Source: Tubiluchus corallicola (lineage: Eukaryota > Priapulida > Priapulimorpha > Priapulimorphida > Tubiluchidae). From it: 64,000 nucleotides of DNA. The stretch covers positions 2,636,001-2,700,000 of the forward strand of contig JAQGDQ010000002.1 in NCBI GenBank assembly GCA_030141605.1. Reading direction: 5' to 3'. Positions 1-64,000 of the stretch are shown piece by piece (position 1 is the stretch's first letter; each line of letters opens with the position of its first letter). Made by a program: the position numbers and the translations under genes. Below the pieces are notes generated by a model that had not been told where the DNA came from, did not search any database, and worked only from the letters and a program-made list of their open reading frames with translations.

Positions 1-3000
1 AACAACTGAGAAATACATTATGCAAAGTATATTTAAAAATAAATATTTTTCCTAAACATTAATATGTGATTAAAATTATTAAAAGTATAAGAAATAATGA
101 ATAATTAATTCATTCACTGAAGTTGCATGATTATGTTACTTAACGGCTGTTTCAGTTAGGAGAGTAGGTTTTTATTGAAATTTTGAATGAGCTGCTTTAA
201 AAACATCATTATGTAAAATAACATTTGTCTGAACTAACAGCTCAATTAAAGCAAAACCGGACTCAATCAGAAACTGCATGTCAAAACAATCTAATCTTTA
301 AAATATTGAAAGGAAACATACTATTTTTTTTCAAATATGACTTGCGTGAAAGAATTATTACCACACAAACACAATTTCACGTTTGCGCCACAAGTTCTTC
401 GCTGTTACATGCACCATCTATTAGCTAGTTAGACGGGCACTAGCATCTTCATTTCGGAAACGCATTGCACAAAAAACAGGTGCTGTACCGCTCAGTTCAG
501 ATGCGTTAGTTTGTGACAAACTACACATGTTCGACAGCTCATGCGTGAACACAGCGGTAAATTTGAAATTTGAATTTTTATCTTAAAATTTGCCTAGTTT
601 TAGTACAACGCACTGAAACTCTTACAGTAGCACTGTACTTCAGTTTTCTCTTTCACAAACACGTGCAACACACTCGTGGAATATTTTTGCTGTTGAAAAT
701 CATGTTAGTTTGTGATGTTATCAATAGTTGGGCTTGCCTGTCTTTAATTAGGTTTTTAAACTATTATTTAATTATCTATTATTTAAAGAAATGCTTTGGC
801 ATTATTAATTGTGTTAAAATGTATACTTTTTATCATACTTGAAAATGGGGTGGCATGTGAAAAATCATCCTGTCTTCCTTTAAATATTAATTTTTTTTGT
901 AGTAACAAAAAATCGAGAGGTTATTAAACAATTGAGTAGTGAGTACACCCTGACATAAATTTAACATAGGTACAAGTTTATCCTTGGCAGTCTAAACTCG
1001 CTTACTGTATTTGTAAAATTTGACCAAGAAAAATGTTTTTCATTCTAAATTATTACATAGTCAAAACAATAAAAGCCGTGATGAATGAAAAATGTGTGTT
1101 ATCAACTTTTATGAAATGAGTGCAGAACGTCTCTGGCGCTACTCTTGCATTGTTTGTGAAAAGTGTACTCTTCTCATTCGATTGACTGTTAAATGTATTA
1201 ATATCAGCTTGTTTCTATTTTGAAAATTCAATGTTTTTCTATTTTACCTTGTATTAAAAATAATTTGGCCATTGTTTGTTGCTCGATCTGTTTGACTAGT
1301 GGTTATGTAACGTTAAAATATTTTAGATTGACACACTTAAGTGCTGGTACTTCAAAATGATGTATGATTAGAGCAATGAGTTACAGCGTATAAACATTCA
1401 CTGCCTCGCTGCCTATTCTTCAGCCAGGCTAGGATTGTGCTGCCATCTAGAATTCAACTTTGAAGTTGTTCAGACTTACTAATTTTTATATTTTGCCCCT
1501 TCCTGTTCCATCAGTACCTATACCGTCCTCAGATAAATAAAGTACGTGTCTGTAACCCGTCTCAAGTTAAAGGTGGCAGATATTTCACTGGCCATTCAAT
1601 ATCTTCAACTATCGTTTCCCGTCCAGGAATGCCGCTACCGATTACTTTAAGTTACCAGTGATTGGTTGCCGCTATTCTTATAAATTATAGTTTCTGAATT
1701 TTCAAGCAAAACAGAAAATAAATAAATAAGCTACTTGACCGTTATTTGTGACAGACGAGAAACTGAGTATTTTGTTGCAAAGTTAAAAACTGAAAGGTAT
1801 GTAAAAGCAACAAAAAAAGAAAATAGAAGCAGTGAGTGTACCAAAAGTGTAACAGAATTTAATGCACTAATCACTGTTTAATGCCTAGACATGAATAAAT
1901 AACTTATTTTGCAACTAACATGCGCTGTATATATTACGTATTAAATATTAAATATTAGAAAGCAATTACGTATTCATGCGCCCACAACGAGATAGATGGA
2001 TATATTGTATAATTTTCGTAGCCAAAAATTCGATACACATTTGCTTTGTCCGGCTTTGCTTTTTGAAAATTGTGACGAGTTGCAAAAGTTGAATCGGAAT
2101 GATGCGTCAGATTTACTGGCGTCCAAGAATGTGCGACTTGAGCGTTTGCAACTATGGAAATAACTTCTCATTCGGGAACATATCCAGTAAGATATATACA
2201 TACAGTATTTCAAAAACATCTGTAAACAACAACTTGCTAGACCAAGTCTGCCTTGCGGATGTGTAAAATCTGCCTACCAAAAGGGTAGTTCAGAAGTTCC
2301 TGACTAGTTTCAGTTTCAATTTTCTTAGCAGCTAATTGAGACGATATTCATCTTGTAATCAACTCATACTCAATAATGGGGATTTTCCTGAGTCTGTTAT
2401 TGTCGTTGTTGTTGTCACTGTTGTTGTTTGTAGTGCCAGTATATTTGCTGATCTGAAAATTATAAATCTCTGTTGGATTTGTAATAATGACGTCTAATTT
2501 CATTATTCTCCGGGGCACAGTATTCTCCAAATTATCAGGTTTTTATCCTTTATATAAGTTTTTATCCTGCGCACCAAAAAATTGTACGTTCATACGAGGC
2601 ATCAAATTTTCGACGAGTTTCTGAACGCAAATATGTTTAGTGGTTGTGGTTGTTTCATATTTTTAATAGCTTCGCAAAAACAACTCGGGCAATTGTTTTC
2701 CATTCCAGAGGTTGTGAGTTCTACCACCAAAAATTTGTTTATTGGTTTTCTCCCAACCATGCAGACGTATCAGTGTAAAAGTAGGGTAAGATGTCGGCTG
2801 ATCCGACGTTCTCGCCTATGCCGTTTCACAAGGCTTTCCCATCACTATTACTAATGGGTTAATAAAAAATCAGTGAATCAGACAGAGTCTGTGCCACGTT
2901 TTTTCACCTTACAGATATTGTATTAACACGTACACGTTTCCCCTATCGGTATTCATTTATTTCTTGGCCAGCTGGATAGACGAATGGCTTTGCACATTTA

Positions 3001-3317
3001 TACGTAGTTGCAGGATCAAAGCAGATTAGCGTGTCAGTAGATGTCTTTCCCATAGCCACCATTAAAAACAAGAAATTTTTCGTTCACCTGCATCTTTCGA
3101 GGGTAAAGATAGCCTTGCTAGCTTGCCTAAAACTGAAAAAAATTGCATAACTGAATTTGATGTGAATCCAATTCAACGGGAATAATAATTTTCACTCGTA
3201 GAAATTAGTAAAAATTTATCTATTAGATTGCAGTTGACTACAGTGAGCGGAGGAGTGGAGTATCGTACAGGGGTTTCTAATTGGCGTCGTGCATTCAAAT
3301 ATTCATCGTCGTCGTAC
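1..3317. other. AT-rich intergenic, no gene seen
   Basis: No open frame here shows protein-like composition or flanking splice signals, and no RNA gene was recognised. Short frames near 570, 2200 and 2582 look like chance openings in AT-rich DNA. Confidence 0.5.
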
Positions 3318-3319
3318 TC

Positions 3320-3414
<95 letters not shown>

Positions 3415-3444
3415 CTCTCTCTCTCTCCCTCCTCTCTCCCCCTC
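3318..3444. repeat. (CT)n microsatellite
   Basis: A nearly pure CT dinucleotide run of about 90 bases grades into CCTCTCTC interruptions. The apparent Ser-Leu open frames across it are artefacts of the repeat. Confidence 0.97.
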
Positions 3445-3930
3445 AGCTCTTGCCTTTTTTTCTTTTCACTTTTTTTGTCTATTCGACACCTCTTCGTTTA
3501 TGTCTTCCACTCTTCCCACCATTTCATTTGCATGCATTCAACGGATATCTCCATTCAGAAATTTCGCTGAGCAGAGCGAGTTTGTAATTAAAATAGAACA
3601 ATTGTATTTAGTTGAGGCAAAGACATGCTGCGCCGATTACGCCATATATTGCGAACGTCTAGTATTTACACTCAAAGCAATTTAACTTGTACAAAAACGC
3701 CTGTATCTTTTCTCCTTATTAGACAGTTTGAATAATAAGTGAATTGGTGCTCAAACATAATTAGAAATGAATACAGTGCAAACTGCAGATATTCCTCACA
3801 GACAGAGGCCGCCATTATTAAACTGTTTCTGCACAAATAAAAAAGCATCGTATGCATATAGAGATGTGTAAAGTGTGCTTACAAGTTTTGTTGGTCAGCG
3901 TGCCAGGTCAGGGGGTAGTTTCCTATTCGT

Positions 3931-3937
3931 TATAAAG
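3931..3937 (+). promoter_or_regulatory. TATA box of locus A
   Basis: TATAAAG lies about 30 bases before the likely transcription start of a non-coding exon that ends at a strong donor (ACG|GTAAG). The same TATAAAG word occurs at the matching position upstream of gene E (37001). Assigned by position and sequence only. Confidence 0.5.
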
Positions 3938-3959
3938 ATCCACTGACCAACCATGGCGT

Positions 3960-4039
3960 CAGTTACTGGTGTAGTTTGGATTTGTTACAGTCTCAAAAAA
4001 GCTGTTGTTGTTGGATAACCGCAGTGACTCATAAACACG
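3960..4039 (+). other. Putative non-coding exon 1 of locus A
   Basis: This stretch runs from about 25-30 bases after a TATA box to a good splice donor at 4040. The next acceptor (TTTTTCAG, ending 4595) opens the exon holding the start codon, with 18 bases of leader. The 5' end is an estimate. Confidence 0.45.
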
Positions 4040-4613
4040 GTAAGATTAAATTTTAAGAACCATTATAATTTAAATTTATTAACTGTACTTAGTTAATTAC
4101 TATGTAAGAAATGAAATTATGCCTATTTTCTATTCAATAAATTCCTCAGATGGACATGATTTTGCGATGTTACTTGTTAATCAGTGGCGCATTTTGTAGC
4201 TAAATCTCAATGTAGTTCAGTATTTGGCAATGTAAAACGTGTAGCTTATATCTTGGTATGTTTTTGCCATTGATTTGTTACGTAGAGTTTTAAGTGCGAG
4301 ATGCCAAATCATCGAGAAAATGCTAAATAATTGACAAAAAAGAAAATAGAATAATTCTCGGTCAGTTACTTTTCAAATTCTATAAGTTTGATCATTATTA
4401 TCGCTCACAGCTGATCACTTCCGACTATAGTGCCTGTAAATCTCTAATGTTGTAAGATTAGATGTGAGTAATGTTTCATTCTTTATAAGGGGATGGGCGC
4501 TATGTCGAACAGAGGTCAAATAAAAATTGCATTGTTAATATATTATTATAGCTAAGTACAAAACATCCGCATGATTCTTTCTGACTCTTTTTCAGGGCAA
4601 TTGACAGGAGATC

Positions 4614-7600
4614 ATGAACAAGCTTCTGTTCTGCTCAACCGTGGGAGCCGCATTGGTGAGTTTTTTTTATTTCGATACCCAGCTAGGATTCAGCACCGGC
4701 CACATTGCCTACTTACTTTGATTGTGGCGGGACGCGAATCTAGGTGTTTATCAATGGTTGGCCTCTACAATGAGGCAATGAATGCGCAATAGTGTCTTAG
4801 TTAATTGGGAATACCTACATCACCTGAACAGGGCCTAGAATCAGTTTTCAAATCTCTTATCTATTTTCTAACTAAACTCGCAATTACTTGAAGTTACAGC
4901 TAAACAGACACAGTGACTATTGGGCTATATCCCTTACCCCAATTATTTTACCTGACGAAATGCTTTACTGTCTTTTTGCAACAGTAAAAAATGAAAAATG
5001 GAATGCAGCTTTCATAAAATCTTAGGAAGAAGTATTTCTTTGTATACTTAAAAAATGTGTGTTAATCAGTTATGAGCTACTATCCAATTATATTAAATTA
5101 TATGCTTCTCTTGTTATGTTGTAATTAACATATTTGCTGCAAACATGACCTATCCACCCTGTGATTTAATTTTTAATGAAGTTCATTTACTAAAAAATAA
5201 AATGGAAGAAACTGCCAAGATTTTTGCACTACGTCCACAATTTTGCCCAACTTCGCAACCAATGTAGATACTGAACCGAGTTCAGTCTTAGTACGGCTTC
5301 GTCTCACTAGTATGGTTTGAAAAAATCATAATTTCAAATTAAAATCGCCTGAAACCTAAGTTAAATGATTTTACTTTTTACATAATAAATTTATGAATCT
5401 AATATAAACTTACTTTTAGCATAAGCTTATGAAAAAATATATCAATGTTGACTTGAAAAGAGGCAAAAAATAAAAATAATAGTTCATAAACTGACTGTGA
5501 GATATTTATATATAAAACAAATGTGGCTTTTTTGTTTGCGTGAGATATTTCCGATACGTTGATTTACTAATGATGATTAATGTAATTATCTGACCGCCCA
5601 ATAGGCGAAATTTAACATTTATAGAGAAATTATATCTTTTCGTAGTTCGGAGTCAGTTAGCCAATTAACTCGTTTTTTGTAAGTAATCAGACTCCACTAA
5701 TTCGTGTCTTTGTAACTGGTCTGACTCCACTAATCCAGAAACCGTTGATTCGTCAGACTCACTAGCCCAAACTTGGTGGCTTCATTAATTCGAATTCTAA
5801 GTTGGCCAATCTGTCAGGCCCAGAAACCGTTAATAGCTAATCCAGACGTAGCTAATTTGCATCCTGTAAATATGGAAGTCACTGATATGACTTTGATATT
5901 TTTGCCTTTTTCGTCCCACTCGACTGAATTTCATTAATCCAGACTGTGACTGTGCCGACTCAGGATTTTATAATTTAAACATTAATAACGCTTTTTCATT
6001 GCAGATTGCTGTGGTGCTATGTCAAGGCTATGGACATGGCCGAGGCGGTTATGGCAGACACGGGGGTGGTTACGGTGATCATGGAGGTGGTTATGGCGGC
6101 GGTGGCGGTGGCTATGGTCATGATGTAGGTTATGGAGGTCATGGAGGCAATAGTGGTTCCTGGGGGAAATATGGCGTAAGTGCAACTGTTTACAATGTTT
6201 TGTATCACTATATATTGGTGTTCTTACACTCATTCCTTGAATGTGCTTCTGATGTCTGGGCTTTCTACAACGTTTATACTTTTTCGCATTGTGCCACTGG
6301 ATGACGCTACCATCTGTGAATTCGCGTAAAGCAAACGCTGTATGAACTTGTTTCGCTGTGCCAGAAGTTAGTTCGTTAATTTGCGTGCTGATTACAGTTT
6401 TCAAAAATACTCACATAAAGAGCGATTTTTCTCGTTTCACCTGAATATTTGTACCTATACAGCTTTTCAATCAAAAGTAATATCTGTCAGCCTGACTTTA
6501 GGCATATTCATCCGTTGATTAATCTCCTAAACTAATCAGTAGGCCTAATGAAAATTAAATTATGTCGAGCAGAGCATTTTAAACTATCGTATAAGCTTAG
6601 ATGGCGTTTTTATATGCCGAAGAAGTTTAATTAACGTCTTGTATAAAGCCAAGTCTCGGTCAGCTGAACTGCTATTATATTTTTCGCTGTATGAACTCCG
6701 ACAGAATGTCGCTATTTTTTAGTTTACTGTCACTAAAACTACTTTTTTGCTGATTTATTTTCTTTTTTCAAAATGTTTTATTATTTGTAAATCACCACAT
6801 AATCGTTAAACTTACCAATTTATCATATAGTTTATCATAGTTAATTGTTCATTTACCAGTTAATTATTAAATACGCAAAGCAGTTAACTTCACATAGGTG
6901 TATAATTGGTCAGTTAAATCGGCCTGTTAACAATACTGTACCATAAACTGCAAGATAGTAAAATAACATATTCGTAAGTTGACCTTATTTTTAACTTCCA
7001 ACTTCTGTTTTAACGTAAATAACAGCAGCCTCGCAAACTGCTTTGGAGCAGAACACAAATTACCAACTGCAGCGAAACAAAGCATGGCTTATTTTTCTTA
7101 AACGCGGGTGTTATTTTGGAATCGCATATCCCAAATTAGACAAATTTAAGCCATTATCTTATTATGTTTGTGAACTCGTAGGTTAAATGTGGTAGCTAAC
7201 AAAAACTAGGAAGTGCAAAGGAGCAAGTTACATAGACGGCTTACTTTTCCTAAACTACAGATCTACTTTGCAGATATTCTGAATAAGGCTAATTTAAATC
7301 ATTATCTAATTATGATTCTGTACCACCACAGTCAAGGTTAAAAGTACGTAACTATAACTATTGTTTCGGGAAGTATACAAGGCAACTTGTTCTACTAAAC
7401 TTTGTGTGAATAGGTGAATAGTTTTTGTGATATGTACGCGCGCATGACATTCACAAAACTTAAATTTGCTTCAAACAATTAAGGCCTGTTAAGTATATGC
7501 ATTATTTAATTAGACCATTAGTCCTGAAAAGTTGTACATTATACACGCACTATAAAATAGTAATAGCGAGCGCTCATTTACTTACCAAAACCAATCATTA

Positions 7601-9051
7601 TACTGATATTGAAGTACTTTGTTTCGTTCTAACTTTAACTTTAGAAAGAACTGTTCATTCTTACATCTAACATTTCGTGAGCCTGGAATATCTAATCCAG
7701 TAGTTGTTAAACTAACACTACCCGCTGTACACGGCCTATGAGAGGTGTTCATAAGGTCACCGAGACCATCAAGTATAGAACTGCCAAGTATAATAAAACT
7801 ACATATAATATATAATATAGTGACATATTTTACCGAATTACTTTGGAATCCTGGTTTTGCGGACTTGTCGAAAGCCTGTTACCTGGACGTACATAATCAT
7901 GTCTTACGGTCAAGGTCAATCGTTATTTTTATTCAGGCTTCCAAATGAAAATTGGAAACTGCATCTTTCACGATCACATTTTGCTATGAAATTATCGAAA
8001 AGTTAAACGAAGCTTTTTATTTTTCTGTCGAGCGAATGTACCTTGAACACGAAATGGCATTGCTTAGCAGACTGAAAAATCACGCAATAGAGTATAAGAA
8101 TCCAGCTTTGAATTAAGTTTTGCAAATCAGTTTACATTCTGCATGCAAATATGCGGTGGTTGCAGCTTTTTCTAAGGGCGCCTCCGTTTTTTCTCGGATG
8201 ATGTAGCATCATGATGATTGGCACAAGTACTGGAAGAAGGAAAATTATAACCGCTACGGCCAGAAGTACGACGGCGGCGGTAAAGGCAATGTAATACTAT
8301 ACGGCAAAGCCAGCAAGAACAAGGGGAAAGGAAACTTCTACTTCAGTAAGGGAAAAGGTAAGCGAAAGTGTTTTTTGAACATTTTAACGAATGATTTGTG
8401 TTTAAAGTTATATCAGTTGTATGACCTTTCTCGCAGACTACAATGGCGCAACGAATTAGATCTGTTTATTGTGGTATTAGTTACGCAGCTGTTAATTGAC
8501 ATGGTTTAAAGTAAAAAAAACAGACAAATTTTTGCTTATAAGAAAATATTCTTACAAGTTCTGTTTCTTGCCTTTTATTTTTCAAAGTTGTAACTTTTTT
8601 TCGCTCACGCACAGAAAAAACACCTTTGTATTTTAACGACACCTCATAACATGGCACCAGGCCTCCTAAAGGAATTTAAGCGACACTAAATTTTTTTGCG
8701 CGAAAATAATCCCCGATCTAGTTTGGAAACCTTACATTTTTACCTATAGTTCCCGATCTTGCGTCACTTCCACTATGTGAGCAATTTCTAAAGCATAACG
8801 AAACTGTTCCGTCTTAGACCACTGCGCCACCTCCGCATTACCTAGAGTATTTAATTAGTGCTAACAACACGCATTCTTTAGGTAAATATTTCTACGATAA
8901 CTACCACAAAGATAATGGAGGAAAGAAATACTATGAAGACAAAGGGTACAAATCCATGCATAAAGGAAGAGGGTATCATGATGGGAAGGGAAACAAGCAT
9001 GGCAAAGGACAATACGGAAACTATCACAAATATTACGCAATGGAGCACTAA
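4614..9051 (+). CDS. Secreted Gly-rich protein with Lys/Gly/Tyr (GGKG-DKGG) domain, locus A
   Basis: Four coding exons: 4614-4655, 6005-6175, 8207-8357 and 8882-9051. All junctions are GT-AG and phases agree (0, 0, 1), giving 177 residues. Exon 1 encodes MNKLLFCSTVGAAL and exon 2 opens with IAVVLCQGYG, so the signal peptide is split by the first intron and is probably cleaved before QGYG. Exon 2 then encodes about 50 residues of GGYG and GGGYG repeats with His. Exons 3 and 4 encode the cluster domain: GGGKGNVILYGK, FYFSKGKGKYFYDNYH, DNGGKKYYEDKG, ending in QYGNYHKYYAMEH. The protein is presumably extracellular, and its Tyr, Lys and Gly content recalls matrix or adhesive proteins, but I recognise no named family. 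The intron before exon 4 carries a degenerate tRNA-like SINE. A possible poly(A) signal lies far downstream at 9911. Confidence 0.85.
5640..5840 (+). repeat. Degenerate short direct repeats in intron 2 of locus A
   Basis: Variants of CAGACTCCACTAATTCG and of CAGAAACCGTTAAT or CAGAAACCGTTGAT recur several times within about 200 bases. The copies are too diverged to define a clean unit. Confidence 0.4.
8705..8840 (-). repeat. tRNA-derived SINE remnant
   Basis: On the minus strand the sequence begins GCGGAGGTGGCGCAGTGG, which carries a good Pol III A box (TGGCGCAGTGG) in a tRNA-like 5' end. It is followed by a much weaker B-box-like GATCGGGAACT and no tRNA fold. It lies in the last intron of locus A, antisense to the gene. 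Confidence 0.45.
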
Positions 9052-10409
9052 GTCTTGTGAACTTTCTGCCACTATCGTCAGAAGAGACGATAATAATTGT
9101 TTGAGTAGTCATATATCATTTATATAAAAAGTTTTACTTTCCCCGTGTTTAATATTTTTCAACCTTTTGGTTTACGAAAACCATTGCAGATGTAATTAAT
9201 TCGGCTAAAAAATTCGTACTCATATGACAAACGATTGGGATTGGGTTATTTATAATGGGGCCGTTTCATATTTGCAACTTGTTGTAATTACTGTGAAAAA
9301 CAAAATAATCAATTACGTACGTTTTAAAAGTTAGATTAACCTAATGCAGATAAAAAGAAGCTGGGTGAAACTTCACTGAAATTTTGGTGAAAAGTCTTAG
9401 AAAAGATGCCATGAGTTTGATGCAGACTGTTGTTGTCAAGATGATTAGTCATTGTTGTAAGGCGGAATTATTTTGTTGTTCAGTTAAAGTGTACGTGTTT
9501 TATCACACAATTTACATAAAGATGAATTTTTAACCGTAGATTGCATACTTCTCTGTTATTGTAAATTTCCGTTTGATAACAATTTACCATAATTTGTTAT
9601 ATATGTTCCTGTTAAACTTTATTTCGTCTAAAATACAAATTTTTGTTACAAAAAAATCATTTTGTTGCGTTTTTGACTAAGGTGTTACCAAAATAATAGT
9701 CTCAAAATTTCAGTAACTGAACGTTTAGGCAGTCATAACGAAATACTTACGTATGATGGTTTTATCATTTTACATTGTTACCGTGTTTATGTTTTCATCA
9801 TTTTTATCATCGATCATACTTTCTCTAATGATGATTCCTTTACGGCATTAACTAACGTAAGTATCTTTGCAATTTTATTTTTGTCTTTTACTTTTACTTT
9901 ATTTGTTTTAAATAAATGTTCAGTATGACGATTTAGTTTGAAGTAATTTCGTTGTAATCACTTATAGTCTCTAAACTGTTGCTTCAATTAATTAGTTTAA
10001 TAACATTTTTTAACTATAATATAGTAGTCCTGTATTGCATGATTAATCGTTCTTTTTACTCTTTTCACATGAATAATTTTGTTTGTTTCAACTTTTCTTA
10101 GACTTGACTAATTATCGCTAACCCCTCTAAACATTGAATCAAAAATAGAGGATTTTAATTAAATGCTTATTTAATAGTTATAATCAATATAGTCCTAACG
10201 AAAAATATCTTTGTTTGAGTTTCCAAAGGAGAAACTATTGTCATTGTTTGATTTTCTTTACCTAAGTAAGTTATAACTAAACTATAAGTTAAAATCTATA
10301 ATTGAAATTGTTGAAGTGCTTTGTATTTTAAGTGTAACACTTTTTGCGTTTCATTTTTATACGTAATAATTATCATGAAGAAAACCTCAGCTGATGTCTG
10401 TTTGTGCAG
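9052..10409. other. Interval between cassettes A and B
   Basis: This is AT-rich sequence with a possible AATAAA for locus A at 9911-9916. I searched it for a signal-peptide exon for cassette B. A hydrophobic frame near 9754 runs into a stop, and its nearby donor (about 9844) is in another frame that has no ATG. No convincing first exon is present. Confidence 0.5.
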
Positions 10410-11297
10410 AAATACTACAATCAACATTACTATGATCGAAAGGGAAAATACGATAAATACGAGGATAAAGCTGACTGGGGTGGAAAGGGAGATGTCTTCC
10501 TGAAAGGAAAAGAAAGCCATAACAAAGGGAAAGGCAAATTTTTCTTCAGCAAAGGCAAAGGTAAAGCCACAGCAAGACTGACATGAGTGTTAAATTTCTT
10601 GATTTTCTATGTTTCTTTAGATTGATAAGTTTTTTTTTCAAACGAAATACACTAAGATACTGCAAATTACAGCGATGTTTTCAGCTATTATATCACTTAA
10701 ATTTTACGATTTATTTTGGTTAATTTCCGTTCATTTCTTTGTGCAAGTTAGATATTAAGGATCGCCCAAAAATGAAAAAATACTTATTTCGGAGTATTTC
10801 AGCTTCTTCTGTGTGTTCACAGATTAGATTCATTAAGACAATATGGAGTTTTTTTTCTGAATAGAAGAGATAGAAATCAAATATAAAATTTGGTCAGTTA
10901 GTGTGAAAGCTGAGCAGAAAAAGATGAGAGAAAATGAGGGAGGAGAGAGAGAAAAAGAGAGAGGGAGAGAGAGCGACAGCGACAGCGAGAGCGATAGCGA
11001 GAGAGCAGAGAAAGGAGGAAGGGAGGGAAATGAAGAAAAGGAGCTATACAGCGTAACTTATTATAATATGTACATCAAATTGACTTTAATACCTAATGTG
11101 TTAATAACTGTTTCTGCAATATTACAGGAAAATATAACTATGACAATTACCATCAAGACAAGGGTGGGGAGAAGTATTACCTTGACAAGGGCTATCATAG
11201 CAAATATGGCGGCGATGGTTGGTTTCAAGGATCTGGAGAATGGCATAAAAAGGGCAATTACGGAGGCATGCACAAGTACTACAACCCACACGATTAG
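10410..11297 (+). CDS. Two-exon GGKG-DKGG domain cassette B (partial gene or alternative 3' end)
   Basis: Exons 10410-10560 (151 nt) and 11128-11297 (170 nt) join in phase 1 and encode 106 residues ending at TAG. They follow a clear acceptor (TTTGTGCAG) in phase 0. The order matches locus A: KYYNQHYYDRKGKY, WGGKGDVFLKGKESHN, KFFFSKGKGKYNYDNYHQ, DKGGEKYYLDKGYH, GSGEWHKKGNYGGMHKYY. Both exon lengths equal those of locus A exactly. No start codon or signal exon is visible upstream. The phase-0 donor of the Gly-rich exon ending at 6175 could feed this cassette, making a 177-residue isoform. Alternatively this is a tandem duplicate with an unseen first exon. An AATAAA at 11480-11485 supports its own transcript end. 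Confidence 0.8.
10925..11035 (+). repeat. Purine-rich (GA)n-like tract
   Basis: Imperfect GAGA repeats with GCGACA and GCGATA interruptions lie inside the intron of cassette B. The apparent charged, Glu-Arg-rich frame is repeat-derived. Confidence 0.85.
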
Positions 11298-11479
11298 AGA
11301 CGACAACATAATCACCCGATCTTCTAGACAGCGTGATCAGGAATTTTAACTGGTCTCTAATGTGCCACAATTTTATAACATCCCGTCTTTCCCATTTTCA
11401 ATTCACAACATTACACAACACCAACACCAACAGAGCGATTTCATTTGTTATAATTTTGGTGTAAAAATATCTTTGTTTT

Positions 11480-11485
11480 AATAAA
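11480..11485 (+). terminator. Poly(A) signal after cassette B
   Basis: AATAAA lies about 180 bases after the stop of cassette B, with T-rich sequence following. Confidence 0.5.
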
Positions 11486-12361
11486 TTTTATTATTCTGAC
11501 ATTTGTAGTTATGCGTTCTTGCCTTTTTGTCTTTAGTCTTTTTGCATCTTAACAAAAATAAGTCTATATTTGTTTAATACTATAAATACCATTTACGAAA
11601 TACTTTTTACAGTTGAATCCTTAGGAACAACATACCTCACCAGCTCTTTAAATTAACCATATCACTTTGAGGATCGTAATTAACGTTTACTATAGAAGTG
11701 CTTAAGTTGACTTGGCACTGAAGTGTTGTACTAAGAGCATGTTAATTACCTACAGCTGCCAGTAGCAAATCGCGTAAGCTAAGTTTTAGTTTTCAGCAAA
11801 TTTTAAAAGTTTTAGAAGGCAAACATTTTTTCTGTCAATGAACTCTTGAAATCATCACCAAAAAGGTGAATCACGACATCCGTTTGTGTGGCAACTCGTC
11901 TCAATGAACGAGATTTCCTCAAGGCAGTTTATTCACACTGAAGCAGGACGTCAGTTCGTTTGTCTTCTTTTAATTTGTTGCTGTATTTAGTATTTTTAAG
12001 CTTATTTTTGGAGTTGCCTCAACAATTGCTCTAAACACGCGTTTTCACGTGTAACAAAAACACAGAAGAAATGTCCTATAAAACTTTGAAGTTTCTATAG
12101 CATACCAAAAGGACACCAGCTTATAATGGTTCCTCTTTCTTATCAACTGATGCCACTACATTATAAATAATCTACAGTCAATGTTGTTTATCTACGAAAA
12201 AAGTTAGTGAACTGTTTGGAGCTAGTTTGCTTTCTTCGCTTGTATATAGAAATCCTCATTATCGCTTTAAGTGGAAATTGATAAAATACTGATGACGTTT
12301 TTTCTCTGAGTTATAGCCTTTATGTATAGCGTATTATGTAATTTGTGTATTTTTGCTCTAG
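11486..12361. other. Interval between cassettes B and C
   Basis: AT-rich with no convincing signal-peptide exon. The ATGs near 12126 and 12182 open short frames without donors. Confidence 0.5.
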
Positions 12362-13166
12362 CACTACGGCGGTTACCACCAGTATTACAAGAAGGGTTAT
12401 TATGATAAGTATGACCAGAAATATGATGCTGGTGGGAAGGGAAATGTTTACCTGCAAGGAAAAGAGAGCAAAAACAAGGGATACGGAAACTTCTACTTTA
12501 GCAAAGGAAAGGGTAAGGAAATGCGTCAAAAACATGCGCAAACGTCTAAAAAACATGACTAATTTGAACTTAATGGCAAACTACATAAAGAAGGAAAATG
12601 TTGAAAAGGTGCGACGTAAGTCATGTTTGACACAGACATTTCTGAATGTGTTTCTCCACTTAAGTGGGTGACTAACACTGATAGAGCATGCCGATCTGAA
12701 CATTAGACTGTGAATGTAATTAAAAACGCTCAAATGTTTAATTTGAAAAGCATTTACACTGTCCATATATGGCGCCTAGTTGACAGAAGCCGGCTCAAAC
12801 ACATATAAATCAGATTATCAATCTTTTGGTAAATTAAGAGACGCAACTATTGTTCAGTTTCTAACTAATCATCAACATCCTAAATATAGTCCGAAATTCA
12901 TGAGTTTTTTTAAATAATCCTAAGCGTTTATTAATTGTGTACAATTTAACATCCAGTTTCGGCTAACATGTGTACGATTTTCAGGTAAATATAATTACGA
13001 TAATCACCATGTGGACAAGGGTGGTCAGAAATATTACATTGACAACGGACACGGCTACAAGCATGCTGACAAGGGCTATTTCATGGGCGCCGGGGACTGG
13101 CATAAAAAGGGCAAATACGGTAATATGCACAAAGTCTACGGATTAAAAGAAGAGTATGAGAGATGA
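12362..13166 (+). CDS. Two-exon GGKG-DKGG domain cassette C (partial gene or alternative 3' end)
   Basis: Exons 12362-12512 (151 nt) and 12985-13166 (182 nt) join in phase 1 and encode 110 residues ending at TGA. The incoming acceptor (TTTTTGCTCTAG) is phase 0. Motifs in order are HYGGYHQYYKKGYYDKYDQK, AGGKGNVYLQGKESKN, NFYFSKGKGKYNYDNHH, DKGGQKYYIDNG, GAGDWHKKGKYGNMHKVYG, then a charged tail KEEYER. This is the third copy in line with A and B, with the same first-exon length and phases. The second exon is 12 nt longer, from an extended middle and tail. No start codon was found upstream, so the same choice applies as for B: an alternative end of locus A or a duplicated gene fragment. A poly(A) signal follows at 13523. 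Confidence 0.8.
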
Positions 13167-13522
13167 GGCCAAGTTAAACATTTTTAAAAGGATATGGCCT
13201 CTTTTTGAGATAATGGACTTTGATTTCTACATTACATATATATGTCACTACAAAGGCGCACAGGTTTATATATGATCCATGTTTTAATGCATTTTGTATT
13301 GGATAAAATCGATTGTAGGAAAATCTTAGTGATAATTCAGAGCTGTTATTAAAATTACATTTCTATTTGAATTAATCTTGTTTTATTTACCCCGCGTATT
13401 AATTAAAAAGCAATCGCAATATTTAAATACAATTTAATCACACCTTTTTTGTATTTTTTGTTCCTTAGCTTTTACCTTCATTACTAGAGCACAGAACTGT
13501 TCTCTTGTTTGATTGTTTTTAC

Positions 13523-13528
13523 AATAAA
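13523..13528 (+). terminator. Poly(A) signal after cassette C
   Basis: AATAAA lies about 360 bases downstream of the stop of cassette C. Confidence 0.4.
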
Positions 13529-15080
13529 CTTCTTAATATAAATTTACAAACGCATGTTGAACTTTGTCATTATGGATTTCTGTATTGCGTTGTTTCTTTC
13601 AGCAAAAACATATACTCATGTGAAGCGATATTGACAGCAGCATAAGCTGTAGACCTTAAACCTAAAACGATAACTTCGAGTGTCCTTTAAAAGAGGAGAA
13701 ATCCGTAAGAGAAGGACTCAAAATGAGTTAAATGGAAATGACTACCCGCTTCATTTTCAAACGCTGAAGCTTAAAACTTTGTTCATTCTTGAGTGCGGTG
13801 ACCGATGGGAAAGCGGTAGCGATTGGGTGGTTTTAACTGCCATACTGCCCCGTCTGTTTCTCATGTTAAGCGAGGAAGATGTATATTCATGTGTAAGGTG
13901 CAGGCTCACACATTTCAGTCGCCTCAGTTGGTGTACTGTCTCATCTCTCAAAGGGTTATACTTGATAATCAGTAAAGTTCATGTACCGCCACAACAATCA
14001 ACGTTATTTAGCTTGCGTTTGGTGGGTGAATAGGATTTAGATAGAACAAGAAGGTAGAGCTCTGGCAATGGTAACCGACCTGGTTGACAATCTGCGACTA
14101 TTATTTTATTGATACACTATAGCAAGTTTGTCAATTTCGGTTGATATAGCGTGTATATCTTTAACGCTGTACTAGTATGTTTGTTCTCAACAAAGAATGC
14201 CTATTCAGCATTTTTGCGTCCTAAAAACGCCTCCTAAACGCCCCTTACTCTAATTTTACTCTGTATAGTTGGCAACAAAAGAGTTTTTGCGTAACAATTC
14301 CTTATAAGTGAATGCAGGAATATTTGTGCATGTACTGTATATAAAAATAAGCACAGAAATAATTATTGTAATTTTTATTACACTAAGCTAACATAACTTT
14401 ATTATTTATAAAAACAATTCAAAATCAAACAGATCTATATCGTGATTGTATCTCGACTAATTTAATTGCAGAAAAAACACAGTAACAATGAATCAAAAAA
14501 TCCCACAGTTAATTCTTTTTTAACTTGATATCTTTATGAGCTAAAATATGAAGTAAAAACTCTTCAATAAAAGTATTAGTAATTACACCCGTTTTTTGTC
14601 CTTTGTTTTTCACATGAAGACAAAACTGCAGTGGCAGCTTGAGACATCGTATATTTCTTTTTTCCTAGTTTTTTTAATTGTGGGAGTTTTAATTAATTGT
14701 TTCTGTTTTTGTCACAAAGAATAGATTATATTATAAATAAGGGAGTTTTTTAAATTGGAGAACTTGGGAACTTAGCCGGCACTCTGGTGAATGTTAATAT
14801 TACTAGGAACCAATTCATTCGAACAGCAGTCTGTGCTTTTTTGCAAGTCACTGTTTTCTATAGCTTACCTAAAAATCGTAATAAAAACATATGAATTTTC
14901 TGCATGCATTAGTCTAAATCGACCTCAACAATTTGTTGGCAAAATGATAGTGAGACGCAGGGAAATGTATTTGATGACAACATAATGGGCTATTGACTTG
15001 ATACAAATAAGATGCCTCAGACAAGAGCCTTTGATGTCTCACAAACCACAAACATTTTCTTTTCCGACAGCTTTCAGTCA
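13529..15080. other. Non-coding interval
   Basis: A frame at 13680-14033 has no supporting start, splice sites or recognisable domain, although base composition is a little higher in GC there. Nothing else was recognised. Confidence 0.4.
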
Positions 15081-15165
15081 AACTACATACGTTCACCCTG
15101 CCAAGCTTTGTGACAGTGAGTGTGGCATCTATCAACTGACTTGCAACTTCTGTTTCTCACTATTT
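15081..15165 (+). mobile_element. Possible Penelope-like element relic (start of GIY-YIG region)
   Basis: The translation contains SECGIYQLTCNFC. This resembles the C-rich start of GIY-YIG endonuclease domains in Penelope-like retroelements, where GIY is followed by a Cys-X2-Cys pair. The YIG part is missing and no RT is recognisable, so it is a short, dead fragment at best. Confidence 0.3.
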
Positions 15166-15483
15166 CGTAATCGCCTTCCAACGGGTTTCCTATCTCCGTA
15201 AACAGGAAATTAGTGGATATAGTTCACACTTCACCTGTCTGTATAGGGTAGTTCACATACATGCCAACACGCCCATCTTCATACAACTGACTTTTTTAAA
15301 ACTAGCCAAGTTAATATAATATTAGACTGGGTCTTCTAAAAGTATTTAAATTAAAACGCCTTCGTCAGCTGCAAGTGAATCTGCACAGTTTGCTCTTGGC
15401 GAAGCTATTTTAAGATAAAGCTAAAACAGTATTGCAAGTGTATGATATTTTTTTGCTTTGTTATTCAGTCATATTTTTTATGT

Positions 15484-16554
15484 TTAGTAATCTGTCATAG
15501 CAATAGCCGATATATGTGACATTCTTCCCAAACTTCCGGTTATGTTGCTTTCCTCGGATGAAAGCATTGACGAGTTACATGTCAACAGTCTCTTAAATGC
15601 TAAACGAAAGTCTTTATTCTTCCATGCGTATATGACGGGATTAATCAACGAATTGGCGAACGCCATAAAGTAAACCACACGACTGAGCTGCACATAGAAT
15701 GGTCGAAAATCAGTGGTAAGTACCACAAAATGGTACAGAGTCATAGGCATCCAACACGCCACAAATGCCCCTACAACGATGAACATGACTTTGACGCCCT
15801 TGGCGTTGCTCTTGAAAGTCTGATTCGAATGAGAATCAGGACAAATCTGTTTCAAGTGTCTATTAGCAACAGCAATGAGCTTGATATACATGACCATCAT
15901 GATGATGGCGATGCCAATGACGTTTCCACTGATGGCGATGATTACCACGCGATGAACAACAAACTCGTAGATACATAGCTGCGTCAAACCTCTGGGGTTG
16001 TTATAGTACTGGCAGCTGCTCACGATTAGTGAGTAGGTCCAGGTGCAGGCGATGACAATCAGCGTGGTGGCGTGGCTCACAATGCTCGGATAGTGGAGAG
16101 GGTAGATGATAGCAATGAATCTATCACACGTAAGCGACAAAAGTGTGGTCAGCGATTCCACAAAGAGAATATTTGCCACAAAGAACACGGACAAACACTT
16201 GACCTCTGATTGACCAATGTCTCCTTGCCTGACGAAAAAGGTTGTCTGGACAGCGGCAATGTAAGTTCCAGCAAGTACATCGGTTAGGGCCAAGTTAGCC
16301 ACATAGTAATTTGCAAAGGTTCTCAACCGTTTGTACTTAAGAACGGAAACTATCACCAAGCCATTTAAAACACAGATAAAGAATCCCATTAAATTGTACA
16401 CCGTCAGGTTGATTATGATGCCAAGTAATGAGGTATAATAATGAGTTTCGAAACGGGTAGCATTATTAAAATAAGATGTATTATTTCGGCAATTTACTAC
16501 AGTAGAACAATTTATGATAAAAACCTCGTATGTTGCTGGAGATTCGTCCTTCAT
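15484..16554 (-). CDS. Class A (rhodopsin-like) G-protein-coupled receptor, intronless
   Basis: A single ATG-initiated exon of 356 residues with all class A landmarks. The N-terminus has N-glycosylation sites near 15, 25 and 31. TM1 carries LNGLVIV, TM2 has LALTD (D92), and TM3 starts at C120 and ends in DRF (144-146) instead of DRY. TM4 has a Trp near 172, TM6 has CWMP (267-270) and TM7 has NSLINPVIY (NPVIY 305-309). TM5 lacks the usual Pro, and the tail after helix 8 is short with Ser-rich segments. Lack of the TM5 Pro plus the short loops suggest the adenosine/melanocortin-like (MECA) branch of invertebrate orphan receptors. That is inference, and the ligand is unknown. It is a plasma membrane receptor, probably Gi- or Gs-coupled. 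Its orientation opposes the neighbouring LRR gene. Confidence 0.93.
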   Translation of the reverse strand: MKDESPATYEVFIINCSTVVNCRNNTSYFNNATRFETHYYTSLLGIIINLTVYNLMGFFICVLNGLVIVSVLKYKRLRTFANYYVANLALTDVLAGTYIAAVQTTFFVRQGDIGQSEVKCLSVFFVANILFVESLTTLLSLTCDRFIAIIYPLHYPSIVSHATTLIVIACTWTYSLIVSSCQYYNNPRGLTQLCIYEFVVHRVVIIAISGNVIGIAIIMMVMYIKLIAVANRHLKQICPDSHSNQTFKSNAKGVKVMFIVVGAFVACWMPMTLYHFVVLTTDFRPFYVQLSRVVYFMAFANSLINPVIYAWKNKDFRLAFKRLLTCNSSMLSSEESNITGSLGRMSHISAIAMTDY

Positions 16555-18173
16555 GTCTAGAAGACGTTCTCGGTAGTGTTTTTGTTTTAAAATTTTTCTT
16601 AAGTCAAAAATATTACAGACTTTTAACTTTGTGGAAAATTATATGCACTAATTCGCCACAAGACGTAATAAGACAGTTATATACTGCTTGACAGACGTTC
16701 ATTCGAGCTGCTCGCAAAACTTCTACTTTTCACTTGAAGAGAAAAATTTTGAGCACGCTGTGAGATATTCGAGTCTTATACCGTGCGCATTGCTGCGCAG
16801 CCACTTCCTACATTAATTTTAGAAACATGTTTTTCTGAAAACGAGACGGTTTCTGCTGCTTAGTAAATGCTACAAATGGGGCAAATCCCCAAATCTATCT
16901 GTTGCTAATTGGGGATTGTTTGAACAAAAGACGTCTTCGAATTGAAAGCGTTGAGTGCTGAACACCTGTAAATTGGCTATTATCAAATGCAATTACATGA
17001 TATTGATAGTCCTGTACAGCTTTGAAATTCCATCACTTGTTAAAGACACAACAGTACAACTGGCACTTATTTGTTACAATAAAAAACCGTCACAACAGTT
17101 TTTTTAATTACAGTAACAACCAATTTAAACCAAACAAGATTTGGTTTTACATCTTCACATTTCCCAGCAATGTCGGCCATTCCTGTATATAAATCCAATG
17201 TGACTTTAATATTTTTTATTATAAATTATTTAATACTCTTCCACTGCATATCTCAATGGTCAAAACAATTTAAAGTTCTTCCTCATAGATTATCCAAATT
17301 TCAGGCTCAAAATTAATGATATTAAAATTAATAAATTAGCTAAAGTCATTATTGTGAGCGACATAACTTTGGAAATGTTGAACTCTGACTTTTACACATT
17401 TCCTGTCTTTCAAATTTGGTATTAAAATTCAATAAATTGTGGGTTTACTTCATCATTGACTTCGACATTGCCGCACGGTGCATACCATTGATACGATGTT
17501 TCTGCACCCCAGTACAAGTTTTATGATCCAATATCAGCAACTGTTGCCTCAGCACAAACTTAAGCAAGAGTTTAAACACAAACTTCTGTTGTTGCTATGA
17601 TCGTTGAACTTTGGCTTGGGCAGAGACGGTGCATAGATCCATGATTCTCTACATAAAATTTGACAAAAATTTTGATCTGATCAAATCATATGCAGCATAA
17701 AGAAATTGTGCAGCTTTTTTGTTGAACAGCTGTAGGGAGAGAAAGTGCAACACATGTTGTTTACTGTACTCGCTGAATGAATAGCTGGTGAACTTTTATT
17801 GAGAAGTGAAGGTGACCATATAGATCCACCACAGGTGACATACCTTACTAGTTTTGCTTACTTAGGAAATCTTGTAAACGATAAGTTGAAGGTAAGAGCG
17901 ATGACGGTAGTGAATCAGATGACTTTTCAAGTGTTAATCGGTGCGCACAATACTGTGTCGGCAAGGTGTTGGTAAATTTCATATTCTGCAAAATTCCGAA
18001 TATAAGCTTTTTGCATTATAACAGCATCAAAAAGTGTGGTGTGATGAGAGTTCTATGCATATTTATTCTGAGTGTTATCTGAGTATTATCTAGAACTACT
18101 TTATTACATCTAGTTGTTTTTCGCGTGGTACTCGGGCTACTAGGAAATACTTTTATAAGTGGAACACCAGAAA
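16555..18173. other. Intergenic between GPCR and LRR genes
   Basis: This is the shared upstream region of two divergently transcribed single-exon genes. No clear TATA box, CpG-rich patch or repeat was recognised. TTTATAAGT near 18152 is too close to the LRR start codon to be a usual TATA box. Confidence 0.5.
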
Positions 18174-19334
18174 ATGGCGCGGACAGTTGAGTTGTTTGTG
18201 GTGACAGTTGCTGGTTGTTTTTTAGTCGTTTCTTTACAAAGCACTGCTACGTGTCCTCGAGACTGCAGTTGTGTAGCTAATGGCGTTGAATGTCTAAACA
18301 AAGGCTTTAAGCAGGAAGAATTAGTGGACATTTTTGACGCGATATCAACTGTAACAATAGAGGCCGACATTGTTGGAAATTTTTTCTTTAACGTGACAGA
18401 GGTTCTTTTCTGGCAAAAAATGAGCAAATTGCATTATTTAAATCTTGGAAATAATTCTATAGAAAGAATGCATGCATTTGCATTCACATCCTTACCAGTC
18501 CTGCACAGCTTGTACATGGACAGCAACCAAATAAAAACAAGCCCAACAGGGCTATTTCGGCACTTAGAAAGTATTGAAGAGCTAAGCTTACAATATGCAT
18601 TTCACACTGGTCCAAATTTAACCAAGATATTCGACAATAAAGAACTTGCTAGTCTTAGAGACCTACGTCTGTCTGGTAATAAAATGCGGTTCCTGAATTA
18701 TCGCGACTCGGACATTCTTTGTCTTTTTCCAAAACTTCGTTACCTGGTCCTTACTCATAATCTTCTTCGAAGCCTAAATATGACACTTGTCTGCGCCAAG
18801 AAATCATATCTAAGAACATTGGATGTTTCTGTTAATAATATTACTACATTCAGCAATAGCGATATTGCGATTGTCAACAGTATGAAGCAACTCCTGGAGT
18901 TAAACATTTCGAAGAATCCTTTTCATTGCGGATGCGAAACAAAAACATTCCTAAAATGGATCGCGTCGAAGAAATCCTTTACAATAACAGATCGGGAAAA
19001 TTTAACTTGTGTAACTTCAAGTGGGCCACAATTTATGAATGTGCGTTTGATAGACATAGACCTTGACCACTTGGACACTATGTGCTTAGAGAATGATGGC
19101 TCACTCGGTGGCACGGCCACATCAGAAAGTCGAACTAGAACCAAGGTTGGCATTATTTTCGGGATTGTTCTCACAGTGTTTAGTGCAGCATGCATTATAA
19201 CCGTCTACAAATTTAGACAGCCACTTGCAAAGAAGGCACACAAAGCCTTAGTTTCAGCAAGAAATAAGAACAAACATCATTACGAATTTATAGAATCAGA
19301 ATTTGAAGAAGATGCCATTATCTTTGAAGTGTGA
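18174..19334 (+). CDS. Leucine-rich-repeat single-pass membrane protein, intronless
   Basis: One exon encoding 386 residues from the ATG at 18174. There is a signal peptide (about 1-26), then a Cys cluster at 27, 31, 33 and 40 typical of an LRR N-terminal cap. About six LRRs follow (for example LHYLNLGNNSIERM near 86-99 and LRDLRLSGNKM near 161-171). An LRR C-terminal cap starts at NPFHCGCETKTFLKW (249-262) with further Cys at 279 and 304. The transmembrane helix is about 325-345 and a short cytoplasmic tail is basic, then acidic. The C-terminus IIFEV fits a class II PDZ ligand. Several Asn-X-Ser/Thr sites lie in the ectodomain. Such proteins usually act as cell-surface adhesion or recognition molecules; no specific orthologue can be named. 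A poly(A) signal lies at 19641. Confidence 0.93.
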   Translation: MARTVELFVVTVAGCFLVVSLQSTATCPRDCSCVANGVECLNKGFKQEELVDIFDAISTVTIEADIVGNFFFNVTEVLFWQKMSKLHYLNLGNNSIERMHAFAFTSLPVLHSLYMDSNQIKTSPTGLFRHLESIEELSLQYAFHTGPNLTKIFDNKELASLRDLRLSGNKMRFLNYRDSDILCLFPKLRYLVLTHNLLRSLNMTLVCAKKSYLRTLDVSVNNITTFSNSDIAIVNSMKQLLELNISKNPFHCGCETKTFLKWIASKKSFTITDRENLTCVTSSGPQFMNVRLIDIDLDHLDTMCLENDGSLGGTATSESRTRTKVGIIFGIVLTVFSAACIITVYKFRQPLAKKAHKALVSARNKNKHHYEFIESEFEEDAIIFEV

Positions 19335-19640
19335 ATTAAATAACAGGCTTCCTCACTTACACAGCATTACAATCGCGTACTTCCAGCCTTTTCAGATTGC
19401 AGACCTTTCTAACGCTATGTAAAAGCACCAATATAAATTACATTTTGGTGAGCCAATCTCCGCAATTGTGTTAATGTATCTGTTATCTATTTGTAATTAT
19501 TTTTAAAACTATATCATAAAATTTGTCATTCATCTGTGTATTGCGCTCACGTGATTTTGTAAGTGTGCAAGAAACATATAAAAAAGGAAGATAATGTCCG
19601 TTTGTCCAAAGGTCTGATTGGGCCAGCGGCTATATTTTTA

Positions 19641-19646
19641 AATAAA
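19641..19646 (+). terminator. Poly(A) signal of the LRR gene
   Basis: AATAAA lies about 300 bases after the LRR stop codon. Confidence 0.5.
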
Positions 19647-20459
19647 GGGGCAAAATTCGAAAATAATATTTTAATATTGGTAATAAGACTGTAATGATAC
19701 TGTGATTGTATAGTTTTGTATGCATCTGTTTCATTTATATATGTAGTTTTATTTAGTTTCTAAGTGTGTTAGTTTGAATGCGTAAGCCTATTAATAATGA
19801 CTCTATTGCTTTTATCAGTTTTTATTAACGGGTTGCACATAGAAATTTTGAGGTAAATATGTTTCTGATTTTATGTTTGCATTGTATGTAACATTTTTTA
19901 GCAAAAAAGATTACTACAAATAATAAAAATAATGTTCTTTATTATAAGGAATATGAAAGTGAAAACTTATCTTTGCAGTTTTCTTGGTTACAGCTAGCTT
20001 TTGCATTTTATTTTTCTTAAAGGTTCACTGACACCCTGGTAGACATTTGCTGTCAAAATTCACTATTGATTAGTCTGATGCAAAAAAGCTGCTTTACTTT
20101 TTTTTATAAATTCGCGCGTTTCGCTTTGGTCAGCATTGAAACACTTCAAATTTAGCGCCGCACAGACATCTCGCGAAAAAGGAAATATCGGGGAAGAAAG
20201 CGGAAGTGACGTCCCGTTAGGAACGACACTGCGCATATGTGACTCTGGCGGCATTTACATGTGAGCAAAATCGAGCGATACGCCGGTAATGAAGAGACTG
20301 GGGTACTCGCATTTTGGTATTTTAGTGTTAAGCTCAAATTATAGGATTGTCCACACTTACTTGAATGCACTGTATTTTACAGATGAGAAATATATTAATA
20401 ATGAAGTACAACGTGTAAAAGTTTTAGCGTGACATCACTGGTATTTTGCGCTGGACTGC

Positions 20460-20910
20460 TTTCTTGTTCACACGCAATACTTTATAGCAATTTTACGCGT
20501 ATATCGTACTCGCGTTGAAAAGATATTTTGTTTGTTTTCATTCTATATCTCTCGCAATACTGTGCCAACCGCGCCATTACATAACGTCGTATACACACAA
20601 CGTAAATCAGGGAAGGAAAGGAAATGTTAAACTATGTCCCAAAAAACTTTCCATGCAAAGTTATATTACTTAGCATTTCGCTTACCTGCTTGAAAGACTT
20701 ATGTAACTAGAAAAGAAAATTATTAAATATTTAAAATGCTTTCGCCAATTAGCGAAATGTCGTTGACGCACCTCACGTGTGCGCTGCTCACTAACTAAAA
20801 AACGTATTTTTAATCTTATTGACAAGATACAGTAATTTAAAATTTTACTTAGTGACGTGTGCGCCGCGTATGCTCTGATAATTTTTTAAAACTTTTCTCA
20901 GTGTTATCTA
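20460..20910 (+). repeat. Interspersed repeat, copy 1 (about 440 bp)
   Basis: This stretch matches the reverse complement of about 51305-51750 along its whole length. Many identical blocks are shared, for example AACGTATTTTTAATCTTATT, CCAAAAAACTTTCC and TATGTAACTAGA. No coding frame is seen. It is probably a non-autonomous mobile element, family not recognised. Ends are approximate, because similarity fades into AT-rich sequence. Confidence 0.8.
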
Positions 20911-23900
20911 TACTTGTTTCAAATCGCGGGAGTTTAAATTTACATGTTTTATACAACGTTAGTATAACAAACCCTGTATGCAAAAAGGCAGTACCTAAGT
21001 TACGCTTTATGTAAGTGAAGAGTATTCCTAAGTCAGACGCAATACTTTCTAAACGTACGTGCAAACATGTTTATCCCATTACACATTGTGTAAATAAGCC
21101 TTTACTCACGTCAAATCTAAAAAAAGACATGTCTGTCAATTACATAAGTATATGTACCAAGAAAGAAGTGCCGTTCCTCGTCAGGACTCAAATAATTTCT
21201 GTACAAGTGTCAAGACTTTTCACTCAAGTCATTGTACAAGCCATTCAAATTCTTTGATTTCCATGTCAAGATTTAAATCAGTTCTTGCAGTCAAAACTTT
21301 TCATTTCGCATTTTCTTTCATTCAAGCCTTACATATACTTTTAAGCAACTTTATTTCTGTCACGTGAGATCTCAGGCCAGTCAATTGAGTTGCTATTTCA
21401 ACTTTACATCAACCACACTTTATAAAAAGGTGCAACTGCTAGAATAGCTTAATTAGCCTACTGATTTTTTTATTCTTGAGAGGCCTTGCTTAGGTTTATC
21501 TACGGGAGGAAGAGGGTAGTGCTGGTGTGTAGAATGATTACTACTGTGAATTTAATACCATGATGTGGAAATGGCTAGAATTCCCCCCAAACCACGATTC
21601 ACGCAAATAACGACTAGTTACAGACAGCTAGCTGATGCTAGCTGTAACACCAAAAGAGTGGAGTAAGCTGATCCAATGAGGATATCTCCAATAGTAATAC
21701 TGCAATGAATCGGGTAATAAACAATAATCCGATCAAACCGGTCAACCCAACCAATGCGTGTAAAGCTGCCTTTTTTGAGAAAATTGCTTGCATTGCACTT
21801 TCTGCAAAATGATGCTACTTATCCACCTAAGCAGGCAGCCATCTTGAAACAACAGGTCGAGTTATTCAAAAATGTCTCCAAAGTGAATTATCAGAGTTGA
21901 GGAGATGTTGTGGATAAGCCTTCTAATAGTGTGACGGCAAGGTTTTCACTTCAATATAAAATCAACAAGCGGAGTATTGTGGAAATTGTTGAGAGGCTTG
22001 AGACATGACAAGAAAACTGGAAAATGATTTGTGACGTGACTTGTGAACGAATTATTAAATGAAATTAAAACAAGCGAGGAGTCTTAAAGGCAAGAACGAG
22101 TCACTCAGCATGTTGGGTTTATTTTACTGTTATCACTTAAACTTAGAAGAAATTTGCGTATAACTATCGATGACAGTTCGCTATTTTTCTTCAAGAGAAT
22201 GACGACATTGGAAGAAGAATGGTCATTCAAAATGGGAGCACCCAAACATGAAATGATCGCGACTTTAAAGTGATTTTACTAATTACATGAGGCGCTTATT
22301 GCATTATCATTACTAAATCCCAGCATTTTTCGCGAACATTAAAATGAGCCTGACTTTCCAGAAGACTTGGCCTTTCCTCTAACTTGAGCCTTGTCAATAA
22401 ATAAAAAAATTACAAAATATTAATGAGAAGAATTGTTGGAAGCGCCAATAGGTTGACGCTGAATAAAGTGATTTGAAAAGTAAGTTAAATTACTAGAATT
22501 TTGGCAAAAAATTGAATGAAAATAAAACTTGAAACTTTGGCAAAATGAGCTGCGTGGTGATTTGAAGGCTGAAAAATGACGATCTGACACTGGAGCGACT
22601 AAGATTTTAAAACTTGAGAACAATTTAAAAAGTGTTTCGAAGTTTAACTAACTCAAACGAAACGAATAGACACTTTACAGGAAAGTAAAAAAAAACTGAA
22701 GGTTGGCATATTTCACTGATTTTGATATTGAGTAAATGGAAATGACTAGAAATTTTACAAGATTTTTTTTAAAGAAATTGAAATAATTGTCTGAACAAAA
22801 TGAAGTCATTTTCCTTACTGTAGACTAAGCGAAAACGTGTTATGGGACTTTGAGTAGGCCGCTTTAAATGATTGATCAATTCGACAAAACACATGATAGG
22901 CTACTTCTTTATTTGGGTCATACCAGTGAATGACCTCAAACACATTAAACTACTTAACATCCACAAATCACTATAATTTGTTACAAAGACGACATTTACA
23001 TTTTTCGCTTAGCTCCAAACTCGCCTAATTTCTCATTAAAACAAGCTCATTAGTCGCCGGGTAACTCACCCATCATCGTTCGAAACGTCTCAACTTGTTT
23101 CTTTCTTGATGACTGCATTAGCTTTTTAACAGCAACATGAAGGGATATCTTGCTGCGAAGACTATGAGAATTATTATTTTCATTATTTATTGTGCTAATT
23201 GGATGTGTTGTGTTGTAATCTGTACAAGTAGTGACGAAAATAGACCTTCGCAACCAGATACACAAAGTGGACCAACTTCCACACGACTTGGAATACGGGA
23301 ATAAAAAAAGTCAACCAAAACGGGGTGTAAAGTTGTTTAATATAGCGCTGCATAGATATATGTAGTATAGGATCCGGGCCCAACTGACCACCGGTGAAGC
23401 TTTTGCATTTTAAAGATTTACAGGATCGTGTTAGTTTAGCCATTGCAATTGTGAATGTTGTGCTATAAGTAACAAAAACACTTTATGGACCGTATGGTGA
23501 CAACTGTAGAATTGTTTACGTGCAATCTCAGCATCCAAGTATATTCAGAGCCAATTATATTTGATTCTGAAAAGCCAGTCTGGAGGTAAACAGCTACCCC
23601 ATTTGCTTGTATTCGCTCAATTTTAATAATTTTTACATTGTGTTGAGTGGCTACATACTTGCTGGGTTTCAGAATTTTATCAGGACACTTCACCATAATA
23701 TACTGTCTTCAGGTGGTACTTAAAAATACAAAACCGCTAAATACTGTTGTTTTAAAATTTTTAGGCCCTATAATTTATAACACAAATTTAATAGCGAATT
23801 ATGCAGTAACGCAGTGCATAAGCAAAACAACTCTACAAAAACGTGCGACGATAAGTGTAGTTAATTTTTTTCGAAAGATATCGGGCTAATACTTATAGTT

Positions 23901-24320
23901 CTCATGTTAAAGGGCTTGTAAAAAAAGAAGTAACGCATCAGCACTGCAAGCCTTCATGTTCTTTTTTGTTCAGTAAATAAGTAGTAATAATTGATTTTTT
24001 TTGTTTAATGCAGTGTGGTGCTGTTCAAGACAAAATTACGTCAGCTCAACCAACAACTTAATGCAATTTTCCTTCAGTCTCCAGCTAGCAACGAAAGTTG
24101 AAAAGACAAGTTTTACCTAATTTCAAATGGATGACGTTACTGCTCCGACAATATGCGATTTAAATGAAAATTTAACTGTAATTGACGAAATTTGTAGTTC
24201 AGTATTTATATAAATACTTACTTTTATTAAAAACGGCTGCATTTTTAGCTACTGAATGAATATGTAGAAGCGTGGAGCTCCTGTTTAATTAACTGTATTC
24301 GATAAAAAGAAAATAACAAA
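20911..24320. other. Non-coding interval
   Basis: No gene-like frames or splice structure were recognised. A short imperfect palindrome lies near 21613-21645 (GTTACAG...AGCTAGC / GCTAGCTGTAAC). Confidence 0.45.
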
Positions 24321-24321
24321 T

Positions 24322-24645
24322 TAGACTGAATAGGCCTATGTGAAAAGAAGAACAAATTTTGTAAAAGAAACAAATCAGACTGTATGGACCTATGTGAAAA
24401 GAAGAAAAATTTTAGTAACAGTAACAAATCAAATTGTATAGAGTTATGTGAAAAGAAGAAAATGTTTTAGTAACAGTAACAAATCAAATTGTATAGACCT
24501 ATGTGAAAAGAAGTACATGCATTTAGTACCAGTCATAAATCAGATAGTATAGATCTACGTGAAAAGAAGAAAATATTTTGTAATTGTAACAAATCAGATT
24601 TTATAGACATATGTGAAAACAAGTAACAGTTTTAGAATGAAAGAC
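24322..24645 (+). repeat. Minisatellite, about 55-bp unit, about 6 copies
   Basis: Copies share ATAGACCTATGTGAAAAGAAG, then an A/T-rich middle, then GTAACAAATCA. They start near 24322, 24377, 24432, 24487, 24545 and 24600. Copies differ by point changes and 1-2 base indels. Confidence 0.9.
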
Positions 24646-25580
24646 TGACATTTTTAGTTGACCGTTTTGTTTCGAATTTACCATTTTTCAACCTTCTCTA
24701 TCAGTCGGTTAGTCAACTTTTGCTGGACCTTTTTTGGTCAACCATATGCACCAATGTTTGAGGGTGGTTCAATTACCAACACCGAATAAAACGCACATTA
24801 AACATCTCTGGATAATAATTAACTATCAGGAACTTTTTGCTATGTCCGATTATGCAATTATGCAGACATTAACACAATCGAGTTTACTCGATTTTATTTT
24901 GACTGCTCAACACATGATAGGAGAGTGGGTTGAATAAACACGACAGATGTTCGCTATATAATTACAGGTTGCTCAGTTAATTACATGTTGGTTTTGTCAG
25001 GTGAACCGATTTTAATGGTATTCGTTTACTCTGTTTTCATTTAAATTTAGAAACATTTACCTCTGATATGTAAAATTTGCTGAATAGCCGTGAATTGGTC
25101 GCTCAGGCCTGATAATTTATATGCGTCCAGTACTCACTCTATTAGCAACACCTTAGTTGACCTACTCGGTCATTATTTGAAACACATGGAGCTTCATTCC
25201 TGAGCACAAATATCCAATTTTTGAACAGAAAATCTATCTATGTTAGCAATAATAACTCAAATGATATTACTATCGAGTTATATAAAGCATTTGAAATAAT
25301 AGGCATCAATAGAAAATAATTATTTCTTAAAGTTTTTTTATAAATATGTTGTTACAGTGTTGCTTCATTTTTTATTAAGAATTTACAGTTCGATTTTCCT
25401 GTTAAAACAATAATAACATTAATTTTTGTGAGGTCTAAAAACACAAAACATGTGCGCCTGTAATCGTGGTACTTAACACTTTACGTGAACTGTGACTTTA
25501 TATTATAACATGTGTTTGTTTAGCCATTTTTGGACGAGATCTCGATCCAAACGCTATTCTTTCGTATGCTGCTTTTTGGG
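24646..25580. other. Non-coding interval
   Basis: No gene, RNA or repeat structure was recognised. Confidence 0.4.
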
Positions 25581-25584
25581 GATG

Positions 25585-26030
25585 ACTTTTTTGAAAAAAA
25601 ACCTAAGGCTCCGTGAATTTGCAATCGATCGTAACGAAAATCCTCACAAATACTCTAGGGTAAATTCCGCATCTACCGACTGTGTTGCATTTTTGGTCCA
25701 CCATATTCAATTCAAGATGACGGCGATAAAATTATTGCTCAAAAAACTAGGGCTCAGCCAATTCGCAGCAGATCGTCATTAAACTTTATAAGAAATATAT
25801 TAGGGAGAATTCTGGGTCGACTAACGGAGTCGATTTTTGATTCGCCATTTTGAATTTAAGATAGCGGCGATAACCTTATTTTCAAAAAAGCTAAGGCCCT
25901 GCCAATTCGCAAAGGATCGCCAAGAAACTTTGCAGAAATTTATTACAACGAATTCTGTATTGACTGACTGAGTCGATTTTTCGATTTGTCATTCTGAATT
26001 AAAGATGGCGTCACCGAAGTCATTTTCTAA
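25585..26030 (+). repeat. Tandem repeat, about 142-146-bp unit, about 3 copies
   Basis: The block CTAAGGCTC...GAATTTGCAA.CGATCGT recurs at about 25594, 25740 and 25882. Each copy is followed by an ATTCTG or ATTCCG segment and an ACCATATTCAATTCAAGATG-like segment. A fourth copy is cut short near 26000. The frames across it are degenerate. Confidence 0.85.
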
Positions 26031-26723
26031 TCCGCGATCTTCAGTTCAGCGAGTCTCCGACCAGTAGTTGGAGTCGAACTTGTTCATTGTAGAAGAATAA
26101 TATTTTATTTGTTTTTACAGCACCAAGTAAAATTTTATTGGTTTTTACAACAGCAAGCATTCGCACATGTAGGCGGGATTACAACGCACGAGTAGCATTG
26201 ATCATGTTTAACCAATCACTGTCATTATCAAATCCTTAATTAGGATATAAAAAATGACAGTTTTATTATTTATACGAAACTTTTTATTAACAAGAACAGA
26301 TGAAGAAAGAACAAATTTAAGAATCTGTATAGTACTAGTCAAGCCTATATTCTAATACGTCGGTCCTAAACAAAGACCACAAAAGATATCGTAATATCTC
26401 GCAAAGAGCTGTGTATACTTACAGTATAATAAATGTTTAGTGAATTGCCAGTACTTAAAAACACAATTTTTTACACTTATTGGATAAATTGACATAAAGG
26501 ACATTAGTGAATAAATGAAAACCAAGAAGTAACTATAATCCTAGCAAAAAATTTTACTTCGCAAATGTATGTCTTTAGTTTCACAATAGATTGCATTTCC
26601 AGAAAACAAATTTGAGTCTCGCTGCAAACCGAAAGGCTTGTAACATGATATTTTTGTCATTTACTAAAAAAATAAATAAGAAAATCACTAAAACACAAAC
26701 GTAAATAAATAAATTAATTAATT

Positions 26724-26784
26724 AGCTATGGGATCTGCTTCATATTGTGCATCTTCATGATGTTGTCCATAATGATCATCACGT
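26724..26784 (-). pseudogene. 61-bp copy of a gene D coding segment
   Basis: This segment matches 28064-28124 of gene D in 58 of 61 bases. Read in the gene D frame, all three differences are at third codon positions and only one changes the residue (Glu to Asp in QHHEEAQYEADPIA). It lies 308 bases beyond the gene D stop and is flanked on both sides by AATTAATTAATTA-type sequence. There is no larger open frame around it. Confidence 0.85.
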
Positions 26785-27091
26785 AATTAATAATTAATTA
26801 ATTACTAAAACACGAGCAAAAATACAGCAAACAAGCGACTTTAGGGGAAGGAAAGCTGAAACAAGTACATAAAGTGCCTTAATACTTTTTTAATTTTGTT
26901 TTAAACAACAAAACGTTGTAAACTATTATCAAACAAAACATTAATACAGAGCCGTATAATATTATTTTTCAGCTCCGCTAATAAATTTGATTTTTTTCAA
27001 CGGCCTTAGTATGCGCACACACATATCTCAACAAAGATGTCACACGACTATAACAATATTTAATTAAGATCAAAACAACGATGGCGACAAA

Positions 27092-30000
27092 CTATGGCCT
27101 TGACGAGCGCCGAAACATAGCATAGGGTTTGTATGAGACTGGTCGCGCTGCACGCTCCATTTGCGACAGAGGTAACCGAGGAGGAATTTCTCTTCTCAAT
27201 TCACGAGCATCTGGGTTCCTGTAATATGGCATTCTTTCATCTTCGTCGTACCTTTTCCTTTGCGAACCATATTTTTCCTGCAAGTATCTGGAAACGTACG
27301 CATGTGGATTATACTGCTGTTTACTAACTGGTGACCTGGTAGGTTCATGTGGCTGTGGAACGGAGTCGTACGTTGACGGTGATGGTTCGGTAACTGGCCA
27401 GTGACGGCCCAAGTACTTCGGAGCTATATCGACGTACTTGTGTGAGCGTCTTGGTGGCTTGGCGAAGTCATAGCCGCGCTGGTAAGCCATACTTGGGCTG
27501 CGGGTTTGGTCGGACCGCCCCCTCCTCTCTATGTAGCCTCTGACGGGGGGTTCCCGATGCTTTAGTTCAGAATAGCCTTCTCTGTATCTGTGGCTGGTAC
27601 TAGATGGTGACCTGTACTTTTCATGTGGCTTTCGAAAATCTCTTTTTGGCATCTCATAGAGCTCATATAATTTCGATTGTGGCCGGTATTCCCTACGTGA
27701 CGGTACGACTTTGAAATCTCTTTCTTTGTCATCACGTTCCTCTTCTTTCGCATACATTTTTTCTGATGCAAAGTTGGACTTCGCTGAATTGTCGGTATCT
27801 AAGTCAGCGTCTTTTGCAGCGTCCTCTGTTTTGCTGCTGACCAAAGCTCTTGCTGGATACACATTGTACGGGGATTTGTAGCCTAGATTGTAACTATCTC
27901 GTGGATGAATTCTTTCATAACCTGGATCACCATAGCTGGGTTTATACTTACCATATGAAGCATGAGGAGCACTATAGCCATCGTTGCTTTCATAGCCCTT
28001 ATCATGATTGTTCTCATAAAGAGCATCGATATTTGGCAGCTCGAATCCGTGCTTTTTCAAACTAGCTATGGGATCTGCTTCATATTGTGCCTCTTCGTGA
28101 TGCTGTCCATAATGATCATCACGTTTGTAGTCACCTTTGCCATCAAAATATCCCTTGTCATCGTGTTTCCTTTTTCCGCCATTATCTACATAAATCTGAT
28201 TTCCTCCCTTATCTAAGTAGAAGTTCTTATAAAAATACTTTCCTTCGCCTTTCGAGTACCTAAAGGTTCCGTGACCCAGGCTGTGGACTATCTTCCCGTT
28301 GTCCTGCAACGATTTAATTTAAAAAACATTAACGTTAATAGAGCTATCATATACATGAGTATCGTACACCATTTAGTTTGAAATCTAAACCTTGCAGCCC
28401 GGACGTACCCAACTACAACAAGGCCATTCAGCTAATACTGTTTAGTTTCTCAGTTAACGTACAGTTGCAACAGATATTGCTTTTAAAGGATTTCAGTAGA
28501 TTTTTACTTTTTGATAGGCGCTTATATGCAGGTAATTTAGCCTCTGAGTGTTCCCCCACATCATTTATTTGATGATTTTTTGTGTAAACATTTGTTTTCA
28601 TTATTGTCAATGTGTGATGTGTAATAAAATAAAATAAAACATACAATTTTTGGATTCAAAGTTTTAGCTTAACCAGTCTTATTACTGAAAAACTGTAGAC
28701 CCAATCTTGTACGAACATATAAAATATCATCTAAAAATATTTAAAAAGAAAACTGTTTTTGGGAGCTGCGTGAATATTTATATAACAAAAAATGAATGAT
28801 TGGCAATCTCAGCGACTGCAAAATCCTTTTCGGTGTTTGTGCTACCCTAACTGCACACTACATTGTCCTTTACTATTATTTTACCATAGCATTGTAAATC
28901 GACGTCATTCTTCACAAACAATTTAATACCCAACTTTTTCAATACTTTTCATTATTTCATCATTATCATACTACTCATCACCACCACCACCACCACCACC
29001 ACCACCACCACCACCACCACCACCACCACAATCATCATCATCATTTAACAGCCCAATAAAATTAGGACTGCCAATAAATGACCCAACTGAACTGACAAAT
29101 GCAATGTTATAAGAAAAACGCTGTTATCGTTTTTCTCCGCCTGGTTGCTCTGGGGCTGGCAGCTATTCGTAAGCTGAAAGTCGCGGGATTCACTAAATCA
29201 TGTGATTCTCAAAAGTATTTAACTAATTTGTTAGTACATAAATGCTTTGAACATGAACTGGTATAACTACCTAACTGGAAAAAACCTTAAAAAGGGAAAG
29301 GCATAAATTGGGCAACTTAAAGAAGCAAGAAAAATTTAACTAATCTAACAAAGAAATCATTGAGCCCGAGTACGTTTAATTTGTGTCAGTAGCCGCCCTT
29401 TATGAGTTAACTTGGTTTCAACACCTTTGAAAATTGCTCAAGTTGGTTAAAATAGAATTGGTCAAAGAAAAATACAGTAGCATATTGTTCAGATGGTAAT
29501 TCCTTTCTTTACAATTTATTCGCTTTATTCAAGCTAATGCTGCTTTTCCGCATCTAATGGTACGAGATTACGAGCGAAAATTGAAAACAGGACTAAACTG
29601 CTTTAAGTCAACAACATTCTTCGTAGTCCTTAAATAGTTAGAAAATTATGCACTTCTTGAAACTCTAGAGGCCATCTAATGCCAGGGTTGCCATCGTATC
29701 CTAGTCTCTTTTTAACCACAAGAGATTTTTAGTCGAAAGTAAACTACTTTACAGTTTTTAATTTGAATTTCTAGTAAATATATCCACCCATACCTTGACG
29801 TGTCCTTTCCCTCCATTGTCAATTTCTGCTCCTTTCTCGTCATATTTGTGTTTAGTATCGTAGTATCCCTTCTCATCTTTGTGTGCTTCTTCTCCCCAAT
29901 CCTTGGCTTCATGATCACCTTCCGCTACACAGCTTGCAAACAAGGACAACTGCAAAACAACTGACGTGTGAAATGTCTGTCAACTGCAGTTCTCTAAGCG

Positions 30001-32919
30001 ATACTTTGTAAGTCTAACTGAAAGCAGTTCTAAAAGGCGACTGTCTTGGATTTATAATTAAGTTCCAGAGATACGGTAAACCTGTGTAACCAGTTTATAG
30101 CATTTTCTATCATGAAATGCGTTTTTTAATAAATTTAAGCTGTTCGCTTGTTTGTTCATGAAAATCTATAAATTGTCCCACTCACTCATAGCCAAAGTTG
30201 CAAGGTTTACCTGTTTTGTTTTATCAGTTAAAAAATTAAGATATCAATATTAATTTGGGCGTAGGCATACAGACCGATTTTTTCAGGGAGGGCTGAGCCA
30301 CTTGCCGGAAAAATACAGCGCCAACCTGAAAAAAGTCCCGAGTCTCCAATTGCCTCACCCCACTCCATGATAAAAAATGCCCGGATTCGGACACTTCATT
30401 TGGCGGCATGGAGAAATTTTGTGATTTCCTTTTATGAAAAATATTTTTTTTATTTTTTTCATCATTTTGCCTGTGCCCGAAAAATTTGGTGATTACCCAA
30501 ATCCCGGGGGCTGCAGCCTCCCCCCTCAGCAACCCTGGTTAGTACGTCTATGAATTTGGGAAGCAAACTATGCGCAGTATGCTTCAGTATGGCATGCACA
30601 ATGTATTTCTTGCGTAAGTTAGTAATTCTGCCTCGTAGGCTTTAAGTGTGCAAATTTGTTGTTATTTACGATCTACATAAAATTGTGAATTTCGGAAAAG
30701 AACTAAAAAGTATTGCTTACTAAATTTAAAATGTCGTAATAACTAGAGTGATCACACTAATTGACTTATTTCTTTAATTTTTTATTGCATATAATAAAAA
30801 TTTATTGTTAGCGTAATCAGGTGGCGTTTTCAAACCATTGTAGATACGAAAAAATTACGTAAGCCACGGTAAAACATTTTCACACTAAATTTAGTGCTGA
30901 TGCCGCAGTTTATTAGTGATGTATTGAAAAGTTTTTTTAAAAAGCTACTATTGCAACTTCTAATGCAATTCCGTTTTAGGTAACCAAAAAACAAGAAGGT
31001 AAAACTTCGTTATTGTGTTTCGTACAAGTTTCTACATGATTTTATAAGCTCAGTGACAAGTTTTTGGATGACAACTTGAATTTTATCTATAATAGCGTAA
31101 TAGTAACACTGAACACATAGAACTATTATTACATTTAGGAAATTTAATATAACTGAGTTACATAAACATAAATGGCATAGATCTCATGTTATAGTATTAA
31201 TAACTTAACTAAATCGTTTCGTTTGATATACAGATCGCCGAAAAAGGGCTGTGGCCTCGGAAATTTCATATAACGCCATAGACCAGCGAAATCAATATGT
31301 AGATGCTGTTTTTGTTTCTTCGCTAAACATCAACAAAACAGATAGGCGTAAGTAAGGTAACACGAAATGTGGATAAATAGTTACATTTTGTCATTTATAC
31401 ATTACTCATTAATTAGGATACTTAGTGGTGCACATTCAGTAGGCTATTCAGTAACATTTAAGCCAGTGGCTAAGCCGTGCTTTGTTGACGCATCCGCAGT
31501 CGTGGACTCGTGCGTGTTCCGGGCTCCCTTTGGGTTAGTTCCACGGCCCGATTAAACACATAAAAATTGTATCATTGATTCCTCAACCGTAATTTGCTGT
31601 CTTAATTAAGCCGACCTGTGCAAAATTTTTCATGATCACGGTTCTTGACGAAATTCAAATGCGCTCTTTTAATTTTTGTCGTATTTTCCTCCGAAACGTT
31701 TTACAATTACATATCCTAGATTTTTTACCTAAACCGTTTGTTGAAGGTCCACAGTTCCCAAACACAAAAGACTTTGTCCAAACAGTTTAAAAAGTAATAT
31801 TTATTTAATGAAGATTTGTGTTAATCCGACAGGTAAATAATATAATGGATTGTTTAAACATTGTGTGACACACAAGTACAGTACTTGCACCACTTATATT
31901 TTACTAATCATCCCTCTGTCTCTCTCTCCCCCTCTCTCTCTTTCTCTCTCTACACCTATCTCTCTAGCGCGCTCCCCTTCTCTCTCTATCTGCATCTCTA
32001 TCTGCGTCTCTCCTTTTGCTTGTATACCTTGCTTTTATGTTCAGTTCTTTTTTATTTTAATATATTACTCAACTGAATACTTACTAGAATAATACCAGCT
32101 ATTACTGCTGTTGCCGTTGCTGGTAGCCAGGAAAACCTGAATTTATCTGCAAACAATAAAAAACACAGTACAGTTTCGAAAATGGACCAAGTTTAACAGT
32201 CTGCTCGTTCACACAGTTGACTTACATTTGCCAAACAATTTGTTTAGGTTAGTTATACTGAATTAATTTCCGGTTTTTCTAGATTATTACACAAATACGT
32301 ATTTGGATCAGCAGTAGCAGCTTTATTACGTGCAATTTATTATATATATTAAGTTCGCTCATTTTCAATGGCTGGAAAGTGACTCTATAATAAATGAAAT
32401 TAAACAAAACTATTTGACAAATTTTATTAATATAGTCCCTATTGATTTGAATTGTTTTATTTATTATTGTTTTGATTTGAAGGGAAAGGACGATTGTTTT
32501 ATTTCGTTTTGGTTGTTTTGGTTTGCTAAAAAAACACTATATTTCAAGTCTTAGCAATAGGAAAGTATTGATAAAACATTAAAACGAAAGAAAACACTGG
32601 CATGTTTCTAACTAGAATCTAATTCACTCATAGTCCAATAAACTTACATGTAGAATGAATTTTCGATAACTCTATTCATACATATATGATTGTTGCTAAA
32701 AAAAAAGCTAATAGTTGCTCAGGACATACAAAATCTGATTACAGAGGTCTGTTATTTGTCTTATCGCATTAAACAGCAGTGAATAAACTTCTGATTACAA
32801 CAAGTTATCCAATAAAATCCAATTAAACAGAAAAATGCTTTAAAATTCCACATGAAAGATTTTTTCGTTTTTTAAATTGCCTCAAAATACAGCAATAAAG
32901 TTTTATTTTACTTACACAT
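27092..32919 (-). CDS. Secreted GGKG-DKGG domain protein with long Tyr/Pro/Arg-rich tail, gene D
   Basis: Four coding exons on the minus strand: 32919-32916 (only ATG T), 32146-32085, 29949-29794 and 28303-27092. All junctions are GT-AG and phases fit (1, 0, 0), giving 477 residues. The assembled N-terminus begins MYKFRFSWLPATATAVIAGI and continues ILLSLFASCVAEGDHE, a good signal peptide probably cleaved after CVAEG or earlier. The domain spans about residues 50-140: GGKGHVKDNGK, FRYSKGEGKYFYKNFY, DKGGNQIYVDNGGK, GYFDGKGDYKRDDHYG. Its inner intron sits before DNGK, unlike the phase-1 intron of A-C. The remaining ~330 residues are disordered and rich in Tyr, Arg, Pro and Ser, with YGDPGY echoing the repeats of gene E. 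Likely an extracellular matrix-type protein. The tiny first exon is inferred from the splice fit and wants transcript support. Confidence 0.85.
28976..29044 (+). repeat. (ACC)n then (ATC)n microsatellite
   Basis: About 17 CAC/ACC trinucleotides are followed by four ATC units, inside the last intron of gene D. Confidence 0.95.
29099..29168 (+). other. Signal-peptide-like open frame ending at a splice donor
   Basis: The frame MQCYKKNAVIV continues FLRLVALGLAAI and ends at ATTC|GTAAGC in phase 1, a textbook secretory first exon. It lies on the plus strand inside an intron of gene D. No partner exon was identified, so it may be chance or a relic. Confidence 0.25.
30250..30545 (-). repeat. GC-richer interspersed repeat, likely transposon fragment
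   Basis: This block is clearly higher in GC than its surroundings, with A-runs and CCGGG-rich segments on the minus strand and a sharp edge near CAACCCTGG. The style matches non-autonomous DNA transposon remnants in marine invertebrates. The family is not identified. Confidence 0.4.
31905..32012 (+). repeat. CT-rich imperfect microsatellite
   Basis: Interrupted CTCTCT tracts lie inside an intron of gene D. Confidence 0.85.
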
Positions 32920-32999
32920 GGTTCGTTTTTGTCCTACGCTTTACAACATCAACTAATTAAACCTGATTAACATAGAAAAAACGATTTCACTATGGATCA

Positions 33000-34970
33000 A
33001 ACACCGCTACATAACGTCTTAATCGATTAGATGATTAGTGTTTCTCATACAACGTCAAAGAAACTTGTCGGCCGCGATGCTGTTCGGGGTGGCAGCAGTG
33101 ACACAAATGCACGAACCCACGCGAACAACCGCAGTTCAAATACAATTTGACGATTCTAGGTCGGGTCTGTTATTAGAACTGACTGCTGTTATCATAATTG
33201 AAGTGAAAATAGCAGTGTATCTATCGAATGTGTGAACCAATTTCGTTTTGTTCAATCAGTGGGGAAATTGGCAGCACACCACGCAGTAGCTCAAAGCCAT
33301 TAGACTTCAACAGCATAGTTCAGCAGCAATAGCGCAGTTCTAAGAAATGGCTTTTTAGATAGCGAAAAGCTTGTGGGATACCCAAAAGCTTGAAGACATG
33401 AAGGGTCTCCACGACAATTGAGTAAAAGACAAAAAGATACAAATTCACACATCGCATGGCAAGAGTATGAATGTTTTGTTAATTACAAAGTGTTCATTTA
33501 GGAAATGTCGGAAAGCAATGACTTTCAGTGTTCGGGTTAAAAAAACTTAGTATCCGAGTTAAGAAATTCCTATTTATTTATGTCCACATTCAATTATCCA
33601 GGATTACCAAGCGCTTTATCCATTTCCCAAACATATGCATAGGCTTACCGATCCAGGATTATACAGTTACGCTATTACCAAGCCCTTTATCCAATTCCCA
33701 ACCAGACGTAAAGGCTTTAGTAAAGAGGTTATGAGTATACAAGTACGAGCAAACGTATACAAGGTATATAAATACGAGGTATATGAGTTACCAAGATCTA
33801 GAGTTTACGTACCGACATTTTAATGTGGTAGACTGCCAAACGTTTTCAGTTTTTGTGTTAGCAAGAGTTTAGATAAGACCAAGATACGATTTCCTGCTAG
33901 TATGGTGCTGACGTTGAGTTTGGTGTTGGGACTTTGGTACAAACTAAAACTCTAGCTTATTGTAAACATAAGTTAAACAGAAGAGGAAAAAATTTTATTT
34001 TTCGGAGACTGGATGTATGCGCTGCCGAAAAATGTAAAGACGCTTCTCAGATGTTTATCCGGAAATAATGAGAGATGTTCCTATTCAGCTTAAACCCATC
34101 CACGTAGGCTTCGTATTAAGAACTAGCTGCTGTCTATGCAGAATGACAAACATCATTAAAGAATTTTCAAACAGTTTAAACATATTTTAGGTTGAAACAT
34201 TTAAAATAGTTTATAGATCGATACCAATGTTTTTAAAAACTTAAAAATCAACTGGGCACTTCTAAATTCAGGGCAACTGGAAAACTGATAACTGCACAAG
34301 AGATGCATTTTGATACGACGTTATGGAATAGTCAATTCTAATTACCTCGTCTTTCATTTTGTGGGCAGTTAACTAGCTATTCAACAGCATAGAAACAAAA
34401 AAAGTTTTCATAAAAGCTGTTTGGATAATGTATAAGAAAAATGTATCTATTTATTACTACGGAGCATGAGGGTCGATATGGGAGGAAATAACTGATAAAT
34501 AGGTTTAACTTTGTAGAGACGTAACATAAGGGCCTGTTTAGTAAGTGTTTATAATCATTACTAACCACGATAATTATTACTTTTATCACTAATTGATGCT
34601 AAAATGAGGATATTCACAAAGACCACAATGACACTTCCATCTTAGTTGCAATTGAACTATGGCAGGAGGTCAGGAATAACAATAACTGTGATGCGATTGC
34701 TTTATGGAAAATAAAAGTAGAATTATTTTCACAAACATTTTCTATGTGTTTGTAACTCCAGTAATTGCTTCAGACTCGATTAAAGTTTGTTGGCACAAGT
34801 TAAATGGGAAAATCATTTGGCGTTTATAAAAACAAGTATAACGCGAGTTAATGGCTCTTTATAGTCATAATGTTTTTCAGATGATATGAAAGAAGCCGAT
34901 CTATGTATGTGGGAATTTCAAATAGGCTACATACCATAATAACTGTAAATCGGTATACCTGACCCTTAAG
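33000..34970. other. Upstream region of gene D, no gene seen
   Basis: No TATA box was recognised for gene D. Near 33597-33715 the segment CCAAGC.CTTTATCCA.TTCCCAA occurs twice, about 75 bases apart. Confidence 0.4.
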
Positions 34971-34974
34971 CCGG

Positions 34975-35460
34975 TTTTCATGGTGTTCGCGACATCGGCG
35001 ACTACCCGAAAGCCGTATACAGTCACTAAATGTGCTTCAAAATTTCCCCTAATAGTCGTGAAACATTCGCGAGTGTTCGCCGTTGTCACCAAGAGGTTGC
35101 TGGCTTCACAGGAAAAAATTCAAATGTTTATAGAGTGCACCGGAATCGCAAAACTCGCCACCTCGCCAAAATTTCTCCAAACTGTCGTAAAGTTGTCTGA
35201 ATATGCCCCAAATATGCCGCCAATTATTCGTGACGTTCGTTAACAATTTCAAACAATTTCATTTTGAGACGCTTTTGAGAGGGCGACGCCGATATTGCGA
35301 CTATTTTTCAACATCTTGACAACATTTGGAGAACCTCGGTTGTTCCGTGCATCTTTCCACGAAAATTTCTTTAAATGGTCGTAAACTAATCGCAACGTAT
35401 TTGCGCCAATGTCGTGCAGCGTGCTCCTATAAGTATAATACAGGCCTATTTTCACGTGAG
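34975..35460 (+). repeat. Probable mobile-element fragment with a recurring motif
   Basis: The block is richer in CpG than its flanks. It contains three spaced versions of CAAAATTTC..C.AA..GTCGTRAA, at about 35037, 35165 and 35356. Short open frames cross it, but none resembles a protein domain. Confidence 0.35.
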
Positions 35461-36279
35461 AAAAGGTATAAAATTCGCAAAAACATGACTAAAATCGTGC
35501 GAAATTACTTAGAATTTTGCGTGACAGATTCACGATGTGGATAACAAAACAACCCCGTTGCGAGAATTTTAGGCGACTGTTGGACTTCATCGCAAAAAAT
35601 CGCGGTCCCGTGGTTTTAGGGAAATGTTTTCTTGTGTTAATTTTTGTAACAAAGTGGCGAAGTATAAAGCATGAGCAATTTACCTCCGTTTATCTGCTAT
35701 ATTCTGTTCATTCACAGTTTGGTCAATTTTAAAAACTCATCATCGCAAAGTTCACTAACTTAATTCTCATGTTACACAGGGGAAATGAGACTCTCTTTCT
35801 CTTATGCACGTTTCACGCCTGTAATTTACCTACTTAACTGCAAATGAGACAAACTCGCGTCGCGCTTATCCAAACGTGTGCATCACTTCACTTAAGAAGT
35901 TCAATATATTTACATAACAAAGTGATTAAGTGTTTCTGATCATATCTGGGTCAATTCTCGAATTTTCTCCTAATCATAGAAAGTATGGGTCAATAATGGG
36001 ATGACGTTGTTTTCATTGTCAGAAAGTAAAAGCGCCAAATTCAGTGACAATTATGGCGTTGTGTCTACAGATGAGCAATTAGAGACGCACTAATGACATC
36101 ATTATTTAAGAATACGTTTGTCTTAAAAAAACATGACCGTCCTTACCCTCATGACACAAACGCACACATAGTGGCTGTTAGCGCTCTGCGAAATTAGTTT
36201 AATTTAGCCTTAATAAGGTGACTAATAAAAGTTTGTTTTTTATCTCTAGACTAGAGTAGAAATAGACAAATATGACGAT

Positions 36280-36480
36280 AAGAATAATGGTGCTGCTAAT
36301 GATGACGGTAATGGCAGCGATGGCGATGATGATAGTAATGATGATGGTAATGATACGACGGTAATGACGGTAATGACCGTGACTATGCTTAATCACTTTG
36401 TGATGACGACGGTAATGATGACGATGGTAATAACGATGATGACTACGACAATGATGACGACATCGACAGTATCATGATTG
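36280..36480 (+). repeat. GATGAT/GGTAAT imperfect repeat
   Basis: Variants of GATGATGGTAATGA repeat across about 200 bases. Confidence 0.85.
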
Positions 36481-37000
36481 CAGTACTAATGAAAATGATG
36501 ACCCGGCAACGATGGCAAAACAACATTGACTATGATATGACGGTGGCGACATTAAGACGACAACAGTTACGTCTTCGATGGCGGTAATCATGCCAATGAT
36601 AAGATAAAAAACCAAAAAATAGAGTAGTAATGATGTGAAGAAAAGTGCACTTCGCAACAGATTACTTCGTAATCACCTCCACTTATCGCATAGCTTTCTC
36701 ATTCTTTTCGATGAACTAAAAATCTTAAATTTGTTTTGGCACATGACGTACGCGTAATTACTAATTAATTGTGCCTATTGTCAGATCAGTGTCCAGCAAT
36801 TTCGCTACAATGCCTGACCTTGTGACCCGAAAACGAAAAACGTTTTACCAGTACTCGCCATATGTGGTTCACTGTGGAATTGCTAAAACAATAATAAAAG
36901 GTCAAGATAGAGTTTTATTCATATATAGTTTCAGCCATTACGGATCAGGGGATTCAGTATAGGAAGTTGATCAGGTGCGGTAATTACCGGTAGATCGTTG

Positions 37001-37007
37001 TATAAAG
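37001..37007 (+). promoter_or_regulatory. TATA box of gene E
   Basis: TATAAAG lies about 30 bases upstream of an inferred non-coding exon ending at ACAG|GTGAGC (37114). It is the same box word as for locus A. Confidence 0.5.
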
Positions 37008-37030
37008 CTGCAGGACAAATGACCACTGTG

Positions 37031-37114
37031 TTGTAGATGAGATAGCGATCGCAGTTTCTTGGTGCAGTGATTTCTTTCAGAGGTGGCGGGGGCATTTACA
37101 CTGGTCTGATACAG
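37031..37114 (+). other. Putative non-coding exon 1 of gene E
   Basis: It runs from the expected start after the TATA box to a strong donor at 37115. The next acceptor (TTTTTCACAG, ending 38043) opens a 19-base leader before the gene E ATG. The 5' end is estimated. Confidence 0.45.
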
Positions 37115-37561
37115 GTGAGCTATTTTGGAAAATTTACGGGCTTAGTGTTGCATTATATTCTGTTTTTTACGTTACTGGAAAGGGCTTAGAATGATGATGT
37201 TATCTATAAATTTCATTACTTTTCTTTACTTTTCTGTTTTCTTCGTCTGTAAACAGAAAAATAGAAAAACAGTATTTTAAGAATTGAAATCTAATTTTGT
37301 TAAATTGTTTATTAACTGCTTTTCCATTCCGGTTTAGTTGGAGGCTTATAATTTTTATCACTTGTGAATTAGGAAAAACATTAATAGAAATTTTCAAGGA
37401 GAATTATTTTCGGTTAACACGACTGGCAGTAAGAGTATGTAACACTTGGGTTTCTATATAATTGTATTCTCTTGTTTGCCTTTGCCTCTCAATCTACCCC
37501 TGATACTATTACACATATATGTAATATACACATGTCAATATATTTACATACATACATATTT

Positions 37562-37588
37562 GCACATACACACACACGCACGCACGCA

Positions 37589-37682
<94 letters not shown>
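37562..37682 (+). repeat. (CA)n then (TA)n microsatellite
   Basis: A pure CA run of about 80 bases is preceded by CGCA variants and followed by a TA run, inside the first intron of gene E. Confidence 0.97.
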
Positions 37683-38062
37683 AAGCAATTCATTTCAATG
37701 CTGAATTTCATTTTCATTTTGTACCTCCTGTTTCACTTTTCTGTTAATAATTAGTGTTCAGATCTGTACGAAATTTACTGCAAAACGTCTTTCATGCAAA
37801 CTGTCAGTAAAATATTTTTGAACATTTTATGTTTCAAAGAGCTGCAAAATATGGGTTAATAAAAATTTCAAACCAAAAAAATAAAGGAATGTAAAAGCAC
37901 TTTTTTGTCGCAAATTAATCTCGAAAATATTACGTAGATGGCTAGTTCTTGTTTCTTGTTTCACTGTTCACTTTCATCGCGTTTAATACTTATTGCTTTA
38001 ACTACATAACCGTTTTTATGTAAATATTGATTGTTTTTCACAGGCGGAATAAACGTTTCCCC

Positions 38063-41000
38063 ATGAATTTAACATCAGCCACGCAGCTGCTTTTCTATCT
38101 TTGTTTATGGGTGAGTCAGCATTAAAAGTCAAGAAAATTAAATTTTGTGCCTAGGTGCCAAAACATTCTCCTCTTACTCTTAATTATTACGTTTTTTTTA
38201 CAAGTAGTTAAATGTGCTTTAGAGAAAACTGAACTAAGAGTATTAAAGAAAAGAATGGTGTTACTTTAAATTCAACAGTGACTGTAATTGCAGACGGATT
38301 TGGCTCATCAGAAAATATGCAAATTACCATTAATATAAAATCCGCATATTATATCTACTCAGTTTAAAGCATAATAACGGAAAAAACTGCAACTTGTCAA
38401 AATGAGAAAAGCAGCTACAACAACTTCTTTTCATGTGAAATTATGGCTCAAGACTGAGATCAAAACCGTGATAACTTTCGTTTCTCTGTGGATGCTAGAA
38501 ATAAATGTATAATACCTTTTTCAAATTGAAAAGATCCTGTGAACCAGTATGTAAAGACGACATCTATCATCTAACTGTTTACTATTGCAGGTGGCAAATG
38601 GAGAGAAAAACGAGCCACCGGGACCAACTAGTTCCATCAATTGGGGCAAATACTTCACAGACAATAACAAACACCAATATGATCATAAATTAAAATATGA
38701 CAATGAGGGTTTTATTGACGATAAAGGCGGAAAAGGAGACATTGCCCTAAAAGGGAAAATCTCATACAACATGGGTGACGGTGAATTCGAGTTTAGTAAG
38801 GGCGAAGGAAAATATGCCTACGATAACACGCACATAGATAAAGGGGGGTCGCAAAAGTATGAAGACAAAGGTTCAGCCAGTAAGCATCACGACAAGGGCA
38901 TTTTTGATGGCAAAGGAGAGTACCACAATAAGGACCACTACAAGAACAATCATGCGCTGTATGAAGGAAATGCCCCTCGTCCCAAGCCTGCTTATATGAG
39001 CGATTATGATGCCAGTTATGACAAAGGTCACAGCGACAGAGGGTATGGTGATGTTGGCTATGGTAAAGGCAGTGGCGGCTACCCTCATGATGACTATGGA
39101 TACGATGCAGGATATGGAGAGAAAAAGGAGTACGGGCCATATCCAGGACCACCCAAACCATCAAGTTACGAGAAAGAACCATATGGCAGAAGTAGTTATG
39201 ATGATGAACATGGTGTTTCGTATGGTGATTTGCATGGACGCGGTTATGGAGACCCTCATGGAAGTAGTTACGGAGACCCTCATGGAAGTAGTTACGGAGA
39301 CCTTCATGGAAGTGGTTATGGTGATCTTCATGGTAAAGAGATTGGCTATGGTGATCCACATGGAGGAGGTGATGATGATCCTCATAAGAGTGGATATGGT
39401 GAACCACATGGACGTGGTTATGGCGATCCTCACAAAAGCAGTTATGGAAATCCACATGGAAGTGGTTACAATGATCCTCACGAAAGCAGTTATGGCGATC
39501 CACATGGAAGGGGTTATGACGAGCCTCACAGAAATGGATATAGTGATCCTCATAAAAGTAGTTATGGAAGTATACATGGTCCACATGATCCACATGGAAG
39601 TGGGTATGGAGATTCCAACGGCAAGCAAAACAGTTACGCTTATCTTCGCGAAGGTGGATACTCTGACCCACATAGTAAAGAAAGTGGTTATAATGATCCC
39701 TATGGACGTGGATATAATATTCATGGTAAAGAAAGTTACAGTGATCCCCATGGAGGTGGCTACAATGATCCACACAACAAAGAAAAAGGATATTATGATC
39801 CTCATTCAGCAGGATACGGTGATCCACATAGAGAGGGATATGGAGACACGCATGGTAAGCCTAATTACGGTGATCCTCATGGTAGTGGATATAGTGACCC
39901 TTATGGCAAAAACAGTGGTTATGGTAGTTCCCATAGTGAACCTTATGGAACTAGTAGTGGATACAACAAGCCCAAAACATACGATCCATATGCATTGCAA
40001 GGAAGAGTTTTGAGCAGTGACACAGGCAACACTCACAGTGAACCAAGTTCTGCTTCTGATTTATCCAGTACTGATAGTCCGCTTGTATTTACGTACAATA
40101 GAGCTCCTGCTGTATATGTAACATCTGGCAATAATGGGTATCCGCAATCAAACAATCCCTATCGCGGTTACAGCAGTAGTTTTGTGCCTCAAGACGAAAC
40201 ATCAATGTATAAATCAAGTGCAAGTTCTGCTCCAAAAGACGAATTCGACTTTGACGTCGTAATTCCTGGGGAGTATGAGAAAAATTACATTCCGGCAAGT
40301 TCATCAAGCCGTACCTATGGCAATCAAAACCACGCGGACACCAGAGCTGCTGGTAGAATGTACTACAGTGGTCGCAACTATCCGCTTGCTGCCCATGTTC
40401 AGGGACAATCGCAGAATAGTCCTGCTCAACAGTTTAGTAATGTGCAACTACCCACAAGTAAAACAAATCGCGATGACTATGTTTACAGCAATAAAAATTA
40501 TGACAATGCAAAAGTTTCATTTGAAGATGACGATTTTTTCAAGGACAAGGAAATTACAAGTTTCAAAAATGGTAACCAAAATAAACCTTCAGCTGCTACT
40601 GATAATGCTGCTGTTGCCTACAAAAACTCAGAAACTTATGCTAACAGTAATGATAACATTAAAAATGTTAATACAAACTTCGACAATGGCAGTAGTCCTA
40701 CAAAAGCCAGATTCAATCCGTATGGTCAAAAGCAAACTGCAGCTGTGCAGCAAAGTCGCTTTTCTCAAAATGATGACTGGTTTAAGGAAATCGATGCTAT
40801 CTACAATATCCCAGGCAACACTTATCGAGAAACTGTAAACAACAATAACAACAACAACAACAACAACAATTTAAGCAAAACTTATACCAGAGGAGCAGCT
40901 CAATCAAATGCAAAGGTTAACAATCCTGCGGGGTTCGTTAATATCCAGAGCAGTTCAAGTCCGACCAAAAACACTCCTGGAAGCTACAGCGACTGGTTAA

Positions 41001-41152
41001 CATCCCATGGGGCTCCTCGGAAAAACACATATGGCAATAGAGGTTATCATGGTGCTATTATCGGTTCGAATGGCAACCGTGGTATGCCAACAACAAGTCA
41101 GCCTGATGTTACAGACCCAACCAGCTCAACCCTAATACAATGGAACATTTGA
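38063..41152 (+). CDS. Secreted GGKG-DKGG domain protein with GYGDPHG repeat tail, gene E
   Basis: Two coding exons, 38063-38110 and 38591-41152, joined in phase 0, give 869 residues. Exon 1 encodes MNLTSATQLLFYLCLW and exon 2 continues VANGEKNEPP, so cleavage near VANG is likely. The domain spans about residues 35-125: KGGKGDIALKGKISYN, FEFSKGEGKYAYDNTH, DKGGSQKYEDKG, GIFDGKGEYHNKDHY. It has no intron inside, unlike A-D. About 280 residues of GYGDPHGSS-type repeats follow, roughly 25-30 units with DLHG, DPHK and EPHG variants. The last ~330 residues are Ser-, Asn- and Gln-rich with a poly-Asn run and a Tyr-containing end. Likely a large extracellular, intrinsically disordered protein; the Gly, His, Tyr and Asp repeats would suit metal binding or cross-linking, which is inference. 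Poly(A) signal at 41854. Confidence 0.93.
39230..39960 (+). repeat. In-frame GYGDPHG-type coding repeats of gene E
   Basis: The 27-nt-like unit GGAGACCCTCATGGAAGTAG and relatives repeat in frame. Adjacent units near 39245-39300 are almost identical, which indicates recent slippage, while distal ones are diverged. Confidence 0.9.
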
Positions 41153-41853
41153 AACAGAGAACAGTAGTTAATTAACTTCAAAAGAGCCTACATATAGAAA
41201 TATTTAGGTACACAGTATTGACGATGAGATTTCGTGAACATCTTTTATATTTTCTTGAAAATTATTGTGATGTTTTTTGTTTTGTGGACATTAGTCTACC
41301 AGTTTGTTAACCATTTTCTGAATATGAATGGATTTTCAAAAGCAATTTTGTTTCTTACCAATCACAGTTATTTAGAGTATGCAGGCTAGCATTGGACCAA
41401 AGACTTACGAATGTTATTGTGTAATGCTGCAGGACTGCTATCAGGCGAGCTTTGTATTATAAACTAGGACTGTTCAGTAATAATGGATCTTGATATACAC
41501 TTAATATACAACTTAATACACAGCCTGACAGAACTTAATATAGCCTAAATGTAGCTGTGACACGATTTCCTGAAGAACTTTGAAGAATTGATCAGGAAAA
41601 GTTTGCCGATTCGACATGTGGGCAACTATAAAAAAAGAGGGGCTGGACAGAAACTCTTGTTATTGGGAAGCGCCATTAATGAGTCAGATTGTGCTAGGAA
41701 CAATAATTTCTGGCTAATAGACTAAGGGGTATTTTTACCTGTAATTGCTCCAAGAATAACAGTTACAGAGTACTGACACTAATAGAAAATAACTACACAA
41801 AACAGACAAAAGCAAAATTGTGTGCGTGTGTTTTAGTCAGCAATTATTTGTTC

Positions 41854-41859
41854 AATAAA
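41854..41859 (+). terminator. Poly(A) signal of gene E
   Basis: AATAAA lies about 700 bases after the stop codon of gene E. Confidence 0.4.
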
Positions 41860-42657
41860 TTGATTAACTTGTGAACTAGTTCTTCGCTTAATTTTGTTGG
41901 CATCGTAATAAATGAGCTATTAAATACCTGTCTGACTTACATGGACGTGTCAAGAGAAAACGGGATTCCTCTCAGAATGAATACGAGAGCAGTTCTTGTT
42001 ACTGTTTTTAAAGAAATCAATCTTAGCTTTTATTTCAGTGGCTTACAAATGGAATGCATAGAAAGGTTAAAAACAATTAAGTATTCTAGCTCAGGAGCAT
42101 CTCTGCATGATTCGTTATTTATATTCCTAGACGCTATAGCTACAAAGTTACCATTTCGAAATAAAAACCGTTATCAAACACAAGTACAGAAACTAAGGCA
42201 AAATGTGACGAAAAATTTTCATATATTGGTAGCAATACCTTTTGTTTGTTGGTAAACGAGGTAGGACCATACACAGAAAGGTTCTCTTTTTAGTAAAAAT
42301 GTTCTAAAGGTAATATTCTGCAGTCATGATTCACTTCAAAATATTACGCGTCCTTTTGTTCAGTATGGTATGCGTTTTTTAGTAAAAAGAACTTATTGGC
42401 AGTTTATCATAAAAACCAACAACTGAAGTTTGGATATTATGATAGTCACAGTGTGGCTCGGCACTCAAGGACGGACATCTGATCTTTAGCGGCCCGGTAT
42501 TCTTTGTGCTTGTCCATTTTGCACATCCTGATGTTTATACTTGGGATTGCAAAAACTTGTTAACTGGGATAAAATGCGCGAGGAAGGACGCAAAACTGGT
42601 TGCAGGTTTTCCTGGTCCTCAAATCATTCTGGTCTGTAGTTTTATACAAAGAACATC

Positions 42658-45271
42658 ATGAAGAACTTTTGTGAGTTACCTGATTTATTTTATATAAGTT
42701 CGTTTAATAGTGGCGACTTTCAACAGCAATATTTTAGCAATTCGTCGTGTTAATATCTGATATGCATTCTGTAAGGGTTTGTCATGATATATGTAATTTA
42801 TGCATGTTATTAATCGTCGTGTTAACTAGTATTAACATGTTGCCAAACTCTCTAGCAACATTTTTCTTTTAGGTCTTTTGTTACTGTTGGCGCATTTAGT
42901 TATTACTGTAACTACTGTTCGCGCACAACCCGGCGACGACGACGATGACGATGATGATGACGACGATCGCAGAGGCAGAAGACCGCCTGTCCGACGCAGA
43001 CAAAGAATTCTTAGTGGCGATGATGATGATGACGATGGTCCACCTTTTGGTAGATTTCCTCTTCTAAAGAAACTGCTGCCATTTGATGATGATGACGATG
43101 ATGACGACGGCGATGGCATTGGGCCATTCGGCTTTGGCGGGAAACTACAAGAAGAAACAAGAAAATTCCTGCTTAAGAATGTTCAGAAGATTAAGGATAT
43201 TTTTAATGCTCCAAGGGGTGAATTGGACTGCGATCTTCTGGCAGACTTCAAAGCCCAAATTCCTAATCGTAAGTTCCATTTTGAAACTCTTTACTTTTCA
43301 CTTTGAAACTTAGCTTGAAGTATTTTAATTACTTTCTTAATTCCTGCAAATTATGAAAAATTGGTTTAATTAAGTTCTGTTATGTTTCAATATATTTAAA
43401 AGCAAATTAAAGGAAAGCGCAAAATTCATGCATGATTTTTTGCTGCAGTCGAAATCCATTGCGTCGCCCAATTTCCATCACATCCGCCCTCACCTTTTAC
43501 CTTTTAGCAATATTTTCTCTGTACCCACATTTTAATCTTTATTTTCGTTTCTAAATATCTTGAAGTCTTTTCAACTTCATACGTTCTTAACAACTATTTT
43601 CATTTTTACTACCACGCTTCAATATGTCTCAATGTATCGTGCTGTTTGTCTTAGTGTTGTTATAATGACTTGTCAATTCTATTTGTACCGTTATGCCAAA
43701 CACAAGCCAGAAAAAATCTCTAAACTACAGAGGGCTAAAATATGGAATTCTTTGTCAAATGAATTAAGAAGCAGTAGCAACAGCCACCTTAAAGCTTTTT
43801 ATCAAGGCTTGTTATAATTAATGGTATTACGCTTTTTAATTTCGTCTTTTTGAACAGCTTTTTGAATGTTTTGTCATGTTTTCTTTTTATTCAGATGTTT
43901 TTGGTATTAGCCTGAATATTGTTTGCAAACTTTACACCAATCAGGACCTTGTTCTAAACGAGCTTTACTCAATGAAGTTATCCTGAATAAATATATTTTC
44001 CTGTCTTATTTTATCTCATCTCATCTGATCTCAAACAAGAGTGTTAGGTTCGTTTTACTGCCTTTTAGTTTTTTTTATTTAAGTTGTTTATGATTTCTAC
44101 AGGCGAGGGTTTTGCAAAACGCTTGAGTTTCTTATGTCCACCCAAACTGCGTGAATGCGATGAGTGGACTGAATTCACAGAATGCACAGATAATTGTAAT
44201 GGCGTCCGGGTAAGTACACGTAGTTACTGAGTCTACGCACGAAGAGTCTTAGAGAACCGTTAAAGACAACAGCAACGGCAATGCGTAGATATGTGGTAAC
44301 AGAATAGCGCCACCTTGTGGTTCCTTTATTCACATCTATTCGGAAAAATGTTGCAGTTCGTGCTTGTCATAGCGGGATATACTTCAAACTCTAAATTCGT
44401 TCAGATGAATATGCATTGGTGGCAGTCCCTGATGATGGAATGAAGAAATGCAGCTTGATTGTTCACACATTCCTTGTGTAATATCTGTGATGGTAACTAA
44501 CAGAAACTAAGTAATTTAGCTTAATGTATGTTGGGAACTACTGGATAGCTTTCATATTCGTTGAAGGATTTTTATCCCGTAAAATTGCCATTTGTACATC
44601 TGATCTGTACATCCTCTTGGTCTTTCCCCACCCCATCTCTAAATACTTTACACAATCTGTTATAACTGTCTTAATGAACTTTGTACTGGAGATAAAAAAA
44701 ATTTTAAATTGAATTGAGTTTAGCGAAGTTAAGCAGACGTCTGTTTTACATTACTAAGATCCATTTACATTACTGTCTCCTAAAGTTTTATGGGTAGGAA
44801 TTATGGGTGCTTGGAGCAGCAAAGTACTTAAAGGGATGGATTATGCATTGAGAGCGAGAGGTCTAAGCGTTTCCCATCCCTAAAATGCTATAAGTTGCTG
44901 CATACATCAATGAAATGTACTTAGTGTAAAAAAAGTGTAAAAAACCTTATATACCATATAAATGAGTAGGTTTTTACTTTCAATTTAAAGATTTTATCAA
45001 TCCCAGTGACTATCAGGCATGTTTTAAATTAAGGCTTTTGCAAAATGTAGCCGTCAATTTGTGTAGCAAAAAACTACCTCAGACGTCCTATTACAAAAGC
45101 TGTTGTATTTTACAGGTGAGAACACGGTCCTGCACCTGCAAACTCTGTACAGATACCATACCTATTGCCAGGTACCTCCCCTGCGTGAATTTTGACCCAA
45201 CAGCCGCCAAAGACCGATGTGAGGATAGTAGGCATGCTACTTTAGAAGTTGAACCATGCAACTGCGAGTAG
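42658..45271 (+). CDS. Secreted poly-Asp protein with thrombospondin type 1-like repeat, gene F
   Basis: Four exons: 42658-42670, 42873-43268, 44103-44209 and 45116-45271. All have GT-AG borders and phases 1, 1, 0, giving 223 residues. The short first exon (MKNF plus one base) joins a hydrophobic stretch, completing signal peptide MKNFCLLLLLAHLVITVTTV-RA before QPGDDDD. Three Asp runs of 11, 6 and 8 residues are separated by a basic segment (RRGRRPPVRRRQR) and by GPPFGRF/PLLKKLLPF. The C-terminal half is Cys-rich, with WTEFTECTDNCNGVR joined across an intron to VRTRSCTC. This fits the WSxWSxC..C...R.R.C core of a TSR, followed by six more Cys. Poly-Asp secreted proteins often bind calcium, and in several invertebrates act in biomineralisation; that role here is inference. 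It lies 1.5 kb downstream of gene E on the same strand. Confidence 0.87.
43560..44035 (+). mobile_element. Possible 3' end of a non-LTR retrotransposon
   Basis: A frame in intron 2 of gene F contains RAKIWNSLSNELRSSS followed by NSHLKAFYQGLL. This resembles the usual C-terminal tail of LINE reverse transcriptases (WNSLP..L......FK..L). It is followed by an ATCTCATCTCATCTGATCTC simple tail near 44010-44030. The upstream RT is not recognisable. Confidence 0.45.
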
Positions 45272-46422
45272 CTCGCCTTCTTCCATGTTGATGGCAGTAG
45301 CAACTAGCGCCACAGTTGGTCGATTCTTCAGTTCCACAGATTATGCAAATCACAGCCCATTGTATTTCAATGGTGTCTAACTATGTTAGAATAATCGTAA
45401 AATATTATAAAATTATTAAAAGAACAGTAGAAAGTATTTTTGTTCACACGAATTTCTTCGCTAAGTTTTTTCATTAATTTAAAATTGCGAATGTTGACTA
45501 AATGTGACTACGTGTCAAAAGGACATAGCAATTAAGCAAGCAGAAGCAAAAATGATAATTACAGTCTACCAAACTGTTGTATACAATCGACTGAACAAAA
45601 TCATTACTTAAATTACTATAAATTAAATGAAATAATTAAAAAACTAATCAAGTTATAAGGTCATCACACTTCATTGAGGCCTAGTACTATACTATCTAAT
45701 AATAATGTTTGTAACTATATCTTAAGAAAGCATTTAAAATTTGCTGTGAGCAAAAAGCTTCAAAATCCTATGAGTGCAGCTCAGTCTACCATCACTAAGG
45801 TACTGCATTGAGCTGCACTTACATGACTCTCTCTTAATTTAGCGTTCATAATGTATAAAATATAGTTTTTAGTAATTAAATTCAAAAACTATCTACGTGT
45901 TAAGTTGTACACAAAGAGCAACGATGTAGGTATAAAGCTTATCTAACTGCAATAAATAGTGAGCAACAAAATAAACAATGTTGTTATGTCTATTAATAAT
46001 TATTATTTTTTTAAATTTGACTTACACACAATTATTATGACTGATTATTAAAATTATTGAACTAATGTCAGGTATAATAATAAATGTTGCCTCAAAGTTA
46101 TGAGTTCAATAACTTGCATCTTATTAAGTTGGCAATTTTGTAAATCAGTTACATGATAATGGAGGACTAAAATAGCTCTCATCTAATTACAACACATTCT
46201 TTTAATGCTTAGTTTTAATTACAGAATATTATAAAAATGATTTAATACATGTGATATAATGACTTAATGATATGATTGCTATATCACTGTGTTGTGGCAA
46301 TATATGGCAGTAATTGTTTAAGTTTCATTTTTTTATCCTTTTTTGCAGAATATTTGCAAAAGCGCTGATTATTAGTGAGTCCAAATTTCTGCTTGAACTT
46401 GATAAACGTTTCAGATGAGACT
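45272..46422. other. Intergenic between gene F and the phosphatase-like gene
   Basis: This is the convergent 3' flank of two genes, very AT-rich, with no other structure recognised. Confidence 0.5.
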
Positions 46423-49400
46423 CTACTGCCACGCATTCTGTCGATTAGTATCTTCGAAACTCATAGATGGCGCCACACCTGGCAGTAATCTGCGCTCCCA
46501 TATTTCTAATGACCTTTGGAAGCCAGCGTTGAGACTAATATTAGGCCATCTCTTTTTCAACAAATTGTGAGCCCGATAAAGATTCATGTCATGGTATTTC
46601 ATTAAATACTGAAGGATAGCACAGACGGAACGTGAACTTCCATTTAGGCTGTGGACAAGTACATTTTTGTCTTTTCTCCTGGCAGCTTCTATGAATGTGG
46701 ATATATCCTCAAAGTAAGGCATCATATCTGTTGTCTCACAATCATTGACTCCCAGCCATAGCCGCGCTCTTGGATGAGATGTTTCTAAAGGACAAGTGCA
46801 AGGGCAGTCGCTCTTTCTGTGCCTTGGAATCTGGTGTGGTTCCATATTTGATATGTCTACTATACTTTCAATGTTCAGTTTGCAGAGAAGGTGCTCATTG
46901 TAGGCCGCTTCAATGTTACCAATGAATAGATTGTCCAAAATTTGCGAGCAACATTCATCTCGGTAGAATGCCTTTTGTGTTAGTTCCTGAAAAAAGAGAA
47001 CTTGTTAATGCCTTCTCCTTAGTTTAGAAGAAATACCAGTTCATCTTAGCCAACTGTCAGCAACTCAAAACAAATAATTCTGTGTTTAGATAGTACTTGA
47101 TTTGACTGCTGATGCAGTTCGTTACCTATGAATGTGATTTCTATTGCCAAGGATAAGTTGGCCCTCATAATGGAAAGGCAACTGCCGTCTTTTTGCAATT
47201 GTTAATTGGTTTTTTCTGTTAATTAATTAATTAAATTTTTCAGGCAAGCTTACATTGCTCATAAAACAATAAACCTAGTGTACAATGTAATACAAGAAAC
47301 ACAATAACATTATGTAGACAAAAGTTACAAAATAATAACTATTTATATAAAATTTATGTAGGTTTAACCATTTGTTACACAGCTTTGAATAAAACAAACA
47401 GTCACTGTTTACAATACCATTTATAAGCACATTACTGGTTATAATTACTCTACGTTTAATTGAATAAACAGTGTTGTGTAATAATAAATAAAACTATAGT
47501 ATAGCCAGGTTTCCCCGCATAGTTTTAGCAGAGCAATTAAAAATTTTCGTTGAAGAATCAGTTGAGTCTGACACGAATCTTACTTGATATAGTTTTTCTG
47601 AACGATCTTGAAACGTTGAGGATGATTTTTCAATTTTGCTACTGGCTTTTGCACCATTTGTAGGCGAATGTGTTGGCCTCACTCTGTACGTATTCTCTTT
47701 TGCAGACATTGTCCTTTCACCAAAGAAATGGCCCTGCTGATCTAAAACAGAATTACAATTGTTACAAATTTATCTAGAAAATTGATCAATATATAAATAG
47801 GTAAAGCAATCATATTCAATAAATAGCTTGTGTATTAAAAGACATGGAACCTTATTTTGTGTCAGTACTGAATGATTACTTTTTTAAAAATTCTCATCAA
47901 AACATGGTAACCGTTATACTATATTTAAATAAAATAATTGACAGTGCTATTAATATTGTTAACACTTTGTTACTGTTTAAGATAAGTCATTGTTTTTCTG
48001 TTTGTTGCACAGCTATATCTTCAGTCAACGTGCAGATGCAATGTTCAACAATCCGAATATGAGCTATAAATCCTGTGCTGCAGTTTCATTTCGTTTGCCT
48101 CAAATGCAAGGGCATTGATGAGTGGTAATTTTCGCAAATTTTAATTTTGAAATTTTGATATGCAGTTAAATATTAGATTAGTGGGCTCTCTATACTTCCA
48201 AATCTAACATACCTATAAAAAGAGGTGGTAGCATTGATATATTTACCTGGTACACCATGCGCCGCTGCAGTGACATCACTGTCCCTTGATCCACTGCGTG
48301 TTCTCATTGTGACAAAGGATTCAAGAAAGTCAGGAACAGGGATCTTGCCAATATAGTGGCTGCGATATGGCTCATAACTTTGGTACGAGTAGTAAGGTGG
48401 ATTCCACGAAATGGAACTAGCTAAGCGTTGACGTTCTCTGCAACACATACAAACAGAAGTAATAGTAATTTATTTCCAGCACACGTCCACCATGTGTGCT
48501 GCTCTTTCCAGTGCCTAGTAGTGGTTGTTTTTTTGGTAGGCATAGTTTGAATCTACTTAATTATCTTTTGTTTTTCTTTCTTGTGCACTCCTTCCTAGTA
48601 GGATGCAGCGCGGTCATACGAAGGCTGACTGCTCGGCCGGCGGCCCAGGGGAGGGCTCCGCAACACTGGTGTCGAAGTTGGGGATAGGAGTTCACAGTCA
48701 GTCGAAAGGACAAGTCTGAGTGCATGTCTAGAAACTGCTTCTTGGGCTGATTCTTTAGATTCGTGTTCTGCTTCATCTGTTAATTTGGCAAACCTAGCTA
48801 GCCAGCCTAACCAAGTGGCCTATTTACCTTCGTCTGTTCCACGTCCGGTGTCTGTAAGTCTCGCTAGCTTTCAAGACTCAGGCCTATCTCGTACTACGAA
48901 CCTGAGCAACCTAAATTTTATTTCGCAAGAAATGCAAAACTTGTCTACGCGCATAAATAATCAGTTTTCACAATTTTCTGAGCTTTTTGTTATAGCCCAA
49001 AATCAAATGCGGAATGAAGCCCGTCTAGAAGACCTGTCAAGTGTAGTCGCAACACTTATACAGGCTTTTTCTCAGGTCGCACCTAACTTTCGGAGCTTCG
49101 CGGCCCAGTGGGGCCTAAGCCTGGCCTTAGACTGGTTAGGGAACCGGCTGCGGTTCTCCCCCCACCGGTAATGATCCTGAACCTAATGGTTCATTCATTG
49201 CTACAGACTATGCGTATTCCCAGCGTCAAAATGCAGAACCGGCTACAGTGCCAAAAAAACCCTACTGAACCAGTTACGCGTGTTCGTTTTCAAGGTCAGA
49301 GAATGACACTGACCTTTCGCGAAATGACACTGACATTTCCACATTTAGTTTCGATTCTCACTTGTCCAGCGGCACAGCAATGGAACAAACTAATTCGTTT

Positions 49401-52400
49401 TTACCTTTGCGAACAATTTCAAATAATTCTTGCACGAGTGGGTTTGCTAATAAAGAATTTAAAGGGCTGCCACCTTATGATGGTGAAACAGTAACCTGGG
49501 AAAGCTACCGAGCTCAGTTTGAACTGCTTAAGCAGATAAGCTTATGGAATAACAGAGAAGCTGGGTTGCATTTAGCATTAAAATTAAAAGGCAAAACAGT
49601 TGGTGTTTTGGAAACGTTACCACCTAAGCAACGGTAGGATTATTCAGTTCTTTCAAACGCTTTAAGTCGTAGATTTGGATGCCAAAACAGGGAAAGCGTG
49701 TACAGAGCACATTATAACAGCCGCGTGCATCAAATCAATGGAGATTCGTCACGCATATCCTGCGGTGGATTTAAATTCTGCTGAACACCAACTCACTCTA
49801 AAATTCATAGACGGTTTGGGAGACCCTGAACTAGCAATACACGTGCAACAAAGTTCAACCACCAATTTATCAGATGCTTTAGCATCAGCGCTTTCAATCG
49901 AATCAATTCGCCTTACTGCTAAACGCACAGCAGAACTTTCTGAATCTGCCAAGGCGCATAAACATATGCTTAGAGCTCAACAACCTGTATTTGATTCACG
50001 TTCAATTTTTGGGGAACTGGCAATTTCGTATACTATAATTGCGGAGGTCATGGACTTTTTGCAAAGCAATGTCCAATTGTCCATCTCCTGCAGTTTCAGC
50101 GCAGGTCCAGCGTGGGCAATCGAGTCGAATACCTATAACATCAAATTCCGCAGCTCCAGACAGAAAAGGTTTCACCAGAGTCCAAATATGCAGAATAACC
50201 CTAGTACTAATTCAAACCAACCGCGTTGCAGTATTAGTCGTCCTCACCATCCGCCACGCTTTTCAATAGCGGGTGGAAGGAGACCGAGACAACCGTTCAC
50301 CCGCTGGCATAAAACTGCCTCTGAGCGTCAAGTTAAACCATCACTGCGCTATACAAGCAGTCTCATTAACTTTTCTGATGGCTTGTATGTGGCCGGATCC
50401 ATTGAGTTGGAAAATGAATTCGTACTAAACCCAAAAGAGCTACACGAGCATTGTTTAGCAAGCGCGGAAACCTTCGTGGATTCCAAACGTGCAAAAATCG
50501 CGAGAGCAGAAACTACGCTTCGCGATATAAACTTAGATTTTGCTCATAGCCCCTATTCTTGGCTTTTTGCAAACTACTGAGCAACCGCCACCTTGGGAAC
50601 AAATTTCTGCATTGATACCAGAAATCAAAGCACTCTGGCAACAATGGGGAGAATGGTTGAAAATGGCATTGTTCAGCACCGCTGGGAGTCTCCTCAGGGA
50701 AACATTGTACGTTATCAGCGGCTTGTTCCCCGCAATTTTCGGGAAAGCCTACTGACTGGTTTTCACAGTGACCCATCTGCGGGTCATTTTGGTCAAAATA
50801 AGACCTTTCCAAAACTTCGTGAATGTTATTTTTGGCCAGGAATGCGAAAGGATGTTAGGCTGTGGATCCGCTTTTGTCATGAATGCTGTAGTAAAAAGGA
50901 CCACAAAGAAAGCCACGAGCACCTCTGCAAATGTATCGCGTGGAAGCTCCAATGGAGCGAATTGCAACTGACATTGCAGATCCTTTTATGCTCTCAGACT
51001 TAGACAACAAGAACGTTCTAATTGCAATAGACTACTTCACAAAGTGGCCTGAGGTTTTTGCTATTCCGAACCAAAACGGTTGCATCAGTCCTAGTGAACG
51101 AGTTTTTCTGCAGGTTTAGACTACCAGGTGAGATACATAGCGATCAAGGTCGCAATTTTGAGTCGCGTATTTTCCAGCAATGCTGAGTTGCCATAAAAAC
51201 TTGCCATGATTAAAGTTTCGTGCGCAACAGAATGCTTACTCTATGAACTAATTATTCTTACGTCTTTACTTCACAAGATGTTGGGAATTGCCAAAATTCA
51301 ACCGGAAAAGCTATTAGCTTTGATAACATTAAGTAAAGTTTTAAAAAACAATCAGAGCATTCGTAGCATATAAATTGCTAATTAAGTAAAATTTTAAATT
51401 ACTGTATCTTGTCAATAAGATTAAAAATACGTTTTTCTCTAGTGAGTGATGCGCCCTCGAGGGTGAGTCAGCGACATTGTAGCAATTGGCACAAACATTT
51501 TAAATTATTAGTCTAGTTACATAAGTTTTTCCAGCAGGTGAGTGAAATGCCAAGTAATATAGATTTGCACGGAAAGTTTTTTGGGTCATAATTTAACATT
51601 TATTTTTCGTCCCCTGATTTACGTGGCGCAGCGACGTCATGTATAGTGCCGTCGCAACAGTATTGCGGGAGATTTAAAATGAAGACAAACGAAAATTCCT
51701 TTCAACGCGAATACGATATGTGCATAAAATTGCTGTAAAGTAATATAATTTCTTAAGCCGATTTTTCTGAAACCTACTTCAGGTGCCCCTTTTCTTGTTC
51801 TTTAATAACTCGGGCAATGACTAAAAATTTTTTCTTATGTCCTTTTAGGGGCTCCGTATCGTTAACCCCGATTCGAAAACCAAACAATGAAAGAAAAAAC
51901 TACATCAAGACAATTCATTTGATTATAAATCGTCGAAAAAGTCGGCATTGGGTCTATTGCAGAAAATATGCACATGAACTGACCGACTCTGTTTATAGAA
52001 TGAGCGTTACCATTCATGATCTTGAAAAAATGTCCACCGAACTTTTTTACAAACCTTAAACCTTAAGGATTACATGCATATATAATACAACAAATTAGCA
52101 TTCGATGCCAGATTTGAAGATTGTATTAGGTTTGCATTAATACGAAAACAAGTCAAGCCAGGGCAGGTGCGTTTTTTAGAGAACAAAAAATCTAATTTTA
52201 AAGCTGCTCATTTAGGGTACTGTAAATTTACAAGCTATATTTTTTTCAGTGTTATATCAGTGAAAAAACCTCATTTGTTGATATCATTAAGGCTAAACCA
52301 AATCGGGTTACAATTAATGACAGAAACCTACCTCTGTCTAGTAATTGGAAACCTACTTTTGTTGTTATATTTTAAGCCTCTACAAACAAGTGTTACAAAC

Positions 52401-52786
52401 CACATTATAACTGCTTGATTACTAAGTTACTAATTAATAGATTTCTCCGTTATAACGAAACGAATAACGCTATAAGGATTAGAATGAAGAAAACTATTTA
52501 CTGCTGCAATTCAATTAAAAATAGGCACACAGAGCAGATGCAAAATTCACCTTGTCGCCTCCACAGTACTTGCTGCCAGGTCTGGGCAACTTTTCCATTG
52601 GGCTTTCTGGAAATCGATCCGAATATCGTGAACGCACAGTGAATTTTGCAAAGATTTCTGGACCAGGAAGGAAATCGTTTTCTGCTTTTGGAGTTTTCTT
52701 TTTTCAGAAGCCGCGGAAACTAGTGGCGCGCCTGGTGGCAGAAAGGAAATTACGGGGTTCGGCGGTTTCTCCACGTCCACTGATAC
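46423..52786 (-). CDS. Dual-specificity phosphatase-like protein, probable pseudophosphatase (5' end missing)
   Basis: Four exons on the minus strand: 52786-52551, 48437-48247, 47741-47584 and 46986-46423. They have GT-AG junctions and phases 2, 1, 0, giving about 380 residues with an upstream start still unfound; the first exon seen follows an acceptor in phase 0. The N-terminal ~200 residues are low complexity, rich in Ser, Arg and Tyr. The last exon holds the DUSP fold: LDNLFIGNIEAA, WLGVNDCETTDM with the usual general-acid Asp, FIEAARRKDKNVLVHSLNG, SSRSVCAILQYLM and GFQRSLEIWERRL. The signature HCxxGxSR reads HSLNGSSR: the catalytic Cys is Ser (AGC), so catalysis is not expected. It may bind phosphoproteins as STYX-type proteins do. 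A 4.1-kb intron contains a retroelement. Confidence 0.8.
48590..51190 (+). mobile_element. Degraded Ty3/Gypsy-type LTR retrotransposon, internally deleted
   Basis: Plus-strand frames, broken by shifts and stops, show a gag-like region. It includes FKGLPPYDGETVTWESYRAQ near 49470 and FIDGLGDPELAIHVQQS near 49810. A zinc knuckle near 50030 reads YNCGGHGLFAKQCP, with its first Cys replaced by Tyr. Directly after, from about 50690, comes an integrase H2C2 zinc finger (HSDPSAGHFG...CHECC). The start of the integrase core follows (ATDIADPFM...IDYFTKWPE, then HSDQGRNFES near 51140), and it ends abruptly. Protease, RT and RNase H are absent, so there is a large internal deletion. LTRs were not identified. 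It lies antisense within an intron of the phosphatase-like gene and cannot be active. Confidence 0.85.
51305..51750 (-). repeat. Interspersed repeat, copy 2 (about 440 bp)
   Basis: This is the reverse-complement partner of the repeat at 20460-20910. It begins just after the truncated integrase of the Gypsy remnant and so may have cut into it. Ends are approximate. Confidence 0.8.
51751..52550. other. Intron sequence of the phosphatase-like gene
   Basis: A frame at 51817-52059 and another at 52167-52418 have no recognisable domain. Nothing is assigned. Confidence 0.4.
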
Positions 52787-53174
52787 CTAAAAAACATCAA
52801 AGTAAGAATATTCATATAAAGAGTAAGTAAGGTAAGAAACCATTTGTTCTGTTAAAAGACATTTAACCATTATTCTTATTAAACATACAGATTAAGGCTG
52901 TATAAAAATTTCATATATTTGAATAATAAACTTTCTAAAATTTTATTTTGAATTGTGAATACAAAATACTAAGTACAGTAATTGCTTTACAAAAGTTTTA
53001 GGCACATAGTAAAACATGAAAACAAAACAAAACTGATATACCGTACCATTTTTAACTAATTACCTGCCAGCCAATCGCGCAAAGAACTCAGTGCATTTAG
53101 CACAGTTATCTAATTACCCCTTCCTAACCGACACCGGCTTTTCAAATATCGTAGACAAACTTTATAATTGTTTC

Positions 53175-54062
53175 ATAATAACACAAAGGCGGAACCAGGA
53201 TTTTTGAAAGGGAGGGGTACAAATGTGACCAAGCAGAAAGGCGGCTGCGGAGCAGAAGACAGAAGATTGGAGTAGAAGACAGGAGTAGCCTTCCCAGTCG
53301 CTAGTTAGGGGATCTAGGAAAATGCATTTTCCTACTTTTAAGCCCATTTTTGAGCCTTCTGAAACATACTTAATGACTAAAATTTCGAAATGGTGACTAA
53401 AATTTTTGGACATTTGTGTCTTAGTTTGTTGTTACAATAACTGTAGCTGCTACTTCCTTGTGTAACAAATAACAATAAATGACATAAATATTCTTGCACA
53501 CCATTGCCCTTTATAATGCCTTATTATTGTTTTCTTGTTGTCTCTGCACTATCACTGTCATTAGCTTTCTTGTCAAAGTTTTTAGGATAATTTTATTAGC
53601 TCACGAGTTCTAAGCATCTTGCTAATTGCCAAAATTACAATGACTGCTTATTTTATTCAAGAAAATCTTATTTTATTTAAGAAGTATTTTTAAACGAACA
53701 TTTTATTTCTGTACATTGATATATTTTTCTTGTTTTATCCATGATTTTTTAAATAAAGTTTTTGCAATGAAGAGTAAAATTTCTGCACTTAAATAGCAAT
53801 TATTACAATAATTGGTATTAATAATTTAGTATTTTGTCAACGTTCAAGGCACCAATTCGTTAATAACCTTAACCACAAACACAGCTAGACGTGTAGCGTG
53901 AATTTACACCTACCCTGAATTATATAACATGCTTCCTAATTTCGCAAACCTGTTATCTAGGGTTGCAGTATTAAGTTAAATTTTCCGTCTTTACACTTAA
54001 CTTTTCAATATCAAAAGGGAGGAGTCCGAATCCCCTGGACCCACCTCTGGGTTCGCTTCTGG
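53175..54062 (+). mobile_element. Possible non-autonomous DNA transposon with short inverted ends
   Basis: The left end reads GGCGGAACCAGGATTTTTGA. The right end, reversed and complemented, reads AGCGAACCCAGAGGTGGGTC, so about 9 of the first 11 bases match as terminal inverted repeats. G-rich GGGAGGGG and GGGAGGAGTCC segments flank both ends, as in common invertebrate elements of this style. No transposase frame is present and no target-site duplication was established. Confidence 0.4.
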
Positions 54063-56900
54063 AACATTTTGTATTTAATAACGCAAGAAAAATTGATGAG
54101 AAAAATGCAAATGCTAAGTCTGGCTGCTGTACACTGCAAATTTACGTGTAAAAATGCGACCGGCAAATCTTTTAAGTTAAATGAGTGTGATTTTTATTCA
54201 AAAAGATCAATAATCTTTAAGCTAAATTTTAATGTGGTTACATATAGTATTGATGATAAAGAGAAGAATTGTTGGAAATCGTTTTGCGACGTTTGGCTGT
54301 TTGCTACATTTGCAGCTGCTGCTGTTAACTTTTCTTGCCTATTTCTTTTCTCCTGCAAATTTTTATTATTTGTGAATTTCATTTATATTTATGTATTTAT
54401 ATATTTATTTGTGAATTTTGAATTTTTCTTTCAATTGCTGCTTCAACGTATTGACTATTAAACCATGATGACAACAGTAATCAACATGGCTACCAGTAGC
54501 AAATTTATTGCAGACCCAAGTCACAACAAAAGTTAGCAAGGAAAACGCTTTAAACACGAAAACAGAATTCACTTAAATGAAATGGCAAAATTCGCTTAAC
54601 GAATATTATCTCATCTTTTAAAGATTCAGTCCTGGTTTTATATTTTCAGAACGCCGAGAAAAAGAATAATAACAGCAGTAAACACCAACACAACAACATT
54701 GCCAGAAGTGAAGAGTATGTGAGCCTAGATAGCAGCTTCAAAGTTTTATCATCGCGAGCAAGCTGCTGAATTAACAATGCTTCTTTAAAGAATGGTAATG
54801 AGACGACGAAAGGAAAACATCTAATGTTTATTTGTGCTCTTTAGCGTTTGCTTAATGCTTACAGCTATTTCTAAAAAGCAGCTTTTAAAGAAATTAAAAG
54901 AAGAAATTTTACAGAAATGTCTAGAATTAAACCCAAACCAAATGATAAGCATATTAACAAAAAACCAGCAGCAGGGTTTATCAGTCAAGATTAAAATGCA
55001 TTGATGATGTGTGCTAAACTATTAATAACATTTCTACAAAGAAACCTAACCCAAAATTTATCCTGGTTTTGAACAAATACAAGTTTATGTATTGCCCCAT
55101 TCCAAAGGTTGCTACGCTTAGTTGGAAAGCTTTACTAACGCAAATATAAAATAAAAATACTAACAAAACTATGCAGCAAATTGGAACGCTATATCCTGCA
55201 CAGAAGCCTAACTTTATATAACTTCATACAAAATGAGAATCACCAAGTTAAATATTCCTAAGCGCACAGATAATAAATGTTGCAAAATTATTATAAATTC
55301 TTATTCGTTCGCCATTCTTTAGACAGGATCGTTTCAGCAGATGAGACAAGATTAATCGAACTGTTGATGATAAACCGTATTTCGTGTGGGAGAATTTTAG
55401 GATTGAAATCAGGACGTAATTGAAACTGAGAAACATTGAATTGTTTGTCACGATGCAGTTTTCTAGTTTCTTTAGATCCCGGCTCCTATATCTACATTCC
55501 TATACGATTCCTATATCTGTAAGTGAAAAATTGTGTCACCCGTCCAGTGAGGACTAGGCATTATTCGATTATAACTGCAAGCAGTTTATAAACTTATCGT
55601 TACATTCTTGAGATTGATTACTTTAACAAGGCAACTAAATGACCCAACATTGGACCTGGCAATACCTGTTAACAAGCTCTTTTCTCAACAATTATGATGT
55701 TTAATGGTCTACAACGAAAGTTATCCCTTAAATTTTATTGCAAAAAACACCTGTAAATGCTTTCTTACACGAATTTGACAAAACTTTATACTAACATAAG
55801 AAAAAAGAGAAATGACTTAAAACAATTCAAAATCCCAAAAAACAATGAAAAAAGAAAGAAAAAACACAACTTATCAAAGTGCTTCTGCAGTTTATCTTCA
55901 GGTGAAAAACAAAAGACAAAAAAGTCACATGGATGACAAACTGCAGTGACAGTTTTAAAAGTCGTGTTTTTCTTTATTTTCCCTATTTTTTAATTTAGGG
56001 ATTTTTTAAATTTATTGTTGCTATTCTTATCATCAAGAATTAATACGTATAAAGGAGCAGTTGCTCTTACAGAGATTGAATGCGTGAGAGCTAACTAGTA
56101 GAGAGCAAAGGTTGTCAGGTGACAACTGTTATTAGCTACAACGAGATAAGGAGAGAATGACAGACAGGTTTTTACTTAAACAAATCTAAATAACGTAAAA
56201 GAAATTTAATTTGGCTTCGCTAGTATAGCGCTAATTCAAGTGGTTGTAAATCTAACCTACATCGAGATATTACAAGGTTAAGTAAATCATGCACTGTCAA
56301 GATTTAACAACGTACATACTATCCTAGGTAAACTACTTTTGCAAAGCGAAATGTACGAGGTATATAATTTTATATCTAGACCACAAAGCAGTAGAAATTT
56401 GCACGGTAACTCAATAACGACAAGACACAGTTAACAATCCTAGCTACAGTCTCAATATGACAGAAGTAGGAAATACTTTCAAGCTGAAAAAGCAGTAGAT
56501 CTGTTGACATCTTACGTGTTTCATGGTGTACACTTTCCTAATCCCGGTTTGTTGAGTTTGGGCGGATGAGGCTATTTCTCCCACCCAGAAGAAGTTTACA
56601 ATCTAGAGTGCAGAAAGGATTATGTCATTGTGTGCACTTTCAGAAAATGTGGTAAGCCTCTTTCAGTTATTTTTTGTGGAAATAAGTTTAAGTTTAAGTT
56701 TATTAATTTATAAATCCCACTATCTATAATACAATATTGTAATTGGTTGTACAATGCACAATAATAAAAGCTAAAATAAGTAAAAACTGATAAGTTGCTA
56801 CAAAACATTAGAGCTAAAGGATTTGAAGTTGGCAAACTGTCATAATATCATTATAGTAAAACTGAGAAATATTAAAATTGATATAAAATAAAGTTACAGA
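54063..56900. other. Non-coding interval
   Basis: Very AT-rich. A 130-codon frame at 54069-54461 ends in a hydrophobic, Phe-rich stretch that looks like composition bias. No gene is assigned. Confidence 0.4.
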
Positions 56901-56939
56901 TCACATTCATTTTTTGCTGTTGTTGATCCCATTTTAGTG

Positions 56940-57430
56940 CGCACCTAAGCACCACAAGTGCTAGAAAATCTCAAGGAACGAGCTAGCTTGTACTCCAGTA
57001 ATCATATTTTGCAAATAAGTAGGCGACATTCCATTTAATGCCTTAAAAGTTAAAATTGAAATCTTTAATTGAATTCTGAATTTCTCTGGAAGCCAGTGGA
57101 GATAAAGCAGCACCAGCATACTATGTTCAAGCTTTAGTGTGAAAGTCAGGGGTAGCAGCCTTTTGCATACGTTGCGGGTCATTAAGCAAATTTTGACCAA
57201 AACCAATAATTAGCAAACTGTGACAGTAATCCAGATTGCTAGTAATGATGACATAATTTGACATGAACTAGTGTTAACATCGTGTCTTCCTCCGAATTTG
57301 TTTTAGTTTCGACAAATGATAAATAATTTTTTACATATGTTAGAAACATGTGTATCCATGGTTAAAGACCTGCCCAACAGTACACCCAAGTCCATAACAG
57401 TACTTAGGGGCCAATAGTACTTTCTCCAAT
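56940..57430 (-). mobile_element. LINE (non-LTR) reverse transcriptase remnant
   Basis: Minus-strand translations contain SNLDYCHSLL, then QRMQKAA, then LHWLPEKFRIQLKISILTFK with ALNGMSPTYLQNM. This is the characteristic order of the thumb and C-terminal RT region of Jockey/CR1-type LINEs. A further upstream part has the usual LGCTV.Q...H-like block. Several stops and frame shifts interrupt it, so it is dead. Confidence 0.85.
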
Positions 57431-59009
57431 TTTAATACGTTTTGATTTATCTTCTCATGTAGGAATTTAACATTGGAATTTCAATGTAACCGTAAGATTA
57501 TAGTTTTTTGGAGAAGTAATGTGTAGCAGGCAAATGGTATTCAGTTAAAATGCATTTTAGAGTTTAATTATATTTTAGCCAATTTGCAAAATCAGTGACT
57601 GCAGCAATACAACCTTTTGGCGTTGCCCTATCAAAGTTAAACTGTTATTAGTGGTCGTAATTCACTAGATATGTGTTTACTAAATATCTCCAAAATGTTC
57701 ACAAAAATATAAGAATGCTTAATGTTGTAAGTGAATTTGTCCAATTAAACTGAATGTAATAATTATATCAAAAGCATACTGAATTACGATATTCTTAAAC
57801 GAAACCTCGGTGCGCATAATAAATTAGTGAAATATGCTAAACAATCATAAGAGCAATTGCAAGCTAATTTACAAATACATGTTTTTTGCAAGAAACACAT
57901 GGATGACACAAATTGTGTACCGTATATTGGTCGATCTTGACTATAAGAAGAAGTTTGATACACGCATCCAGGACATTCGATGCCCAGACTTACAGCTGCT
58001 GTAAACCATTTTTAATTTTTCATAACGGGCTTTGCATAAGTCAAGCGACATAAGTGTTTATCTAAAGCCCAGCACAAGCTCAGGGTAATCCTAGCGCTTT
58101 CAAGAATATGATCGTTGCTTCAGTAAAATAGTTAATGTCAAGTGTTAGTTTATCATGATCAGGGTATAACAAAGTAATATAAAAATGTTTGCCAATGCTA
58201 CTGTTTCTTGTATCTGTTTTAACTGTAATGTAATGTAAAATTTTCTTCTTTTACCATTCACATAATGCATATTAGGAATGACGTTAAACATGTTCTGGCT
58301 TTTTATCAATTTTAATAAGAAATAATAATTAATAATAATAAACAGATGACGACAGCAAAGCTGTAAATGTAGCAACAGTGTAGGTGGTGAACTACACTGA
58401 CAACAAGAAGAAACTATTATAATCGGGTTCCTCTAAACTTTCTTTGTTTATTACGTGGATTTCTGAATAAGCGCATGAAACATTATCACATGGTTTTCGT
58501 TAACCAAATAAATATAAACGGTGCAATGCCAATAAGCTACAAGTAGCCTGATTAATAAGTAGTTTGTCAAAAATAGTTTGACTAGCAGAGTCAGCCAGGA
58601 CTTAATAGAAATTGGCATAATATAAAACAGAATTACAGCCGAATTAAAGTTGCCGCATATTAAAATGCTCGAAAGAATGTGATTTTATAGTTCCATGTGC
58701 GTACAATCGTACAATGAAAGCAAACAATTCTGTTGTAGCTGATATTCTAAACAGTGACGTCTACTTGCATTCTTTAATATGGATCAAGTGGAGAGACAAG
58801 CTATTTGTACATTAATTTTATTTTAACTTTATAATTAGTCTTTGAAAATATTGATGTGTAGTTTGTAGTTTTAATTTTTTTATACATAACTTGTATTTTA
58901 TGCTATGTGGACGAGAAGTCTGAAATAAAGGTGTAATAAATCTATAAAGTCAAAGCTTTAGAGCAAGTCAACATTTTGTCCGAGACATTAAACATCATAT
59001 ACATTTCAG
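57431..59009. other. Non-coding interval
   Basis: No gene or repeat was recognised. Confidence 0.4.
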
Positions 59010-59103
59010 ATGGTCAAACGGTGGTTCTAGAAAGTACATAAAGCCAAACCACTATTATCCATGGAACTGCGTTCCAAAAGAAGCTATAGAAAAGAATTGC
59101 AAG
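59010..59103 (+). CDS. Possible orphan internal exon
   Basis: The acceptor TACATTTCAG and a donor GCAAG|GTACTG bound 94 bases open in one frame. The encoded peptide begins WSNGGSRKYIKPNHYYPWNC and continues VPKEAIEKNCK. The composition (Trp, Cys, Pro, Asn) looks protein-like and unlike translated AT-rich noise. It starts with one base of a split codon and ends in phase 0. No neighbouring exon was found inside the window, and no family is recognised. Confidence 0.3.
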
Positions 59104-59982
59104 GTACTGTTACTGCTTTATCCCACACTATTTAAATTTAATATTTGCAGCAATTTTAATATTAAATCTAAGTAATATAACAAAAAATTAATTTCTTAAC
59201 GCAATCTCATTTTGAGTATTTTTCTTTCATTTTGAGTACCATTCTTTTATCATAATTGTTAGCTAGCACTGCATTATTGGGTTTATTGAAATTTTAAATA
59301 ATAATATTCTTTATTTCAGTTCGTAGACGGTATCTGACTTAAGCCATAAAGATGCGGTTACTAATAAAACTAGTTATAACGACATAAACTTACAGGTTAC
59401 AAAAATTAGAAGTAATTAAAAATATTTACATAAATGACATACACATTTAGAGTACATTAAAATTTCATTCCAATGAGCAAAAATGTTAGAGCACATTAGA
59501 GCATCAGTATGGTAAATTACAATATTTTAAGATGCTGTTAGAGGAGTTCCAAACACGTCATCTAAAATTATGCACATATAACTCTACCACAAAGAATTTT
59601 ACCACAGCAGCGTAATACGCAATTTTAGCTTATTAAAGTCTTAAAGTTAAACAAGTTATATTAAAGTTTTATTTAGACTACAGATTGCAACAATAAAACG
59701 ACGAGCAATATAACTTCAATAGCATACTTTACATTTCCATTATCTGATAATGTGTGACCTAGATACTTAACGTTATTACTTATTCTGATTTTCTTGGCAC
59801 AGAGCATGACATCGCCAGGAGTTACTTCACGTAAACTATTTCGACAAATTATACATACATTCTGATGTGTTTCTGATATGCTAAAAACTTATCACGAGCA
59901 AACATATATGTTATTATTTTTAATTCATTTAAAAACATAGACGATCTGCGAAACGATAATGTTCAAATACATATTTCTAAAG
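59104..59982. other. Non-coding interval
   Basis: AT-rich; nothing recognised. Confidence 0.4.
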
Positions 59983-59985
59983 TAA

Positions 59986-60962
59986 GGCCGCGTTTCCACT
60001 ACACCCGCACAGACACAGACTTTTTCTGTATGACTCACACGGAAAAGAGTTGACGCAATAGAGCGCTTTTGTAAATCATTGTTTACGTGTTTGCCGTTTC
60101 CACTGCGTCCACACGGAAAGCCACGTACACGCACAGATCCGCACTTTAATTGTCAATCCTTTTTTCTGCGAACGGACAAGTTCATTTTCGTAATAAAGAA
60201 GGACTAAATTATGTAAGCTGTAGAATTTGGTTTCCCCTCTATGATACGAGTACCCATAAATGCAGTCACAGATACTTTACAATATCTCTGCTAACTGAAA
60301 TAGTTTTTGAGGTCTGTAGTGAATGTTGAACATTTAGTTTTTGTTATTGATTTTATTTCTTTCCAAAGTTTTGTAAATTTAGCTCGGTATGTGATTCCTC
60401 CTTCAAGGGATTTTTTAAATTTACAGTAAACAATTACATGCACTATATGCTACAATTCTTACAGTATTTCGACGTTGTCGTGTTGATCTATTGCTAGTAC
60501 ACGTTTTCAAATTTACATTGCATAATTGTACAGTTGCAACGATGAAAATCACATGCGACAAATATTTCTCTTTCGTCAACTATTCTGTTTCAACGAATCA
60601 AAGTGAATATACCCAATCTATTTAAATTCCAAAAATACGGAACTTTGCAAGTTGCATTCTTAATTTAGGTACGTCTTCCTCATCCACTGTTGCGATGTGA
60701 TGATATTCGCCTAGCTGTTAACTGTTTTCGAGCTCAAAAACGATGTAATCGTTTGTTGTGTTGCCGATTTGCCCTTTTCTTTAACCGACGTAGCAAAATC
60801 AAATTACTGTTTCTTCTAGAAAGCCCAAAATTTCGCGGCATCTATGATATTTTGTGTAAAATGCTACGGAATGAGTGTGGACCCAATGGAAACAACTTTT
60901 GCGGACGTAAAACGTGCGGACAAAAAAGTCTGTGTTTGTTCGAACGCAGTGGACACGCGGCC
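59986..60962. mobile_element. PIF/Harbinger-type MITE (977 bp)
   Basis: Terminal inverted repeats of about 45 bases are visible. The left end is GGCCGCGTTTCCACTACACC and the right end, reversed and complemented, is GGCCGCGTGTCCACTGCGTT; both later contain CACAGACTTTTT. The element is flanked by TAA on each side (59983-59985 and 60963-60965), the 3-bp TWA target duplication typical of Harbinger elements. No transposase is recognised. The internal open frame at 60690-60965 runs into the right repeat and has no known domain. Confidence 0.85.
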
Positions 60963-61111
60963 TAATATGCCTCGGCACTTAAATGACTTCTAGCAAAAAA
61001 TAATCATTGAGACCAAAGTCCTGCAGGATGACTTGAAATACATGCTGCACCGATATCGGGGCAGGGACGAAGAGGTCTTGAAGTTAAATTTTAATTATCG
61101 AAACGCATCAC

Positions 61112-61112
<1 letters not shown>

Positions 61113-61187
<75 letters not shown>

Positions 61188-61218
61188 CTCCCTCTCTCTC
61201 TCTCTCTTTCTCTTCCTC

Positions 61219-61261
<43 letters not shown>

Positions 61262-61275
61262 ATCTGTGTCTCTGT
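61113..61275 (+). repeat. (CT)n and (TCTG)n compound microsatellite
   Basis: CT runs are followed by about seven TCTG units and further CT. Confidence 0.97.
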
Positions 61276-61384
61276 CTTTCACCCCCTCTCCCTTTTTTTA
61301 TTTTTAGTACTACATTTCCATTGAGTACCGTCTTTGAATTACCTTGGACTCAAGCCAAAACTAAAAAAAAATAAAGTACATATA

Positions 61385-61535
61385 CTCATGATATGTATTA
61401 TTATATATGTATATGTGTGCGTGTACGTGTACGTGTATGTTTATGTTTATGTGTATGCGTATGGGTATGCGTATGTTTATGTTTGTGTTAGCGTGTATGC
61501 GTATGCGTGTGCGTGTGCGTATGCGTATGTATATG
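61385..61535 (+). repeat. (TATG/TGCG)n-like alternating purine-pyrimidine tract
   Basis: About 140 bases of GTATGT, GCGTAT and GTGTGCGT units alternate purine and pyrimidine almost strictly, a composition that can favour Z-DNA. Confidence 0.85.
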
Positions 61536-63190
61536 TATCACAAATTCACAGTATCGTAATCGAAAAATTGCAAATGTCTTTATAGTTTACTTGCAACAGT
61601 TTCACAGAAAAGGACTGCGTATCAAATGACATAAGATGACATGTTAAAGATAATGGCATTATCAGCATATTCGAATTGTTTTTTGAGAACAGGAACATTT
61701 CTTTGGAAACAAAAATTAGAATATTCTCAATTTTAGTTGAAATTGTACTACTGTACAAATCTGTATACTGGACATTAAAACAAATCATAAATGCATTCCA
61801 AGTACGAAATTATAGACATACTTTGGATATCAGATGACCAAAAAATTTCAAATCGGAATAGGTGTAAAGAAATAAGAGTAGAACCTTGAACCAGAAAAAT
61901 AAAAATAAAAAGAATTTCTTCAGGATGGATTGAGCATATGCTAAACTATCTGATGATGGTCCAGTAGAGGTAGTTCTTCAGGAAACAATAGAAACAAATA
62001 GAAGGACAGATGTTAACATATCAAGAATATGTACAGAAAGATTTAACGATTTCAACACTGTTCATAATCGGTGCATGATGTTTTTCCAAAGAGGAAAGGT
62101 CGGTTATGAGTGCTAGACCACAATAACGATATTGGATTTTTGGATGCCATCTAATATACAAAGGCCGACAAAGGCTTGAATCTGCATCACCAACAATTTT
62201 CCACACTTTCTGGTTTCCAGGATAAACAGCATTATGTTCTGTAATCTTTCTGTCACATTCTCTGTTAGTTTCACGCACAATCTTCATTATTATTGCCCCC
62301 CCCCGCCGAGTAAGAAACAGCTGAAAGTGGTGAACTATGTGCTCACACCGGGCTTCTGCAGTAATACCAGGAGCTTGCCTGATAATGTCTTATGCACGTT
62401 ATCGCACCTACACTGGATCCACATTTTTTCAAACAGTAATATTTTGATCATCTCCTGATAGTGAGGTGGTGCTCCACCTCCAGGGCATTTGCACAATCAT
62501 GATCTCTTCGGGTTTTACTAACAACTTCTGGTCAAATCTTTCTCCCTTACTTGACATCCAGCCACTTATCCATCATCGGTCTTTTGTTCATTCTGTTGGG
62601 CTTCTATTTGATAACCATCAATATCATCTTAACTGGCACTTTCAATATCATCCATATCTGATGCTTATCTTCTGCATCCGATTCAGATTCAGCAAAGTCA
62701 CTTTCTTCTGTGCTGGCTTCATCCTCTAAACGTTTTTTCTACTGCTCGTTTTTGTCTGCCATGTTTTACTTACTGTTTTACTTTGTCAACTTAATTTACC
62801 AAGTAAAATAAGTTGACAAAAATCAAATGTTGCATAGGAATGGGGTCACACACGATCCCACTGGTTTGTCTTCCTTTCAAAGTGGGCATATGTCAAGGAA
62901 ACTTATCAAGATCACACTAGGAGGGCCATCAAAATATGACAAATTCGAGGAACAAACCATTAATGGTTTAATTTTACGATAAATGTAGCACACCTGTGAT
63001 CATAAAATACCCCCTCCCGTTTTGAAAAAGCATAAATACAACTTGAGTTAATAGTTATTAACGTTGATGATGGTCAGTTTTTGGTTATTCCCAGGATCCA
63101 GTTGGCGCTATGAAAAGGTACGCAACTTCTTGGAGCGAAAATTAACAGACTTGCAGTTGGAAAAATTGTCATCGAGACTTTATTTGATAA
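61536..63190. other. Interval with possible degraded element
   Basis: Minus-strand frames around 62021-62287 and an acidic, repeatedly interrupted frame around 62640-62760 (EDEASTEESDFAESESD) look like broken coding sequence, perhaps of a DNA transposon. I could not assign a family. Confidence 0.3.
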
Positions 63191-63191
63191 A

Positions 63192-63437
63192 ATGAAGCTA
63201 GATGCTTCCTGTAACTGGAAATTTCTGGAAACAACTGGATTTGGCAAAAGTGCGCCACCATTTATGAGAAACAGCATAATCAGCTTTCAGTATAAACGTT
63301 TTGAGTATGTTCAATATGTTGTTGGCATCCTTCTGTCTCGGAAGACAATGGAGTGTGCGCCAAGACAGTCAGTTATTGATCACATTGATGGAGCTGCAGC
63401 TAAGGTGTATGGAGATCCTGAGTTGCCCAGACAATAG
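63192..63437 (+). pseudogene. Uncharacterised open frame, possibly element-derived
   Basis: 81 codons with an ATG and a protein-like composition, ending HIDGAAAKVYGDPELPRQ. The sequence just upstream (63064-63190) also reads as broken coding. No domain is recognised. It abuts GC-richer sequence leading to the 5S-like unit, so it may belong to a composite mobile element. Confidence 0.3.
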
Positions 63438-63688
63438 GAACCCCCTCTCTTCCTCCCTGGTGTAGTCCAAAGGAAAGCAGAGCGATACGTTTCGCACCGG
63501 GTAGCTGCAGGAGCTGCCGGAGTCAATGAGCATGCTGCGCTGGTCCGCCTTCGGGGTTCCACTCATGATTTGGAAGGTTTACTCCTCTACACATGGCCGT
63601 TGGGTCACTTGACCGCCTCCGCCCTCTAGCCGTTGGCTGCTTGTGCAGCTCCTCCGCCTAGTGTCGAGATACAGTGTCGGCATCCCGC

Positions 63689-63808
63689 AAGCCTACAGCA
63701 CCTGGTATTCCTAGGCGGTCACCCATCCAAGTACTAACCAGCATCTACGTTACTTAACTTCGGTGATCAGACGACTACCGGTGTTTTCAACGTGATATGG
63801 CCGTAATT
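63689..63808 (-). rRNA. 5S rRNA-like sequence, probably pseudogene or head of a 5S-derived SINE
   Basis: On the minus strand the 120-base unit shows the 5S hallmarks TACGGCCATATCACGTTGAA, GATCACCGAAGTTAAG, GGTTAGTACTTGGATGGGTG, ACCGCCT.GGAATACC and GGTGCTGTAGGCTT. The internal control region is largely intact. It carries a number of changes from the usual invertebrate 5S, such as GGTAGTCGTCTGATC and CGTAGATGCTGG. The first three bases no longer pair with the 3' end. Instead of a T-run terminator, the 3' end continues into GCGGGATGCCGAC and GC-rich sequence. This argues against a functional gene. Confidence 0.75.
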
Positions 63809-64000
63809 AATATATAGCAGTTTAAATTTAGTGTTAGTTGTTGTAATTAATATAAGTGCACTAATACTCATCATGTTCGAAAAAAACTAAATTTAGCATA
63901 GAATTTTGAATCTGCTGAGCAAGACAATTATACATGTAAGAAACGAACAGCAAATGTGTGAATACAAACGGTGATACCAAATTAGGATATAGTTGCTGCA

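Follow-up and report, generated by a model that had tools for sequence, protein, structure and literature searches.

A domain family within and beyond the window

The window (the whole 64,000-nucleotide stretch of DNA that was analysed) contained five copies, A to E, of one domain of about 105 residues. Their splice sites were intact and their frames open, and all were where a sequence-only reading had located them, from the ATG of A at 4614 to the end of E at 41152. The genes and features were as follows.

4614..4655, + strand: predicted first exon of gene A, MNKLLFCSTVGAAL; opens the signal peptide, phase 0, donor GTGAGT
6005..6175, + strand: gene A exon 2; closing part of the signal peptide, then a module rich in Gly/Tyr/His and the WGKY linker; phase 0, with GTAAGT as donor
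8207..8357, + strand: copy A domain exon a, 151 nt
8882..9051, + strand: copy A domain exon b and stop; the nearest poly(A) signal follows after 860 nt, at 9911
10410..10560, + strand: copy B domain exon a, 151 nt; own upstream exon not found
11128..11297, + strand: copy B domain exon b and stop; AATAAA at 11480
12362..12512, + strand: copy C domain exon a, 151 nt; own upstream exon not found
12985..13166, + strand: copy C domain exon b and stop; ATTAAA at 13348, AATAAA at 13523
15484-16638: GPCR, between A-C and D/E
18159-19334: LRR gene, between A-C and D/E
27092..28303, - strand: copy D exon 3; remainder of the domain, Tyr/Arg/Pro-rich tail, stop at 27092-27094
29794..29949, - strand: exon 2 of copy D; latter half of the signal peptide (LSLFASCVA), then the DWGEE linker and the beginning of the domain
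38063..38110, + strand: predicted first exon of copy E, MNLTSATQLLFYLCLW; phase 0, with GTGAGT as donor
38591..41152, + strand: exon 2 of copy E; carries the WGKY linker, the entire domain, 24 units of the SYGDPHG type, a long tail of Ser/Asn/Tyr and the stop

Copies A to C lay in tandem inside 8.6 kb, and D and E were found 14-25 kb from them on opposite strands, past the GPCR and the LRR gene. Four further copies (F, G, H and I) were present elsewhere in the 343.5-Mb genome, giving a total of nine. The earlier description of the family as clustered was thus borne out in part, for A to C. The flanking modules varied by copy and agreed with the side features first described: Gly/Tyr/His-rich in the Gly-rich exon of A (Gly-rich, His-bearing modules also occurred in F and G), a Tyr/Arg/Pro-rich tail in D (Tyr 10.3%, Arg 11.5%, Pro 10.6%), and SYGDPHG-type repeats in E, whose 24 units were counted with a loose pattern.

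The residues of A to E are biased in composition, and a first protein search, using a profile that included the Gly-rich module, scored none of 2,524 word-sharing candidates at E 0.01. Both observations would suit a likeness of low-complexity composition only, with the B and C cassettes as dead remnants, but this reading is contradicted by the following results and we consider it extremely improbable. Pairwise local scores were 221-382 against residue-shuffle means of 56-86 (z 15.9-27.6 in all 10 pairs of A to E), the GT-AG junctions were intact, the frames were free of stops, and selection was purifying at very high dS. In the motif set reported earlier, one correction applies: E reads GGKGDI instead of GGKG.V. 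Third-position changes (57-75) outnumbered second-position changes (18-34) in 10 of 10 pairs; dN was 0.30-0.61, while dS was past estimation in eight pairs and 2.6-3.0 in the remaining two. With dN in this range and dS saturated or above 2.5, copies A to E are old and under purifying selection.

The domain was rich in Lys, Gly, Tyr, Asp and His and nearly without Pro, with Gly turns alternating with aromatic residues. Cys was absent from all 10 domains, in which Gly made up 15-19%, Lys 12-21% and Tyr 6-18%; the pI was 9.0-9.7 in seven of them (E 6.4, I 6.1, D 8.0). The linker Trp lay exactly 12 residues ahead of the first invariant Tyr, by anchors placed by hand, in all seven sequences with a known upstream part (A, D, E, F, G, H and a Priapulus protein described below). 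Domain exon a was 151 nt long and ended in phase 1 in each of the six split copies (A, B, C, F, G, I), and the domain of E was uninterrupted by an intron. Two AlphaFold models gave pLDDT values of 36.7 and 37.4; as neither was confident, a beta reading of the domain rests on the residue pattern.

One signal and linker module, with probably three alternative terminal cassettes

Signal peptides were assessed by hydropathy combined with exon structure. A strict first-exon scan covering A to H (donor at least 6.5, hydrophobic, phase 0) gave signal-type candidates in five copies (A, E, F, G and H), and the build of A exon 1 (14-16 codons, phase 0, donor score 8) was repeated in the other four; for E, other candidates with weaker donors were seen further upstream. 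A first-exon call is not proof, because the same scan also gave candidates in 16 of 400 random 1,300-nt stretches. It returned no signal-type first exon for B, C or D. Copy D, whose first exon was not found with confidence, carries half of a candidate signal peptide in exon 2, and B and C would reach one only via exons 1-2 of A. Of A, D and E, which had been proposed to have their own signal peptides, A and E thus have candidates and D the second half of one.

Across A to C there is one recognisable signal and linker exon pair, located upstream of A. The linker exon pattern (Trp, four codons, donor) was absent from the 1,358 nt upstream of B and the 1,064 nt upstream of C; scanning the + strand of the window gave two matches only, A exon 2 and a site at 20246, and in 50 kb at the F/G cluster the minus strand yielded exactly the F and G exons. 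When exons 1-2 of A were joined to B or C, the junctions were in phase, the reading frames open and the Trp in register. The strict scans gave B and C neither a signal exon nor a linker exon, yet both are conserved and can be joined to A exon 2, and one gene with three cassettes is the preferred reading. It is thus improbable that A, B and C represent three genes, and the earlier count of five copies, taken as a count of genes, is probably too high. They would be alternative terminal (3') cassettes of a single gene (4614-13166), each cassette an exon pair with its own stop that would be spliced singly onto exons 1-2. The distance of 860 nt between the stop of A and its nearest poly(A) signal weighs against this explanation.

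Alternatively, A, B and C could be three separate tandem genes in which the first exons of B and C are short and were missed by the scans, all copies being independent small secreted proteins. The F and G copies, which lie on another contig with some 20 kb between them, are separate genes, each with its own exons 1-2; D likewise has no first exon in the strict scan, so that a missing one in B and C is not proof of absence; and a loose scan found one weak candidate for B (31 codons, donor 5.5). However, neither gap upstream of B and C held a strict-scan candidate, the loose scan found none at all for C, and the Trp-linker signature was missing from both gaps. We regard three genes as less likely than one.

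A direct-repeat search across 6170-13400 recovered two families of coding exons, plus two pairs that were short and weak, and showed no docking-type element. Tandem read-through, in which the A domain would be spliced onto the B domain, was rejected: each cassette stops, and from start to stop A exon b had no donor scoring at least 5 except at its very first base. Separately, donor-like sites scoring 5-5.5 were seen in exons b of B and C.

A single named relative in Priapulus

None of the nine copies had a credible match in Pfam (the best was DUF1561, a single member, at E 0.12) or any match in NCBIfam, and the PDB held no match to the domain. A domain-only profile of the nine copies matched one protein among 399 candidates (about 58-186 aa covered), the uncharacterised protein LOC106810609 of Priapulus caudatus (E 9.8e-21), for which Pfam likewise gave no credible match. 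A query of copy H plus the domain region had no match among the only four word-sharing candidates (about 164-523 aa, a thinly sampled range). As first supposed, no named family was found for the domain in these libraries; the suggestion that it is lineage-specific also fits, within protein searches that reached lengths up to about 520 aa. The domain, new as far as these libraries show, most likely serves as a component of a tough covering outside the cells.

LOC106810609 (145 aa) has a signal-like start, a QYGGY motif, the linker Trp at the same spacing and the full domain, and is without a long Gly-rich or tail module. Its identity was 40-53% to A-H (F 53%, A and B 50%) and 29% to I, and its best exon match in this genome was 57%, which makes P. 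caudatus a very improbable source of the genome. A COX1 search of the genome gave no match; of its 14 controls, the 8 that responded were bacteria and archaea. In the literature searched, neither LOC106810609 nor the phrase 'priapulid cuticle' was mentioned, and nothing joined Priapulus caudatus with cuticle, chitin and cuticular protein together, or with genome and taxonomically restricted. Among papers with priapulid, genome assembly and cuticle, none concerned priapulid cuticle proteins as judged by titles and the opening parts of abstracts.

Comparison with known structural proteins

Arthropod RR cuticle proteins (Chitin_bind_4, PF00379) are secreted, Cys-poor, Tyr/Gly-rich building blocks of cuticle, and the present family resembles them in being Cys-poor, Tyr/Gly-rich and, by prediction, secreted. 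In contrast, PF00379 matched none of the nine copies nor the Priapulus protein; it was also not found in the whole genome, in a search that ran without a working positive control. We know of no counterpart of the Lys/Gly/Tyr domain in mussel byssus. His-rich regions of byssus are described as coordinating metal ions (PMC10807375), and by analogy the His-bearing modules of A, F and G and the SYGDPHG repeats of E could bind metal ions. The E tail repeats passed the cut-off of the prion octapeptide repeat model PF03991 (42.8 bits vs 32). This match covered only the short His/Gly repeats, and it was the only one that Pfam reported for the long E exon at E 0.01, with no prion globular domain; we treat the likeness as convergent low complexity.

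A proposed role in an extracellular covering

The lack of Cys, the near absence of Pro and the alternation of aromatic residues with Gly turns suit a cross-linked cuticle or sclerite protein, and a matrix-protein reading fits both the composition and the predicted secretion. We propose, with a probability of roughly 0.55, that these are structural proteins of the extracellular space, secreted and built around a single new domain, that A to C are one gene with three cassettes, and that the proteins are cross-linked in a covering. They would enter an extracellular covering, which could be the cuticle, the scalids or teeth, or an egg envelope. There, strands of aromatic residues and Gly would pack, Tyr, Lys and His would be cross-linked oxidatively or via metal ions, and the flanking modules would adjust stiffness and water content.

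Small size, a basic pI in seven of the 10 domains and signal-type first exons would also be expected if the domain were a soluble secreted factor, for example an antimicrobial or venom-like basic peptide, and not a cuticle or matrix protein. We think this unlikely: Cys is missing throughout, three copies (E, I and D) have domains without a strongly basic pI, and the long low-complexity Gly/Tyr/His, Pro/Arg or His-repeat modules are like those of structural proteins.

Less likely still is a family of matrix proteins for shell or mineral in a calcifier resembling a mollusc, an idea prompted by composition and 5S features and dropped upon the Priapulus match. We know of no mineralised skeleton in Priapulus. 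A secreted-looking frame with an Asp run (42836-43306) would suit such a family, and so would the names of some limpet shell proteins, since the Lottia shell proteome includes proteins named Gly-, Lys- or Tyr-rich (PMC4094399). The sole named relative, however, comes from Priapulus, a member of Ecdysozoa, and the domain-only profile retrieved no shell protein over the lengths it covered; support for the earlier suggestion of a mineral-associated family was not found.

Molecular knowledge of animal coverings derives mostly from insects, nematodes and molluscs. An unnamed conserved domain common to this genome and to Priapulus offers a molecular handle on the coverings of a little-studied group, and its motif set (a Trp 12 residues before the first Tyr, a 151-nt exon and an SKGxGKYxYDN core) should aid in finding more members. 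We give about even odds that a priapulid-like lineage possesses a family of covering proteins of its own, built on a domain absent from the family libraries searched, in which one gene makes three versions from a single signal/linker module and three two-exon cassettes. If true, one promoter with three cassettes would supply covering proteins that differ in stiffness or charge.

Homology of the window copies

Motif scanning and tblastn within the window recovered all five copies (A-E) of the Cys-free, Lys/Gly/Tyr-rich, putatively secreted domain of about 105 residues at the places proposed by the sequence-only reading. Gene models were built for each with GT-AG introns.

Exons of the five window copies (window positions)
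Copy A: 4614-4655, 6005-6175, 8207-8357, 8882-9051 (+)
Copy B: 10410-10560, 11128-11297 (+)
Copy C: 12362-12512, 12985-13166 (+)
Copy D: 29949-29794, 28303-27092 (-)
Copy E: 38063-38110, 38591-41152 (+)

All ten pairs scored 16 to 28 SD over residue shuffles (300 shuffles per pair), and codon differences between pairs numbered 57-75 at third positions compared to 18-34 at second positions. Pairwise dN was 0.30-0.61, and dS was past estimation in 8/10 pairs and 2.6-3.0 in the remaining two. Judged from the shuffle scores, codon-position differences, dN and dS, the likeness of A-E is homology of old, constrained coding sequences and not common residue bias.

Downstream of D, a near-exact duplicate of about 60 bp of its coding exon (RDDHYGQHHE.AQYEADPIA) lies at 26723-26783 (-), flanked by TAATTAATTA tracts; it looks like a templated insertion.

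Family members across the genome and in databases

The 343.5 Mb assembly, in which the window is C1209:2636001-2700000, was searched with three queries. With copy E, 13 of the 16 candidates scored were exon matches at E up to 0.001. At E up to 1, the Priapulus caudatus protein described below matched 13 of 14 candidates and copy I, a divergent member, matched 8 of 9. Combined, these searches indicate nine copies (A-I), such genome counts being lower bounds.

Further copies from the genome search
Copy H: C1209 (the window's contig), 0.87 Mb
Copies F and G: contig C1776, about 20 kb apart
Copy I: contig C474

The view that no named family has this pattern was upheld, with no credible matches in Pfam, NCBIfam or PDB. 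A search of ~5.8 billion database proteins yielded 399 candidates, one of which is related: the uncharacterised P. caudatus LOC106810609 (145 aa), which shares at most 57% identity per exon with its matches in this genome and 29% with copy I. At that level of identity, P. caudatus is very unlikely to be the source of the genome, which this family alone places close to Priapulus. In the tree this protein clustered with A, B and C (support 81/95, under the tool's mark); no branch was strongly supported, the placement of E-H was not settled, and I was very divergent.

Domain and gene anatomy

In six copies (A, B, C, F, G, I) the domain is interrupted by a phase-1 intron following SKGxG or its equivalent, domain exon a being 151 nt in every case; this intron is absent from D, E and H. 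A Trp stands exactly 12 residues N-terminal of the first invariant Tyr in 7/7 copies with known upstream sequence, and in A, F and G this linker Trp is encoded on the second exon, directly ahead of the intron.

The non-domain parts differ as had been noted, with a Gly/Tyr/His-rich second exon in A, a Tyr/Arg/Pro tail in D and SYGDPHG repeats in E. The second exon is likewise Gly/Tyr/His-rich in F and G, and that of F is a single open exon of 1,464 nt compared to 171 nt in A (C1776, stretch L014+L015, 11038-12522 (-)). The tail of H carries DPHGGGG and GYGGG. A Tyr/Arg/Pro-rich frame, similar in style to the D tail, lies upstream of copy I (C474, stretch L021+L022, 11074-11574 (-)).

Signal-type first exons of 14-16 codons, phase 0 and with the top-scoring donor were predicted upstream of A, E, F, G and H. 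For these five copies the strict scan (hydrophobic, phase 0, donor score 6.5 or more) found a signal exon in 5/5 cases, A, E and F having a single candidate each, G having two and H two that overlap, and for B, C and D in 0/3; a candidate appeared in 16/400 random stretches, and weaker-donor alternatives exist besides the strict-scan candidates. Of the signal peptides earlier assigned to A, D and E, those of A and E have a predicted first exon, and for D the second half (LSLFASCVA) is seen on exon 2. The undetected first exon of D indicates that the strict scan can overlook one.

Arrangement of copies A, B and C

A, B and C each comprise a cassette, a pair of domain exons (a and b) ending in its own stop. 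No signal exon was found by the strict scan between the A stop and B or between the B stop and C, and an exon ending in Trp, four codons and a donor was absent from both the A-B and B-C intervals. The plus strand of the window holds this signature at two places only, A's exon and 20246; in 50 kb of minus strand at the C1776 cluster it marks exactly the exons of F and G. Since cassettes B and C are both intact and under selection, a 5' module of some kind presumably precedes them in the translated product. A exon 2 can be joined to B or C with phase and register both preserved, and the resulting frames stay open for 178 and 182 codons, counting the stop. Poly(A) signals lie close downstream of B (11480) and C (13348 and 13523), but the first one after the A stop is 860 nt distant. 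The lack of upstream exons for B and C and the fit of A exon 2 to both suggest that A, B and C are probably one gene.

Other features of the window

Four further features were observed.
42836-43306 (+): secreted-looking frame with Asp runs, without Pfam match
44966-45271: Cys-rich frame following the Asp-run frame, likewise without Pfam match
49000-51003 (+): retroelement fragments with an Integrase_H2C2 match
63690-63808 (-): lone sequence resembling 5S rRNA (84.3 bits), which may be a pseudogene or 5S-derived SINE

Likely role

Cys is absent from all ten domains and Pro nearly so, with Gly at 15-19%, Lys at 12-21% and Tyr at 6-18%, and aromatic residues alternate (every second position) in runs separated by Gly turns. 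AlphaFold did not yield a confident model of the domain, and a Chitin_bind_4 (RR cuticle) match was found nowhere in the whole genome, the same search also giving none in any control genome. Because of this composition and aromatic pattern, combined with signal-type starts and appended low-complexity modules, the predicted proteins fit a family of cross-linked extracellular structural proteins. His-rich regions of mussel byssus are reported to bind metal (PMC10807375), and by analogy the His-bearing modules here could do the same. As the sole named relative comes from a priapulid, the cuticle or introvert hard parts would be the first choice for the site of action.
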